This document shows, piece by piece, positions 1 through 56,443 of a stretch of DNA of 56,443 nt. The first letter of the stretch is position 1, and each line of letters begins with the position of its first letter. This DNA comes from Bacteroidales bacterium. GTDB taxonomy: Bacteria; Bacteroidota; Bacteroidia; Bacteroidales; UBA932. The stretch is taken from the NCBI GenBank assembly GCA_017934185.1, contig JAGBJY010000055.1, positions 1 through 56,443 on the forward strand, written 5' to 3'. A program made the translations under genes and the position numbers. Below the pieces are notes generated by a model, which had not been told where the DNA came from, ran no database searches, and saw nothing but the letters and a program-made list of their open reading frames with translations.

Positions 1-1
1 C

Positions 2-91
2 AGGGTGGCGGAAATGCAAAACGGAGCGCCACCGGAAGCCTTCCGGAACCTTCTCCCCGACAAGTGGACAAAGAAAGAGCAGGGCGTCTGA
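2..91 (+). CDS. C-terminal end of an unknown protein (cut by window edge)
   Basis: An open frame runs in from the left edge and stops at TGA 89-91, giving about 29 residues ending in ..KWTKKEQGV. The stop lies inside the loop of a terminator-like hairpin, which is what one expects at the end of a real gene. The fragment is too short to assign a family. The other forward frames also read through part of this stretch, so the choice of frame rests on the match with the terminator. Confidence 0.45.
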   Translation, partial: RVAEMQNGAPPEAFRNLLPDKWTKKEQGV

Positions 92-103
92 CCCTGCTTT
101 CTT
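78..103 (+). terminator. Intrinsic terminator of the upstream gene
   Basis: GCAGGG (79-84) pairs with CCCTGC (92-97) around a 7-base loop that holds the stop codon of the preceding frame. A T-rich tract (TTTCTTT) follows. Confidence 0.6.
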
Positions 104-148
104 TATGCGCCGCCTACGGCATCGCGGAGACGCTTACATCCTTTCCAT

Positions 149-185
149 AAAAACGGTACCAATTATTTCGGTACCGTTTTTACGT
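149..185. terminator. Bidirectional hairpin terminator
   Basis: A 12-base perfect inverted repeat, AAAAACGGTACC (149-160) with its complement at 170-181, encloses a 9-base loop. A-run on one side and T-run on the other allow termination in both directions. It lies between the rightward gene at the left edge and the leftward DUF975 gene. Confidence 0.75.
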
Positions 186-210
186 AAAATTCTGTGAATC
201 AGGCGCTTAT

Positions 211-247
211 ATAAAAACAGTAAGCAATCATTGCTTACTGTTTTTAT
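211..247. terminator. Perfect 18-bp palindromic terminator
   Basis: ATAAAAACAGTAAGCAAT (211-228) is repeated exactly in inverted form at 230-247 with a single base between. It has T-runs on both strands. It is the third hairpin within 170 bases and is the likely terminator of the leftward DUF975 gene, whose stop is at 300. Confidence 0.75.
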
Positions 248-299
248 GGAAACGACTGAAAATCGGCGAGATGGCTGTTCCGCCAGGGCCGATGGAGGC

Positions 300-1037
300 T
301 TAGTCCAGGCCGCCGTTCAGAGCATAATCGGCCTTGACTTCTTCGTAGAAGGAGGCTTCGGCGGTTTCCATGTAGGGAACCAGCCAGAAATAGCCGATGC
401 CGAAGGTGAAGAGGCCGAGGATGAACCAGCCGAGGAAGCTCAGGTACAGCCAGAAGAGGTCGAACTTGTGGCCTCGCATCATCATGCGGCTGCGGTGGAT
501 GGATTCACTGGCCGTAAGTTCCGGATTGTCCTGGATGATGTACTTGGTCATGGCATAGGACAGGGCCTTGATGATGCCAGGAATAATCAGTAGAAATGAC
601 CACAGCGTGGTGAAGATGAACACTACCAGCATGGTCCACACCTTGTGCCAATAGCCGTCCAGCGCTATTTTGAAGGAGTTTTTCAGGATGTCGTTGTCTC
701 CGCTCACCAGCAGGCGGCGCAGGGCGTTGGCATAGCCTACCGTGAGGGGAATCAGCACCAGAATCTCCAGCAGGGTGAGGAAAGCGGAAGTGCCGCTCAT
801 ACGGCTTTGAAGGGTCTGGTAGGCAGGGTCGGCCAGCATGGCCTGTGCGGTGCGGATGGAGGCATAGGAGCCCACATTCTCCTTCATATAGTCCTGCATC
901 TGAATGCTGGTCCATGTAGAGGGGCCGGCAACGAAAGCGGCAATGATAAAGTATACCAGCGTAGCCAGTACGGCTTTTCCCCAGTTGCCTTTGAGGGCGG
1001 CCAGGGCGTCGTTCTTGAATTGAGTGTTCGTTTTCAT
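300..1037 (-). CDS. DUF975 family integral membrane protein
   Basis: A 245-residue membrane protein. Hydrophobic segments lie near residues 21-42, 85-105, 130-160 and 205-235. The C-terminal half has the family pattern: a SRMMMRGHK..LF stretch, then LSFLGWFILG..TFGIGYFWLVPY and a closing ..A.FYEEV. DUF975 proteins have no established biochemical role. I take the start at 1037 (MKTNTQFKND) because the leader upstream is low in hydrophobicity and a TAAATTTG promoter box sits 25 bases before this ATG; the longer open frame upstream runs through that promoter. It is divergent from lemA and closed by the palindromic terminators at 149-247. Confidence 0.88.
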   Translation of the reverse strand: MKTNTQFKNDALAALKGNWGKAVLATLVYFIIAAFVAGPSTWTSIQMQDYMKENVGSYASIRTAQAMLADPAYQTLQSRMSGTSAFLTLLEILVLIPLTVGYANALRRLLVSGDNDILKNSFKIALDGYWHKVWTMLVVFIFTTLWSFLLIIPGIIKALSYAMTKYIIQDNPELTASESIHRSRMMMRGHKFDLFWLYLSFLGWFILGLFTFGIGYFWLVPYMETAEASFYEEVKADYALNGGLD

Positions 1038-1061
1038 GGTAAATTTTTCTGTTTCTGTTGC

Positions 1062-1088
1062 CAAATTTACGCATTTTTCGGATATTTG
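1062..1088. promoter_or_regulatory. Divergent promoter between DUF975 gene and lemA
   Basis: On the minus strand TAAATTTG (1069 to 1062) fits the Bacteroidota -7 box TAnnTTTG and would start transcription about 18 bases before the DUF975 ATG. On the plus strand GATATTTG (1081-1088) fits five of the six fixed bases and would serve lemA at 1110. The boxes lie back to back, 11 bases apart. No clear -33 TTTG is seen for either direction. Confidence 0.5.
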
Positions 1089-1109
1089 TATGGATAAACA
1101 GTTAAAACT

Positions 1110-1655
1110 ATGACTTGGATTATTGTAATTGCCGTTATTGCCCTCATTGCCATGTGGGCTATTTCCGTGAACAACAAGCTGGTGAAGGCCGACGAAATTT
1201 GCAACAATGCCCTGAAGCAAATCAACGTGCAGCAAATCAGCCGTTACGATGCCCTGCAGGCCCTCATCAAACTCACCCGCGAGTATGCAGGCTATGAGGC
1301 CGATACCCTCCAGAAGATTGTGGATGCCCGCAAAATTACCTCATCTCCGGCACCCACTGCGGCCGAAATCAATGCCAACGAGGAAGTACTCCGCGAACTG
1401 AGCGCCAAACTCATCGCTGTGGCCGAAGCCTACCCGGACCTCAAGGCCAGCGCCAATTACCAGCAGACCCAGGCCGATATCAAGAGCTACGAAGAAAACG
1501 TACGCCTGTCCCGCATGACTTTCAACGACACCGTCACCCGCTTCAACCAGCAGGTACGCGTGTTCCCCACTTCCCTCATTGCGGGCATGCTGGGTTTTGC
1601 CAGGCGTGACTATCTGGCCGAGGATGTAACGAAGAAAGACTATCCTGTCATTTAA
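1110..1655 (+). CDS. lemA: LemA family protein
   Basis: A 181-residue protein with one N-terminal membrane anchor (residues 2-20), followed by a helical, charged domain with the LemA signature: V.NKLVKADE..NNA, then ISRYDALQALIKLTREYAGYE, and a C-terminal TRFNQQVRVFPTSLIAGMLGF motif (shown in pieces). LemA proteins are membrane-anchored helical bundles of unclear function and are often encoded next to DUF2207 proteins, as here: the next gene begins two bases after this stop. The two probably form one transcription unit. Confidence 0.93.
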   Translation: MTWIIVIAVIALIAMWAISVNNKLVKADEICNNALKQINVQQISRYDALQALIKLTREYAGYEADTLQKIVDARKITSSPAPTAAEINANEEVLRELSAKLIAVAEAYPDLKASANYQQTQADIKSYEENVRLSRMTFNDTVTRFNQQVRVFPTSLIAGMLGFARRDYLAEDVTKKDYPVI

Positions 1656-1657
1656 GA

Positions 1658-3313
1658 ATGAAGCGTTTACTTTGTTTTGCGCTGGCCGCTGTGCTCTCCC
1701 TGGGGGCTGCGGCACAGCGCATCCGTGATATTGACGTCACGGTGGACGTAGACAGGGACGGAAGCGCCTGGATTACCCAGCAGTGGGATGTCCAGGTGGT
1801 TTCCGGAACGGAGTGGTATATTCCCGTCGGCAACCTGGGGCCCATGACCGTTTCGGACCTTCAGGTCTGGGAAAACGGTGCGGCCTTCCAAAGCCTGGGA
1901 GACCGGTGGGACGTGGACCGTTCCCGGGAATGGAAGACCGGCAAATGCGGCATTGTCCGCAAGCATGACGGGGTGGAACTCTGCTGGGGGCTGGGAGAAT
2001 ACGGAGATCACCGCTGGACTGCCAAGTTCCATGTCACCGGCCTGGTACAGGCCCTGGACGATGCCGACGCCTTCAATTTCATGTTCGTGAATCCCGGCCT
2101 GGTGGCTGCTCCCGAGCATGCCAAAGTGACCATCCAACCGGCTTTCGACGGCCCTGCCTGGACTTCCGACAATACGCGCGTCTGGGGGTTCGGCTTCTAT
2201 GGCGACATCAACGTCGTGGACGGGAAAGTGGTGGCCGAATCGTCCGAGAGTTTCTCCCGCAGCAGCAAACTCATAGCGCTTGTCAAGTTCAATCAGGGGA
2301 TGTTTTCGCCGGCGGTCACCCGCGGCGGAGACTTCCAGGGCTTCCTGGACAAAGCCTTGGAAGGCAGTTCCTACGGGGAAGACGATGACTGGATTGGCGC
2401 CCTTATCGGCATGCTGTGTTTTGCCGCCTTCCTGCTCACCATAGTGGGGGCCCTCTACATTGCCGTTGCATCGGCCCGGGGATACAAGTGGAACAAAAAG
2501 ATTTTTGGCAAAACCAAGGTGGACGGCTGGTACCGCGATATTCCGCTGGAGGGGAACCTCATGGCGGCACAGTACCTCCTTACCAAAGGCCGGCGTTTTG
2601 TGGCCAACTCCTCACCGCAGAACCTCATCGGCGCCTACTTCCTGCGCTGGATTATGGACGGCTACGTAAGCGTGCAGCCGGATCCCAAGTCTTCCAAACG
2701 GGCCAATCTGGCCTTCAAGGCCGAGCATTTTTCGGCCGATGATGTGGAGGAAGACCTGTTCCAGATGGCCCGCAGTGCCAGCGGAGAGAATCTGCTGCTG
2801 GAAAAGAACGAATTTGAAAAGTGGAGCACCAAAAACTACCAGAAGATGGTGGCCTGGCCGGAGAGGGCCCTTGCCCGAGGCAAAACCTGGTTCAAAAACA
2901 AAGGCTACTTTATGGGCGAAGGCCGCTGCACGGAGCAGGGCGCTCTAGAGGCCTGCCATCTCATTGAATTCCAGAACTTCCTGAAAGATTTCACGCTGTC
3001 AGAGCAGCGCGAAGCCGTGGAAGTGAAGCTCTGGAAAGACTATCTGGTCTATGCCCAGCTCTTTGGCATCGCCGAAAAAGTGGCCGGACAGTTCAAGAAG
3101 CTCTATCCGGCCGAATTCCAGCAATTGTCCGAGTCGGTGGGCATGGACACCACTACGCTTTGGTACACCATGCACCTGGCCAACAATATGAGCACCCGGG
3201 CCATCTCCAATGCCGCGGCCAAAGCCGGCAGCGTTTCGGGTGGCGGTGGCCACACGTCCTTTGGCGGCGGAGGCGGCTTCTCGGGCGGCGGTTTCGGTGG
3301 CGGCAGCCGATAA
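1658..3313 (+). CDS. DUF2207 domain membrane protein with glycine-rich tail
   Basis: A 551-residue protein. Residues 1-19 are a signal peptide (cut after GAAAQ). An extracytoplasmic beta-rich domain follows to about residue 240, then a membrane segment near 245-275 (ALIGMLCFAAFLLTIVGALYIAV, in part), then a cytoplasmic region with a second mixed domain. The last 25 residues are nearly all Gly, Ser and Phe, a typical ending for DUF2207 proteins paired with LemA. Role unknown; a LemA-partnered envelope function is likely. The gene meets the GH31 gene tail to tail with only 5 bases between the stops, and I see no terminator there. Confidence 0.88.
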   Translation: MKRLLCFALAAVLSLGAAAQRIRDIDVTVDVDRDGSAWITQQWDVQVVSGTEWYIPVGNLGPMTVSDLQVWENGAAFQSLGDRWDVDRSREWKTGKCGIVRKHDGVELCWGLGEYGDHRWTAKFHVTGLVQALDDADAFNFMFVNPGLVAAPEHAKVTIQPAFDGPAWTSDNTRVWGFGFYGDINVVDGKVVAESSESFSRSSKLIALVKFNQGMFSPAVTRGGDFQGFLDKALEGSSYGEDDDWIGALIGMLCFAAFLLTIVGALYIAVASARGYKWNKKIFGKTKVDGWYRDIPLEGNLMAAQYLLTKGRRFVANSSPQNLIGAYFLRWIMDGYVSVQPDPKSSKRANLAFKAEHFSADDVEEDLFQMARSASGENLLLEKNEFEKWSTKNYQKMVAWPERALARGKTWFKNKGYFMGEGRCTEQGALEACHLIEFQNFLKDFTLSEQREAVEVKLWKDYLVYAQLFGIAEKVAGQFKKLYPAEFQQLSESVGMDTTTLWYTMHLANNMSTRAISNAAAKAGSVSGGGGHTSFGGGGGFSGGGFGGGSR

Positions 3314-3318
3314 AGGTA

Positions 3319-5700
3319 CTAATACCGCACCACAAGCTTTAAAGCGACATCTGCAGCGCCTTCCGGCAGGTCAATCACGGCCTCACGGGAGGCGTCGTCG
3401 TAGGTGCAGGGGAGGGCTTCACCGGCAAGGGTGGCCGAGGGGCAGCGCTTCACCCCTCCCAGGACCAGGGACAGTTTCCGGGTTTGCGGCATGTCTTTGT
3501 AGCTGCCTTTCCGGGGACCGATTTCTACGGTTAGGCCGCCTGCAGTGGCGTTTTTGCTAATTAGGGTAGTGGCAAACTGCTCCGGATAGGCCTGGCTTAC
3601 GCCATCGTCTTCATAGTGGCAGTACGTACTTTTCCCGCTGCCGGGAGCAATGAAAATGCGCCACTCGTTGGAAGGCTCCTGAAGATTTTGGATACCTTTG
3701 CGGGCCAGGGGAAGGATGGCGCCGGCCTTCACAAACCAGGCATTCTCACCAAGGGTATACTTGAGCTGGTGAATGCCTGGTTTCAGGAGCTCCTTGTGCG
3801 CCATGTCATACCACTGGCAGCCGGCAGGCAGCCAGACACTGCGCCGGGCATAGCCATCGGCCCCAACAGGCTCGCATACGGTGGCGGCGAGGATGTTGTC
3901 CCCGAAGAAGTACTCCTGCTTCCAGGTGTAGGCTTTTTCCTCTTCCGGGAACTCGTAGTAGAGCGGGCGGCAGAGGGAGATGCCGGTCTCGTAGGCCTGG
4001 CGGGCCATGTCATAGATGTAAGGGGTGAGGGCATAACGCAGTTCCAGCGCCGCCTTCATGTACTCGTAATGGTCCGGGAACATCCATATCCGGCGTTCAA
4101 ACAGGGCCGACGAAGTGCTGTGCGTCTTGAAGATGGGGGAAAATACGCCATATTGCAGCCAGCGGGTAAAGAGCTCGGGCTCAGTAGGTTTCTCTTCTCC
4201 GGGCATGAAGTGTCCGCCCAGGTCATGCCCCCAGTAGCCGTAGAGCACATTGGACGCCGTTGCCGTGAATTCCGGCAGGTAGCCCAGCACTTCCCATTTG
4301 ATGTGTGTGTCGCCGGAGAAGCCCAGCTGGTAACGGTGGCTTCCCAGGCCGCCCCAGCGGTGGTAAATCATGGGACGGGGGGCGTCTTCCCGGGCCAGGC
4401 TGCGGGAGCGGCGCACTTTGTCATTGAAGAACGTGTGGTTAATCCAGAACGTGTTGCTAAGGCCCGGCACATAGCGGCTTTCCTTGTACTGCTGCCAGTC
4501 CAGCCACCAGAAATCTACGCCCTGGGCCTCCAGGGGATGGATAACGGAGTTGAAGTAGGCATCGGCCCAGGCCTGCTGGTCCATGCGGTAGGGGACAGAG
4601 GCGTGGTAGCCGGGCTTGGCGGGGCCGTTCCAAACCTGCTCGCCGCCCTTGTACACGTAGCCCTCGGGGCCGTCGTAATCTGAGGTGCGGGACAGATAAT
4701 CCTTTACAAAGGCGCTGTACACTTTTTCACGGGGGATAATGCCCACGGCCGGATGCAGGTTCAGGGAGGTTTTCAGCTGCATGCTGTGCACCTCGCTTAA
4801 GAATCCTTCCGGATCGCCGATAAGGTCCTGGTTCCAGGTGTACCCGGTCCATCCCAGGCCTTCGCCATGGTCGTCCCTGAGGCCGCGGTGCTGGGCGCCG
4901 GGCCAAGTTTCGTGCCAGTCCATGTCAATGACCATGATGTCGATGGGAAGTTTCCGGGAGCGGAATTCGTGGCCCAGGGCCAGAAATTCATCGTCGGTGT
5001 AGGCCCAATAGCGGCTCCACCAGTAACCGAAGACATACTTGGGGGGAAGGGGGATGCTGCCGGAGACCTTGGCATAGTCGGCCAGGGCGGCCTTGTAGTC
5101 GTGGCCATAGGCGAAAAGGTAGAGGTCCTGGCCGTCTTTGACGGGCCGCTCGGCCACCCATTCGCCCCAGTCGGAGTCGTCTTTTACAAAAATGTGCCGG
5201 CGGCTCTCGTCCACAACGGCCCAGCCGTCGCGGGACAGGATGCCTTGCTCCAGAGGGTCGCTGAAATTGATCTTCTCCGGACCTGCGCAGCCGTCCAGGG
5301 TACGGGCGGTGCCCATGAGGTTCCCCGATGCATCGGCCCCGGGCGTCCAGGTGACGGTTTTTCCGCCCAGGCGGAAGCTGGCTTTGAGGTTATCGGCCGA
5401 AAAAGCGCCGTCGCCGCTGTAGCTCAGGCTGAGGGCCTGCGTTTTGAGGGTGACGGCGTTTCCGCTGCGGCGCACCGAATAGATGGGTACCGGGAGGTTA
5501 CGGTTCACAATGGCCAGCGTGGCGTGGTCTTCGAATTCCCCGGAGGGAGACCACTCCATGCGGATGAGGCGGTCGGTGAGCACGGTGAAACGGGCATTCC
5601 CGCACACCACTTGGGCCTGTTTTTTGGCAACGGGATTCTGGGCGTTGAGCATTACTCCCATCATGAGGAGGAGTGCCAAAAGAGCAAGTCTTGTTTTCAT
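3319..5700 (-). CDS. GH31 family glycoside hydrolase (alpha-glucosidase or alpha-xylosidase type)
   Basis: A 793-residue exported enzyme with a signal peptide at residues 1-20 (ending LNAQ). It has the GH31 layout: N-terminal beta-sandwich, then a TIM barrel from about residue 215, then C-terminal beta domains and a DUF5110-like end. The likely nucleophile is Asp401 in WWLDWQQ and the likely acid/base is Asp464 in SGDTHIKW. GH31 enzymes release alpha-linked glucose, xylose or galactose from non-reducing ends; the substrate cannot be fixed from motifs. The gene starts 4 bases after the stop of the GH13 gene, so the two form an operon, which favours a role in alpha-glucan breakdown. Confidence 0.9.
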   Translation of the reverse strand: MKTRLALLALLLMMGVMLNAQNPVAKKQAQVVCGNARFTVLTDRLIRMEWSPSGEFEDHATLAIVNRNLPVPIYSVRRSGNAVTLKTQALSLSYSGDGAFSADNLKASFRLGGKTVTWTPGADASGNLMGTARTLDGCAGPEKINFSDPLEQGILSRDGWAVVDESRRHIFVKDDSDWGEWVAERPVKDGQDLYLFAYGHDYKAALADYAKVSGSIPLPPKYVFGYWWSRYWAYTDDEFLALGHEFRSRKLPIDIMVIDMDWHETWPGAQHRGLRDDHGEGLGWTGYTWNQDLIGDPEGFLSEVHSMQLKTSLNLHPAVGIIPREKVYSAFVKDYLSRTSDYDGPEGYVYKGGEQVWNGPAKPGYHASVPYRMDQQAWADAYFNSVIHPLEAQGVDFWWLDWQQYKESRYVPGLSNTFWINHTFFNDKVRRSRSLAREDAPRPMIYHRWGGLGSHRYQLGFSGDTHIKWEVLGYLPEFTATASNVLYGYWGHDLGGHFMPGEEKPTEPELFTRWLQYGVFSPIFKTHSTSSALFERRIWMFPDHYEYMKAALELRYALTPYIYDMARQAYETGISLCRPLYYEFPEEEKAYTWKQEYFFGDNILAATVCEPVGADGYARRSVWLPAGCQWYDMAHKELLKPGIHQLKYTLGENAWFVKAGAILPLARKGIQNLQEPSNEWRIFIAPGSGKSTYCHYEDDGVSQAYPEQFATTLISKNATAGGLTVEIGPRKGSYKDMPQTRKLSLVLGGVKRCPSATLAGEALPCTYDDASREAVIDLPEGAADVALKLVVRY

Positions 5701-5704
5701 GGGC

Positions 5705-7555
5705 TTATCGATTAAATTCTACAATCAGGGCGGTGAGCGGCGCCACTTCGGTGTTGTCGTCCACCTGAATGGCTTCGCCGGTAAGGACATTCCGGCCGAT
5801 GGCAAGGCCTTCGGTCATTTCCTTGAAACGGCTCCAGGATACCTTCTGCGGCTTACCGGAGTTGTTGATGTACACAAACACCACTTCCTCGTCGTTGTAG
5901 CGGAAGTAGCCGTAGGTGTTGTCTTCCGGCAGGAAATGCAGGGTTTTACCGCTGTGAATCACGGTTTTACCCTTCCGCCACCTAAAGAGGGTGCGGGCGT
6001 AGTCGTGGAGCTCTGCCGCATAGGCATAGTTGTCGTCCTTTTGGGCGGCCGACCGGCCCTTGGCGGTGAACAGATTCACGGCATCGGCCTTCCAGCCGCC
6101 CGGGAAGTCCATGCGGAGTTTGCCGTCTTCGCGTTTGGGGTTGCCGGTTGAGAGCATCATCTCGTCGCCGTAGAAAAGTTGCGGAATGCCGCGAAGGGTG
6201 GCAAGGAGGGTATAGGCCAGCTTCATCTTCCGCGGGTCCTGTCCAAAGGCGTCGCCAATGCGGGCCATGTCGTGGTTGGACAGGAAAATCATCATGTGGC
6301 TCAGGTCCTTGTACTGGAAGTCGTGGCTTAGGGCATTGTACACGGAAAGGATGTTTCCCTTGGGCTCCAGGGCTTTCCAGATGCCTTCCTGAAGCGGGAA
6401 GTCCATGATGGTGGGAAGGTTGGAGTTAAAGCCGTCGGCATTGGGATGGTCTTTTTGCCAATAGGCTACAAAATCGGGCAGATAGCTCCAGTTTTCCCCC
6501 ACAATGTTCAGCCAGGGATACTCGTGGGTAACGGCCTTTGCCCACTCAGACATGGGCTCTTTCTCATTGTAGTACCAGGTGTCTACGCGGTAGCCGTCCA
6601 ATCCGGAGTACTCCACCCACCAGAGGGCCCACAGCTGGAAATATTTGAGAAGGAAGGGATTACCCAGGTTCATGTCCGGCATGCTGCGCACAAACCAGCC
6701 TTCTTCCATGACGGCCCTGTCGGCCTTGGAGGCGTTGGGGTCCAGGGCAATGGACATCTGGTGGTTGGTGTTCAGGTAGGGCTCATGCCGGTGCACCCAG
6801 TCCTTGAACGGAAGGTCCTGCATCCACCAGTGCTCCAGCGAGGAGTGGTTGGTCACTACGTCCATCACCACCTTGAGGCCTTTTGCGTGGGCCTTCCGCA
6901 CATATTCGCGGTACAGCTCATTGCTGCCGTAGCGGGGGTCAATATGGTAGTAATCTGCACAGGCGTATCCGTGGTAAGAGCCGCGGCGGTCGTTGTCCAG
7001 AAGCAGCGGCGTGCACCAAACAGCGGTGGCGCCCAGGTCGGCCACATAGTCCAGGTGGTCTATGATGCCCTGCAGGTCTCCGCCGTGGCGGGCGCTGTGC
7101 TGCCGGCGGTTCACTCCCTCCCTGGTGACGGCGGTGGAGTCAATGGAAGGGTCTCCATCGGCAAAACGGTCCGGCATGATGAGGTAGATAAGGTCGGCGG
7201 TGGAGAAACTTTCCCGCGGCGCCGTTTCCCGTGCGGCAATTTCATAGGGCCGACGGATGACATCGGCCTCCTTGGTGAACACCAGGGTGTAGGTGCCGGG
7301 CTTGGCTTTGGGGCTGATGTTCACATCTACAAAGAGATAATTGGGGCTGTCGGCCTCATGGACGGCCTTCACCGACACGCCCTTGCCGCCTTCGACGGCA
7401 ACCTGGTAGTGGCCAATGCCGGGGCCCTGTACCAGAAGCTGTAATTCGGTTTTCATTCCCACCCACCAGGAAAGGGGCTCCACGCGGGTTATTTTTTCCT
7501 GGGCCGATAAAGACAGAGTGGCGGAAATGGCTGCTGCGAGCATGATTCGTTTCAT
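5705..7555 (-). CDS. GH13 neopullulanase/cyclomaltodextrinase-like enzyme (SusA-like)
   Basis: A 616-residue periplasmic enzyme with a signal peptide (MKRIMLAAAISATLSLSAQ). The start at 7555 is chosen because the longer frame would read through the tRNA-Leu terminator. An N-terminal beta domain (about residues 20-120) precedes the catalytic barrel. All four GH13 regions are visible: DVVTNH, GYRVDTW with nucleophile Asp325, VGENW with acid/base Glu354, and SNHD with Asp429. The N-domain and GH13 core match the SusA group, which cuts maltodextrins and pullulan inside the periplasm. It lies upstream of the GH31 gene in the same operon and probably handles oligosaccharides imported by the SusC/D system at 48-56 kb. 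Confidence 0.9.
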   Translation of the reverse strand: MKRIMLAAAISATLSLSAQEKITRVEPLSWWVGMKTELQLLVQGPGIGHYQVAVEGGKGVSVKAVHEADSPNYLFVDVNISPKAKPGTYTLVFTKEADVIRRPYEIAARETAPRESFSTADLIYLIMPDRFADGDPSIDSTAVTREGVNRRQHSARHGGDLQGIIDHLDYVADLGATAVWCTPLLLDNDRRGSYHGYACADYYHIDPRYGSNELYREYVRKAHAKGLKVVMDVVTNHSSLEHWWMQDLPFKDWVHRHEPYLNTNHQMSIALDPNASKADRAVMEEGWFVRSMPDMNLGNPFLLKYFQLWALWWVEYSGLDGYRVDTWYYNEKEPMSEWAKAVTHEYPWLNIVGENWSYLPDFVAYWQKDHPNADGFNSNLPTIMDFPLQEGIWKALEPKGNILSVYNALSHDFQYKDLSHMMIFLSNHDMARIGDAFGQDPRKMKLAYTLLATLRGIPQLFYGDEMMLSTGNPKREDGKLRMDFPGGWKADAVNLFTAKGRSAAQKDDNYAYAAELHDYARTLFRWRKGKTVIHSGKTLHFLPEDNTYGYFRYNDEEVVFVYINNSGKPQKVSWSRFKEMTEGLAIGRNVLTGEAIQVDDNTEVAPLTALIVEFNR

Positions 7556-7574
7556 TTGCGTTATTAGTTTGACG

Positions 7575-7605
7575 TAAAGGTACGCAAAAAAACGACGGCC
7601 TGCAA
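7575..7605 (-). promoter_or_regulatory. Probable promoter of the GH13-GH31 operon
   Basis: On the minus strand TTG (7605 to 7603), 20 bases, then TACCTTTA (7582 to 7575), one base off TAnnTTTG. The -33 element falls in the loop of the tRNA-Leu terminator hairpin. Transcription would begin about 10-15 bases before the ATG at 7555. Confidence 0.42.
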
Positions 7606-7616
7606 GAGGCCGTCGT
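7584..7616 (-). terminator. Intrinsic terminator of tRNA-Leu
   Basis: A perfect 10-bp stem, ACGACGGCCT (7592-7601) with its complement at 7607-7616, a 5-base loop and, on the minus strand, a run of T from 7592 downward. It lies directly downstream of the leftward tRNA-Leu gene. Confidence 0.85.
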
Positions 7617-7620
7617 GCTG

Positions 7621-7703
7621 TGCGGGTGAGAAGAGTCGAACTTCCACGGGCTAATGCCCACCACCCCCTCAAAGTGGCGTGTCTACCATTTCACCACACC
7701 CGC
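7621..7703 (-). tRNA. tRNA-Leu, anticodon GAG
   Basis: Read on the minus strand the gene begins GCGGGTG at 7703 and ends with the matching CACCCGC and a discriminator A at 7621. The anticodon stem is CCACT/GGTGG with loop TTGAGGG, giving anticodon GAG, which reads CTC and CTT. A long variable arm (TGGGCATTAGCCCG) and a TTCGA T-loop are present, as expected for a leucine tRNA. CCA is not encoded. The gene has its own promoter at 7720-7750 and terminator at 7584-7616. Confidence 0.95.
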
Positions 7704-7719
7704 ATGAGTTTTGGGACTG

Positions 7720-7750
7720 CAAAGATAGGGAGTTTCTTCGAATTCCCAAA
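7720..7750 (-). promoter_or_regulatory. Promoter of tRNA-Leu
   Basis: On the minus strand TTTG (7750 to 7747), 19 bases, then TATCTTTG (7727 to 7720). The predicted start, about 7713, is 10 bases before the tRNA. Confidence 0.75.
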
Positions 7751-7766
7751 ACTTTTTGTCACTTTT

Positions 7767-8438
7767 TTAAAGACCGCGGGTGTATGTGGCCTGGGAGGGC
7801 GTTCCGTTGAAGGAAAGGCGGGAAACATCCACAACCTCTTTGTTCTTGTAAACCGTGAGGAAGAGGTCTCCTTTGATGCGGTTCCAGCCGGAAACGCCTG
7901 TGCCTAAAGTGTTTTGGAACACCATGCGGGAGTCGGAATTCTGCCCGGCGCGGGTTTCAAAAGTGCAGTGGTAGCCGCCCCTCTCCTCGCGTGCACCGTT
8001 AAGGAACAACTTCCACGCTCCGCTTTCCTCCAGCGTGGCGGTCATGGTGAAAGTGGTAGGATAAAACACGCCGTAAATGGGGAAGTCCCCTTCATAGGAA
8101 ATGCCCCAGAAATTCTCCTCCGCGCAGCGGATGGTCAGGCCTTTGAAAAGGCTGGTTTCGGAGTAAACGCTCCATTCTGAACCGGGCGCATTGAAGTTTC
8201 CGTTTATCTTAAAATGGGAACTGGCAGTGGCGCCGCTCTTCTGGGTTTCACGGGCCAGGACCATCTCGTCCAGAACGCCGGCCATCAGGTCATCGGCAAT
8301 GCTCATCATATAACTGCGGCCAACGGACCCGCCGGTGATGTAGGTGTGTCCGCCCAGGGTGTCATAGTCTTCGTATCTGCCCTTGGAGCAAGCGGCCAAG
8401 GCGGTGAGTGTCAAAAGGATAAGACCAAACTTTTTCAT
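7767..8438 (-). CDS. Putative lipoprotein of unknown function
   Basis: A 223-residue protein. The N-terminus MKKFGLILLTLTALAAC carries a lipobox (LAAC) with the cysteine at residue 17, followed by SKG, so it should be a lipoprotein. The rest is beta-rich with no motif I recognise: two halves rich in aromatic residues, with a GDFPIYGVFYPTTFTMTATL stretch near residues 120-140. The start at 8438 is chosen for this signal; the longer frame upstream overlaps the neighbouring gene. It begins 5 bases after the stop of the beta-barrel gene, so the pair is an operon and the two products may act together in the outer membrane. Confidence 0.75.
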   Translation of the reverse strand: MKKFGLILLTLTALAACSKGRYEDYDTLGGHTYITGGSVGRSYMMSIADDLMAGVLDEMVLARETQKSGATASSHFKINGNFNAPGSEWSVYSETSLFKGLTIRCAEENFWGISYEGDFPIYGVFYPTTFTMTATLEESGAWKLFLNGAREERGGYHCTFETRAGQNSDSRMVFQNTLGTGVSGWNRIKGDLFLTVYKNKEVVDVSRLSFNGTPSQATYTRGL

Positions 8439-8443
8439 AGCGC

Positions 8444-9010
8444 TTAAAATCTGAAACCAATACCAATTCTTCCGCCGCGGATAATATTGCCATAGCACAA
8501 TTCGGCGGTGCCATATACCCGTTGTCCGCCCCATTCACAGCCGATGGGAACCAGGTCCCAAGCAAACTGGACGGGTGCTCCCGTGTACGCTCCGGCATTG
8601 ATGATGATGCCGGCTGCGGCTTTTCCGTACAGGCGGAAATGGCGGGGACTGGGAATGCGGAACTTGGCTTCCGGCAGCACGGAGAAGATCTCCTTGGACT
8701 GTTTGGGATCTGTCTGGATGCCGTTGACGGTGCGCCACGTGAGGGTGTTCAGATGGGCGTAATTGGCCTGGGCGCCCACCTCCAGCCAGGGCAGCACCGC
8801 GAAATTGTACTCTACGGTAGCGGTGGGGCCGCTGTTAATCTGGTAATGAGGCTCGTACATGCTGTAAAGGTCTGATGTATAGCTTTCTGTACGGGTTTCC
8901 TGGTATTCTGCATTGAAGCCGCCTATATACACATTGATGTGATGCGGACCCTGCGCCCAGATTGAGGCGCACAGAAAAACTCCTGCAAGGAGCGAAAAGA
9001 CTTTCTTCAT
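8444..9010 (-). CDS. Outer membrane beta-barrel protein, OmpW/opacity-like
   Basis: A 188-residue protein with a signal peptide (MKKVFSLLAGVFLCASIWAQ). The mature part alternates hydrophobic and polar residues in strand-length blocks (for example VEYNFAVLPWLEVGAQANYA and FRLYGKAAAGIIINAGAY) and ends ...GIGFRF, a C-terminal aromatic as in barrels recognised by the BAM complex. I cannot name a subfamily. An in-frame ATG six bases upstream (9016) is an alternative start. It is cotranscribed with the lipoprotein gene at 7767-8438 and divergent from rpsP. Confidence 0.78.
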   Translation of the reverse strand: MKKVFSLLAGVFLCASIWAQGPHHINVYIGGFNAEYQETRTESYTSDLYSMYEPHYQINSGPTATVEYNFAVLPWLEVGAQANYAHLNTLTWRTVNGIQTDPKQSKEIFSVLPEAKFRIPSPRHFRLYGKAAAGIIINAGAYTGAPVQFAWDLVPIGCEWGGQRVYGTAELCYGNIIRGGRIGIGFRF

Positions 9011-9073
9011 AGTCATCAAAAATTTCTTGATAAACCCGGCCGATGGGCAATTCTTGCATCGGCCCTGAAAATT

Positions 9074-9106
9074 TTTGCGAAGATACAAAAAAATTGCGTA
9101 TCTTTG
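9074..9106. promoter_or_regulatory. rpsP promoter with mirrored minus-strand box
   Basis: Plus strand: TTTG (9074-9077), 21 bases, TATCTTTG (9099-9106), a strong match, leading to rpsP at 9159. Minus strand: TATCTTCG (9085 to 9078) for the beta-barrel gene. The two boxes form an inverted repeat 13 bases apart. A second inverted pair, GGCCGATG (9038-9045) and CATCGGCC (9057-9064), lies in the minus-strand leader. Confidence 0.65.
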
Positions 9107-9158
9107 CAGGCTCCCACGAGTTGGGGCAATACGTTTAACAAATTAATACAGATTCACA

Positions 9159-9701
9159 ATGGCTGTTAAAATCAGACTTCAGCGCCACGGTAAGAAGAAT
9201 TTCGCATTCTTCCACATTGTTGTGGCCGATTCCCGCGCACCGCGCGACGGTAAATTCATCGAGCAGCTTGGCTCCTACAACCCCAACACCAACCCTGCCA
9301 CCATCGTCCTTAACGGTGAAAAGGCCCTGGCTTGGCTCAAGGTAGGTGCCCAGCCCACCCTTACTGCCCGCCGTATCCTCTCCTATGAGGGCGTTCTCCT
9401 TCGCAAGCACCTCTCCGAGGGTGTAGCCAAGGGTGCTCTCACCGAGGCTGCCGCCGACGCAAAATTCGCTGCCTGGAAAGCCCAGCGCGACGAAAAGATT
9501 GCTGCCAAGAAGGCTGGCATCAAGAACGAGGCTATCGCTGCTGCCCAGAGTGCCAAAAAGCATGAGGCAGAGGTGAATGAGGCCCGTGCCAAGGCTATTG
9601 CCGCCAAGAAAGCAGAGGCCGAAGAAGCTGCCCGCAAGGCCGCCGAGGAAGCTGCTGCCCAGGCTGCAACCGCCGAACCTGTTGAGACGCCTGCAGAGTA
9701 A
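9159..9701 (+). CDS. rpsP: 30S ribosomal protein S16
   Basis: A 180-residue protein. The first 80 residues or so are a standard S16: [35 protein letters not shown]. From about residue 110 there is a long tail of Ala, Lys and Glu, predicted to be helical; such extended S16 tails are usual in Bacteroidota, while the E. coli protein is about 82 residues. It binds 16S rRNA early in small-subunit assembly. The stop TAA is followed directly by the rimM ATG, so the genes are translationally linked. Confidence 0.97.
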
Positions 9702-10181
9702 ATGCAGCGCATCGGCCAGGTTCTCAAATCCAATGGGAAAGATGGCGGCGTGCTTGTAAGCTTCCCCGACATCGACCTTGAGGATCTTGACCTTCAGGAA
9801 CCGGTGTTCATCGAATTCGATGGGCTGCCGGTTCCCTTCTTTTTTGAGTCTTTTACCCGCAGGGGCACCTCCAGGGCCATAGTCACTTTAACCGGCATCC
9901 ATTCCCTGAAAGACGCCGAAGAAGTGTGCGGCAAGGCCCTTTTTGCCGACTATTTCGAGGAAGAAGCCGATGAAGACCTCACCGGCTGGACCGTCCGGGA
10001 CGCCGACGGCACCCTCGTGGGAACGGTTTCCGACTACGAAGACATCCCCGGCAACACCTGTCTCTGGGTCCGCCGCCCGGACGGAACGGAGGTCCTTCTT
10101 CCTTTTCACGAAGACCTTGTCCTCGGCCTGGATGAAAAATCCGGGACACTCACGCTGAGCATCCCGGACGGTCTTTTATAA
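9702..10181 (+). CDS. rimM: Ribosome maturation factor RimM
   Basis: A 159-residue protein with the two RimM parts: an N-terminal beta-barrel (MQRIGQVLKSNGKDGGVLV, then PVFIEFDGLPVPFFFESF) and a PRC-barrel-like C-terminal domain (LTGWTVRDADGTLVGTVSDY, then PGNTCLWVRRPDGTEVLLPF). RimM binds S19 and helps mature the 30S head. The gene starts on the base after the rpsP stop. It ends tail to tail with xylA, 9 bases apart, and no hairpin is evident between them. Confidence 0.93.
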   Translation: MQRIGQVLKSNGKDGGVLVSFPDIDLEDLDLQEPVFIEFDGLPVPFFFESFTRRGTSRAIVTLTGIHSLKDAEEVCGKALFADYFEEEADEDLTGWTVRDADGTLVGTVSDYEDIPGNTCLWVRRPDGTEVLLPFHEDLVLGLDEKSGTLTLSIPDGLL

Positions 10182-10190
10182 GCGCCTGTT

Positions 10191-11507
10191 TTATTTTGCG
10201 TAGAGGTTCAGCAGGGTCTCGTAGAGTTCCTGCTTGCCGGAGGCTACGGTGGGCTCACCGGCGGCTTTTGCGTAGTCGTAGAGCTCTTCGAGCGTGGCTT
10301 TGCCTTCCTCGAATTTCTTGCCAAGACCGCTGTCAAAGCTGGCGTAGCGCTCCTTCACCATCTGGCACAGCGGGCTCTCTTCCAGCACGGCGGCGGCATT
10401 CAGCAGGGCGTGGGCCATGGCATCCATGGCGCTGATGTGGGCAATGAAGATATCTTCCGGATCGGTGGAAGAGCGGCGGAGCTTGGCGTCAAAGTTGGTG
10501 CCGCCGTTTCCGAAACCGCCGTTGAGGAGCACCTGCATCATGGCCTGGGTGAGGTCATAGGCATCTACCGGGAACTGGTCGGTGTCCCAGCCGTTCTGGG
10601 CGTCGCCGCGGTTGGCGTCGATAGAGCCCAGGAAGCCGTTCTCACGGGCCACGGTGAGCTCATGCTCGAAGGTGTGGCCGGCAAGCGTTGCATGGTTCAC
10701 CTCAATGTTCACCTTGAAGTCCTTATCCAGTCCGTTGGCACGCAGGAAGCCGATAACCGTCTCGGTATCAACGTCATACTGGTGCTTGGTGGGCTCCATG
10801 GGCTTGGGCTCGATGAGGAAGGTGCCCTTGAAACCCTTGGCGCGGGCATAGTCGCGGGCGGCGGTGAGGAGCTTGGCCAGGTGGTCCGTCTCCCGCTGCA
10901 TCTGGGTGTTCAGAAGGGTGTAATATCCTTCACGGCCGCCCCAGAACACATAGTTGGCGCCGCCCAGCTTGATGGTGGCGTCCAGGGCGCTTTTGATCTG
11001 TACGGCAGCACGGGCCACCACGTCAAACTGCGGGTTGGTGGCGGCGCCGTTCATATAGCGCTTGTTTCCAAACACATTGGCGGTTCCCCAAAGGTTCTTG
11101 ATGCCGGTTTCCTGCATCTTCACCAGCAGGTAATCCGTGATGTCCTTCATGCGGGCCTCGTACTCGGCAATGTCGCCGCAGTCTTCCACCAGGTCCACAT
11201 CATGGAAGCAGAAGTACTCGATGCCCAGTTTCTGCATAATCTCGAAGCCGGCATCGGCCTTGGCTTTCGCGCGGCAATAGGGGCATTCGCCCTTGTCCCA
11301 TTCGTAGGAGCGGGTTTGTCCGCCGAAGGGGTCGCCGGAGGCCTGGCCCAGCGTGTGCCACCAGGCCATGGCAAATTTGAGCCACTCCTTCATGGGTTTG
11401 CCCATGACTACGCGGGTGGCGTCATAATAATGGAAAGCAAGGGGATTCTTGCTCTGGGTTCCTTCAAAGGGAATCTTTCCGATTTGAGGAAAATACTCTT
11501 TTGCCAT
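10191..11507 (-). CDS. xylA: Xylose isomerase
   Basis: A 438-residue enzyme, the usual length for class II xylose isomerases. Visible motifs: [11 protein letters not shown] (active-site His and Asp region), [34 protein letters not shown] and [19 protein letters not shown], which carry the metal ligands. It converts D-xylose to D-xylulose in the cytoplasm. It begins 3 bases after the xylB stop, forming a xylB-xylA operon driven from 13005-13035. The pair gives xylose entry into the pentose phosphate pathway; no xylose transporter lies nearby. Confidence 0.97.
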
Positions 11508-11510
11508 AAA

Positions 11511-12977
11511 TTATAGTGTTAAATATGATTTCCAACGTTCGTAGGCTTCCCGATAGGCCTCCTGATGGTCCGGCAGGACCACCTCCAGCCGCTCAAGGGT
11601 GGTAAAAGCCTCGGCCGCATTCTTATAAATGCCTGCACCGATACCCGCTCCCTTGGCGGCTCCGGCCGAGCCTTCGGTGTTGTAAAGCTCGATGGTGGCT
11701 CCGCTCACGCCCGCAAGCGTGTCCCGGAACAGCTTGCTCTGGAACATGTTGGCCTCTCCGGCGTGAATTTTGTCCACTTTGAGGCCCATCTGCTCCATGA
11801 TTTCTATGCCGTACTGGAAGGAGAACACAATGCCCTCCTGCGCCGCGCGCAGCAGCTCCGCTTTGCCATGCAGATTGAAGTTCACGCCGTGGATGCTGCA
11901 TCCGCAGTCCTGGTTCCGGAGCATGCGCTCGGCGCCGTTGCCGAAAGGCAGGATGGAAATGCCCTCCGAGCCGATGGGAACTTTTTGGGCCAGCGTGTTC
12001 ATCTGGGGGTAGGAGATGCCTTCGGGGGCTACGTTACGGCGCATCCAGGAGTTCAGGATGCCGGTACCGTTGATGCACAGAAGCACCCCCAGGCGCGGAT
12101 CCGCGGCGCTGTGGTTCACATGGGCAAAGGTGTTCACGCGGGACTTAGGGTCATAGTTCACCTGGTCGATGATGCCGTATACCACGCCGGAGGTGCCGGC
12201 TGTGGAAGCGATTTCTCCAGGGTTGAACACGCCAAGGCTCAACGCATTATTGGGCTGGTCGCCGGCGCGGTAGGTCACGGGCGTGCCTTCCTTGAGGCCC
12301 AGCTCTTCGGCGGCTTTGCGGGAAACGGTGCCCTGCACGCCGAAGGTGGGGCGGCGCTGCGCCAGGATGCTTTCGTCAAAGCCGAAGGCGGCGAGCAGTT
12401 CGGCCGAAGGGGCATCGGCCTGGAAATCCCAGAAAATGCCCTCGGAGAGGCCGCTCACCGTGGTGCAGACGGTGTCTGTGAGGCGCATGGCAATGTAGTC
12501 GCCGGGGAGCATGATTTTCCAGATGCGGCGGTACAGTTCCGCTTCGTTGTCCTTGATCCAGGCCAGTTTGGCGGCGGTGAAGTTGCCGGGAGCGTTCAGC
12601 AGGTGCTCCAGGCACCACTGTTCTCCCAAAATTTCCTGTGCCTTCTGTCCGTAAGGGACTGCACGGGAATCGCACCAGATAATGGAGGGCCGAAGCACGT
12701 TGCGGTCTTTGTCCACGCACACCAGGCCGTGCATCTGATAGGAAATGCCGATGGCCTTGATATCGGCCGCGTCCACCTCTTGTAAGAGCCTCTGGGTTAC
12801 TACTTTAAGGTCTCCCCACCACATGCGGGGCTCTTGCTCGGCCCAACCGGCCTTTTTGGAGATGATGGGCGCCTCATGCTCCGGGAAGGAGGCAAAAGCA
12901 ACGGTCTTTCCCGTCTGGGCATCCACTACGGACCCCTTCACGGAGGAACTCCCTATGTCGTAACCTAAGAGGTACAT
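11511..12977 (-). CDS. xylB: Xylulokinase
   Basis: A 488-residue FGGY-family kinase. The N-terminal ATPase-fold motif YDIGSSSVKGSVVD is at residues 5-18, the substrate-loop region YQMHGLVCVDK is near residue 82, and the C-terminal FGGY domain contains TAGTSGVVYG and GAAKGAGIGAGIY. It phosphorylates D-xylulose to D-xylulose-5-phosphate. Encoded first in the operon with xylA, the reverse of the E. coli order. Confidence 0.95.
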   Translation of the reverse strand: MYLLGYDIGSSSVKGSVVDAQTGKTVAFASFPEHEAPIISKKAGWAEQEPRMWWGDLKVVTQRLLQEVDAADIKAIGISYQMHGLVCVDKDRNVLRPSIIWCDSRAVPYGQKAQEILGEQWCLEHLLNAPGNFTAAKLAWIKDNEAELYRRIWKIMLPGDYIAMRLTDTVCTTVSGLSEGIFWDFQADAPSAELLAAFGFDESILAQRRPTFGVQGTVSRKAAEELGLKEGTPVTYRAGDQPNNALSLGVFNPGEIASTAGTSGVVYGIIDQVNYDPKSRVNTFAHVNHSAADPRLGVLLCINGTGILNSWMRRNVAPEGISYPQMNTLAQKVPIGSEGISILPFGNGAERMLRNQDCGCSIHGVNFNLHGKAELLRAAQEGIVFSFQYGIEIMEQMGLKVDKIHAGEANMFQSKLFRDTLAGVSGATIELYNTEGSAGAAKGAGIGAGIYKNAAEAFTTLERLEVVLPDHQEAYREAYERWKSYLTL

Positions 12978-13004
12978 GGTTAAAAGGTTTTAGCTTTAAG
13001 AATG

Positions 13005-13035
13005 CAAAAATACGCAATCTTATTGGTATTTCAAA
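13005..13035 (-). promoter_or_regulatory. Promoter of xylB-xylA
   Basis: On the minus strand TTTG (13035 to 13032), 19 bases, TATTTTTG (13012 to 13005). The predicted start is about 20 bases before the xylB ATG at 12977. No separate operator repeat is obvious. Confidence 0.65.
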
Positions 13036-13043
13036 GAAAAAAA

Positions 13044-13697
13044 TCAAAGGAAAACACCATCCTTCATTTGGCAGGTACGGTCGCATAGGGCGGCCAGGGC
13101 AGGGTCGTGCGTGACCAGGACAATGGTCTGCCCCAGGGCGTCCCGCAGGCTGAAAAACAGGCGGTGGATTTCTTCTTTGGTGCGGCTGTCCAGGTTGCCG
13201 GTGGGTTCATCGGCCAGGAGGATGGCCGGCCGCTGCATGAGGGCGCGGGCAATGGCTACGCGCTGCTGTTCACCGCCGGAGAGTTCCGAGGGTTTGTGCG
13301 TGCTGCGCTGGGACAGGCCCACGGTCTCCAGCAGCTCCAGCGCGCGTTTTTTGGCTTCGGAAGTGCCGCTGCCGCCAATGAGGGCGGGAATCATCACGTT
13401 CTCCAGCGCCGTGAATTCCGGCAGCAGGTGGTGTGCCTGGAACACAAAGCCTATCTGCTTGTTGCGAAAGGCCGATAAATCCCTGCTGCTCAGTCCGAAA
13501 GGCTGGGCTCCGTCAATGGTGAGCGTCCCTGCATCGGGGGTGGAAAGCGTGCCCAAAATCTGCAACAAGGTAGATTTTCCCGCTCCGGAAGCCCCGGTGA
13601 TGGCCACCACCTCTCCTTTTTCCACACAAAAATCTACGCCTTTCAGCACCTCCAGCGGCCCGAAATGCTTTTTTATCCCTTTTGCATCGATTACCAT
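13044..13697 (-). CDS. ABC transporter ATP-binding protein, LolD-like
   Basis: A 217-residue ATPase. Walker [10 protein letters not shown] at residues 35-43, Q-loop in [10 protein letters not shown], signature [15 protein letters not shown], Walker [13 protein letters not shown] and a switch His in VLVTHD. The LolD/MacB/FtsE class is clear from the signature and length. No permease gene is adjacent, so its partner (a LolCE-type lipoprotein releaser or a MacB-type exporter) must lie elsewhere. The TATCTTTG box at 13710-13703 ends only 5 bases before the ATG, so the mRNA could be leaderless. Confidence 0.88.
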
Positions 13698-13699
13698 AG

Positions 13700-13730
13700 T
13701 TGCAAAGATACAAAAATTAGCTTACATTTG
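13700..13730. promoter_or_regulatory. Divergent promoters of tRNA-Pro and the LolD-like gene
   Basis: Plus strand: TTG (13700-13702), 20 bases, TACATTTG (13723-13730), start about 13737, five bases before tRNA-Pro. Minus strand: TATCTTTG (13710 to 13703). The boxes are back to back, 12 bases apart. Confidence 0.68.
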
Positions 13731-13741
13731 CAGTCCCTTTT

Positions 13742-13815
13742 CGGGGTGTGGCGCAGTTGGCTAGCGCATCTGCTTTGGGAGCAGAGGGTCGTGTGTTCGA
13801 GTCACATCACCCCGA
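13742..13815 (+). tRNA. tRNA-Pro, anticodon TGG
   Basis: Acceptor CGGGGTG (13742-13748) pairs with CACCCCG (13808-13814), discriminator A at 13815. The D arm GGCGCAGTTGGCTAGCGC, anticodon arm TCTGC-TTTGGGA-GCAGA (anticodon TGG) and TTCGAGT T-loop are all in place. CCA is not encoded. It reads CCA/CCG and by wobble other proline codons. Confidence 0.96.
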
Positions 13816-13817
13816 CG

Positions 13818-13843
13818 AAAAATGCCAGGCGAAGAACCTGGCA
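13818..13843 (-). terminator. Hairpin terminator of the CpxP-like gene
   Basis: TGCCAGG (13823-13829) pairs with CCTGGCA (13837-13843). On the minus strand a run of five T follows (A-run at 13818-13822). It ends the leftward operon whose last stop is at 13865 and sits 3 bases past tRNA-Pro, for which it may also act. Confidence 0.65.
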
Positions 13844-13864
13844 GATAAAGTGACGAAGGGCCGA

Positions 13865-14392
13865 TTAGGCTTCCGGTACGGGAGCGGGCTTGTTGCCGCC
13901 GCGTCCACCGGGACGTCCGGGTCCCTGCGGGCCGCCCTGGCCCTTGCCCAGTTTGCCGATTTGCTGATGGCGGAACTTCTCTTCGGCCAGGATCAGCTTG
14001 GCTACCTTGTTCACCGGAAGGACTTTCTTGTAGCTCTTCACGGCATCGGCCTCAAAGGCTTCCCCGGCCTTCTTGGAGGACAGGTAGGCGTCCAGCAGGG
14101 CGGCGGCGTTTTCCCCGTCGGCCCCTTCCTGAAGGGCCTTGAAGGCATCGGCGCTGGCCTTGAAGGCTTCGCGGCGCTTGGCCTGCACCTCATTGTAAAC
14201 GGGCCAGAAGGCTTGGGCTTCGGCTTCTGTAAGGTCAAGTTCGGAGGTTATGAAGGCCACTTGCTCGGCGCGCACCTTTTCGCGCCAGTCGTTTTTGTTA
14301 CCATTTTTCTTGGCGTGGCCTTTCTGGCCCTGCGCAAATGCCATGACACCCACCAGAGTGAAGGCAAGGAGTACACTAATAACTTTCTTCAT
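13865..14392 (-). CDS. Periplasmic CpxP/Spy-like protein
   Basis: A 175-residue secreted protein: signal peptide to about residue 21 (VGVMAFAQ), then a charged helical region with FITSELDLTEAEAQAFWPVYNE near residues 48-70 (given in part), the pattern of Spy/CpxP-like proteins with an LTxxQ-like helix, and a Pro/Gly-rich end. Members act as ATP-independent periplasmic chaperones or envelope stress sensors. The gene overlaps the preceding small membrane-protein gene by 17 bases. In related genomes this pair normally follows an ECF sigma factor gene; here none is adjacent. Confidence 0.78.
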   Translation of the reverse strand: MKKVISVLLAFTLVGVMAFAQGQKGHAKKNGNKNDWREKVRAEQVAFITSELDLTEAEAQAFWPVYNEVQAKRREAFKASADAFKALQEGADGENAAALLDAYLSSKKAGEAFEADAVKSYKKVLPVNKVAKLILAEEKFRHQQIGKLGKGQGGPQGPGRPGGRGGNKPAPVPEA

Positions 14393-14744
14393 AATCCATG
14401 TTTTCTAATTGTTCAACGGAAACGTTTTCTGCCAGAAGGAAACTGACAATCTCCTCTTCTGAAAGCTCCGTGGGCTCCACCAGCTCTATGAGTCCGTCCG
14501 GATCCAGGGACTGGCTCAGGTAAGCGATGTAATCCCAGTTGCTTTCTTCCTCAGGCGCTGCAGCCTTCCTGAAGATGAAGTTCCCCATGGCTACCAGCAC
14601 CGCCAGGGAGGCAGCATAAGCAATCCACGGCGAGACCCTCTGCACCATAGTAACGCGCTGGGGTTTGCCGGGGATGGCCTGGAGCCTTTCCTGGAGGTCC
14701 TGGAAATAACCGTTGGGAGTGGATATGTCTGTTTTCTTTGTCAT
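14376..14744 (-). CDS. Small membrane protein, probable anti-sigma-like partner
   Basis: A 122-residue protein with one membrane segment near residues 43-60 (WIAYAASLAVLVAMGNFIF). The N-terminal part has PNGYFQDLQERLQAIPGK, a cytoplasmic motif seen in small proteins encoded between an ECF sigma factor and a Spy-like protein in Bacteroidales. The C-terminal part is acidic and would be periplasmic. An anti-sigma role is inferred from topology and usual context only. ATG 14744 is preferred; a GTG at 14762 would add six residues. It overlaps the next gene by 17 bases. Confidence 0.62.
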   Translation of the reverse strand: MTKKTDISTPNGYFQDLQERLQAIPGKPQRVTMVQRVSPWIAYAASLAVLVAMGNFIFRKAAAPEEESNWDYIAYLSQSLDPDGLIELVEPTELSEEEIVSFLLAENVSVEQLENMDYEESY

Positions 14745-14779
14745 AACTGCCTTCTTTGACACCTGCTCAGCGCGAAAGT

Positions 14780-16225
14780 TTAAAATGAGTGAGAAAATAA
14801 TTGGTCCATTATCACTTGCTTCTGAACAATACCGCTGTACTTTCCATAAGCGACGCCATAAGTGGTAACCATGGTAAAGTGGGTCCTCTGCTTCGGGGAG
14901 AGTGTCTTCCCTATAGAATCCAGCCTTTTTCTGATTCTTAAATTTTCTTCTTTGTCAATTACGTATGAATCCCCGGAGAATTTCATTTCACAGAGATTGA
15001 CTATGTTGTCCGCCCGTGAAATTAGAAGGTCAATCTGAGCACCATCATTATTGTCGTCGCCTTTAACATTCCATGCCGATGTTTTTGTCTTCACTCCATC
15101 AATTCCCAAAGCTCTCTTTATTTGTGGAATGTGCTGCCAACACACTTCTTCGAAAGCAATACCCCTCCAACTTCTCATTATATCGGAAGTTATGGAGTCC
15201 GACATGAAACTTTCATCCTCTTTTTGGGGCTCGACATACTTTATCCAGAACAAGCAGAAATTATCAATCAGTTTATACCGTTCCACCGCACCCTTCTCCC
15301 CGTAAGGCGTATATCTGAGAATGAAGTCGCTTTCCGCAAGCGCTGACAGTGTGTCTGATAACCCCCCACCATAAGGAATACCTGTCGCCTTGGAAATATC
15401 TTCCCTTGTGAATCCGCTATGCCGGGTTGCCAGGAAGCGGATAATCTTCTTACAATCTTCAGAATTCCTAAAGATTGCGCGAAACAGCTTGTTGAATTCA
15501 TCGTTGAGTTTTGGTCTCGGACCGAAGAGTATACTGTCCGTATTACCCTCGAAACTAAGGCCCTTTCTGAATTGCCTCAGGTAGTAAGGAATTCCGCCAA
15601 ATACCATATAAGTCTGCACAATGTCGTAGCGTGAAAGCTCAATACCTTCATGTTCAAAGTATTCTTCGCAATTACCAAGCGTGAAAGGGGAAAGTTTTAT
15701 TTCTTGGGTTGATCTTCCGTATAATCCTCCTTCATTATGAGATATATTGTCAAGAATCCAGGAAGTGGCACTGCCGCATACAACCAACATTATATTGTCA
15801 TGATCACTGCACCAGCCATTCCAGAATCCTTCAAATGCAGAAAGAAAGCCGGACTTTGGCGTATCCATCCAGGGTAATTCATCCAGAAAAACGACTTGGC
15901 GGGAGCCGTTATCCTTTTGTATCAACAGTTGTTCAAGATAGTAAAAGGCCTCCATCCAGCTTTTTGGCTTTTGAATTCCCTCCATACCGTGACTTAATAG
16001 AGAGAAGTAAAAACTCTCCAATTGTATCTGTTTCGGATTCTTTTCGCCTTCTTCCGGAAAAATGCCCGTATGATGGAAAGATATCCTTCCTTTCAGTGCT
16101 TGAGTTACCAGGAAAGTTTTTCCCACGCGGCGTCTTCCATAAATGACAACAAATTCCGGCCGTCCGCTTCTGTAGATGCGTTCCAACTCTTCAACTTCGT
16201 ATTGTCTTCCGATTAAGTTATGCAT
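14780..16225 (-). CDS. AAA-type ATPase with DUF234-like C-terminus
   Basis: A 481-residue protein. Walker A YGRRRVGKT at residues 29-37, Walker B VVFLDELPWMD near 118-128, then the arginine-containing region, a winged-helix part (HSGFTREDISKATGIPYGGG) and a C-terminal nuclease-like DUF234 stretch (AQIDLLISRADNIVNLCEMK with Asp, Glu and Lys in restriction-fold spacing). The family is common in Bacteroidales and archaea with no agreed function. ATG 16225 (MHNLIGRQYE) is chosen: the -7 box is at 16255-16248. Base composition is clearly richer in A and T than all flanking genes, a sign of horizontal transfer. Confidence 0.85.
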   Translation of the reverse strand: MHNLIGRQYEVEELERIYRSGRPEFVVIYGRRRVGKTFLVTQALKGRISFHHTGIFPEEGEKNPKQIQLESFYFSLLSHGMEGIQKPKSWMEAFYYLEQLLIQKDNGSRQVVFLDELPWMDTPKSGFLSAFEGFWNGWCSDHDNIMLVVCGSATSWILDNISHNEGGLYGRSTQEIKLSPFTLGNCEEYFEHEGIELSRYDIVQTYMVFGGIPYYLRQFRKGLSFEGNTDSILFGPRPKLNDEFNKLFRAIFRNSEDCKKIIRFLATRHSGFTREDISKATGIPYGGGLSDTLSALAESDFILRYTPYGEKGAVERYKLIDNFCLFWIKYVEPQKEDESFMSDSITSDIMRSWRGIAFEEVCWQHIPQIKRALGIDGVKTKTSAWNVKGDDNNDGAQIDLLISRADNIVNLCEMKFSGDSYVIDKEENLRIRKRLDSIGKTLSPKQRTHFTMVTTYGVAYGKYSGIVQKQVIMDQLFSHSF

Positions 16226-16247
16226 AATATCATTGGATAAGTTGCCA

Positions 16248-16279
16248 CAAATGTACAAAAAATACGCAACCTGGCAAAA
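16248..16279 (-). promoter_or_regulatory. Promoter of the AAA ATPase gene
   Basis: On the minus strand TTTTG (16279 to 16275), 19 bases, TACATTTG (16255 to 16248). The start would lie about 15 bases before the ATG. The TTGCCA/TGGCAA word occurs several times between 16243 and 16305 and could be an operator. Confidence 0.62.
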
Positions 16280-16344
16280 TATCCAGTAGATAATTTGCCA
16301 AACATTGGTATTTTATGTTAAGTATGGCAGATTATCTGCTATGT

Positions 16345-17718
16345 TCATCCCCTCCGCTCTTCCTTGAGGGTAAGGCCCATGAAGAAGATGGCCAGCAGGC
16401 AGGCGCCCACCAGCAGGAGGAAGGTCCAGCTCCAGCCGAACTGCTGTGCCACCCAGCCGATGACGGTGTTCGCGAGGATAAAGGTTCCCAGGAAGTAGCC
16501 GAAGAAGCCGGTGAGGCCGGCAGCCGTTCCGGCGGCATTCTTGGGGGCCAGGTCCAGGGCCTGGACGCCGATGAGCATCACGGGACCGTAAATGAAGAAG
16601 CCGATGCCGATGAGGCTGATGATGACTACCGTAAGATTGTCAATGAACGCCCAGTACAGCAGCACAAACACCAGCACCAGGCCCATGAAGAGCATGGTGG
16701 GGAGGGCCCGCTTGCCGTGGAAGAGTTTGTCGGACAGCCAGCCGCAGAGGAGGGTTCCCGGGATGGCAGCAAATTCATAGGCAAAGTACGCCCAGCCGGC
16801 GCTCTTGAGGTCAATTCCCTTTTCTGTGAGGATGGTGGGGGCCCAGTCCAGACAACCGTAACGCACCATGTAAACGAAGGCATTGGCCAGGGCAATATAC
16901 CAGAGGAACTTGTTGTTCAGGACATACTGGAAGAAGATTTCGCGGGTGGTAAGGGTCTCCTCATGCTTTTCGGAGTAGTTCTTGGGATAGTCGTTGCGCC
17001 AGGCTTCTACCGAAGGGAGGCCGCAGGACTGCGGGGTGTCGCGAAGGAGAATGTAGGCCAGCAGGGCGATGAAAACGGCCACGGCGGCAGGGAAGGCAAA
17101 GGTGCCGATGAGAAAGTACAGCTCCTCATGGGCGCCGTAGAACCAGCTGCCGAACCAGATGGCGCCGTAGGTGGCCATGGGGCCCACCAGGGCACCACCC
17201 ACATTATGGGCGCAGTTCCAGATGCTCATCATGGTGCCCCGCTCACTCACCGAGAACCAGTGCGTCATCACGCGGCCGCAAGGAGGCCAGCCCATGCCGT
17301 TGAACCAGCCCACCAGGAAGTTGAGGACCCCCATTACCAGGATGGCCAGGGCCTTATGGTCGGCCCCAATCAGCTGGATGGGAACAATCATGAAGCACAT
17401 GGAAATGGCCGTGAGGATAAGGCCCAGCGGCAGGAACACGCGGGCGTTGGAACGGTCGCTCACACTGCCCATCAGGAATTTGGACAGGGCATAGGCGGCG
17501 GCGTTCAGGCCCAGGACAAAGCCCAGTTCCGTTTTCTCAAAGCCCAGCGGAGCCATGGCGGGAATGGCCATGGACAGGTTTTTGCGCACAAGGTAAAAAC
17601 CGGCATAGCCGATGAAGGCGCCCAGGAATACCTGCAGACGCATGCGCTTGTACTTGGCATCGGCCTCGGGGCCGGTCTGCGCCGGAAGATAGGGAGGTTG
17701 CTGTAAGAATTTTAGCAT
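16345..17718 (-). CDS. glpT: MFS glycerol-3-phosphate transporter, GlpT-like
   Basis: A 457-residue inner-membrane protein with about twelve hydrophobic segments. The N-terminal LQVFLGAFIGYAGFYLVRKN and the central GMGWPPCGRVMTHWFS stretch are typical of the organophosphate:phosphate antiporter family (GlpT, UhpT). It exchanges glycerol-3-phosphate for phosphate. The gene is the last of glpA-glpB-glpC-glpT, which supports G3P rather than hexose phosphate as substrate. The gap to glpC is 46 bases and holds a dispersed repeat. Confidence 0.9.
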   Translation of the reverse strand: MLKFLQQPPYLPAQTGPEADAKYKRMRLQVFLGAFIGYAGFYLVRKNLSMAIPAMAPLGFEKTELGFVLGLNAAAYALSKFLMGSVSDRSNARVFLPLGLILTAISMCFMIVPIQLIGADHKALAILVMGVLNFLVGWFNGMGWPPCGRVMTHWFSVSERGTMMSIWNCAHNVGGALVGPMATYGAIWFGSWFYGAHEELYFLIGTFAFPAAVAVFIALLAYILLRDTPQSCGLPSVEAWRNDYPKNYSEKHEETLTTREIFFQYVLNNKFLWYIALANAFVYMVRYGCLDWAPTILTEKGIDLKSAGWAYFAYEFAAIPGTLLCGWLSDKLFHGKRALPTMLFMGLVLVFVLLYWAFIDNLTVVIISLIGIGFFIYGPVMLIGVQALDLAPKNAAGTAAGLTGFFGYFLGTFILANTVIGWVAQQFGWSWTFLLLVGACLLAIFFMGLTLKEERRG

Positions 17719-17730
17719 ATTATCATCAAT

Positions 17731-17759
17731 TTAGATTCTTCACTTCGTTCAGAATGACA
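17731..17759 (-). repeat. Dispersed short repeat, copy downstream of glpC
   Basis: On the minus strand it reads TGTCATTCTGAACGAAGTGA then AGAATCTAA. It differs from the copy at 18992-19020 at only two positions. This word is a widely scattered intergenic repeat in bacterial genomes. Confidence 0.8.
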
Positions 17760-17764
17760 CTTTG

Positions 17765-18979
17765 TCAATCGGCCAAAGCTTCGGCGAGGATACTGATGGG
17801 GTTCATCACCTTGTAGCCGGTGCTCATTTCAATTTGCCATTTGCAGGTTTCGCAGTCGCAGGCCACGATGTCCGGATTCACGCTCTGAATCTGGGCAAAG
17901 AGCGGCGCGCCAATGGCCTGGGAGGCTTCGTAATTCTCTTTCTTGAAGCCGTAAGTGCCGGCAATGCCGCAGCAGGCAGAGTCCAGCACCGTGAATTCCA
18001 CGCCCGGAATCATGCGCATGAGATTCTCCGAGAACACGCCCCAGCCCAGCTTCTCCATGTGGCAGGGGGTATGGTAGGCGATTTTTTTATGATAATCGGC
18101 CTTGAATTTTAGTGTGGCGCCTTTTTCCAGCTTTTCGTAGATGAGTCGGGTAGCCATGAAAATGGCGTCGTGCACGGCCGCATTGTCCACGCCCAGCACG
18201 CCGGGGTATTCATCCCGGATGGTAAAGACGCAGGTAGAGGAGGTGGTGACCACCTTTAGCCCGGCATCCACGGCTTTTTGGAGCACCGCCACGTTGTGGT
18301 TGGCGTGTTTGGTTGCCTCTTTGGACATGCCGTTGGTAATCATGGCAATGCCGCAGCATTTTTCCTTGTCCAGCAGCTGTACGCCAATGCCCAGGGCGTT
18401 CATCACCTTCACCAGGTCTTTGCCCAACTGGGGGTAATTGTAATTCACATAGCAGCCGTGGAAATACGCCACCTGCTCCGGGAAAGCGGCCTGTTCTTTG
18501 GCCCGGCGTTTAAGCCAGCCCTCAAAACTGCGTCCGCTGTAGGCGGGGAACTGACGCCGATGGTCTATTTTCAAGGTGGCATCCAGGACCGTCTTGGTAA
18601 TGCCCAGGCCCGTTGCCACATTGGCGATGGGGGCTACGGGGCGCACCATCTTGCCCATGAAGTCTGTGGAGGCCAGGATACGGTCCCTGAGCTTGGGGTT
18701 GGACTTGTCGTATTTGATGCGGGCGGTCTGGATAAGATCGGCCACGTGCACGCCGGAAGGGCAGGCTACCTCACAGCGCTTGCAGTTGAGGCAGTATTTG
18801 AGTGCGTAATTGAAGAAGTAGGGGTCTTTCAGGCGCAGGCGCTCGCCGTCCGGACCGGCCTGCTTGGGACCGGGGTACAGCGGATTCACCTGCAGCACAG
18901 GGCAGTAGGCTGTGCACACGGTGCACTTCATGCATTCTTCAAAGTTGGCGCGGCTCTGGGTATATTCCTGTAGTTTCAT
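17765..18979 (-). CDS. glpC: Anaerobic glycerol-3-phosphate dehydrogenase subunit C
   Basis: A 404-residue iron-sulfur protein. Two 4Fe-4S ferredoxin motifs (CMKCTVCTAYCP and CLNCKRCEVACP) lie in the first 85 residues; two CCG domains follow (CCGIAMI and CCGIAGTYGF). GlpC passes electrons from GlpA/GlpB to menaquinone at the membrane. I place the start at ATG 18979 (MKLQEYTQ): the upstream alternative is a TTG at 18991 that lies inside the glpB stop region. The gene is bracketed by two direct copies of a dispersed repeat. Confidence 0.93.
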   Translation of the reverse strand: MKLQEYTQSRANFEECMKCTVCTAYCPVLQVNPLYPGPKQAGPDGERLRLKDPYFFNYALKYCLNCKRCEVACPSGVHVADLIQTARIKYDKSNPKLRDRILASTDFMGKMVRPVAPIANVATGLGITKTVLDATLKIDHRRQFPAYSGRSFEGWLKRRAKEQAAFPEQVAYFHGCYVNYNYPQLGKDLVKVMNALGIGVQLLDKEKCCGIAMITNGMSKEATKHANHNVAVLQKAVDAGLKVVTTSSTCVFTIRDEYPGVLGVDNAAVHDAIFMATRLIYEKLEKGATLKFKADYHKKIAYHTPCHMEKLGWGVFSENLMRMIPGVEFTVLDSACCGIAGTYGFKKENYEASQAIGAPLFAQIQSVNPDIVACDCETCKWQIEMSTGYKVMNPISILAEALAD

Positions 18980-18987
18980 AACGAGCT

Positions 18988-20136
18988 TCAATTAGATTCT
19001 TCGCTTCGCTCAGAATGACAGAGGATGGCATCGGCTACGGCAAGGGCGCTCCGGATGGCCAGGCCGGCGGCGCTGCCCAATTCCGGGTGGGTGACACCCA
19101 GGATGGAACCGGCGGCATAGAGGTTTTTCAGCGGCTCCCCATCGGCCACGCCGTGAAGCCGGGCGTCGGTCTTTACGCCGTAGCCCATATAGGGCTGGTC
19201 ATCGGCAAAGCTGGGGCTGTACCATCCGTTGCGGTCTTCGGGGTATTCCACATCCAGGCCGAAAACGGGCTCCCAGATGCGCTCCGGATTGGAACGGAGG
19301 CCCTTGGAGAAGAAGCTGCCGGTAGACAGCACAAAGTTATCGGCCTCCAGGTAGTGGCTGTCCAGGTTGCGTGTCACAATGCTGTGCACCATGCCGTTAT
19401 GGACGTGGGCCTCAAGGGCTTCGTCGCCCATGAGGTAGGTCCCGCCCAGCACTTCGTAGCGTTTGCGAAGCTGCATCTGGGTTCTCACGCCGGGAACAGA
19501 CGGCGGCAGGGTGCCGGCAAACACCACCTTGGCGGGGATGCCCTGGCGGATGCGGCCGGGAACGGAAGGGTCCTTGAGGCCGAAAACCTGCGGAAGCACT
19601 ACGGTGTCGTCGTCTTTGAGGAGCACGCGGATTTCCTGCACCACCTTCTCCCAGATGCGGTCCATGGTGCGGGCAATCTGCACCGAGCGCATTTCGCTGG
19701 GGCTCTGGAGCAGCTGCTCCATCTCCGGCAGGTTCAAAAAGCGTATCCGGCATTCCATGCCCTGCTTCTCCAGCCCTTCGGAGAGGAAGGAGGAGAAGAA
19801 GTCGTGGTAGCCCATGAAGTTCACAATAAGCACCCGTCGGCCAAAATGCGCGTCCGGGAAAATATCCACATCCTCCAGGCAAAGGGCCGATGGCTGGAAA
19901 GTGCCCATGGGCATCAGCCGTACGCCCTGCCCGTAATGCAGGCGGATGCCGGCCTCTTCGATGAGCTCCTTGATGCGCGGAGTGGGCTCCTGAAGGCTCT
20001 CGAAGGTGCCGGAGAAGAAATGCAGGGCATTCTGTCCGGTAGAGATGATGGCCGTTTTCTGTCCGGCCTTCTGGAGGGCGATGCCTGCGACCATGCCGGC
20101 AAGGCCTCCGCCAATAATTATTGTGTCAAACTTCAT
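18988..20136 (-). CDS. glpB: Anaerobic glycerol-3-phosphate dehydrogenase subunit B
   Basis: A 382-residue flavoprotein subunit. FAD-binding motif IIIGGGLAGMVAGIALQKAG near residues 6-25; C-terminal second nucleotide-binding region with YAAGSILGVTHPELGSAAG. It links GlpA to GlpC. The start codon overlaps the glpA stop (ATGA). The last ten residues, CHSERSEESN, are encoded by the dispersed repeat at 18992-19020, so the natural C-terminus has been replaced or extended by repeat sequence. Confidence 0.92.
   Translation of the reverse strand: MKFDTIIIGGGLAGMVAGIALQKAGQKTAIISTGQNALHFFSGTFESLQEPTPRIKELIEEAGIRLHYGQGVRLMPMGTFQPSALCLEDVDIFPDAHFGRRVLIVNFMGYHDFFSSFLSEGLEKQGMECRIRFLNLPEMEQLLQSPSEMRSVQIARTMDRIWEKVVQEIRVLLKDDDTVVLPQVFGLKDPSVPGRIRQGIPAKVVFAGTLPPSVPGVRTQMQLRKRYEVLGGTYLMGDEALEAHVHNGMVHSIVTRNLDSHYLEADNFVLSTGSFFSKGLRSNPERIWEPVFGLDVEYPEDRNGWYSPSFADDQPYMGYGVKTDARLHGVADGEPLKNLYAAGSILGVTHPELGSAAGLAIRSALAVADAILCHSERSEESN
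18992..19020 (-). repeat. Dispersed short repeat inside the 3' end of glpB
   Basis: On the minus strand it reads TGTCATTCTGAGCGAAGCGA then AGAATCTAA. It encodes the HSERSEESN tail of glpB, and the glpB stop follows at its end. Together with the copy at 17731-17759 it flanks glpC in direct orientation. Confidence 0.85.
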
Positions 20137-21728
20137 ACGCCCAAAACGTGTTTATAAACCCACTGCGTATATTCCGCTTCGCGGAGGGTATCGCCCCAGC
20201 CGATGGGGAAATTGCCCTTCCAGCGCTCCTGGAGGAAGTCGTTGAGGTCGGCCCGCTCGCGCGCTATGCAGCCGTGGGCTTTGGCCAGGAGGCCGGCGGC
20301 CCGGCAGGCGCAGAACTCGCCCTGGCAGGTGCCCATGCCCACGCGGGTGCGGCGGCGAAGGTCTGTGAGGGTGCTCACTTCCATACGCTCAATGGCGGCA
20401 TTGATTTCGCCCACCGACACTTCTTCGCACTCGCAGATGAGGGCTTCGTCGCGGCGGTCGCCGGTGCGGATGCGGGAGGCACGGGTGCCCATGCGGGCAG
20501 CGGCCGCCTTCTGTGCAGTGGAAGGGGATTCCCAGATTTTCTGGGCCACGGCTTCGTAGGATCGTTCCTCGGAGCCGGGAAGGGGAGTGGTGGCCGTTTC
20601 GCAAGCCTTGTCCACGCCCAGTTTGCGGCAAACGCAGTCCGTGGCCATTTCGGCCATGAGCCTGTAAGTCATGAGCTTACCGCCGGTAATGGTGACAAAG
20701 CCCTTGAGGCCGTCACGGGTCTCATGGTCCAGGCACACGATGCCGCGGGAGATGTTGCGGCCGGAAGGGTCGTTGTCGGCACTCACCAACGGACGCACCC
20801 CGGCGTAAGCCCTGAGGATGCGGGTGGAGGAAAGGGACGGTGCCAGGAGGGACCCCTCGCTGATGAGCAGGTTCACCTCGTCGGGGGTTACGGCTACCTC
20901 GTCGCACTCTTCAAACGGAATGCGTGTAGAGGTGGTGCCGATGATGCATACCGTGTCCCCGGGTACCAGAATATCGGCATTGGAAGGCTTTCGGCAGCGG
21001 TTGATTACCATGTTGTTCACCCGGTGGGCAAAGATGAGGAGGGCGCCTTTGGCAGGGAACATGCCCACCTGCACGCCGGCCATCTGGGCGATATTGTGCC
21101 CCCAGATGCCGCCGGCGTTTACCACCACTGAAGCGTAGTAGTCTTTCTCCTCGCCGGTAGCGCGGCTGCGGGTATGCACCCCCTTGATGGTGTCCCCCTC
21201 GCGGATGAATCCGGTTACGTCCGTGTGCAGGCGCACCTGCCCTCCGCGCAGCTTGGCATCCAGCATATTGGCAGCGCACAGGCGGAAGGGGTCCACGCTG
21301 CCGTCCGGCACCTTCACCGCGCCGATGAGGGCGGGGTTCACCGAAGGCTCCAGCCGCCGGGCCAGGTCCGGGTCGATGATTTCGGCATTGATACCGGCCG
21401 CCTGGCAAGACTGCACGAAGGTTTGCTGGTAGGCAAGGTCGTCTTCCGGGAGGGTGATGAAAAGGCCGTCCGTCTCGTCGATGCAATGCGCGGCGATGCG
21501 CCTGAGGATCATATTCTCCTCAATGCATTCGCGGGCCGATTCGGGGTCGTTCACCGCATACCGGGCCCCGGAGTGCAGCAGACCGTGGTTCCGGCCCGTT
21601 GCACCCGTTGCGATATCGGATTTTTCAATGAGCAGCGTCCTGAGGCCCCGCATGGCGCAGTCCCGCTGCGTCCCGGCCCCCGTAATGCCGCCGCCAATGA
21701 TGATAACGTCGAATTCGTCAGGATTCAT
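20133..21728 (-). CDS. glpA: Anaerobic glycerol-3-phosphate dehydrogenase subunit A
   Basis: A 531-residue flavoprotein. N-terminal FAD motif FDVIIIGGGITGAGTQRDCA, then the G3P oxidase fold (GLLHSGARYAVNDPE, AGGIWGHNIAQMAG), and a C-terminal BFD-like [2Fe-2S] domain with cysteines in CECEE and CQGEFCACR. It oxidises sn-glycerol-3-phosphate to dihydroxyacetone phosphate under anaerobic conditions. The start at 21728 (MNPDEFD) follows a good promoter at 21747-21777; the longer frame upstream runs into the repeat array and is rejected. First gene of the glpABC-T operon. Confidence 0.95.
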   Translation of the reverse strand: MNPDEFDVIIIGGGITGAGTQRDCAMRGLRTLLIEKSDIATGATGRNHGLLHSGARYAVNDPESARECIEENMILRRIAAHCIDETDGLFITLPEDDLAYQQTFVQSCQAAGINAEIIDPDLARRLEPSVNPALIGAVKVPDGSVDPFRLCAANMLDAKLRGGQVRLHTDVTGFIREGDTIKGVHTRSRATGEEKDYYASVVVNAGGIWGHNIAQMAGVQVGMFPAKGALLIFAHRVNNMVINRCRKPSNADILVPGDTVCIIGTTSTRIPFEECDEVAVTPDEVNLLISEGSLLAPSLSSTRILRAYAGVRPLVSADNDPSGRNISRGIVCLDHETRDGLKGFVTITGGKLMTYRLMAEMATDCVCRKLGVDKACETATTPLPGSEERSYEAVAQKIWESPSTAQKAAAARMGTRASRIRTGDRRDEALICECEEVSVGEINAAIERMEVSTLTDLRRRTRVGMGTCQGEFCACRAAGLLAKAHGCIARERADLNDFLQERWKGNFPIGWGDTLREAEYTQWVYKHVLGV

Positions 21729-21746
21729 GGTATTAGTAATAGTACA

Positions 21747-21777
21747 CAAATTTAGACAATTTGCGCGGGAAATGCAA
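21747..21777 (-). promoter_or_regulatory. Promoter of glpABC-T
   Basis: On the minus strand TTG (21777 to 21775), 20 bases, TAAATTTG (21754 to 21747), followed by the glpA ATG at 21728. The palindromic repeat array starts 24 bases upstream of the -33 box. Confidence 0.7.
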
Positions 21778-21800
21778 TAATTCGCGGTGGGGATTATGCT

Positions 21801-21912
21801 GCGCACCAAAACCGTCCTTTCCGTGCTCGGTCGATGACCCCGCGCACGAAATCGGCCTTGCCGGTGCTCGGCCGACAAACCCGCGCACGGAAATGGCCGT
21901 TTGGGTGCGCGG
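21801..21912. repeat. Palindromic repeat array, locus 1 (three units, 41-base period)
   Basis: Three 30-base imperfect palindromes begin at 21801, 21842 and 21883, exactly 41 apart. Each opens GCGCAC and closes GTGCTCGG or GTGCGCGG. The middle of unit 2 is GAAATCGGCCTTG, shared with units at 43678 and (inverted) 44915. The 11-base spacers differ. The array fills the 268-base gap between glpA and the lipoprotein gene, apart from the glpA promoter and the terminator at 21930-21975. No protein-like reading is conserved among loci. Confidence 0.85.
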
Positions 21913-21929
21913 AGGGGAAGGCGAAGGGC

Positions 21930-21975
21930 CAAAACGAAAGCGCCCGGTGTCCGGAAAGCCGGGGCACCAGGCGCT
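21930..21975 (-). terminator. Terminator of the phosphoesterase-SusC-SusD-lipoprotein operon
   Basis: On the minus strand GCGCCTGGTG (21974 to 21965) pairs over 10 bases with CACCGGGCGC (21949 to 21940), followed by TTTCGTTTT. It lies 20 bases after the stop at 21997. Confidence 0.75.
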
Positions 21976-21996
21976 ATCTTAGCGAGGAGCGTTTAC

Positions 21997-24900
21997 TTAA
22001 TCGGCAGTGAACGTGATGTCAATTCCTCCACCGATTCGGGTGGTTCCACCATGTTCCAGGCCGTTAAGCTCTTTGCTCAAGTTGCAGCAAAGGTTGTCGC
22101 TCACTCTGGCCCTTACGTAAATGACCTGGCGACCGGAGAGGGCGGGAGCCTTCATGCTGGCATTCACTTCGCAGGTGACATTGTTTCCGCTGATCATGTA
22201 AGTATAGGTTACTTCGCGGGCTGTTTCGGGTTTATCTTTCACCTGGAAAGTCCCCTTTTGTGCCTGTATAGGATACCAGGTGGTCTGGTCCAGGGAATAT
22301 TCCAACAGGAAGAACTTGGGCCCCGCATTGGACGATGTCGCCTTGTAGGAGATGCTGTATGTTCCTGCCTGCTGGTCCTTCACAGGAAGAGTGAAGAGCC
22401 AGTAGTCGCCTAAACCAACACCGGTGGAGAGGATACGGGTAAAGTTGCCTTCCGTGCTGAAAGTAAGTGTGGTAGGGGCGCTTCGTTCGCCGGGACGCAC
22501 CAGGTCCAGACGGGATACGCCGTCATCGGCATAGAGGTACACATTGGGCCAGGTGATGCCGTAATCTACACCAGCCGTAAGCGCAGAGGGATCCCCGAAG
22601 GACCATTTGATGGGCAGAGCGCTCACGGGAGGCTCAGGTTCAGCAATGGTGATCTTCGGACCGTCGTCTTTACCTCCCGCCCAGCGGTGGGTGCCGCCGT
22701 TGGGTGCCGCCAGGGCGCCACCCTTCTGCTGCCAGTTGGCCACGCAGGTGAAGCGGATCTGCACCGTAGCTTCAGGGATGGCAATAGGAGCCGTGATGCT
22801 GGCCTCTACCTTGGTGTCGGAAGTAGTGGCAAACTCATGGGTGTATTTGGCCTCCGTTCCGGTGAGCGTCTCGGTCTTGAGTTCGGCGGCAGGATACCAG
22901 TTGTTTCCATCGATAGAGTAATCCATCCTCCAGAAACGGTGGCCCGTGCCGGAAACCTTAGACAGGGCAGAGAAGCTGATAACCGAGCCCTTGGCCACAT
23001 CTTTCACCGGGAAGGTGAACAGCCAGTAGTCACCGGGCCATGCGCCGGTTACGTAAGGCTGGCCGGTGCCGCCGATTACCTGACTCTTCTTGTTTCCTGT
23101 ATCGGCTGCTACATTTTCCGGCAGGTTGTGCCAGGAGAGTACGCCGGAGCCGGCGATATTAGCCTTGAAGGCGTTGTCCTTTTCAAAAGCGTCCTTGTAT
23201 TGGTCCATAAGCGTGGCATCAAAGCCCCACTGGATAAGCGTGTTATCAAGGATAACTTCCTTGCCGGCCTGCTCAACGGTAAGGACAGCTTCCACGTTCT
23301 TCTCTTCGTTGAAGAAGCGGATGGTGCCGGTGCGGGGTGCCTCGCTCTCGTTGGCTTCGTAGCTCACTACGAAATTGGTCCACTCCACCATGGCTTTGGT
23401 CTCGGCCGGGGCTACGTTAATCCAGGCGTCCGCGGTTTCAAAGCTCACTTCTACATTGGCCTGCACCTTCACATCGGCCTTTCCTTGATCAGCATCCACT
23501 TTAAGGACATTGCCGGAAGCGAGGCTCACAAACGGATCCAGCTCCTGTCCGGCGGCTCCCTGGATAACGGGAATCTCCTTGCGGGTAATACCGGATTTAA
23601 CGACAATCAGGCCCTCCCGATTCTCGGAGGACTTGCTTTCATCCACCGTAACCGCCATCTCAATGGATTCTGCGGCCTCTGCCGTTGCCTTTTCAAAATG
23701 GATCCATCCCTGCTCGGAAGACAGGGTTACATCTTGGTCGGAAGAGATATGGAGCACTTTCTGGGCGGGCTTGAGACCGTTAAACAGAAGATAGCTTTCC
23801 TTGACCACCAGGGCGGCAGGCTTGAGCGTTTCGGTACCGGCTGCGATGCAGCTGATCGTGGGCTGGAACTCATCGTCGGCATTATTGGACGAATCTACAG
23901 ACAAGCGCCAGGTACCGCCGTTGGGTGCGGCCAGAGGTCCGGCACCGGATGCCTGTTCACGGGATGCGCATATGAAGCGGAATTCCACCTGATCGGTATT
24001 ATTTTCATACAGGGCTACGCCTTCCACCTTGATGTTGGTGGAACCGTCGTCTGCCATGGTATGGGTATAACGGACCAGTTCGTCGCCGGCGCCCTTGGCG
24101 GCCGGATCTGATAGTTCCTTCCCTGCTACTTTCCACTGTTCTCCGTCACGGAATTCAAGACGCCAGTGTTTGGGACCTGTCTTGGAAACGCGGGTGGCAA
24201 AGGTGAGTTTGATGATGGTTCCGGCCGATACCGGTGTAGAGGCTACGAATTCACAGTAGTCCCCTGGCCAGGGGCCGGTTACGCGGGGCGAGTTGTCGGA
24301 CACGTCCAGCAGGCACTTTCCTGCCGAATCAGCGGATAGGCCCGCAGCATTGTTATAGTGGATATAACCATTCCCGCTCACGGGCTCGATGGTTCCGTTG
24401 GCCGGGAAAGTGGCGGCATAGGTGTTGGGATTGATTCTCACCTGCCACTTCACCGGGAAGCCTTCCAGCTCGGCCTCAACGGCCGGGTACTGGGTGATGG
24501 GAATCAACTCCTTCTTTTGGGCTCCGTCCTGGGTATAGCTGATGACGATATTGGCTCCGCGAAGTCCGCCTTCATTGGCCGCAAGTCTGAGCTTCAAGGT
24601 ATCAATCTGCTTGGTGGCCTCGTGGACGGAGTTGTCGGTGATCCATTGGATATCGGCCGTTCCATAATCCTCCATGGGCTGCAGTTCATAAGTCCAGTCC
24701 ACATTGGCCAGGACGCGCAACTTCAGGTTCTGGGCCGTAGCGCCGGCACTGAACTTGGCATCGCTCAACTCTATGAACGGGGCACTGGCCACCTGTTTGA
24801 CGGTAATCATGCCTTCCACCGGCTCGTAACCTGAGCCGCGGTCTACCAGAAGGTTGAAGTATGCCTCACGCTGCTCTGTAAGGCTGATGTTGCGGGTGCT

Positions 24901-25293
24901 CTTGAAAAAGAATACCCCCTCTTTTTCTCCGCTGTCAGGGAAAGGATAAATCCAATCGTAAGATTCGTCACCGGCAGGAACCACCTTCCATTTCATGTTG
25001 GTGTTGAGATGGAAACGGGTGGCTTTGCCTACATGACTGGTAGTAGCAAAGGCAGCGGAGTAAGCGTCAGAGCCCAGTTCCATAGCATATTGGACAGATG
25101 TGGCGTTCTCTACCTCAACGGTTTCCTTCTCCACATCCTTATTCCCGTCTTTCACCATCTCATAGGATTTGATGGTGACGCTGAAGCGGGGCTCTCCGTC
25201 AATCACAAAATCGTCCTCCTTCACCCGGCAGCCCGGCAGAAGACAGGCGACCAGGGAAAGGATGGCTGTTATATAGGTAATATTTCTTTTCAT
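21997..25293 (-). CDS. Large surface lipoprotein with BACON-type and three repeated C-terminal modules
   Basis: A 1098-residue lipoprotein: the signal ends LVACLLPGC with the lipid-carrying cysteine at residue 22. Residues about 90-270 and 480-670 contain BACON-like Ig domains (FELxxAKFSAGATAQNLKLRV-like, ending in ITVKQ or IPVIQGA). Three related modules of about 170 residues start near 275 (PVKWQVRIN), 680 (NTLIQWGFD) and 920 (LPIKWSFGD); each has G-D-Y-x-x-F, then T-GP/H-x-F-W-R-x-x-Y-S and a ..W-x-P/V-A segment. It should sit on the cell surface as the ligand-binding partner of the SusC/D pair encoded just upstream. The ligand is unknown; no catalytic motif is seen. Confidence 0.82.
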   Translation of the reverse strand: MKRNITYITAILSLVACLLPGCRVKEDDFVIDGEPRFSVTIKSYEMVKDGNKDVEKETVEVENATSVQYAMELGSDAYSAAFATTSHVGKATRFHLNTNMKWKVVPAGDESYDWIYPFPDSGEKEGVFFFKSTRNISLTEQREAYFNLLVDRGSGYEPVEGMITVKQVASAPFIELSDAKFSAGATAQNLKLRVLANVDWTYELQPMEDYGTADIQWITDNSVHEATKQIDTLKLRLAANEGGLRGANIVISYTQDGAQKKELIPITQYPAVEAELEGFPVKWQVRINPNTYAATFPANGTIEPVSGNGYIHYNNAAGLSADSAGKCLLDVSDNSPRVTGPWPGDYCEFVASTPVSAGTIIKLTFATRVSKTGPKHWRLEFRDGEQWKVAGKELSDPAAKGAGDELVRYTHTMADDGSTNIKVEGVALYENNTDQVEFRFICASREQASGAGPLAAPNGGTWRLSVDSSNNADDEFQPTISCIAAGTETLKPAALVVKESYLLFNGLKPAQKVLHISSDQDVTLSSEQGWIHFEKATAEAAESIEMAVTVDESKSSENREGLIVVKSGITRKEIPVIQGAAGQELDPFVSLASGNVLKVDADQGKADVKVQANVEVSFETADAWINVAPAETKAMVEWTNFVVSYEANESEAPRTGTIRFFNEEKNVEAVLTVEQAGKEVILDNTLIQWGFDATLMDQYKDAFEKDNAFKANIAGSGVLSWHNLPENVAADTGNKKSQVIGGTGQPYVTGAWPGDYWLFTFPVKDVAKGSVISFSALSKVSGTGHRFWRMDYSIDGNNWYPAAELKTETLTGTEAKYTHEFATTSDTKVEASITAPIAIPEATVQIRFTCVANWQQKGGALAAPNGGTHRWAGGKDDGPKITIAEPEPPVSALPIKWSFGDPSALTAGVDYGITWPNVYLYADDGVSRLDLVRPGERSAPTTLTFSTEGNFTRILSTGVGLGDYWLFTLPVKDQQAGTYSISYKATSSNAGPKFFLLEYSLDQTTWYPIQAQKGTFQVKDKPETAREVTYTYMISGNNVTCEVNASMKAPALSGRQVIYVRARVSDNLCCNLSKELNGLEHGGTTRIGGGIDITFTAD

Positions 25294-25306
25294 GATGGCT
25301 CACTTT

Positions 25307-26905
25307 TTAATTGGCGTTTTCCAGCGGATTGGGGTTGCGGTGGACGCCGCCGTGCAGTTTCTTATAGGACCAGTCCAGGGCCGTATGCATGTTGTTTGCA
25401 CCGCCCATCCTTTCCAGGGCCTCGGTCACATGGGTACGGTTGGAGGCTACGGTATAGTTAGGATAGCCGTAGCGGGTGGGTACCTCGTAATCGTTGGCCA
25501 GGGTTCCGTTAGCAGTAGTGAACTGGGGATACTCTGTGCGGCGCCACTCGTTGAACACCTCATAACCACAGAAGTACAGGGAAATGAATTTCTGGCAGGC
25601 GATGAGCTCTTCGGCGTTTTCGTAGCGGCTGGTTCCGTCCTGAGCGGCCGCCTTGTCATAGGAACCCAGGGAGCCGGCCAGAAGGCCATTCACCTCGCTC
25701 GCGCGCACCACCACGGGCTTGCTGGCATATTGTCCCAGAGGAGCCCACTTGTCGATGCTGGCCTTTACGGCCGCCTCATAGAGACTCTTGGCCGTCTGGC
25801 CGGGAACCGTAAGTTTCCCTTTCTGGACACCTTCGGCCAGGATGAAGAGAACTTCAGAATAGTCCATCAGGAAGCCGGGCATGGCGGAACGGCAGATGAC
25901 CTGGAAGTTGGGAACGGCCGAATTGCTGTCCCAGGCTTTGAAGTCGTCGGTCATTACACCGCCCATGGAGCCTTTCCAGGCATTGTTCTTCTGGGTGGCA
26001 AAGATGGGAAGGCGGGGGTCTTCAAAGACCGCGTTGCCGGCGTCGTTGAACTCTACCATCATGTCAATCATGGCCTTGCAGATGCGATGGCCGGTAAAGG
26101 TAGACTCCGTGGTGTTGTTCTGTCCCCAGTAGGAGCGGTAAGGATCCACATCCTGGAACGGAACGGTAGCGTTGTCGGCATTATCTGCAAAAACGGGATA
26201 CACTCCGGGATTGTCCACGATGGTCTGGATCTGGTTCCAATAGCTGTCATCAATACCGGACATGCGGCAAAGGATGCGCATCTTCAGAGAATTGGCGAAC
26301 TTGATCCAGCGGGTGAGATTATCGGAGTACATTCCGTCCATCCCCTTCTTGGAGGGAGTGGGACGACGTTTGAGGATAACGGCGGCGCTGTCCAGGTCGG
26401 CGATGAACTCCTGGGCCAGAAGGGCCTGGGAATCAAAGGCGGGGGCGGTGTTGGCTGCCTGCTGATAAGCTTCCTTGTAAGGAATATCTCCGAACAGGGC
26501 CGACAGCTGGGAAAGTTCGTACACTTTCAGGATAAGCCCCAGGGCTTCGTAGTACTTGTCCCCCTGGTTGATAGCCTGGTGGATCATGTGGTCGGCATCG
26601 GCGCCGAAACGGGCAAAGTTGTCCCACTGGCTCTGCCAGTTGCCGTCGGTTATCTGGTACTGGTGAATCTGGGAGGTTTTTCCGGAAGTAAAGGCCGTCA
26701 CCTGCACCAGTTCGCTGGCGAAGTACCAGGGCTGATACTGGGTATTGATGCCTATACCATAAAGCAGAGGCTCCAGCAGGGAAGAAGCCTGCGCCGACCC
26801 ATATTCTATTTTATTGGGATTGGTATTGATTTTGTCGAAATCCTTCGTGCAGGAAATCACCAGGACGTACAAGAGAGCGGACGTAAATAATTTCAGTGTT
26901 TTCAT
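25307..26905 (-). CDS. SusD/RagB-type surface nutrient-binding lipoprotein
   Basis: A 532-residue lipoprotein with cysteine after LYVLVIS (residue 19). It has the SusD-like_2 pattern: INTNPNKIEY near the N-terminus, WQSQWDNFARFGADADHMI, helical repeats with ALGLILKVYELSQLSALFGDIPY, and YEVFNEWRRTEYPQF with GYPNY near the end. It caps the SusC channel and delivers ligand. The gene lies 6 bases after susC and 13 bases before the surface lipoprotein gene. Amino-acid sequence places it in a different subgroup from the starch SusD at 51.5 kb. Confidence 0.93.
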   Translation of the reverse strand: MKTLKLFTSALLYVLVISCTKDFDKINTNPNKIEYGSAQASSLLEPLLYGIGINTQYQPWYFASELVQVTAFTSGKTSQIHQYQITDGNWQSQWDNFARFGADADHMIHQAINQGDKYYEALGLILKVYELSQLSALFGDIPYKEAYQQAANTAPAFDSQALLAQEFIADLDSAAVILKRRPTPSKKGMDGMYSDNLTRWIKFANSLKMRILCRMSGIDDSYWNQIQTIVDNPGVYPVFADNADNATVPFQDVDPYRSYWGQNNTTESTFTGHRICKAMIDMMVEFNDAGNAVFEDPRLPIFATQKNNAWKGSMGGVMTDDFKAWDSNSAVPNFQVICRSAMPGFLMDYSEVLFILAEGVQKGKLTVPGQTAKSLYEAAVKASIDKWAPLGQYASKPVVVRASEVNGLLAGSLGSYDKAAAQDGTSRYENAEELIACQKFISLYFCGYEVFNEWRRTEYPQFTTANGTLANDYEVPTRYGYPNYTVASNRTHVTEALERMGGANNMHTALDWSYKKLHGGVHRNPNPLENAN

Positions 26906-26911
26906 GGCGCT

Positions 26912-29900
26912 TTAGAATTTCACTTTAAGGTTGAAGCCATAGGAGCGGCACATGGGGAACGAGCCGGATTCGATACCGCGCTGGGCGTTGGCCCCGTTTA
27001 CGCCGGTCACTTCAGGATCGTAGAAAGGATAGTTGGTGATGCAGAAGAGGTTGGTGGCATAGGCGCCCACGGAAACCCCTTGCAGGATACGGGTCTTCTT
27101 GATAAGGGCTGCGGGGAAATCGTAATTCAGGCGCACTTCCTTGAGTTTGAGGAAGGAGGTGTCATAAATATACTCCGCAAAATTGTAACGGTTGGCCTGA
27201 AGGTCTGCGTAGTAACTCTGGATGTTGCTGGTAACCGTCTGGTTCACGGAATAGACATTATTGCCTTCGGCATCCGTTTCCACAAAATTGACGCCCTCCG
27301 CGATAAGGCCATCCGGACGCCCCTCCAGGGTGTTCTTGAGTTTTCCCTGGTATCCCAGGCAGGCCGCCGTCACCGAATAAGTCTTGCCTCCCAGCTGGGC
27401 CGAGAAGGTGGCATTGAGGGTGAGGTTCTTCCACTTCAGGGAGGTGGAAAGGCCGGCCAGCCAGTCGGGATTCACGTTACCCAGGTAACGGAGGTCGTCC
27501 GACATGGACGGAAGACCGGTGGTGGCATTGATGACCGTGGCACCGGAGCAATCCACCTTTTCTCCGGCTGCATTCAGGTAATAGGATCCTTCCGGAGCCA
27601 GGGTGAGGCCCTTGCCCCAGAGCTGTCCCATCGGCTGTCCTACGTAATTGTAGATGAACAGGCGGCTGCCAATGGTGGTTCCCATATCGGTCTGATGGGG
27701 CTGTGCATTGTCCCAACCGTCGTACATGCTTTCCAGAACACTCTTGGAGCTGGAGGCATTCATGGCCACCGTCCATTTCCAATCCCGCGTTTTTACCGGA
27801 ACAAAATTCACAGACAGTTCTAAACCACGGTTGGAGATGAGGCCGATATTGGAGGTATAGTACTTGGCTCCGGTCATATAGTCCACAGGGCGGTCGTAAA
27901 TCTGGTCCGTCACATTGGACTTGTACAAGGCCACATCAAAGCCGATGCGGTTCTCAAGGAATTTGCCTTCCAGGCCGATTTCCCAGGTGGAGACCATTTC
28001 CGGGCGAAGGTAATAATCCGGGATGGTAGCCGCGGGGCGGTAACCGCCGGGGAAAGCCGTAGTGGTGTAGCTGTAGGACACGGCATAAGGGCTGGTGTCC
28101 TTGCCCACCTTGGCCCAGGACGCCCTGAGCTTAAGCATGTTCACGGCGGGAGCCCAGGAGTCCATCCGGGCAAGACGGTCCAGCATCACGGAGGCGCTCA
28201 CGGACGGATAGAAGTAGGAACGGTTCTCCGGGGACAGGGTGGAGGTCCAGTCATTCCGGCCGGTCACATCCAGATAAACCATATCCATCCAGCCCAGGGA
28301 CAGCATGCCGTAGAGGCTGTTCACCACCTTGTTGGAGCGGTAGAAACTCTCGTCGGGGAGGGTCTCCGCGGGGTAGTTGGACGGATTGTAGATGCCTTCC
28401 ACATCCAAGCGGTCAATCGTGTATTTGTGGCTGCGGCGGTGATAGGTCATGTTGTTGCCGCCGACGGCTGCCATGAGGGTGAGGCGGTCAGAGAAGAAAC
28501 TGTCGGAATACTTCAGCAGGAAGTCCGTATTGAACTCGGCTACGTAGTTAGTCTGCTCACGGTACCATCCCTGAGGATAATTATAGGTGTAATAGGGTTT
28601 GCGCTGGGTGCGGAATTCGTTCACGATGTCCAGGCCGGATTTCAGGTCCAGGGTGAGTTTGTTCTTCCACAGGTTCACATGGAAGCCGGCATTGCCGAAA
28701 ACGCGGTCCTTGTCCTGGGTGTTGGTCATCTCGTACAGAACGCGGTACGGGTTGTAATATTCTTCCTGGCCGATCAGGTAATTCTTCGGGTTACTGAAAG
28801 ATTCCTTGTTCCAGCGGCCGTTGAAATACTCATCGGCATAGGCGCTCATGGGCACATTGGTGCGGTTCCACACCAACTGGTACATGACGCCGTTGTTGGA
28901 GTAAGCGGCGGAGGGGAGGTTGTCCGAATCCGTCATGTAATAGTTCACCTTGGCGTTGAAGTCGATGATCTTGCTCACGGGAGTTTTGAACGAGAAGGTG
29001 ATGGAATTTCGGGTATAACCGGTATTGGGCAGAATCCATTCGTTCTTGGACGTGGAGGCCGACAGGCGGAAACTGGTGCCGTTTCCGTTTCCGCCTTCCA
29101 CCGACAGGGCGTTGTCCCAGGTGTAACCGTTGCGGAAAAGGCCGGTGTACCAGTCGTCGGCATACACGAACGGCGTGCGCTTCATCTCTCCCGTGGCCCA
29201 ATCTACGCTGTTCCACTGGTAGCGGAGCTTATCGGCCGAATACGCCTCACCGAAAGAGGTACGGCTGTAATGGCGTCCCAGCCCTTCGGGGTTGTTGCCC
29301 CAGAGCACATACTCGTCCAGACCCAGATCGGATCCGGGACCATAAGTGGTCTGAAAATCAGGCCAGTAACTGGGCGTGTCATACGTGAAGCGGGTACTGT
29401 AGGTTACGCCGATTCCCTTGGCGGCCGATCCGCTCTTGGTGGTGATGATGATAGCACCGTTACCCGCACGGGACCCATACAGAGCGGTTGCGGCGGCACC
29501 TTTCAAGACGGTGATGGATTCGATGTCGTCGGGATTCAGGTCTGAACCGTTGTCACCGAAATCGATGGGGTTGTCCTGGCTGGTATAGTTGGAGCCGGAA
29601 GCATTGGCAATCATACCGGAGTTGATGGGAACGCCGTCCACCACAAAAAGGGCCGTGCCATCTCCGGACAGGGACGGATCTCCGCGGACAATCACGCGGG
29701 TGGAACTCATGGGGCCGGAAGCCTTGTTGAACTGCACGCCCGGCACCTTGCCTTCCAGGCCGCCCAGCCAGTTGCTGGACTGGGACTGGTTGAGGGCTTC
29801 GCCGCTCACATCGGTGACGGCATAACCCAGGGAGCGCTTCTCACGGGTGAGGCCCAGGGCGGTTACGACGGATTCCGTAAGGAATTCGTTGTCAGGCTGG

Positions 29901-30196
29901 AGGACCACTTCGTACACCTGGGATTTACCCACGGTGACTTCCTGGTCGGCATAGCCCATAAACTGGAAAAGGAGGACATCTCCCTCGGCTGCACGGATGC
30001 TGAACTTGCCATCCAGATCCGTGATGGCGTGGGCCGATCCGCCTTTCACACTCACCGTCGCGCCCGGGAGTCCCGCCGCGCGGCTGGTGTCAAATACGGT
30101 TCCGCGCACCGAGCTCTGTGCCTGGGCAGACAACGTCGCCCCAAGCAGCATCGACACGGCAACAAGAACCGCTTTGCTGATAAAAGACTTAAACAT
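26912..30196 (-). CDS. SusC/RagA TonB-linked outer membrane transporter
   Basis: A 1094-residue protein. Signal peptide to about residue 26, carboxypeptidase-like CNA domain (VRGTVFDTSRAAGLPGATV to GYADQEV), then the plug with VIVRGDPSLSGDGTALFVVDGVPIN and SITVLKGAAATALYGSRAGNG, and a 22-strand barrel ending ...GFNLKVKF. It imports a large ligand using TonB energy. The start is 24 bases after the metallophosphoesterase stop, so phosphoesterase-SusC-SusD-lipoprotein is one operon. Confidence 0.95.
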   Translation of the reverse strand: MFKSFISKAVLVAVSMLLGATLSAQAQSSVRGTVFDTSRAAGLPGATVSVKGGSAHAITDLDGKFSIRAAEGDVLLFQFMGYADQEVTVGKSQVYEVVLQPDNEFLTESVVTALGLTREKRSLGYAVTDVSGEALNQSQSSNWLGGLEGKVPGVQFNKASGPMSSTRVIVRGDPSLSGDGTALFVVDGVPINSGMIANASGSNYTSQDNPIDFGDNGSDLNPDDIESITVLKGAAATALYGSRAGNGAIIITTKSGSAAKGIGVTYSTRFTYDTPSYWPDFQTTYGPGSDLGLDEYVLWGNNPEGLGRHYSRTSFGEAYSADKLRYQWNSVDWATGEMKRTPFVYADDWYTGLFRNGYTWDNALSVEGGNGNGTSFRLSASTSKNEWILPNTGYTRNSITFSFKTPVSKIIDFNAKVNYYMTDSDNLPSAAYSNNGVMYQLVWNRTNVPMSAYADEYFNGRWNKESFSNPKNYLIGQEEYYNPYRVLYEMTNTQDKDRVFGNAGFHVNLWKNKLTLDLKSGLDIVNEFRTQRKPYYTYNYPQGWYREQTNYVAEFNTDFLLKYSDSFFSDRLTLMAAVGGNNMTYHRRSHKYTIDRLDVEGIYNPSNYPAETLPDESFYRSNKVVNSLYGMLSLGWMDMVYLDVTGRNDWTSTLSPENRSYFYPSVSASVMLDRLARMDSWAPAVNMLKLRASWAKVGKDTSPYAVSYSYTTTAFPGGYRPAATIPDYYLRPEMVSTWEIGLEGKFLENRIGFDVALYKSNVTDQIYDRPVDYMTGAKYYTSNIGLISNRGLELSVNFVPVKTRDWKWTVAMNASSSKSVLESMYDGWDNAQPHQTDMGTTIGSRLFIYNYVGQPMGQLWGKGLTLAPEGSYYLNAAGEKVDCSGATVINATTGLPSMSDDLRYLGNVNPDWLAGLSTSLKWKNLTLNATFSAQLGGKTYSVTAACLGYQGKLKNTLEGRPDGLIAEGVNFVETDAEGNNVYSVNQTVTSNIQSYYADLQANRYNFAEYIYDTSFLKLKEVRLNYDFPAALIKKTRILQGVSVGAYATNLFCITNYPFYDPEVTGVNGANAQRGIESGSFPMCRSYGFNLKVKF

Positions 30197-30220
30197 AGGT
30201 AAGTTGGTTAATGATATTGG

Positions 30221-32164
30221 TTATTTAGCATAGGTTTTCGTATCGAAGGCCTTGGGCCGCTTCATACTTTCCGTATAAACATTCCCGAAGCGGTCTGTGA
30301 CCTTGATGTCCAGGGTACTGGTGGCCGATGAGGCCGTAACCTTGAACATATGATGCGTGTCGTCCGTCGTGGCAAAACCGGCATCTTTGCCCTTGTTCAG
30401 GCGTTTTGCCGTATAGGCAATGAGATGCAGGGGATCTTTGACGCTGACGTAGGACACCTCCAGAGGAGTTTCGTTCTCGCTTACCTCCACCTTCCAGGAA
30501 GGGTCGTAGTTCCAGACGTTTAGATAAACCTCATTGGCCGTGTCGGAAGTGCCCCAGAGACCGGGCACGAACTCAGGCTGGCGGGCCTGATAAGCCGGAA
30601 CATACTTCTCAGGTGTAAGAAGAATACCGTTGCGGTCGTAGCTGCGGAACTGGTAATCCGGGTTGCTACCGGTGGCCTTGTACTGCCAGGAAAGCGTATT
30701 TCCTTTCACGTCCAGGACTGTGTAGCCGCCGGGAGAGCCGTCCTGGCCGATATGAACGCCTGGAGTTTCCGATGCGCTCCACCACCACGTGCCGCAGATG
30801 GAGCCCGCGTTGTGCTCAAAGATGTGGTCCGTAGCCTGGTGGTCCACATGATAAGTGGTATGTGTGTGGGCCGTGTAAAGATGCACCTGGGAATACTCTT
30901 TCAGGAGAGCTTCCAGCGCTACGGCCGAGCTGGTGAGCATCCGGTAAGTTCCGTCGGGCTTGTAAAGCGGAATGTGCATGGTGATGACCAGCGGCGTATC
31001 CTTGGAAACGTAGGAAAGGTCTTTCCGAAGCCAGTCCATCTGCTGCTGCACCAGGTTGGCCCTGTATGTTCGCTTGTAACCAGCATTGCCATTGTCGTCC
31101 GTTTCCGTTGCGCTGGCGGCATTGGTGCATTCCACATCGTCCAGAACCACATAGTGCACCTTCCCGATATTGAAGGAATAGTAGGTGGGGCCGATGAGTT
31201 TCTTGTATTCCTTCACCGTATTGAAGTCACCCACCTCGAACATGCTATGGTCGTGGTTGCCGATGGTGTGATACACCGTAAGTCCCCGGATGCCATTGGC
31301 CTTGTTCAGGTACTGCTGATAGCCGAAGTTATTGGCCAGCCAGTAATAATCCCAGGTCATGTCCCCCAGCGTGGCCCCGTAGACTTTTCCGGAGAGGGAG
31401 GCCGAAAAGGCGTTGAGGTCTTTCACGAAGACGTCGAACTGGTTGAGGTCTCCGGTGACGCGGTTGGCCAGATGGATGTCTCCCAGCATGATCATGGTAT
31501 GGTTTTCCTGGCCGTCGGCCTTCACCAGAGCGAAATCGGCCCTTTCGGGGACGGTCTTATCGGCTTCGAGGGTTACGAAAATCCGGGGAAGGATGCCCTC
31601 TGAAAGGGGTTCGTAGCCGGAGGGAACACTCATGAACACGTATCCGTGGTACTTTTCCGAGCCCAGCCGGTATATGCCGTCCTCCCCCGTAAGGGTGGTG
31701 AGCACACCGTCGCTCACGACCACACCAGCAACGGGCCGGCCGTCACAGAGCACCTGACCATAAACGCTGCTGCCCTTCGGGTCAATGCTGTCCCCGCTTT
31801 TGACAATCAGGCGGAAAGACCCTACGGCCTTGGTCTGGCTATTCCTTTTGACGGAAAGGCTGTAATTGCCGGTTACGGCATCCTTCGGAAGCAGGAAGGA
31901 AAAGGATTTCTCCGAGGCTGACAGGATGTCAATGCTCCACGATTTGCTGCCGGTCAGGACCACCTGGTCAGACGCAGCAGGCCCATGCCCGCCCAGGACC
32001 GAAAAAGAGAGGGGCTCTCCGGCAACTCCTTCCACAGAGGAGGGGAGCACAATCCCAGAAACGTTAAACTCTTCGGGCTGCGATTCCTTGTTTCCGCAGG
32101 ATGCAGCCAGCAGTAGTGAAATACCCAGGAACACCCGGAATGCCCAATGGCTTATTAGTCTCAT
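30221..32164 (-). CDS. Lipoprotein calcineurin-like phosphoesterase
   Basis: A 647-residue lipoprotein (LLLAASC, cysteine at residue 23). Order: N-terminal Ig-like region, a MetallophosN-type beta domain (VYGQVLCDGRPVAGVVVSDG near 135-155), the catalytic domain with GDIHL (about 228), GDMTWD, GNHD (about 303), MHIPL and TAHTHTT (about 433), and a MetallophosC-type end. All metal ligands are present. It removes phosphate from an unidentified ester at the surface or in the periplasm. It leads the SusC/D operon, which suggests the imported compound is phosphorylated. The N-terminal layout matches that of the fused protein at 33309-35567. Confidence 0.88.
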   Translation of the reverse strand: MRLISHWAFRVFLGISLLLAASCGNKESQPEEFNVSGIVLPSSVEGVAGEPLSFSVLGGHGPAASDQVVLTGSKSWSIDILSASEKSFSFLLPKDAVTGNYSLSVKRNSQTKAVGSFRLIVKSGDSIDPKGSSVYGQVLCDGRPVAGVVVSDGVLTTLTGEDGIYRLGSEKYHGYVFMSVPSGYEPLSEGILPRIFVTLEADKTVPERADFALVKADGQENHTMIMLGDIHLANRVTGDLNQFDVFVKDLNAFSASLSGKVYGATLGDMTWDYYWLANNFGYQQYLNKANGIRGLTVYHTIGNHDHSMFEVGDFNTVKEYKKLIGPTYYSFNIGKVHYVVLDDVECTNAASATETDDNGNAGYKRTYRANLVQQQMDWLRKDLSYVSKDTPLVITMHIPLYKPDGTYRMLTSSAVALEALLKEYSQVHLYTAHTHTTYHVDHQATDHIFEHNAGSICGTWWWSASETPGVHIGQDGSPGGYTVLDVKGNTLSWQYKATGSNPDYQFRSYDRNGILLTPEKYVPAYQARQPEFVPGLWGTSDTANEVYLNVWNYDPSWKVEVSENETPLEVSYVSVKDPLHLIAYTAKRLNKGKDAGFATTDDTHHMFKVTASSATSTLDIKVTDRFGNVYTESMKRPKAFDTKTYAK

Positions 32165-32182
32165 GTGTTACAAATTTCAAAT

Positions 32183-32210
32183 CAAAGTTAGCGTTTTTTT
32201 ACTAACTTTG
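32183..32210. promoter_or_regulatory. Palindromic divergent promoter between the two phosphoesterase operons
   Basis: TCAAAGTTAG (32182-32191) and CTAACTTTGA (32202-32211) form a perfect inverted repeat. Each arm is a TAACTTTG -7 box facing outward: minus box 32190 to 32183 for the gene at 32164, plus box 32203-32210 for the gene at 32228. No -33 is clear. One regulator bound here could control both operons. Confidence 0.65.
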
Positions 32211-32227
32211 AATCAGATTTTTAAAAA

Positions 32228-33307
32228 ATGATGATAAAACGGTTCTACTTCTGCGTATTCTTGTGTTTTCTATGCGTCTTTTCTTTGCAGGCGCAGCAGT
32301 ACAAATACGTTCAGGCTTCCTCCCTTACCCTTGTGGGAAAGCTTTTCCCGGACACCCCCAATCCTTATCATCGGCTGGATACTTGCCGCTTCAAAGGCTT
32401 CACCAAGGCAGAGAACCTGCAGGTGCGGGAATCCGCCGGCATTGCGGTGGCCTTTAGCACCAACAGTGCCGTCATTCGCGTACGGACGCTTTTTGGCCAG
32501 ATGCAGACGCCGGTGAACACCACGGGCATCAGCGCCTACGGCTATGACCTTTATATCAAAAAGGACGGGCAGTGGCTCTGGGCCGGTGCCGCCGGGCAGA
32601 ACAAGAAGGAGAGCGAGGTAACGGTGGTGGCCGATTTGGACGGCAGCCCGCATGAGTGCCTTCTGTACCTGCCGCTTTTCAGCGAGCCCCTTTCGGTGGA
32701 AGTGGGGGTGGAGGAAAACGCCACCGTGGAGGCCCTGCCCCTGCCTTTCCGCCACCGCATCGGCATTTTTGGCTCCAGCTTCACCCATGGCACCAGCACC
32801 TCCCGCGGCGGCATGACCTATCCGGCCCAGCTGAGCCGGGCAACGGGGCTGCAACTGCTGAGCCTCGGCTGCAGCGGCAACTGCAAAATGCAGCCCTACT
32901 TTGCTGCCGCCCTGGAAGCGGCCGATGTTGACGCCTTCCTCTTTGACACCTTCTCCAACCCTTCGGAGGCCACGATCAAGGAGCGCCTTTTCCCCTTCAT
33001 CGAGCGCATGACAAAGGCCCATCCGGGCAAGCCGCTCATTTTCCAGCGCACCATTTACCGCGAAAACCGCAATTTCAACACCGCATCGGCCCATAAGGAG
33101 AGCTCCCGCATTGCGCTGGCAGACAGCCTGATGAATGAGGCCATGCACCGTTATCCGGACGTTTACTACATCTGCCCCAGTGCCACCTCGCCCAGCCATG
33201 AAACCTCCGTGGACGGCATCCATCCGGGCGATTATGGCTATACGCTGTGGGCCCAATCCATCCAGGGCGCCGTGTCGGCCATTTTAAGAAAATATGGAAT
33301 CCAGTAA
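32228..33307 (+). CDS. SGNH/GDSL hydrolase with N-terminal GxDLY domain
   Basis: A 359-residue secreted esterase. Signal peptide to residue 22 (CVFSLQAQ). The N-terminal beta domain holds SAYGYDLYI, the GxDLY motif. The SGNH core has FGSSFTHG with probable nucleophile Ser184, LGCSGNCK (oxyanion glycine), and DGIHPGDYG with Asp329 and His332. Members cleave acyl or acetyl esters on lipids and sugars. Next to a phosphodiesterase fusion (1 base away), it could deacylate lysophospholipids or remove D-alanyl esters from teichoic acid; this is inference. Confidence 0.88.
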   Translation: MMIKRFYFCVFLCFLCVFSLQAQQYKYVQASSLTLVGKLFPDTPNPYHRLDTCRFKGFTKAENLQVRESAGIAVAFSTNSAVIRVRTLFGQMQTPVNTTGISAYGYDLYIKKDGQWLWAGAAGQNKKESEVTVVADLDGSPHECLLYLPLFSEPLSVEVGVEENATVEALPLPFRHRIGIFGSSFTHGTSTSRGGMTYPAQLSRATGLQLLSLGCSGNCKMQPYFAAALEAADVDAFLFDTFSNPSEATIKERLFPFIERMTKAHPGKPLIFQRTIYRENRNFNTASAHKESSRIALADSLMNEAMHRYPDVYYICPSATSPSHETSVDGIHPGDYGYTLWAQSIQGAVSAILRKYGIQ

Positions 33308-33308
33308 T

Positions 33309-35567
33309 ATGAAAAAGTTAGTTCTTCTTCTGGCCCTTTGTCTGGCCATGGTGCCCGTTGAGGCAAAAAAGGTAAAAGGACGCGTATCCTCCGAAGGTGC
33401 TCCGCTTTCCGGAGTAGTGGTAAGTGACGGTTATCGCTTCACCAAAACCGGGGCCGACGGCCGTTTCTCCCTGAACACGCACAAAGACGCCCGCTTTGTC
33501 TTTGTCATCACCCCTTCGGGCTATGTGGCCGATTTTTCCACGGGCGCCCCGCAGTTCTATCTGCCCATCAAAGGGACAAAAAGCTTTGATTTTGCGCTGA
33601 ATAAGTTCTCGGAGGGAGACGATTACACCCTCTTTTCCGTCTCCGACCCCCAGATGCAGAACAAAAAGCACCTGAAACGCTTCCTGGGGCGCCCCCTGGG
33701 CGACCTTCGCGGCATGGCGCGCCGCTTCAGCGCCCAGCGCCAGACCGTGGGCATTGCCCTGGGCGACATTGCCTGGAACAAGCACTGGGTGTTTGACTCC
33801 TATAAAGAGGGCATTGCCACCACCGGCATCCCGTTCTACGCCGTTATCGGCAACCATGATTTTATCCAGAATCTGGACGGCATTGCCGCCGGAGCAGGGT
33901 ACGAAGCGGCTTTCGGCCCTTATAATTACGCCTTTTGGCTTGGGAAGGACCTTGTTATCGGCCTTAACGACATCCTTTTCAAGGGAAACGGCACCGATGA
34001 TGCGGAAAAGAGCTCCAATAATTATACGGAGGGCTATTCAGAAGAGGCGCTGGGCTTTGTGGAAGGCCTTTTGAAGTACGTTCCCAAAGGCACCCACCTT
34101 TATGTTGCGCAGCACAGCCCCATCCGTTTCGTGCACGAAAACAAGTCCAACGATATTGAAGGGGCGGCCCGGCTGCTCGCCCTCCTGGAAGGATACACCG
34201 TGGACATCCTTTCCGGCCACACGCACATCATGAACAAGGTGCGGGTGAGCGACACGGTGGTAGACAACAACGCCGCCGCCATCGGCGGAGCCTGGTGGGC
34301 CACCGACTGGTGCCGGGACGGTTCCCCGCGCGGTTACGAGATTATTTCTTCCGTGGGCGGCGTGCGCAGCTGGCGCTGGCACAACCTGGACTATCCGGAC
34401 GACTTCCAGGTAGAGTTTGTGGGCATGGACCAGGCTTTCCGCCACCCCAACAGCGTACTGGCCAATGCCTGGGGGGCCGATGACAGCTGGACCTGCACCT
34501 GGACGGAGGACGGGCGCGAAATGGGCTCCCTGGAGCGCCAGAGCGACTATTCCACCAGTTACGGCAAAGAGATTCTGGGCGTTTACCAGGGCGACTTCTC
34601 CAAGATTCCGGGCTACAAACGCCCCAACGCCCAGCGCCACTATTTTGTGGCTACGCCTTCCCAGTATGCCCAGACGGTGACCATGACGGTACTGGCCCCG
34701 GACGGCCGCAGCTGGAGCCATACCTTCGACCTCAGAAACAGCTACATTGACCTTCAGGCGCACCGGGGCGGAGCCGGCCTCATGCCGGAGAACACCTTCT
34801 CTTCCATGCGTAACGCCATGGACCTGCACGTGAACACCCTGGAGTTCGACCTTCAGCTCAGTGCCGACAAGAAGGTGGTGGTGTCGCACGACAATTACTT
34901 CCACCCGCGCTATTCCATGCGTCCGGACAGCACCCTGGTGCAGAAGGAAGACCCCAAGGAGTACCTGTACACCATGCCCTATGACAGCATTGCCAAGTAC
35001 GATGTGGGGCTTCGTTTTGTAGACCGCTGGCCCACGCAGAAAAAGGTCTCTGAGCACAAGCCGCTGGCCACCGACCTCATTGACTTCACGGAGCAGTATG
35101 CCCGCGAGAACGGCCTGTCGCCTTTCCGTTACAATATCGAGATAAAATCCCGCACCGGAGCGGGCGAGGGCACGCTATGGCCGGACTATAAGGAGTTCTG
35201 CGACAAGTGCATGGAGCTGCTTCTTTCCAAGCATTTGGGAGACCGCCTGGTGGTGCAGACCTTCGATGTGCGGGCCCTGGAGTACATCCACGCAAAGTAT
35301 CCCCAGGTAGAGCTCTCTTACCTTACGGAGGACGAGACAGAGATCGCTGCCATCCTTTCCCAGATTTCCTTTACGCCCCGCTGGTGGAGCCCCAACCATG
35401 AGGTGATTACCCGCGAGAACGTGGCCTACTGCCATGCCCTGGGCATCAAGGTGGTTCCCTGGACGGTAGATAAAGAAGATGACATCGCCCGCATGGTTTC
35501 CTGCGGCGTCGATGCCATCATCTCCAATTATCCGGACCGCCTGATAAAGCTGGTCCGCAAGTACTAG
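33309..35567 (+). CDS. Fusion of calcineurin-like phosphoesterase and glycerophosphodiester phosphodiesterase
   Basis: A 752-residue secreted protein (signal peptide ending VEA). Residues 20-100: MetallophosN-type domain. Residues 105-340: metallophosphoesterase with SDPQ, GDIAWN, GNHD (181-184), AQHSP and GHTH (His304, His306). Residues 345-475: MetallophosC-type domain. Residues 482-750: GDPD TIM barrel with HRGG (His485), E512 and D514 in LEFDL, and His527 in SHD. GDPD releases glycerol-3-phosphate from glycerophosphodiesters; the phosphoesterase could then give glycerol plus phosphate. ATG 33309 fits the signal peptide; an ATG at 33294 would overlap the esterase gene by 14 bases. Confidence 0.9.
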   Translation: MKKLVLLLALCLAMVPVEAKKVKGRVSSEGAPLSGVVVSDGYRFTKTGADGRFSLNTHKDARFVFVITPSGYVADFSTGAPQFYLPIKGTKSFDFALNKFSEGDDYTLFSVSDPQMQNKKHLKRFLGRPLGDLRGMARRFSAQRQTVGIALGDIAWNKHWVFDSYKEGIATTGIPFYAVIGNHDFIQNLDGIAAGAGYEAAFGPYNYAFWLGKDLVIGLNDILFKGNGTDDAEKSSNNYTEGYSEEALGFVEGLLKYVPKGTHLYVAQHSPIRFVHENKSNDIEGAARLLALLEGYTVDILSGHTHIMNKVRVSDTVVDNNAAAIGGAWWATDWCRDGSPRGYEIISSVGGVRSWRWHNLDYPDDFQVEFVGMDQAFRHPNSVLANAWGADDSWTCTWTEDGREMGSLERQSDYSTSYGKEILGVYQGDFSKIPGYKRPNAQRHYFVATPSQYAQTVTMTVLAPDGRSWSHTFDLRNSYIDLQAHRGGAGLMPENTFSSMRNAMDLHVNTLEFDLQLSADKKVVVSHDNYFHPRYSMRPDSTLVQKEDPKEYLYTMPYDSIAKYDVGLRFVDRWPTQKKVSEHKPLATDLIDFTEQYARENGLSPFRYNIEIKSRTGAGEGTLWPDYKEFCDKCMELLLSKHLGDRLVVQTFDVRALEYIHAKYPQVELSYLTEDETEIAAILSQISFTPRWWSPNHEVITRENVAYCHALGIKVVPWTVDKEDDIARMVSCGVDAIISNYPDRLIKLVRKY

Positions 35568-36301
35568 AATACCAGCAGATACAGTCCTGCAGCGATTGCG
35601 GCTCCCACAAGGGGGCCGCATACTGGTACCCAGCTGTAGCTCCACATGCTGTCGCGCTTGCCTTCAATGGGCAGCACGGCGTGGGCGCAGCGGGGGCTCA
35701 GGTCGCGGGCCGGGTTCAGGGCATAACCGGTGGTTCCGCCCAGGGACATGCCGATTGACATGATAAGGCAGGTCACGGGCCAGGAGCCGATGGCGCCGGT
35801 CTGGGCCGTCACAGGACCCACCTGGAAGGCGTTTCCGCTGAAGCCCAGGGCCAGAATTACAAACACCAGGAGGCAGGTGGCAATGACTTCGCAGAGGAAG
35901 TTGCGGTAGGGATTGGCAATGGCCGGGGCCGTGCAGAAGGTGCCCAGGATGGTGTCGGGCTCACTGGCCGTAGCTTTGTAATGGTCTTTGTAGAACACCC
36001 AGACCAGGGAGGCGCCCACAAAACCGCCCAGCATCTGGGCCACAATGTAGCCGCAGACGGAAGCCCAGGGGAAGGTGCCGGCAATGGCAAGACCCAGGGT
36101 GACGGCGGGGTTCAGATGGGCTCCGGAAACGGGGCCTGCAATGAGCACACCCATCATCACGGCCAGGCCCCAGCCCAGGGCGATGACCACCCAGCCTGCG
36201 CCTTTGGCCTTGGATTTATTGAGGGAGGTGGCGGCGCACACGCCGTCGCCCAGAAGCACCAGCACCAGCGTGCCGATAAATTCAAAAATGTATTGGTTCA
36301 T
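35564..36301 (-). CDS. glpF: Glycerol facilitator (aquaglyceroporin)
   Basis: A 245-residue inner-membrane channel of the MIP family. The two half-helix motifs are SGAHLNPAVT (about residue 66) and ALNPARDLSPR (about 200); the second, with Asp after Arg, is the aquaglyceroporin form. It lets glycerol into the cytoplasm. It starts 2 bases after the glpK stop and its 3' end overlaps the fused phosphodiesterase gene by 4 bases on the opposite strand. Confidence 0.94.
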   Translation of the reverse strand: MNQYIFEFIGTLVLVLLGDGVCAATSLNKSKAKGAGWVVIALGWGLAVMMGVLIAGPVSGAHLNPAVTLGLAIAGTFPWASVCGYIVAQMLGGFVGASLVWVFYKDHYKATASEPDTILGTFCTAPAIANPYRNFLCEVIATCLLVFVILALGFSGNAFQVGPVTAQTGAIGSWPVTCLIMSIGMSLGGTTGYALNPARDLSPRCAHAVLPIEGKRDSMWSYSWVPVCGPLVGAAIAAGLYLLVF

Positions 36302-36303
36302 AA

Positions 36304-37785
36304 TTACTTATTTACGGTGCGTCCAATGGCATCGGCCCAGCCGGCTTTGGCGGGGGCCATGTCTTCGGTGGTAGGAGAGAAAGTTCTTTCGGCCTTCCAC
36401 TGCTGCTTGATTTCGTCTAAGGAGTTCCAGTAGCCAACGGCCAGGCCTGCCAGGTAGGCGGCGCCCATGGCGGTGGTTTCGGTGACCTCCGGACGGATGA
36501 CCTGGGAGCCCAGGATATCGGCCTGGAACTGCATCATGAGGTTGTTGCGGGAAGCACCGCCGTCCACTTTGAGTTCGGCCAGGCGCACGCCGGCGTCTTT
36601 TTCCATGGCCCCTACAATGTCCATGGTCTGGAAAGCGATGCCTTCCAGGGCTGCACGGGCAATGTGGGCCGCCGTGGTGCCGCGGGTGATGCCGCAGATA
36701 ACCCCGTGGGCGTACTGGTCCCAGTAGGGGGCGCCCATGCCGGTGAGGGCGGGGACAAAGTACACGCCGCCACTATCCGGAACGCTGGCTGCCAGAGCCT
36801 CAATCTCGGAGGAACTCCGGATGATGCCCAGGCCGTCGCGGAGCCACTGCACCACGCTGCCGCCCACGAAGATGGAGCCTTCCAGGGCGTAATTCACGGT
36901 GTCGCCGATCTTCCAGGCAATGGTAGTGAGGAGGTTGTTGCGGGAAAGGATGGGCTTCTCTCCGGTGTTCATCAGGAGGAAGCATCCCGTGCCGTAGGTG
37001 TTTTTCACGGCGCCGGGCTCCGTGCACATCTGCCCGAAGAGGGCGGCCTGCTGGTCTCCGGCAATGCCGGCGATGGGCACTTCATGCGCAAAGATGGTGG
37101 TCTTGGTGTGGCCGTACACCTCCGAGGAGGAACGCACGGACGGCATCATACTTTCCGGGATGCTCAGCAGTTGCAGCAGCTCCTTGTCCCACTGTAAAGT
37201 GTTGATGTTGAAGAGCATGGTGCGGGAAGCGTTGGAGACGTCGGTGATGTGCACCTCGCCGCGGGTGAGCTTCCACACCAGATAGCTGTCCACGGTGCCA
37301 AAGCGCAGTTTCCCGGCCTCGGCTTTCTCGCGGGCCCCTTCCACGTTGTCCAGAATCCATTTAATCTTGGTGCCGGAGAAATAGGCGTCGATGATAAGGC
37401 CGGTCTTTTCGCGGATTTTCTCCACCCAGCCATCGGCCTTTAACTGGTCGCAATAGGCCGATGTACGGCGGTCCTGCCACACGATGGCGTTGTACACGGG
37501 CTGGCCGGTTTCTGCGTCCCACACGATGGTGGTTTCCCGCTGGTTGGTGATGCCGATACCGGCAATGTCCGGGCCGCCGATGCCCATCTTGGAGATGGCT
37601 TCGGCAATGACGGCAGCCTCCGAGCCCCAGATTTCGTTGGGGTCGTGCTCCACCCAGCCGGGCTGGGGGAAGTGCTGCGTGAACTCCTGCTGCGCCACGG
37701 AGCAAATGCGGCCCTCGTGGTCAAAAACAATAGCCCTGGAGGAGCTGGTTCCTTGATCCAGGGCTAGAATGTACTTGTTAACCAT
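36304..37785 (-). CDS. glpK: Glycerol kinase
   Basis: A 493-residue FGGY kinase. Motifs: [16 protein letters not shown] at residues 6-21, [12 protein letters not shown] near 80, [27 protein letters not shown] and [16 protein letters not shown]. It phosphorylates glycerol to sn-glycerol-3-phosphate and traps it. I use ATG 37785 (MVNKYIL), which follows the hydrolase stop by 1 base; an ATG at 37797 would overlap that gene. Part of the operon OMP, hydrolase, glpK, glpF. Confidence 0.96.
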
Positions 37786-37786
37786 A

Positions 37787-38791
37787 CTATTTGACATATC
37801 CACAGGGTGCGCCTTCCGGGTAGTTCCCCACGGCAATCATGTTACGGACCGTCTTGAGGAAGTTGGACACCTTGTAGGTGTACTCCTCAGGGTATTTGGC
37901 GTAGGAATTGGCATGGACGGCGCCGGGGGCCACCCAGTACTCCTTATAGCCCTGCTTCTTGGCATTGTAGTTCTCCCAGAGGTGCTCAAACGGGACAAAG
38001 TCGTCGGCGTCTCCGTGGATAAACAGCATGGGCTTTACGCACTTGGCCAGCTGCGGGCGGCAGTCGGCATCCTTGAACTTCCAGCCGAACTCTTTTCCGG
38101 AAACAATGCCGGCGCTGGTAATGATGGCGTTGGGAAGGAGCTTGGACATGTCGTCCAGGTTCTTCTTGAACTGGTCGGTCACCGAGCAGTATCCGCAGTC
38201 TTCCACGAAGCACTTCACGTAATCCGGAAGGGCTTCGCCGCTGGTCATCATGACGGTGGCGGCGCCCATGGATACGCCGTGCAGGACCATAAAGTCGTCC
38301 TTGAAGAGGCCGTGGGCCACCTCAATCCATTTCATTACATCCAGGCGGTCTTTCCAGCCCATCTGGATTTCGTCGCCCTCTGAGTAGCCGTGATACTGGA
38401 GGTCCGGGAACAGGACGTTGTAGTTGAACTGGTCCCGGTACATGCGTACCAGATAGAGGAACACATAGTGGTTGTCGCCGTAACCGTGGACCACGATAGC
38501 GGTACCCTGGGCGTTTGCGGGGTCTGCGGCGGGCACGGAGCAGGCGTGCAGCTTGAGGCCTTCGTCATTGGTAATCCAATGGTCTTTCAGGACGCCCTGG
38601 GCTTTGAGGTTGTCGTACCACTGGGTGCTGCCGGGCATCAGGGAATCGGCCTTGTGGCGGGTGCGCTCGATATCGGCCTCCCCGTGTACGGAGGGGGTGA
38701 TGGCATAATGGGCCATGAACTTGCCGGCAAGGCAGGAATTGAGGCTCAGGGCCATGAGGCCGATGGCGGCCATGTTAAGAAGCTTTCTCAT
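37787..38791 (-). CDS. Lipoprotein alpha/beta hydrolase (BEM46/lysophospholipase-like)
   Basis: A 334-residue lipoprotein (ALSLNSC, cysteine at residue 20). The alpha/beta hydrolase core has [11 protein letters not shown] (oxyanion region), the nucleophile elbow [18 protein letters not shown] (acid Asp) and a final His in APGAVHANS. This group includes lysophospholipases, monoacylglycerol lipases and serine aminopeptidase-like esterases. It is 1 base from glpK and 6 bases from the outer membrane protein gene. The tight link to glpK and glpF supports release of glycerol from a lipid ester, but the substrate is not proven. Confidence 0.87.
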
Positions 38792-38797
38792 AGGGCA

Positions 38798-40189
38798 TTA
38801 GAACTGATAGTTGATGCCGATGCCAATCCACAGACCGGCGTCCAGACCCGGAGTGAAGCACTTGGCAAGTTCGGCCGATATGATGAAGTTCTGGTTCATG
38901 GCTATCTTCAGACCGGCACCTGCGCTGTAGATGAGTTTGTTGATGTTGGAGGCATCATAGATGAGCGAAGAGCTCTGGCCCAGAAGCGGGTTTTCGAGCT
39001 TGAGGTCGTAGAGTTTATTGTCGTTCAGTACATTGGCAAGTTCGGCCGTGCGGTACCCCTTGGTGATGATACCTGCGTCGAAGAACGGGTTCAGGGCAAT
39101 GTAGAAGAACTGGTTGAAGAGCTTGAAGTTCACAAGCTTGACGCGGAGTTCCAGGTTGGCCCATGCCATGCCCTCGGCCAGGATACGGTTTTCACGCAGG
39201 CCGCGGATGGTGTTGGAAGAGCCGAAGCCCTCGGAAATCATGTTGCGCTGAACCAGGAGCGGCACGTTCTGGATCATGTAGAACGGTGTTTCACCGGCAA
39301 TGGTCTGCTGCCAGGCCAGGCGGTATGCGAACACAGGGTCTCCGGCGGGAATGTGGATGGGAATGTCAATGTAATGACGGAAGTAAACGCAGGCCTTGAG
39401 GTACTTCTGCTGGAGGAGGTTGCCGTTGAGGTAGGCCTCGGCCCAGATACCCTTGCTGGGAGCGGCTTCAATGTCACGGGTGTCATAGACAAGTCCGGCG
39501 TTGACTTCAAGGGCCAGGCCGCCGTTGGCCTCAGAGTCCTTCACAAGGCCCAGCGCCTTGTAGGTGTCAAACAGGGTGAGGTCGGTGTCGTAATAGCTCT
39601 TCTGCTTGGTTTCCTTGTTGATGACCACGCCGTTGTCGCGCATGTTGCCAAGTCTCCACCACCAGAAATTGACGCCTGCGGCCCAGTTCAGGTGCGGGAC
39701 AATCTGGCCCTGGAAGTTGGCCAGTACACGGAGCATGTCGCGGCTCATGCCATAGTAGTTCACGTTGTTGCCGTTGGCCAGGGTGAGCTTCCTGCTGGAC
39801 CAGACATCATAATTCTGGACGGCTGCCGGTCCGTTATAGCCCCAGAAGGTGTACAGGGGGTCTCCTACATAAGTAACGGAAGCGTTTACACGCATTTTGG
39901 GGATAAGATACTTGGAGTCGTATGCCAGGTAAAAACGCATACGGTGGCTGTGGGTGAAATAGGAGCCTTCCCAGCTGATTTTATGGAGGGGATCGGGATA
40001 AGTGGAGCCGTCACCATAATAATAGACGTCGCCAAAGGCGCCGGCCTGGAAACCGTTGTCAACGGAATAAGTGGCCGTAGGGAGAAGGCCAAAGCTCCAG
40101 CCCTTCTTCACTTCCTTTTCTTTTTCTTCCTGGGCAAACAGACTTGCGCATACTGTGAGCAGTACGGCAATCAGGGTAAATTTTTTCAT
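38798..40189 (-). CDS. Outer membrane beta-barrel protein, BamA/surface-antigen C-terminal type
   Basis: A 463-residue protein with a signal peptide (MKKFTLIAVLLTVCASLFAQ). The mature part is made of barrel strands, with GLALEVNAGLVYDTRDIEAAP and GFGSSNTIRGLRENRILA, which resemble the VYDTRD and VRGY/F.eNR motifs of Omp85/BamA-type barrels; it ends ...LWIGIGINYQF. No POTRA repeats are present at the N-terminus, so it is a barrel-only member. Related proteins export or insert surface proteins, or join to patatin lipases. First gene of the operon with the hydrolase, glpK and glpF. Confidence 0.82.
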   Translation of the reverse strand: MKKFTLIAVLLTVCASLFAQEEKEKEVKKGWSFGLLPTATYSVDNGFQAGAFGDVYYYGDGSTYPDPLHKISWEGSYFTHSHRMRFYLAYDSKYLIPKMRVNASVTYVGDPLYTFWGYNGPAAVQNYDVWSSRKLTLANGNNVNYYGMSRDMLRVLANFQGQIVPHLNWAAGVNFWWWRLGNMRDNGVVINKETKQKSYYDTDLTLFDTYKALGLVKDSEANGGLALEVNAGLVYDTRDIEAAPSKGIWAEAYLNGNLLQQKYLKACVYFRHYIDIPIHIPAGDPVFAYRLAWQQTIAGETPFYMIQNVPLLVQRNMISEGFGSSNTIRGLRENRILAEGMAWANLELRVKLVNFKLFNQFFYIALNPFFDAGIITKGYRTAELANVLNDNKLYDLKLENPLLGQSSSLIYDASNINKLIYSAGAGLKIAMNQNFIISAELAKCFTPGLDAGLWIGIGINYQF

Positions 40190-40229
40190 AATTTGCGTAT
40201 TAGTTGGTATTAGTTTAGTCAATAATACG

Positions 40230-40237
40230 CAAAGATA
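40230..40237 (-). promoter_or_regulatory. -7 box of the OMP-hydrolase-glpK-glpF operon
   Basis: On the minus strand TATCTTTG (40237 to 40230), 41 bases before the ATG at 40189. No TTTG is found at the expected -33 distance. It overlaps the gap after the sigma factor gene. Confidence 0.5.
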
Positions 40238-40244
40238 ATAAAAT

Positions 40245-40751
40245 TTACTCGTATTGCTTCACTGATTCCCTGATTTTCTCTTGTGCGATGTGGTAAGTGG
40301 CCTTGAGGGCCCCTACGGAAGTGCCGGTGATAGCCGAAATTTCTTCATAACTGAGTTCGTCCCACCAGCGCATGATGAACACCTGGCGCTGCTTCTCCGG
40401 CAGTTTGGCTACGGCCTTGGCCAGTTCCCGCTGGGCGGCCGTGCCGTTGAAATAGGGATCGGCCAGGATTTTGCGTTCCATCTCCGCGTCGATGGAGCTG
40501 AAGCGGAGGGCGGCCCTTACCCGCTCCCGACGCAGCCAGTTCAGGGTTTCGTTGGTGGCGATGCGCCAGGCCCAGGTGGAGTGTTTGGCCTCCCCGCGGA
40601 AGGTGGGGAGCGCCTGCCAAATCTTGAGGAAAATCTCCTGCAGCAGGTCGTCGGCATCCTCATGGCTGTTCACAAAACGGCGCACGTGCCAGTACAGCTT
40701 CTCGCTGTTGTCCTGCACTATCTGGTTGAATATGCGCTCGTTGTCTGTCAT
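40245..40751 (-). CDS. ECF-type RNA polymerase sigma factor
   Basis: A 168-residue protein. Region 2: NSEKLYWHVRRFVNSHEDADDLLQEIFLKIW at about residues 16-46 (given in part: DADDLLQEIFLKIW), followed by STWAWRIATNETLNWLRR. Region 4: KLPEKQRQVFIMRWWDELSYEE and IAQEKIRE. Its normal partners in related genomes, a small membrane protein and a Spy-like protein, are missing downstream and instead lie at 13.9-14.7 kb. It starts 30 bases after the menA stop. Its target genes cannot be told from sequence. Confidence 0.9.
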   Translation of the reverse strand: MTDNERIFNQIVQDNSEKLYWHVRRFVNSHEDADDLLQEIFLKIWQALPTFRGEAKHSTWAWRIATNETLNWLRRERVRAALRFSSIDAEMERKILADPYFNGTAAQRELAKAVAKLPEKQRQVFIMRWWDELSYEEISAITGTSVGALKATYHIAQEKIRESVKQYE

Positions 40752-40781
40752 GCCGATGGCTTTATTGCACAAGTTGTGCCA

Positions 40782-41693
40782 TTAAAGCCAAAGATACACG
40801 CAGAACCCAAGTCCCATCAGAAGGCAAAGGAGGAAGGTGGACATCACCAGCAGCGGCAGCATGGGGTCCAGCTCTCGGTCGTGACGCTGCCAGACGCCTC
40901 TGAGATGGATAATGTACAGCGGCAGGGTCACCACCCACAGCCAGTGCCAGAGGCTGGGCCAGCATAGGAGGCAGTAGACGGTCATGAGCACCCATCCCAG
41001 GCCGATGAGCACCGTCTGGTAAATCTTGGCGCGGCGTTCCCCCAGTTTGATGGCCACCGTGACGCGGTTGGCGGCGTCGGTTTTCATGTCACGGATGTTG
41101 TTCACGTTCAACACCCCCACGCTGAAACAGCCCACGGCCGATGCCGGCAGGAGCAACTTCCAGTGGAGCCCCAGCCCTTGGGTGCACACAAAATAGGCCC
41201 CCAGCACCGCCACAAGGCCGAAAAAGAGGAAAACGTAAAAGTCGCCTTTGGCCCTGTAGCCATAGGGATTGCTTCCCAGGGTGTATTTCATGGCGCCCAT
41301 GATGGCGGCCGCACCCAGCATCAGGACCAGAATGGGGGTAAGGTCCCAGAGGGTACCGAAAGCCCGCCAGGTCATGAGGGCCCCAAACACCATGCACAGC
41401 ACCACAAAGCAGCCGATGAGCCGCTTCATTTCGGCCACCGTCATTTCGCCGCCGTTCAGGCCGTACTGCGGGCCCTGGCGATCGGCGGTGTCGGTGCCGC
41501 GGAGGACGTCGCCCAGCTCGTTGGAGAGGTTGGAAAGGATTTGAAGGCTCGCGGTGGTGAGCACAATAAGGACGGCGGTCCAGAGGTCCACCTTCCAGTT
41601 GGCCACGGCAAGGAGAATGCCCAGGAGGCCCCCGCCTGCAGAAAGCGGCAAGGTTCTCAGTCTCATGGATTTAACTGCAGCTTTGATGTTCAT
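40782..41693 (-). CDS. menA: 1,4-dihydroxy-2-naphthoate polyprenyltransferase
   Basis: A 303-residue UbiA-family membrane enzyme with eight or nine hydrophobic segments. The first Asp motif is NELGDVLRGTDTADRQGP (about 58-75); the second is NNIRDMKTDAANRVTVA (about 188-204). MenA attaches the prenyl chain in menaquinone synthesis. Menaquinone is the expected electron acceptor for GlpABC. The gene starts 1 base after the lepA stop. Confidence 0.92.
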   Translation of the reverse strand: MNIKAAVKSMRLRTLPLSAGGGLLGILLAVANWKVDLWTAVLIVLTTASLQILSNLSNELGDVLRGTDTADRQGPQYGLNGGEMTVAEMKRLIGCFVVLCMVFGALMTWRAFGTLWDLTPILVLMLGAAAIMGAMKYTLGSNPYGYRAKGDFYVFLFFGLVAVLGAYFVCTQGLGLHWKLLLPASAVGCFSVGVLNVNNIRDMKTDAANRVTVAIKLGERRAKIYQTVLIGLGWVLMTVYCLLCWPSLWHWLWVVTLPLYIIHLRGVWQRHDRELDPMLPLLVMSTFLLCLLMGLGFCVYLWL

Positions 41694-41694
41694 C

Positions 41695-43482
41695 CTAGTC
41701 TAATTTCAGCACTGCCATAAAGGCGCTCTGCGGCACTTGCACAGTGCCAATCTGGCGCATGCGCTTCTTGCCTTCTTTCTGCTTTTCCAGCAGCTTGCGC
41801 TTACGGGTGACGTCGCCGCCGTAGCACTTGGCAGTCACGTCTTTACGCACCTGCCGCACGGTTTCGCGGGCAATGATCTTGGCGCCGATGGCCGCCTGCA
41901 CGGCAATGTCAAACTGCTGGCGGGGAATGAGGTCTTTGAGTTTGAGGCAAATCTTCCGGCCGAAGTCGTAGGCGTGGTCTTCATGGATGAGGGTGGAGAG
42001 GGCATCGGCCGGGTCTCCGTTCAGAAGGATATCCAGCTTCACCAGCCGCGCAGGGCGGAAATCCGTCACGTGATAATCGAAGGAAGCGTAGCCCTTGGAG
42101 ATGGACTTGAGCTTGTCGTAGAAGTCAAAAACCACCTCGCTGAGCGGCAGGTCGTAGTTCAGTTCCACGCGGTCCGTGGTAATGTAATGCTGGCCGATGA
42201 GCGTCCCACGCTTGTCCATGCACAGTTTCATGATGGGACCGTAAAAATCGGCCTTGGAGATAATCTGGGCGCGGATATAGGGCTCTTCAATGTGGTCTAT
42301 CACGGAGGCCGATGGCAGGCCGCTGGGGTTGTGTACGTCCACTACCTCGCCCTTGGTGGTGTACACCTTGTACGACACGTTGGGCACGGTGGTAATCACG
42401 TCCATGTTGAACTCCCGGAACAGGCGCTCCTGCACAATTTCCAGGTGCAGCAGGCCCAGGAAGCCGCAGCGGAAGCCAAAGCCCAGGGCCAGGGAACTCT
42501 CCGGCTCGTAGGTGAAGGAGGCGTCGTTCAGCTGGAACTTCTCCAGGGTGGCGCGCAGTTCCTCAAACTTGGAGGCATCTACCGGATACAGGCCGGCGAA
42601 CACCATCGGCTTCACTTCTTCAAAACCCGCAATGGCTTCACTGCAAGGGCGTTCCACGTGGGTGATGGTGTCACCCACCTTCACTTCCACAGCCGCCTTG
42701 ATGCCCGTGATGATATAGCCCACGTCTCCGGCACGCACCTCTCCGGTGGGGTTCAGCTTGAGTTTGAGGGATCCCACTTCTTCGGCCTCGTACTCGTTGC
42801 CGGTAGAGAAGAATTTCACTTTGTCGCCCTTCCGGAGGGTGCCGTTCACCACCTTGAAGTAAGCGATGATGCCGCGGAAAGGATTGAAGACAGAGTCAAA
42901 AATGAGCGCCTGCAGCGGAGCTTCCGGTTCTCCTTTGGGGCAGGGAATCTTGTCCACAATGGCATCCAGCACCGCCTGAACGCCTTGCCCGGTGCGGGCA
43001 CTGACACGCAGCACATCCTCCGGATCACAGCCCAGAAGGTCGGTGATTTGGTCCGTTACCACTTCCGGCTGGGCGCTGTCCATATCAATCTTATTGAGCA
43101 CCGGAATAATCTCCAGCCCATGGTCAATGGCCTGATACAGATTGGAAATGGTCTGGGCCTGAATGCCTTGCGATGCGTCCACCACCAGCAGGGCTCCCTC
43201 GCAGGAAGCAATGCTGCGGGACACCTCGTAGCTGAAATCCACGTGGCCGGGGGTGTCGATGAGGTTCAGGCGATAAACCTGGCCGTCACGGGCGTAATCC
43301 ATCTGGATGGCGTGGCTCTTGATGGTGATGCCTTTCTCCCGCTCCAGGTCCATGTCGTCCAGCACCTGGTTTTCCATTTCCCGGTCCGTGAGGGTACGGG
43401 TAAGCTCCAGCAGGCGGTCGGCCAGCGTAGATTTCCCGTGGTCTATATGCGCAATGATGCAAAAGTTGCGGATGTTCTTCAT
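41695..43482 (-). CDS. lepA: Elongation factor 4 (back-translocating GTPase)
   Basis: A 595-residue GTPase. G1 AHIDHGKST (residues 10-18), G2 region [11 protein letters not shown]3 DTPGHVDF, G4 NKID, then the EF-G-like domains and the LepA-specific C-terminal domain ([20 protein letters not shown]). Length and motifs match LepA exactly. It acts on stalled or mistranslocated ribosomes. Transcribed with menA from the promoter at 43489-43520. Confidence 0.97.
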
Positions 43483-43488
43483 AACTTA

Positions 43489-43520
43489 CAAAGATACGCT
43501 TTCTCCCGCAAAATGCCAAA
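43489..43520 (-). promoter_or_regulatory. Promoter of lepA-menA
   Basis: On the minus strand TTTG (43520 to 43517), 20 bases, TATCTTTG (43496 to 43489). The box ends 6 bases before the lepA ATG at 43482, so transcription would start at or inside the first codon; the mRNA may be leaderless. Confidence 0.65.
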
Positions 43521-43585
43521 ATTCCCTGGCCGATGGCTTTGGCGCCCTTCGCTTGCCCCCTTGATTGACTCCCTTCGGCATCTCC

Positions 43586-43748
43586 GCGCACCCATTATGT
43601 CGATTTGGTGCGCGACTGGCACCTCCGAGCACAAATCGGACCTTCCTGGTGCGCGGACGCTTCATTTTCGGGCACCCGCGCACAAATCGGCCTTGTTTTG
43701 TGCTCGTAGTTGCTGAGCGAGCACAAAAACAGTCTTGGAACAAGTTCC
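43586..43748. repeat. Palindromic repeat array, locus 2 (three units and a half unit)
   Basis: Units begin at 43586 (GCGCAC), 43627 (GAGCAC), 43678 (GCGCAC) and 43719 (GAGCAC, without a closing arm). Steps are 41, 51 and 41 bases. The third unit carries AAATCGGCCTTG in its middle. The array occupies the 344-base gap between lepA and the thioredoxin gene; besides it the gap holds only the two outward promoters (43489-43520 and 43773-43804). Confidence 0.83.
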
Positions 43749-43772
43749 CGGCTGCAGCTTTGTCGGAAGACA

Positions 43773-43804
43773 TTTGGCAAGTCGGCAGAAAATGGCTACC
43801 TTTG
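43773..43804 (+). promoter_or_regulatory. Promoter of the thioredoxin-phosphatase operon
   Basis: TTTG (43773-43776), 20 bases, TACCTTTG (43797-43804), 22 bases before the ATG at 43827. Confidence 0.75.
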
Positions 43805-43826
43805 AAAACGTAAAACAAAACGAACG

Positions 43827-44399
43827 ATGAAAAAGCTCATAAGCCTTGTCGCTGCCCTGCTGGTTGGTTTTGGCCTGGCAGCGCAGACCCAACCGGAGGA
43901 AGACCCGGACCTCCAATATGCAACAGAACTGCTTAAGACCGGTGTCGATGCTCCGGATTTCACCCTCAATGACATTCAGGGGAACCCGGTGAAACTGAGC
44001 GATTTCCGTGGCCGCCAGGTGGTGCTTGTATTCTGGGCCTCCTGGTGCCCGGACTGCCGCGCCGAGGTGCCCGAACTCAAGGCCATGCACGCCGCTGCAG
44101 ACCCTGCCAAAGTGGCCTTTGTGTCCGTGTCCTTCGACCGCAACTTTGACACCCTGGTGAACTTTGTCAGGGAAAACTATCTGCCTGGTGTTCAGCTGTT
44201 TGATGCCGCCGGAAAGAAAGATTCCAAGGTGGCGGAACTGTATCACGTCAAGTGGATTCCCTCCCTGTATCTCATAGGGGCCGATGGCAAAGTCCAGCTC
44301 TCCACGGTGGTGGCCCAGAAAGTGGCCAAAGCCCTCAATGTCTCGGCCGATCCCCTGAAAAAGAAGGCCCTCTGCCAGGACGAAAGCTGTGCTGAGTGA
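43827..44399 (+). CDS. TlpA/ResA-like periplasmic thioredoxin
   Basis: A 190-residue secreted protein (signal peptide ending LGLAAQ, residue 20). The thioredoxin fold begins with APDFTLNDIQGNPVKLSDF; the active site is WASWCPDC with Cys74 and Cys77, and the cis-Pro lies in WIPSLYLI. TlpA/ResA proteins reduce periplasmic disulfides, often for cytochrome maturation. A C-terminal pair of cysteines (LCQDESC) may be an extra redox site. The stop overlaps the next start (TGATG). Confidence 0.9.
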   Translation: MKKLISLVAALLVGFGLAAQTQPEEDPDLQYATELLKTGVDAPDFTLNDIQGNPVKLSDFRGRQVVLVFWASWCPDCRAEVPELKAMHAAADPAKVAFVSVSFDRNFDTLVNFVRENYLPGVQLFDAAGKKDSKVAELYHVKWIPSLYLIGADGKVQLSTVVAQKVAKALNVSADPLKKKALCQDESCAE

Positions 44400-44839
44400 T
44401 GCGGGTCCTCTTTGTCTGCCACGGAAATATCTGCCGTTCTCCCATGGCCGAATTTATCCTGAAAGCCCTGGTTCAAGCCAAGGGCCTGACGGGGTATTTC
44501 ATTGAGTCGGCCGCAGTATCCACCGAAGAGATTGGCAACCCCATCTACCCGCCCGCCAAACGCTGTCTGACGCAACACGGGGTGTGGTTTGATCCGGGAA
44601 AACGCGCCCGGCAGGTGACATCGGCCGATTATGACCGCTTCGACCGCATCATTTGCATGGATGCCTCCAACCTTCGCCTCATCCGCTGGATTATCCCGGA
44701 AGACCCGGCCGGAAAAATCCACCTCATGATGTCCTACACCGGCATCGGCCGGGATGTGGCCGACCCTTGGTACACCGGCGACTTTGAGGAGACCTTCCAG
44801 GACCTCCTGGCCGCCTGCGAGGCGATGCTTCGCCTGTAA
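44399..44839 (+). CDS. Low-molecular-weight protein tyrosine phosphatase
   Basis: A 146-residue phosphatase. The P-loop VCHGNICRS (C-x5-R-S) is at residues 6-14 and the general-acid loop DPWYTGDF near 118-125. The length is that of the family. In other bacteria such enzymes counter capsule tyrosine kinases or protein-arginine kinases; there is no capsule gene here. ATG 44399 overlaps the preceding stop by 1 base, so the two are translationally coupled. Confidence 0.93.
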   Translation: MRVLFVCHGNICRSPMAEFILKALVQAKGLTGYFIESAAVSTEEIGNPIYPPAKRCLTQHGVWFDPGKRARQVTSADYDRFDRIICMDASNLRLIRWIIPEDPAGKIHLMMSYTGIGRDVADPWYTGDFEETFQDLLAACEAMLRL

Positions 44840-44873
44840 CTTTACCAGCTTATTGCATTGTCTCGCTGTTGCC

Positions 44874-44986
44874 GCGCACCAAAACCGCTGTTTTCGTGCG
44901 CGACCTATACCTGCGAGCACAAAGCAAGGCCGATTTCGTGCTCGGCGCTACCAGTCGCGCACAAAAACGGCCTAATTGGTGCCCGT
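44874..44986. repeat. Palindromic repeat array, locus 3 (three units)
   Basis: Units of 30 bases begin at 44874 (GCGCAC), 44915 (GAGCAC) and 44957 (GCGCAC), steps of 41 and 42. Unit 2 carries the CAAGGCCGATTTC core, the inverted form of the core in loci 1 and 2. It lies in the 222-base gap between the convergent phosphatase and response-regulator genes; the remainder of that gap holds the hairpin at 45024-45044. Confidence 0.83.
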
Positions 44987-45023
44987 ACGGGAGTGATTGA
45001 GGTGCGGGAGGCACGTGCGTGGG

Positions 45024-45044
45024 ATGCCCGATCAGGTCGGGCAT
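45024..45044. repeat. Short hairpin repeat of the ATGCCCGA type
   Basis: ATGCCCGA (45024-45031) and TCGGGCAT (45037-45044) form a perfect 8-bp stem with a 5-base loop. The word is a common dispersed intergenic repeat in bacteria. It may also end transcription of the facing genes, although there is no T-run. Confidence 0.65.
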
Positions 45045-45061
45045 GACAATCGGGTCGGGCC

Positions 45062-45799
45062 CTACCGCTCCAGCCAGGCGAGGAAGTCATCCACGCGGGC
45101 GCGGGAGACGGTCATGTCGGTGGCGGGGGAGAAGCCGGGTTTCAGGGCAATGCGCAGGCGGCCGCCCATGAGCTTGGAAACGGAGTCGATAATGCCCTCA
45201 GAGATAATGCAGCTGCGGGAAATGCGGAAAAAGGCCGACGGGTCCAGGCTGCCTTCAATGGCTTCCAGCGACTCGTCCAGCACGTAAGAAGTGCCGCTCA
45301 GGGTAACCATGTAGGAGTTCTTGGATTCGGAATAGAAGTACGCGGCATCGGCGGTGCGAACGGGCACAATGCGGTCGTTCAGGCGGATGAGGAATTTCTC
45401 CCGGCGGGTGAGGGCCCGCACCGCTTCGGGCGAGGGTTTTACGGCCTCGCCGGCCTCTACGCGGGCAATGGCACGCCTGAGTTCCTCCAGGCCGATGGGC
45501 TTGAGGAGATAGTCCAGCGCATGCACTTTGAAAGCCTCGATGGCGTACTGGTCGTAGGCGGTGGTCATGACCACGGGGCAGGGAAGTTCCCTGGCGGAGA
45601 AGATTTCAAAACTGCTGCCGTCCGAGAGCTCTACGTCCATGAAAATCACGTCCGGAGCCTCGTGGGACCCCAGCCATGCCAGCGATTCTTTCACCGACCC
45701 CACGGCCCCTGCTACCTCTATCTGCGGGAAATTATCGGCCAGCAGCCGGGTCATGTACGCGCGGGCGCGGGCTTCGTCTTCAATTATAAAGGCCTTCAT
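45062..45799 (-). CDS. LytTR-family response regulator
   Basis: A 245-residue regulator. Receiver domain residues 1-118: acidic pocket IIEDEARAR, phosphorylation site Asp55 in FMDVELSDG, TTAYDQYA and LLKPIGLEEL (Lys). LytTR DNA-binding domain residues about 145-245: KFLIRLNDRIVPVRTADAAYF and FFRISRSCIIS. The start (MKAFIIEDE) is at 45799. It follows the sensor kinase gene by 19 bases and forms a pair with it. Confidence 0.94.
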   Translation of the reverse strand: MKAFIIEDEARARAYMTRLLADNFPQIEVAGAVGSVKESLAWLGSHEAPDVIFMDVELSDGSSFEIFSARELPCPVVMTTAYDQYAIEAFKVHALDYLLKPIGLEELRRAIARVEAGEAVKPSPEAVRALTRREKFLIRLNDRIVPVRTADAAYFYSESKNSYMVTLSGTSYVLDESLEAIEGSLDPSAFFRISRSCIISEGIIDSVSKLMGGRLRIALKPGFSPATDMTVSRARVDDFLAWLER

Positions 45800-45818
45800 A
45801 GGTGGCAAAGTTAGAAAT

Positions 45819-46967
45819 TTATTCCAAATTCTCCAAAATGGGCACCGTAACAGCAAATGAATCAGGCGTTTCTTCCACTATAATCTCTGCATCGGCAATG
45901 TCCCTGTACTGGTTGCGGATGTACTGAAGGCCGATGCCGCTGGAGTTCGCGGCCGATGAAATCCGCGGGATGCGGTTGTTGCGGATGGTGATGCTGTTCC
46001 CGTCGGAGGAAAGCCGCACCACCAAGGGATTGTCGGCACTGATGGCATTGTGTTTGGTGGCGTTTTCCAGCAAAAGCTGGAGGGTACAGGGGACAATGTA
46101 TCCGGAAGATGTGTCAATGCTCCCTTCTATGACCAGCCCCTCCGGAAAGCGGATTTGAATGAGGTGCCGATAATTGCGGGCGAACGCCAGTTCATCGGCC
46201 AGGGGCACCAGCCGTTTGCCCTCCTGCTGCATCATGTAGCGGTAGATGGCGGCCATCTGGTGGATGTACTCGCTGGCTTCCTCCCGCGTGCCCTCGTTCA
46301 CAATGGCGTCCAGCACGTTGAGGCTGTTGAACAGAAAGTGCGGATTCACCTGGTTCTTGAGGTTCATGTAGCTGAATTCCGCCTGGTGGCGGCGGGTGCG
46401 CTGCCGGGAGGCCTCCTGCTGCATTTTCACGGCAAAAATGACCATGTAGGCCAGGGAGGCGAAGGTAACCAGCACCAGCAGCCCCGCCACGCCGGAGTCT
46501 TCGAAGAGACTGCCGGTGTTGGCCAGCTCAATGTACACCCGGAAACCGAAAACCAGCACAATGCCCAGGATGAGCCATCCCAGCTTTCGGCGCCAGGAGA
46601 GGTTCCTCTCATAGCCCGCAGCGGCCGATGGGGTTACCGTTTGGGCAAACTTGTAAAGGCCCCAGCCCAGCAGCTCCGTCACCAGGAAAGTGGTGATGGC
46701 ATGCTGCAGGGCGGGGTGCAGGTTGGCCATGAGGTACTCCGGCACCAGGCTGCCCAGCACGAATCCCAGGATGTTTACCAGAATGAGGGAGATGAGGGTA
46801 AGCTCCACCGTAAGCTTTTCTTTGCGGCACAGAATGACGGCCAGCGCCATGGTAAGGGCGGTAAGCACCAGCGAGTCCTGCACCCCGGCAAGGGAACAGA
46901 GCACCGTGGCGGCCGCGTGCAGCAGGGCGAAACCGTTGATATACCAGGGGGAAGAAATGCTTTTCAT
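45819..46967 (-). CDS. LytS/YehU-type sensor histidine kinase
   Basis: A 382-residue membrane kinase. Five or six hydrophobic segments fill residues 8-180, without an obvious extracellular sensor domain. The His_kinase motif NPHFLFNSLNVLDAI holds phospho-acceptor His210; the ATPase part has LLLENATKHN (N box) and SGIGLQYIRNQY (G box). Its partner is the LytTR regulator downstream. It is divergent from the starch locus at 47 kb, which makes that locus a candidate target. Confidence 0.92.
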   Translation of the reverse strand: MKSISSPWYINGFALLHAAATVLCSLAGVQDSLVLTALTMALAVILCRKEKLTVELTLISLILVNILGFVLGSLVPEYLMANLHPALQHAITTFLVTELLGWGLYKFAQTVTPSAAAGYERNLSWRRKLGWLILGIVLVFGFRVYIELANTGSLFEDSGVAGLLVLVTFASLAYMVIFAVKMQQEASRQRTRRHQAEFSYMNLKNQVNPHFLFNSLNVLDAIVNEGTREEASEYIHQMAAIYRYMMQQEGKRLVPLADELAFARNYRHLIQIRFPEGLVIEGSIDTSSGYIVPCTLQLLLENATKHNAISADNPLVVRLSSDGNSITIRNNRIPRISSAANSSGIGLQYIRNQYRDIADAEIIVEETPDSFAVTVPILENLE

Positions 46968-47064
46968 ACCGCTGCGAAGTTACGAATAATTCCGTTCGTC
47001 GCAAAATTATGTCCATTCAGCCGCTTCTCCGCGCGCGTATAAAAAGGGTTTGCCGGGAATTGCT

Positions 47065-47072
47065 TACTTTTG
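47065..47072 (+). promoter_or_regulatory. Possible -7 box of the maltose MFS-susCDE operon
   Basis: TACTTTTG (47065-47072) fits TAnnTTTG and lies 32 bases before the ATG at 47105. No TTTG is found 19-21 bases upstream; a TTTG lies only 12 bases away (47049-47052), so an activator may be needed. Confidence 0.42.
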
Positions 47073-47104
47073 CAGATGCCGCTGTGGCTAAAACTAATAA
47101 CAAC

Positions 47105-48449
47105 ATGTCTGCTAAAAGAGATTTGACATTCCGCCAGCTGGTGGACCTGAGCTTCGGCTTTTTCGGCGTACAGATTGCGTATGCCCTGCAAAATGCCAAT
47201 ATCAGCCGCATCTTTGCCACCTTGGGCGCAGATCCGCACCAACTTTCCTTCTTCTGGATTCTGCCCCCGCTGATGGGAATGATTGTGCAGCCGCTCATCG
47301 GCAAATACAGTGACCGCACCTGGACCCGGATGGGACGCCGCAAACCCTATCTCATCGTGGGAGCCGTGGTGGCCGTGCTGGTGATGCTCTTCCTCCCCAA
47401 TGCGGGCAGCCTGCACTTCAGCACCCGGGTGTTCCTGGGGCTCAACGCTGCCATGTGGTTCGGCCTTTTCTCCCTTATCTTCCTGGACACCTCCATCAAC
47501 GTGGCCATGCAGCCCTTCAAGATGATGGTGGGAGACATGGTGAATGAAAAGCAGAAAACGGCGGCCTACAGCATCCAGAGCTTCCTTTGCAATGCCGGTT
47601 CCCTCATGGGTTATGTTTTCCCCATCCTCTTCACCTGGATCGGCATTGCCAATACGGCGCCCAAGGGCGTGGTTCCGGATTCCGTAATCTGGAGCTTCTA
47701 CGTAGGGGCCGCCATCCTCATCCTCTGCGTCCTTTATACTTTTGTGCGCGTGAAGGAAATGCCGCCCAAGGAGTACGCGGCGTTCCACGGCATTACCACC
47801 CCCCTCTTCGGATAGTCTCTCCGGCAACAAAGCCGATGGTGACAAGGCGTCCAAAGGCCTGGTGAAGCTCCTCCTGGAGGCTCCCAAGGCTTTCTGGACA
47901 GTGGGCCTGGTGCAGTTCTTCTGTTGGGCCGCCTTCCTGTATATGTGGACCTATACCAACGGCGCCATTGCCGATAATGTCTGGCATACCGCCGACACGG
48001 CTTCGGAGGCCTATCAGACCGCCGGCAACTGGGTGGGCGTGCTCTTTGCCGTCCAGGCCGTGGGCTCCCTCGTATGGGCCGCCCTCATTCCCCGCTTCAA
48101 AAACATCAAGCTGGCCTATGTGGTTTCCCTTCTGGTGGGTGCCGTGGGCTTTGCCAGCGTGATGTTCATCCACAACCAGTACCTCCTCTTTGTGAGCTAC
48201 TTCCTCATTGGCTTTGCCTGGGCTGCCATGCTGGCCCTGCCTTTCACCCTGCTTACCAATGCGCTGGAAGGAAGCCCGTACATGGGAAGTTACCTGGGCC
48301 TTTTCAACTGCACTATCTGCCTGCCCCAGATTGTGGCGGCCGCTACGGGGGGCGCCGTGCTGTCGCTGGCAGGTTCCCAGCCCGCCATGCTGCTGGTAGC
48401 CGGAGTCTTTCTGGTGCTGGGCGCAGTGAGCGTGAAATTTATCAAGTAA
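47105..48449 (+). pseudogene. Maltose/sugar MFS symporter, split by a +1 frameshift
   Basis: The first frame (47105-47815, MSAKRDLTFRQLVDLSFGFF) encodes the first half of a sugar:cation symporter with the family loop GKYSDRTWTRMGRRKPYL. It ends at a TAG just after a run of six C (47799-47804). The second half continues in the next frame without a stop, from about 47802 (PPSSDSLSGNK...) to 48449, with the remaining membrane segments. Joined, the product is about 447 residues, the normal length for SLC45-type maltose transporters near Sus loci. Removing one C restores the frame. This may be a real inactivation, phase variation or a base-calling error. Confidence 0.82.
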
Positions 48450-48479
48450 CAATTTATATATTAACCAACTACACACTAA

Positions 48480-51449
48480 ATGAAAAGGATTTTAACCGTA
48501 GTCGCAGTGCTCGTAACAGCCTGCGCAACTGTATTCGCCCAGGGCGGATACCAGGTTAAAGGTGTGGTAGTCGACGCCATGGGCCCGGTGATCGGAGCCA
48601 CGGTCATTGAGCAGGGGACGTCCAACGGAACGTCCACCGGCCTTGACGGCGACTACCTCCTCAAAGTTTCCAGTGCCGACGCTATCGTGGAGATCAGCTG
48701 CATTGGTTACGCCAGCCAAACCTTCCCGGCCAAGGCCGTTCCCGCCACCATCACCCTTCTGGAGGACACCGAGTTCCTCGATGACGTGGTGGTGATTGGT
48801 TATGGTACGGTGAAGAAGAGTGACCTTACAGGTTCCGTCTCTACGGTGAAGGCCGACGATATCAATAGAGGCGCCATCAATTCTCCGGAACAGATGCTTA
48901 TGGGTAAGGTGGCCGGTCTGCTTGTGACGCCGCCCTCCGGTTCCCCTGGTGAATCTTCTTCCATCCGTATCCGTGGTGCAGCATCCCTGAACGCTTCCAA
49001 CGACCCTCTGATTGTTATCGATGGCGTTCCCATTACGCCAGATGGCGGTGCAGGCATGGGCAATCCGCTTGCTTCTGTGAACCCGAACGATATCGAGAGT
49101 TATTCCGTCCTGAAGGATGCTTCTGCTACCGCTATTTACGGTTCCCGTGCATCCAACGGTGTTATTATCATCACCACCAAGAAGGGTACTTCTCAGGGTC
49201 TGAAAGTGGCCCTGAACGCCAGCTATTCCGTGAAGCAGAACTATCAGTTCTTCGACACCATGAGCGGAGATGAATTCAAAGACTACGTAACCGCGAATTA
49301 TCCTACGGCTGTTCCTCTTCTTGGCTACAATGGAGTTACATACAACACCGACTGGCAGAAGGAGGTTTACCGTCTTGGTTCCGGCGTAGATGCCAACCTT
49401 TCTATCATGGGCGGTAAAATTATCCCTACCCGTGTGAGCGCCGGTTTCAACATTGATCAGGCCACTGTCAAAGTGGGTGAAAACGACCGTTATAATCTGG
49501 ACGTCAGCCTCTCCCCTAAGTTCTTTGACAATCACCTGTCCGTGAATTTGAACGCAAAGGCTATCTATCAGTTCACTTCCTGGGCCTCCAATCCTATCGG
49601 CAGTGCGCTTGCCTTTGACCCTACCAAGCCCATTTATATGGCCGATGGACGTTATTGGAACTGGTATGGTGCCAGTGGTGACCCCAATACCATGGCCGGC
49701 TCCAACCCGCTGTCCAACATGTATGAATATTTCAACAATGGACATGCTGTCCGTTCTATCGGCAATGTGCAGGTGGACTACAAGATTCATGGTTTCGAAG
49801 ATCTCCGTGTAAATGTGAACTTCGGTTATGATGTGGCCAATACAAGCGGTGCCACCTACAATCAGATTGGTTCCCGCAATGCTTTGGCTTCCAGCCCGGA
49901 CCTTGCAAATAAATACTCCAACTTTGCCTCCAACACCGTTTTGGAAGCATATCTGGATTATTCCCATGATTGGAACTGGTCCAATCTGGACGTAATGGCA
50001 GGTTATTCCACCCAGCACAACTATCGTGACGATGCTTGGGCCAGCTGGCTCAACCGTCTGCCCCGTTTCAGTGAAGCCAGCGTTTATGAGCCTTGGCAGA
50101 ACAATAAACGTGAGTATTACTTGAAATCCTTCTTCGGACGTGTCAATTACAGCATTCTTGGCCGCTATATGCTCACTGCTACGCTTCGTGCCGATGCCTC
50201 TTCCCGTTTCAGCCCGAATAACCGTTGGGGCTTCTTCCCTTCCGCGGCCTTCGCTTGGAATGTGAAGAATGAAGCCTTCCTGAAGGATGTTCAGGCCATT
50301 GACGCTTTAAAACTCCGTGTGGGTTGGGGCCGTACCGGTCAACAGGATATCGGAGCGGACTATTACCCGTATTTGGCACGTTATACCTTCAGCACTTCCC
50401 AGTACATGAAGTACAATATGGGTGATGCCTTCTATCCTACCATGACTCCTCAGGCCTACAATCCTAACCTGAAGTGGGAAACCACAGAAACCATCAATGT
50501 GGGTGTGGATTTCTCCTTCCTCAAGGAGCGTGTGTCCGGTAGCGTTGAGGCTTATTACCGTACCACTTTCGATTTGCTCAACAATGTAAGCGCCCCGCTG
50601 GGTACCAACTTCTCCAACCGTGTGCTCAGCAATGTGGGCAGTATCCTGAACAAGGGTATAGAAGTTAACCTGAATGTAGTTCCCGTCGAGACCCGTGACT
50701 GGCACTGGAGTATTGGAGGCAATGTAACCTTCCAGGATATCAAGATTACCAAACTCCTCCAGGCCGGTGATGAAAAGACATATTCCGTACATGTGGGCGG
50801 AACCATGGGCTCCAATGAGGGTTACAGCTCGGTTTACAAGACCGGTTATGCCCCTTATACCTTCTTCCTGTATCGTCAGGTCTACGAGCAGAACGGCGAA
50901 CCTATTTATAATGCTCTCTATGATGAGAGTGGAAACGGTGTCCTTTCTGAAGATGACCGTTATCTCACAGGCAAGAGCCCGAACCCCTGGATGTATTATG
51001 GTTTGAATACCAATCTCCGCTATAAGAATTGGGATTTCTCCATCAACGGACATGGCTCTGTTGGCAATTATGCGTTGAATAAAGTCCGTAAGGGCTATGC
51101 GACTTCTTCCGGTCTTACCGATGAAGCTTCCAAGGGCTACCTGAGCAATCTGAACAAGACCTTCTTGTATCCCACCTGGATTGGTACCATGAAAACGGAA
51201 CAGGCTTATTCTGACCTCTGGCTGGAAAATGCCTCTTTCTTCAAGATTGATGATATCAATGTCGGTTATACTTTCAAGATTGGAAACGCCTGGATGGATT
51301 CTATCCGTGTGGCCGGTTCCGTACAGAACGTATGCACCTTTACCCGTTATTCCGGTCTTGATCCGGAACTCACTTCACCGGACGGTGTGGATACCAACTT
51401 TATCCCGCGTCCTCGTCTGTACACCGTACGCTTGAACATTAATTTCTAA
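48480..51449 (+). CDS. susC: SusC TonB-linked outer membrane transporter (starch type)
   Basis: A 989-residue protein. Signal peptide to residue 21, CNA domain (YQVKGVVVDAMGPVIGATV), TonB-box-like DVVVIGYGTVKKSDLTGSVS near 105, plug with IRIRGAASLNASNDPLIVIDG and VLKDASATAIYGSRASNG, then the barrel ending TVRLNINF. It imports malto-oligosaccharides by analogy with the neighbouring SusD and SusE/F-like genes. The codon choice leans to CGT, GGT and TAT, unlike most of the window. It starts 30 bases after the transporter gene. Confidence 0.93.
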   Translation: MKRILTVVAVLVTACATVFAQGGYQVKGVVVDAMGPVIGATVIEQGTSNGTSTGLDGDYLLKVSSADAIVEISCIGYASQTFPAKAVPATITLLEDTEFLDDVVVIGYGTVKKSDLTGSVSTVKADDINRGAINSPEQMLMGKVAGLLVTPPSGSPGESSSIRIRGAASLNASNDPLIVIDGVPITPDGGAGMGNPLASVNPNDIESYSVLKDASATAIYGSRASNGVIIITTKKGTSQGLKVALNASYSVKQNYQFFDTMSGDEFKDYVTANYPTAVPLLGYNGVTYNTDWQKEVYRLGSGVDANLSIMGGKIIPTRVSAGFNIDQATVKVGENDRYNLDVSLSPKFFDNHLSVNLNAKAIYQFTSWASNPIGSALAFDPTKPIYMADGRYWNWYGASGDPNTMAGSNPLSNMYEYFNNGHAVRSIGNVQVDYKIHGFEDLRVNVNFGYDVANTSGATYNQIGSRNALASSPDLANKYSNFASNTVLEAYLDYSHDWNWSNLDVMAGYSTQHNYRDDAWASWLNRLPRFSEASVYEPWQNNKREYYLKSFFGRVNYSILGRYMLTATLRADASSRFSPNNRWGFFPSAAFAWNVKNEAFLKDVQAIDALKLRVGWGRTGQQDIGADYYPYLARYTFSTSQYMKYNMGDAFYPTMTPQAYNPNLKWETTETINVGVDFSFLKERVSGSVEAYYRTTFDLLNNVSAPLGTNFSNRVLSNVGSILNKGIEVNLNVVPVETRDWHWSIGGNVTFQDIKITKLLQAGDEKTYSVHVGGTMGSNEGYSSVYKTGYAPYTFFLYRQVYEQNGEPIYNALYDESGNGVLSEDDRYLTGKSPNPWMYYGLNTNLRYKNWDFSINGHGSVGNYALNKVRKGYATSSGLTDEASKGYLSNLNKTFLYPTWIGTMKTEQAYSDLWLENASFFKIDDINVGYTFKIGNAWMDSIRVAGSVQNVCTFTRYSGLDPELTSPDGVDTNFIPRPRLYTVRLNINF

Positions 51450-51460
51450 TTGGGAAGAAA

Positions 51461-53095
51461 ATGAAAAAACTATATATTTCTCTTATTGCCCTTTCGGCTT
51501 TCATGGTTTCTTCCTGCCTCAAGCAGTTGGATACCCTGCCTTTGAACGATTATGACGCCACTTCTGAAGCTGCCTATGATGATGAAGCCAGCTACCTGAA
51601 AGGCCTGTCGTATATCAATGCTTATTATTGCTTTGTGAGTCAGAATGACCCCGGTTCCTCAGATCTTGCTTTCGATGATGCCGGCCAGAGCGAACTCCTT
51701 CGTCAGTGGCTGGTCCTGAATGACCTCCCTACCGGGTCTTTGGATATCGGTTGGAACAACGACTCATATATCCCCGACCTTGCAGCCCATACCTGGTCCA
51801 ATGCCGACAACAACGCCCTCATCGCTGTTTATACGCGTTGTATGAAGGGAATTGCACTTGCCAACGAGTTCCTTCTGCAGACCACTGATGCCAAGCTGGA
51901 ACTGCGCGGACATACCGGATTTGCCGACAAGGTGCATCAATATCGCGCCGAGGCAAAGTTCCATCGTGCCCTTTACTACTATATCCTTCTTGACTGTTTC
52001 GGAAACCCGCCCTTTGCCCTTGAAGAAAACATTGGCGGTGAACTTCCTAAGCAGATTGGCCGTGCCGCTCTTTGCGAATGGATTGAAGGTCAGTTAAAGG
52101 AATTGACGGCCGATGATTCTGACATGCCTGCAAAGGGCGCTGTCCAGTATCCCCGTCCCACGAAGGATGCGGCCTGGGCTCTTCTTGCCCGCCTGTATCT
52201 GAATGCGGAGGTTTATACCGGTACCGCCCGTTGGGCCGATGCCAAGACGGCAGCGCAGAAGGTTATCAGCAATGGTTACAGCCTTCATCCGAATTACCGT
52301 GAACTCTTTATGCAGGATAATGGTGAGACTTGCTCTGCCGATGAATTTATCTTCGCCATTGAATATGATACCAATAATTGCCGCAGCTGGGGTGGAACCA
52401 CAACCCTTTCATCCGGTGCATTTACCGATGGGATGAACAAGGTAGTATCGGATTATCTTGGCGTTTCTGATTTTGATTATGTGTCCGCTGAAGTGTGGAA
52501 CGGTTATCACATCAATCCGGAGTTCGTGGAGGAGAATTTTGAACTTTCCGGCGCAAACTTTGCGGGTGACGGCTCCACACTGGGGTATAATCCTGCTGCC
52601 AGCGACAAGCGTCTGATGCTCTATAATTCCGGTGCAGAGGCGGCCGCTTATGATTCTACGAATCCTGATACGGGCTGGCACTGCTGGAAGTGGGCCAAAA
52701 TCGATTCCAAAGGGACGGTAATTCCCCGTGGAGGAGAAGAGAATCCTGCATGGAAATTCTCCAGTGCCGACTTCGCCATTTTCCGCCTGCCGGAGATGTA
52801 CTACATCTATGCCGAATCTGACGCCCGCCTGAATGGCGGAACCACTACTGATGCCACGGCCATAGGCTATATCCAGGCCCTGCGCAACCGTGCCGGCCTG
52901 AGTGCCCCCGGCTCTTCCATGACAGTGGAATACATCCTTAAAGACAAGGCAGCCGAATATCTTTGGGAAGGCCAGCGTCGTCAGGATGAAATCCGTCTGG
53001 GAATCTTTGATACTGACCAGAACCGTTACGTTTACCCGATTCTTGAAAGCGACCGTTCTGTGAATCCCAATCTTGAACAGAACCCTGGTTATTAA
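51461..53095 (+). CDS. susD: SusD starch-binding lipoprotein
   Basis: A 544-residue lipoprotein (MVSSC, cysteine at residue 19). SusD features: LNDYDATSEAAYDDEASYLKG-like N-terminal region, tetratricopeptide-like helices (FHRALYYYILLDCFGNPPFA), EWIEGQLKELTADD, YPRPTKDAAWALLARLYLNA and a C-terminal EYLWEGQRRQDEIRLGIF. It is much closer in pattern to the true SusD than is the protein at 25-27 kb. It lies 11 bases after susC and binds starch helices at the surface. Confidence 0.92.
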   Translation: MKKLYISLIALSAFMVSSCLKQLDTLPLNDYDATSEAAYDDEASYLKGLSYINAYYCFVSQNDPGSSDLAFDDAGQSELLRQWLVLNDLPTGSLDIGWNNDSYIPDLAAHTWSNADNNALIAVYTRCMKGIALANEFLLQTTDAKLELRGHTGFADKVHQYRAEAKFHRALYYYILLDCFGNPPFALEENIGGELPKQIGRAALCEWIEGQLKELTADDSDMPAKGAVQYPRPTKDAAWALLARLYLNAEVYTGTARWADAKTAAQKVISNGYSLHPNYRELFMQDNGETCSADEFIFAIEYDTNNCRSWGGTTTLSSGAFTDGMNKVVSDYLGVSDFDYVSAEVWNGYHINPEFVEENFELSGANFAGDGSTLGYNPAASDKRLMLYNSGAEAAAYDSTNPDTGWHCWKWAKIDSKGTVIPRGGEENPAWKFSSADFAIFRLPEMYYIYAESDARLNGGTTTDATAIGYIQALRNRAGLSAPGSSMTVEYILKDKAAEYLWEGQRRQDEIRLGIFDTDQNRYVYPILESDRSVNPNLEQNPGY

Positions 53096-53107
53096 TAGAT
53101 GCGCATT

Positions 53108-56100
53108 ATGAAAAAGATATTATCTGTTATTACGGCAGGGCTTCTTCTCTTGTCTGCAGTAAGTTGTTTAAAGGAAGAAGAGAGAATCACCCTCAATCCC
53201 TCCAAGGGCGTGAATCCCGTACTGGTGTCCAGCGATACCGAAGAGGAGATTGTGGTTGAATATACACCTGCACAATTTTATTACGGCAATGACGCTGTAA
53301 ACCGCAAACTTGTTTACCATGGGCTGATTCTGACTTCCCTCAACGGAAAGAAATTGGACGTTAACCTGGGAGCCAAGGATGATACCACTACTAACACACT
53401 CACCCTGAAAGCGAAGACTTTCATGACCCTGATGAGCGCGAGTGCGTATGGTCTGGAAGATGGGCAGCAGTGTACGGCAGAATTCCTTGTACGCGGTTCT
53501 GTAAGTTCCACACTCAACGGCGGTTGCCTTGATTCGGAAGCCACCATCCCTTATTCCTTTGAGTTCTATCTCCCTCAAGGCAGCCCTTATGAAGGGTATG
53601 ACGAGGATAGCCCTTGGGGCGTGACCGGTGCTATCGCTGCTTATGGCATTTCCTGGGATAAGGACCTGAACATGTGGACCGATGGTACTAATCATGTGGC
53701 GGCGCACGTTACCCTGAAAGCGGGGGATGAATTGAAATTCCGCAAGGATCAGGCCTGGGATGTGAATATGGGTGGTGATATGGTTTCTGTGGGAGCAGAA
53801 TTCTCCGTGACCCAGGGAGGTGCCAATATCAAGATTGAAAAAGATGGTGTCTATGACCTCTTCCTGAATCCTACGGATGGAACGGCTACCGTTGCTGAAG
53901 CCTATGACCCGTATCCGGAATACACTGAGGTAAGCGCCTGGTCTGTCATCGGCGGCCTGTCACTCTATGGCAGCAACTGGGACAAAGACTTTGCTATGAT
54001 GACCGACGGCACCACTTCCGTGGCATTTGCCATCCAACTGGATGCGGCCGATGAGTTTAAGTATCGTAAAGATGCCGACTGGGGCGTGAACCTGGGCGGT
54101 GAGTTTGGCGGAATCGGCAATGAGTTCGAGGTAACAGGCGGCGGAGCGAATATCAAGGTGGGCGTAAAAGGTGTCTACGACCTGTTTGTGACCCCCGATC
54201 AGAATATTGCCTGGGTCACCGAGGCTTGCGGCCTGAAGATTAGCTCGATTATTGTTGTCCCTGAGCCTGAAGAGCCCAAACCGGAAGCTTGGTCTATTAT
54301 CGGAACCGTTGGCGGAAGCAATTGGGATAAGGATATCGAACTTGAGAATACCACCGGCGACATTTGGGTTGTGCGCAGTATTGCCATGACCGAAGGTGAT
54401 GAGTTCCTGGTACGTGCCGATCACGATTGGGCAACTAAGGCCGGCGGTCCGGAAGCCAATGCTACCAGCACGCTTGATGCAGGTAATCCTTACGATGTCT
54501 ATTCTCCTGAATTGGGTGTGGCTTTTGAATATGGCGATAATAACATCCGTATTCCTAAGACCGGTCATTTTGACATCACGCTCAACTATGCCGATAAGAC
54601 CCTGCTTATTGCAGAGCACGTGGCTGCATATGCCCTCATCGGCAAGATTAACGGTGATGACTGGAAGACTGACGTTCTCATGACCGAAGGTGAAGGCGGT
54701 GTCTGGACCAGCCCAGTGGTTAGCGTCGACGGCGGCTTTAAGATTCGCTACGACTATTCTTGGGCTGATGAAAACTGCTACGGTGTAAGCGAGGGCTTCA
54801 CCCCCACTATTGGAGCGGCCTTTACGGCAGAACAGCCCGGTAAGGATATCATCATTGCTGCCGGCAAGTATAAAGTCCAGTTTACTCCTGCCACCAAGGA
54901 AGTGCTCATTACGGAAGTGAAATTCCCCGAGCAGTTGTACATGATCGGAGAGGAGTTTGGTAACTGGACCTGGTCTTCAGACGGTGTCGTCAAACTCACT
55001 CGTGTAATTCATGCCCTTCCGGATTCCGATGCTGAGGGTCAGTTCTATGCCATCCGTTATTTCACGGCCGGCAAGACGTTCAAGTTCAACAGCGCCCTGG
55101 GTTGGAACGGAGACGATTTCAATGCACTTGCCAACAATGATGGCTTTACCATTGACGGTGGTAACTGTAAGGTGGAAGAGTCTGGCGTGTACCTGGTTCA
55201 TGTCGACTTCAAAGCTGAAAAACTGCATATGGAGAGAGCCAAAGTGTATGGTATCGGAGATGTGTTTGGCGGTTGGACCGAGGGTGTAGAGAGCAATCTG
55301 TTCACTGAAGAAAACGGCAAGCTGAAGATTGCGGCCAAGGCCGGTGGTATTCCCCGCATGTATGTGTCTTCTACAATTGCTACTTCCCCTTGGTGGTCCC
55401 GTGAGTTTGTGGTCAAGGAAGGGAAGATTCTTTACCGTGAGGGTGATGAAATCCACAGCGATTGCGAAAAAGTGCAGGCCGCTCAGACCATCGTTCTTGA
55501 CTTCAATACCGGAACCGGTAGCTTTGAAGGCGAGGGGGAAGCGCCTAAGTATAAGGAAGAAATTGCTGTCCCCGGCAGTTACTCCGGCCATCAGTGGGGT
55601 AATGATGGAGACAAGAATCCGCATCTGATGGGAGCTAATGGCGTTTATCAGGGGCTGCTTACCATGTATGGCACCGGTATAAACTTTAAGTTTGTACATG
55701 ACGGTAGCTGGATAGGTGGTACTACCGAAGACCAAAAAGCTTATACCCTTAGCGGAGATGCCAATATGTCCATTGCCGAAGGCGCTTATTTCTGGAAAGT
55801 AGACCTGCCTAATGAGAAGGCTGAAGCGCTCAAGGTTACTAAGGTAACGGTTTTGGGCAGTTTCTCCAATTGGGATGCCAATGAGGTGGAAATGACTTAT
55901 GATGCCACAAACTACACTTACAGCGCATCTGTCACCCTTGAGGCTAATGCTCAGGTGAAAGTCCGTTTCAACAGCAGTTGGGATTACAATCTGGGCGGCG
56001 ACAAAGATAAACTCACCTTCAACGGTGATAATATCACTGTGGCCGATGCAGGCACCTATACTGTCACGTTGGATGTGAACGGGGAATACCCCAAGCTCAC

Positions 56101-56113
56101 ATTTGCCAAATAA
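53108..56113 (+). CDS. SusE/SusF-like starch-binding lipoprotein with eight tandem modules
   Basis: A 1001-residue lipoprotein (LLLLSAVSC, cysteine near residue 20). Residues about 30-160 are a SusE-type N-terminal domain (ITLNP.KG, YTPAQFYYGNDA). Then come about eight modules of 90-100 residues starting near 167, 265, 378, 492, 598, 703, 808 and 910; the first two share ..YG..WDKD...TDGT.....FRKD..W.VN.GG. This is the SusE/SusF starch-binding fold; the classical proteins have two or three such modules and 390-490 residues. ATG 53108 (MKKILSV) is preferred; 53099 would add three residues. Last gene of the locus. Confidence 0.86.
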   Translation: MKKILSVITAGLLLLSAVSCLKEEERITLNPSKGVNPVLVSSDTEEEIVVEYTPAQFYYGNDAVNRKLVYHGLILTSLNGKKLDVNLGAKDDTTTNTLTLKAKTFMTLMSASAYGLEDGQQCTAEFLVRGSVSSTLNGGCLDSEATIPYSFEFYLPQGSPYEGYDEDSPWGVTGAIAAYGISWDKDLNMWTDGTNHVAAHVTLKAGDELKFRKDQAWDVNMGGDMVSVGAEFSVTQGGANIKIEKDGVYDLFLNPTDGTATVAEAYDPYPEYTEVSAWSVIGGLSLYGSNWDKDFAMMTDGTTSVAFAIQLDAADEFKYRKDADWGVNLGGEFGGIGNEFEVTGGGANIKVGVKGVYDLFVTPDQNIAWVTEACGLKISSIIVVPEPEEPKPEAWSIIGTVGGSNWDKDIELENTTGDIWVVRSIAMTEGDEFLVRADHDWATKAGGPEANATSTLDAGNPYDVYSPELGVAFEYGDNNIRIPKTGHFDITLNYADKTLLIAEHVAAYALIGKINGDDWKTDVLMTEGEGGVWTSPVVSVDGGFKIRYDYSWADENCYGVSEGFTPTIGAAFTAEQPGKDIIIAAGKYKVQFTPATKEVLITEVKFPEQLYMIGEEFGNWTWSSDGVVKLTRVIHALPDSDAEGQFYAIRYFTAGKTFKFNSALGWNGDDFNALANNDGFTIDGGNCKVEESGVYLVHVDFKAEKLHMERAKVYGIGDVFGGWTEGVESNLFTEENGKLKIAAKAGGIPRMYVSSTIATSPWWSREFVVKEGKILYREGDEIHSDCEKVQAAQTIVLDFNTGTGSFEGEGEAPKYKEEIAVPGSYSGHQWGNDGDKNPHLMGANGVYQGLLTMYGTGINFKFVHDGSWIGGTTEDQKAYTLSGDANMSIAEGAYFWKVDLPNEKAEALKVTKVTVLGSFSNWDANEVEMTYDATNYTYSASVTLEANAQVKVRFNSSWDYNLGGDKDKLTFNGDNITVADAGTYTVTLDVNGEYPKLTFAK

Positions 56114-56121
56114 TTTTTCAG

Positions 56122-56160
56122 GCGGGCGCCCCTGACCGGACGCCCGCTTGCCAGTTTTTA
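56122..56160 (+). terminator. Terminator of the susCDE-like operon
   Basis: GCGGGCG (56122-56128) pairs with CGCCCGC (56141-56147), loop of 12, with a T-rich tract (56155-56159) a few bases after the stem. It follows the stop at 56113 by 8 bases. Confidence 0.62.
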
Positions 56161-56178
56161 GCTCTTTGACGCTTTTGT

Positions 56179-56246
56179 AAAAAAAAGAATGAACAAGCCC
56201 TCGCCGAAGGAAACAGTCCTACACAGAATCTTGTTCATTCATTATG
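56179..56246 (-). ncRNA. Candidate small RNA of about 68 nucleotides
   Basis: On the minus strand a good promoter (56283-56253) is followed by GAATGAACAAG (56240 down to 56230 region), a 32-base middle part, and the perfect 11-base complement CTTGTTCATTC (56197 to 56187) ending in eight T (56186-56179). The ends would pair, closing a rod-like RNA whose middle contains CCTTCGGCGAGG, able to form a small inner hairpin. No open frame of useful length is present. I do not recognise the family. Confidence 0.6.
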
Positions 56247-56252
56247 ACTTTG

Positions 56253-56283
56253 CAAAGATAAAGCGATTAAACCATTTTTGCAA
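56253..56283 (-). promoter_or_regulatory. Promoter of the candidate small RNA
   Basis: On the minus strand TTG (56283 to 56281), 20 bases, TATCTTTG (56260 to 56253); the start would be about 56246. Confidence 0.65.
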
Positions 56284-56312
56284 TTAATTGTTGTTATGAA
56301 AATACTAGTGAT

Positions 56313-56327
56313 GCGTTAATTTAACGC
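56313..56327. promoter_or_regulatory. Perfect 15-base palindrome, possible operator
   Basis: GCGTTAATTTAACGC, seven-base arms around one T, about 30 bases upstream of the small RNA promoter in an AT-rich stretch. The rest of 56284-56443 shows no gene. Confidence 0.35.
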
Positions 56328-56443
56328 GTTGATTTTATAACTTATTAATATTTAATGTTTTACTAACGTTTTTGCTTGTTCACGATTTGAATTGCTTTCC
56401 GATGCGATAAATCGATTCGACGTCGTTGCAAGTAATTAACTAC

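Follow-up and report, generated by a model that had tools for sequence, protein, structure and literature searches.

The window, i.e., the whole stretch of 56,443 nucleotides of Bacteroidales DNA that was analysed, harbors a locus that probably serves the catabolism of glycerol-phosphate-containing material and is laid out in the manner of a polysaccharide utilisation locus (PUL). Since both near and far relatives keep such parts together, the SusC/SusD pair, the lipoproteins, the hydrolases and the glp genes of this locus (Table 1) probably constitute one feeding system.

A possible course of degradation can be drawn from the predicted functions. The surface phosphoesterase would make the first cut in a substituted glycerophosphodiester polymer or oligomer, whose pieces would be bound by the surface lipoprotein (SGBP) and SusCD and then imported. 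The SGNH esterase would take off ester substituents, the GDPD would free sn-glycerol-3-phosphate (G3P), and the phosphoesterase domains might work on the leftover phosphodiester or phosphomonoester bonds. G3P would then be taken up via GlpT for oxidation by GlpABC. Any free glycerol, whether it stems from the opposite enantiomer or from esters that the alpha/beta hydrolase has cleaved, would enter through GlpF and be passed to GlpK.

Gene content and transcript organisation

All the gene parts named in a preliminary description of this DNA were recovered as profile matches, at about the positions given there. The start of glpA, which had been placed at 21932, had to be moved: the ORF is open up to that position, the TIGR03377 match begins at ORF residue 75, and from inspection of the sequence translation probably begins with the ATG at 21728. 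GlpABC, GlpT, GlpK and GlpF were all recognised as orthologues of the glp proteins, with GlpT under its cut-off (572 vs 633 bits for TIGR00712); GlpA, GlpB, GlpC and GlpK exceed the cut-offs of equivalog models, and GlpF is assigned at the level of the MIP subfamily model. Full-length orthologues of GlpT, 83-95% identical, are present in 11 of the 21 relatives searched, and a twelfth relative carries a split orthologue. The Omp85-family protein, which exceeds the cut-off of its model, had no match in the Pfam search.

Table 1. Features of the locus, in order of their position in the window, with the basis of each assignment.
Feature	Position	Strand	Basis
glpT, glycerol-3-phosphate transporter (MFS)	16345..17718	-	PF07690; TIGR00712 572 bits
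glpC, anaerobic G3P dehydrogenase subunit C	17765..18991	-	TIGR03379 594 bits
glpB, anaerobic G3P dehydrogenase subunit B	18988..20136	-	TIGR03378 320 bits
glpA, anaerobic G3P dehydrogenase subunit A	20133..21728 (probable start)	-	TIGR03377 778 bits
terminator-like hairpin between SGBP gene and glpA	21943..21955	-	consensus scan, sequence
BACON-domain lipoprotein, 1098 aa, putative SGBP	21997..25293	-	PF13004, sequence
SusD-like lipoprotein (SusD-like_2)	25307..26905	-	PF12771 E 8.9e-75
SusC-like TonB-dependent transporter	26912..30196	-	TIGR04056 601 bits; Pfam
calcineurin-like metallophosphoesterase (MPE) lipoprotein	30221..32164	-	PF16371, PF16370; lipobox
perfect 10-nt inverted repeat TCAAAGTTAG-N10-CTAACTTTGA, TAnnTTTG box on each strand	32182..32211		sequence
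SGNH esterase	32228..33307	+	PF14607, PF14606; signal peptide, no lipobox
metallophosphoesterase-GDPD fusion	33294..35567	+	PF16371, PF00149, PF16370, PF03009; signal peptide, no lipobox
glpF, glycerol facilitator (MIP)	35564..36301	-	PF00230; TIGR00861 over cut-off
glpK, glycerol kinase	36304..37836	-	TIGR01311 746 bits
alpha/beta hydrolase lipoprotein, esterase or lipase-like	37787..38791	-	PF12146, PF00561; lipobox by eye
Omp85-family outer-membrane protein	38798..40189, ORF open to 40222	-	NF047779 235 bits, cut-off 200

The organisation is that of a Sus-like locus, with adjacent SusC and SusD genes, the BACON lipoprotein and MPE genes in line with them, and the esterase and fusion genes divergent; a strict definition of PUL would also demand a glycoside hydrolase or polysaccharide lyase, and Pfam gives no such match to any gene in 16345-40222. 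The SusD-like lipoprotein matches 26 distinct PDB sequences, and the search of PDB sequences gave no match for the MPE or for the putative SGBP, in which three related modules can be seen by eye. The closest PDB sequence is 4lhs, which is uncharacterised, for the SGNH esterase and the GDPD 3ch0 for the fusion, whose start is likely to be the internal ATG at 33309. The esterase, having a signal peptide and no lipobox, would be periplasmic; as for its substrates, a GDSL esterase would also suit lipid-derived ones.

Residues that are likely metal ligands or catalytic do not vary across the aligned sequences of 19 phosphoesterases, 22 fusions and 9 SGNH proteins. The GDPD catalytic residues are intact, HR/E/D/H being invariant in all 22 fusions, and their roles are also named for GlpQ in PMC7086022.

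Since a terminator-like hairpin, from a scan that as a whole is little above shuffled sequence (24 sites vs 20.4 in shuffles), and a TAnnTTTG box lie ahead of glpA, the sequence suggests that SusC/D and glpABCT form two transcripts. A single eight-gene operon running from the MPE gene to glpT, all on the same strand, was considered and discarded in view of the hairpin and of a glpA start that lies later than first placed. The divergent MPE and SGNH genes are separated by a gap of 63 bp, in which the inverted repeat with its paired boxes is a probable shared divergent promoter; the same box pair, identically spaced, was seen in one of the ten gaps of relatives that were inspected (L009).

Conservation of the neighbourhood

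The host of the window is described as a gut-type Bacteroidales bacterium. In the window and in contigs of three relatives (L005+L066, L006+L070 and L017/L069), the SusC/D-phosphoesterase-esterase-GDPD block precisely fills the space that separates glpT from glpF. Nine further relatives have glpT adjoining glpF without SusCD between them, and in the nearest relatives the same slot is occupied by a different SusC/D pair. Related arrangements are found farther away. As an example, a genome from another order of the class (G927) harbors, on one strand and with no glycosidase among the genes of the run, glpK-glpF-GDPD-SusC-SusD-MPE-GDPD-glpT-GDSL esterase, and its GlpT exceeds the TIGR00712 cut-off. 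Likewise from another order of the class, G943 has SusC-SusD-514-aa ORF-MPE-GDPD-GDSL and G885 has MPE-GDPD-GDSL with a SusD gene 1.7 kb upstream. A Hymenobacter radiodurans plasmid carries SusC-SusD-MPE-GDPD. For the cultured Bacteroides thetaiotaomicron, a table in PMC10434189 names the SusC/D pair BT4724-25 and a GDPD, BT4727, which makes this species a candidate carrier of a similar locus. Five distant family members (L051, L062, L063, L171 and L175) share the one-strand order glpD-glpT-MPE-SusC-SusD, with glpD as two ORFs in L062; L180 has glpD-glpT-SusC-SusD on one strand and L109 MPE-SusC-SusD-SGBP-MPE-glpT. In the GDPD tree, stand-alone GDPDs from glp operons branch among the fused ones.

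The preliminary description had joined the operons into one system and had made this dependent on conserved synteny in relatives. The one-strand runs in another order of the class, the Hymenobacter plasmid and the GDPD tree support the joining, and synteny is conserved, though not phylum-wide. The MPE by itself is not glycerol-specific, since its relatives also sit in SusCD loci with no glp genes in the stretch examined (L064, L065, L167, L168, L177 and L179).

The association was also counted, within five genes of the phosphoesterase, in 62 non-redundant loci, drawn as groups from a subset of the homology matches and excluding two pieces of the window (L001 and L026), against 236 control genes from 40 regions of 20 kb taken at round coordinates in long contigs of relatives. 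SusC was found in 30/62 loci vs 9/236 controls and SusD in 30/62 vs 5/236; a second MPE (22/62), glpT (11/62) and an SGNH gene (9/62) were each found against 0/236. The excess of GH31 is weak (7/62 vs 7/236, p 0.012). SusC is absent within five genes in 32/62 loci, some of whose contigs are short or end early, and ORF calls by amino-acid composition miss some genes, such as the GDPD and glpK genes of L119, which were seen by tblastn. Because related loci are not independent, a second count was made after clustering at 70%, which left 35 groups, with glpT in 10, SusD in 17 and GH31 in 4; glpF/glpK adjoining the fusion belong to one clade (1/35).

The runs of G927, G943 and G885 and a draw of genomes from the phylum stand outside the 62-locus count. 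In the phylum draw, a GDPD lies beside the phosphoesterase in 3 of the 31 genomes with an MPE, the other 28 having no GDPD near, and 16 of the 20 short loci are without any query gene within about 1.5 kb. In a draw from the order (393 genomes, best two candidates each), a match to the fusion with E <=1e-90 was found in a single further genome, which belongs to the same genus. Across the phylum, the glycerol-phosphate gene set is not the rule.

The substrate and the alternative readings

The likeliest substrate would be a glycerol-phosphate teichoic acid or a similar Gram-positive polymer; this is suggested by the surface lipoproteins, the conserved esterase and the occasional GH31, GH89 or Pce-like partners in relatives. 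That the MPE is a lipoprotein and the fusion is not was also counted toward a polymer. According to PMC7086022, GlpQ halts where the glycerol is D-alanylated or glucosylated, and WTA is the enantiomer of LTA; this would explain the esterase as well as the two branches, for G3P and for glycerol. It is tentatively proposed that the Sus-like locus of an uncultured rumen-type Bacteroidales may serve to eat the glycerol-phosphate teichoic acids of Gram-positive neighbours, by surface cleavage, SusCD import, removal of esters (in some relatives, of alpha-glycosyl or phosphocholine groups), release of G3P by GDPD and its direct oxidation, with swappable SusC/D pairs that would tune the system to different teichoic acids. 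Among the substrates named in the preliminary description (glycerophosphodiesters, phospholipid head groups and teichoic acids), the hints lean to a polymer such as teichoic acid, those from glycosidases being weak, and lipid head groups are possible.

Enzymes that remove alpha-glycosyl groups are absent from the locus of the window; among the 62 related loci, GH31 occurs in 7 (the weak excess mentioned above) and GH89 in 1 (anecdotal), and a Pce-like fold was found at 2 loci and a phosphodiester glycosidase at 1. GH89 relatives are present in 97 of 215 genomes of the genus and were seen beside the module in G107 only. Glycosidase partners were therefore rejected as proof of teichoic acid, GH31 being weakly enriched and GH89 widespread in the genus and once beside the module. 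The window's own GH31 is of the same type, is 56% identical to that of L048 and adjoins a GH13 gene (starch-type genes). The closest solved relative of the GH31 is 7wj9, an entry mentioned once in PMC9061262, which describes a GH31 alpha-1,3-glucosidase specific for nigerose; this likeness does not decide the substrate.

It is rather unlikely that the locus is instead devoted to scavenging small glycerophosphodiesters or lysophospholipids (deacylated phospholipids such as GPE, GPG, GPC and GPI), in the manner of Flavobacterium Pus, with phosphate maybe the prize and glycerol a by-product. GDPDs classically cut small glycerophosphodiesters, and the GDSL/SGNH esterases beside the MPE-GDPD genes, as well as the alpha/beta hydrolase and the Omp85 protein of the glpFK operon, could act on lipids; however, small diesters pass porins and would need neither SusCD nor an SGBP of 1098 aa. 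In the Pus loci, SusCD is combined with phosphoesterases of the calcineurin-like (pf00149) and other types, and phosphate depletion induces these loci (PMC8115612). In the loci considered here, on the contrary, SusCD is coupled to genes of carbon catabolism (glpABC or glpD, glpK), and several relatives (L062, L100, L171 and L180) are flanked by DeoR-type regulators rather than by Pho genes.

Still less probable is that SusCD and the MPE form a PUL for a phosphodiester-decorated glycan (e.g., a capsule or cell-wall glycan with glycerol-phosphate or phosphosugar substituents), the glp genes mopping up a side product. The relatives of the module that carry GH31, GH89, GH127, GH3, phosphodiester glycosidase or sulfatase-superfamily genes would agree with it, as would the SusCD loci having MPE homologues and no glp genes; but neither the locus of the window nor the G927 run contains a glycosidase, GH31 or NAGLU lies within five genes in just 7/62 groups, and several relatives hold glpD or glpT within the same strand run. 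Finally, a chance neighbourhood, in which a glycan PUL of the usual kind would have been inserted next to a glp cassette with housekeeping functions, could be imagined in a genome with about 20 SusC genes over the cut-off and given the uninterrupted cassette of the nine relatives, but it is very improbable, being strongly disfavoured by the enrichment above control regions and by the G927 run, since the association recurs independently, in other gene orders and in another order of the class, and GDPDs are common to both modules.

Comparison with known systems

The proposed glycerol-phosphate locus resembles the PULs of Bacteroidota in its SusC/SusD pair, binding lipoprotein, lipoprotein enzyme for the first cut, exported trimming enzymes and dedicated inner-membrane uptake; it differs in that its hydrolases are phosphoesterases, a GDPD and an esterase rather than glycosidases, and in that the downstream pathway is glp. 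The glp regulon of Escherichia coli comprises GlpT, GlpQ, GlpABC and GlpFK, and likewise combines a GDPD with G3P uptake and oxidation and with glycerol uptake and a kinase, whereas here these functions are joined to SusCD and lipoproteins.

The phosphate-utilisation SusC/D loci of Flavobacterium are a published precedent (PMC8115612), in which a SusCD-like complex (PusCD) is co-located with calcineurin-like and other phosphodiesterases; the locus of the window, with phosphoesterase genes beside SusCD, falls within the definition given there (SusCD with phosphatase or phosphodiesterase genes). However, Pus is defined by induction on Pi depletion, while here a GDPD and a complete G3P and glycerol catabolism are attached. 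The teichoicases GlpQ and PhoD of Bacillus subtilis (PMC7086022) also associate a GDPD-type enzyme with a second phosphodiesterase, a set in principle able to degrade poly(glycerol phosphate); here, in contrast, the GDPD shares one polypeptide with a calcineurin-like domain and would be fed by an outer-membrane importer. Among the matches listed from the open-licence PMC literature, judged by titles and the starts of abstracts, no SusCD locus linked to teichoic acid or GDPD is described, most subscription journals and preprints being outside this scope.

Almost by default, SusCD systems are taken to import glycans. That a version coupled to GDPD and the glp pathway recurs suggests that some such systems would take in glycerol-phosphate compounds as carbon sources; if the substrate is teichoic acid, Bacteroidota would thereby have a defined way of feeding on the walls of Gram-positive cells. 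A PF16371/PF16370 phosphoesterase, a GDPD and GlpT or GlpD beside SusCD might be used as a marker set for re-annotating PULs.

Gene layout and predicted localisation

All the genes named in the preliminary description, which had proposed one glycerol-phosphate utilization locus centred on a SusC/SusD pair, were found in the window through Pfam or NCBIfam matches. The genome (2.13 Mb, 62 contigs, 86% complete) has as nearest named relatives of the window uncultured Bacteroidales/Bacteroidia MAGs, several of whose titles indicate a rumen or forestomach source. On the minus strand, proceeding leftwards, the genes for a calcineurin-like metallophosphoesterase lipoprotein (MPE), SusC, SusD and a BACON lipoprotein (the surface binding lipoprotein, SGBP) are followed by a hairpin and then by glpA, glpB, glpC and glpT; a new promoter is probable behind the hairpin, ahead of glpA. 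The SGNH esterase gene and the gene of the MPE-GDPD fusion run rightwards on the plus strand out of a 63-bp gap shared with the MPE gene, and are convergent with glpF-glpK-alpha/beta hydrolase-Omp85.

Features of the window and of one relative, with positions
Feature	Position	Strand
Proposed glycerol-phosphate locus	16345..40189	
MPE lipoprotein (PF16371/PF16370)	30221..32164	-
MPE-GDPD fusion	33294..35567	+
glpF-glpK-hydrolase lipoprotein-Omp85 quartet	35564-40222	
SusC gene of the SusC/SusD pair	26912-30196	
Different SusC/SusD pair, same slot, in the close relative L005	L005:3459-6854	
Probable starch utilisation genes	3319-7672 and 48480-56113	
Putative sugar isomerase-kinase pair	10191-12977	

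The 63-bp gap contains a perfect 10-nt inverted repeat, with a 9-nt core pattern that is matched at a single site of the window and in 0 of 100 shuffles, and, for each direction, one TAnnTTTG box, a Bacteroidota promoter element. Among the ten relatives' gaps inspected (L-numbers denote fetched loci), both boxes are present with the same spacing in L009 and are placed elsewhere in L006 and L013; L020, L021, L022 and L023 have the plus-strand box only, and L005, L017 and L069 (the last two being one contig) have none.

Lipoprotein signals were detected in the MPE, SusD, the BACON protein and the alpha/beta hydrolase of the window, while its SGNH and fusion proteins carry a signal peptide and lack a lipobox. 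A strict pattern recovered the lipobox in 11/19 MPEs (in the remaining 8 a cysteine ends the signal peptide, as judged by eye), in none of nine SGNH proteins, and in one of 22 fusions (L015), where the match falls outside the signal peptide. In the BACON protein the pattern chose the first of two cysteines, the second (CRVKEDD) appearing better by eye. Acidic residues after the lipoprotein cysteine are part of a Bacteroidota surface-export signal; they are found behind the cysteine of the MPE and behind the second one of the BACON protein. The alignments show no variation at the candidate metal-binding residues of either phosphoesterase, at HR/E/D/H of the GDPD or at the serine, aspartate and histidine of SGNH; the fusion's phosphoesterase shows D-x-Q at the motif that reads D-x-H in the lipoprotein MPE.

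Flanking the locus on either side are genes probably for starch utilisation: GH31 genes, GH13 genes of cyclomaltodextrinase-like type, and an operon of SusC-SusD-SusE/F type that includes a CBM48 stretch. Elsewhere, a xylose-isomerase-like TIM-barrel protein adjoins an FGGY kinase, perhaps forming an isomerase-kinase pair.

Recurrence of the gene set in relatives

Loci with a fusion-type phosphoesterase were reduced by 97% clustering to 62 groups, window included, and their neighbours within five genes were compared with those of 236 central genes from 40 control regions of relatives. SusC was found in 30/62 groups and 9/236 controls, SusD in 30/62 and 5/236 (Fisher p 5.6e-19), and GH31 in 7/62 and 7/236 (p 0.012). 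None of the 236 controls had a second MPE (22/62 groups), glpT (11/62; p 1.5e-8), SGNH (9/62), glpD, glpF or glpK (4/62 each) or NAGLU (1/62) nearby. With 70% clustering (35 groups) the counts were 17 for SusD, 10 for glpT, 4 for GH31 and 1 for glpF; the glpF-glpK adjacency in the family is therefore that of one clade, unlike the adjacency of glpT and SusCD, which recurs.

In nine fetched relatives (L025, L055, L056, L071, L073, L074, L082, L119, L122) glpT and glpF are separated by 21 to 162 bases, measured between tblastn matches, with no other query gene inside; the glpT of L082 is of a more distant type. In five of them (L025, L055, L056, L119, L122), glpC and glpT flank a stand-alone GDPD gene. 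The block MPE-SusC-SusD-SGBP plus SGNH-MPE-GDPD lies exactly between glpT and glpF in the window, in L005 with L066, in L006 with L070 and in L017/L069, the window's glpABCT block being inverted relative to the others. More distant family members (L051, L062, L063, L171, L175) have glpD-glpT-MPE-SusC-SusD consecutively on one strand, a run continued in L051 by the MPE-GDPD fusion, SGBP and a GDSL esterase; glpD consists of two ORFs in L062 and is truncated by the stretch end in L063. The GlpD assignment relies on PF01266 and PF16901 (L051, L171) and on NCBIfam (L051, L175). L180 has glpD-glpT-SusC-SusD, and L109 has MPE-SusC-SusD-SGBP-MPE-glpT (the latter 91% identical), with an SGNH gene four genes beyond. 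DeoR-type regulators (PF08220, PF00455), whose best NCBIfam model is AgaR, below cut-off, adjoin such operons in L062, L100, L171 and L180.

Twelve other fetched loci (L004, L005, L006, L018, L025, L056, L071, L073, L074, L082, L085, L122) keep the quartet from glpF to Omp85 in the same order, with or without SusCD. Another type of SusCD locus (L064, L065, L179) includes, besides further conserved genes, a phosphoesterase about 1080 aa long; glp genes are absent from the fetched stretch.

Outside the family, SusC-SusD-calcineurin-like phosphoesterase-GDPD occurs on a Hymenobacter radiodurans plasmid (class Cytophagia in NCBI), with identities to the window's proteins of 36, 28, 29-30 and 40%, respectively. 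Of 395 genomes drawn from the phylum, 31 had an MPE-type phosphoesterase with an E value of 1e-60 or lower; three of these (G885, G927 and G943, from one family in another order of the same class) have a GDPD next to it, and a window-type SusD is beside it in these and in G394. G927 bears, on one strand, the end of glpK, glpF, GDPD, SusC, SusD, MPE, GDPD, glpT and a GDSL esterase; from glpF on, neighbouring genes are 2 to 87 bases apart. SusC, SusD, MPE and the second GDPD are 34, 31, 30-31 and 42% identical to those of the window, and GlpT exceeds the TIGR00712 cut-off (744 bits). Nearly the whole set is thus repeated in one run, the BACON lipoprotein, glpABC, hydrolase and Omp85 being missing. 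G943 has SusC-SusD-514-aa ORF-MPE-GDPD-GDSL, and G885 MPE-GDPD-GDSL. In 16 of 20 short phylum loci no query gene is closer to the phosphoesterase than about 1.5 kb. Four relatives of the phosphoesterase in other families of the order (L165-L168) have SusCD in two cases and glp genes in none. The gene set thus recurs but is not general. A 4.4-kb piece (L199) of genome G1056, from yet another family of the class, has glpK-glpF-MPE adjacent.

Apparent domain and importer exchange

A FastTree phylogeny was built from 58 GDPD domains, with the single Hymenobacter sequence as root and without L119 (missed by the ORF caller). In it, the stand-alone GDPDs of glp operons (L025, L054, L055, L056, L122) and others (L046, L120, L121) nest within the fused forms (support 0.58 on their own branch; 0.98 at the node joining them to L088 and the window's clade). 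Another group, which lacks the phosphoesterase half of the fusion (L060, L061, L123, L124), also falls among fused forms (0.76). On the simplest reading, the position between glpC and glpT would have been reached by a fused gene that had shed its phosphoesterase half; the support values, being moderate, allow for other histories. Two further GDPDs exist in the window's genome, one of them inside the stand-alone group and 76% identical to the fusion's GDPD domain; this gene (L046, on contig C49) is near a contig end, with lipoprotein and AAA-ATPase-like genes nearby.

The nearest relatives have a fusion 82-83% identical to the window's and a SusC only about 24% identical; the SusD of this second importer type (L048) matches PF07980, that of the window PF12771. 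Of the fetched loci, L012 (75%) and L095 (67%) have the SusC proteins most similar to the window's. It looks as if the importer was swapped and the enzymes and glp genes were retained.

Candidate substrates and known systems

A passage of PMC7086022 describes B. subtilis GlpQ as exo-acting and halting at glycerol units bearing D-alanine or glucose, PhoD as endo-acting, and wall and lipoteichoic acids as composed of Gro3P and Gro1P units, respectively. By analogy, a locus for glycerol-phosphate teichoic acid would need an esterase, endo- and exo-phosphodiesterases, glycerol-3-phosphate and glycerol routes and sometimes alpha-glycosidases. The window has an esterase, two phosphoesterase domains, GDPD and both routes. 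Beside MPE-GDPD in the other order of the class there is again a GDSL esterase. Partners added in relatives are GH31 (7/62 groups), GH89 (1), the phosphodiester glycosidase of L117 and sulfatase-superfamily genes. An L103 protein, with a homologue in L105 by clustering, weakly matches the teichoic acid phosphorylcholine esterase of pneumococcus (whole-sequence E 1e-6; the best stretch, 85 residues, fails alone). These gene contents tentatively point to glycerol-phosphate teichoic acid as a possible substrate. However, the GH31 enrichment is weak and the same GH31 type adjoins a GH13 gene in the window, GH89 relatives are common in the genus (97/215 genomes), and phosphoesterase relatives occur in SusCD loci without glp genes. 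The esterase would fit lipids as well, and small glycerophosphodiesters or lysolipids are a less likely alternative substrate. The neighbourhood of L117 includes SusC, phosphoesterases, GH127, the phosphodiester glycosidase (PF09992), SGNH and GH3.

According to part of PMC8115612, the phosphate utilisation systems (Pus) of Flavobacterium join SusCD with phosphodiesterases, one being of pf00149 (Fjoh_4172), and respond to phosphate depletion; compared with that account, the architecture is common to both, whereas the window's locus adds GDPD and complete glp catabolism. For B. thetaiotaomicron, the entries of a table in PMC10434189 include a GDPD (BT4727) and SusC/D (BT4724-25), as well as a calcineurin-like protein within BT0446-49 and an alpha-N-acetylglucosaminidase with SusC/D (BT0438-40).
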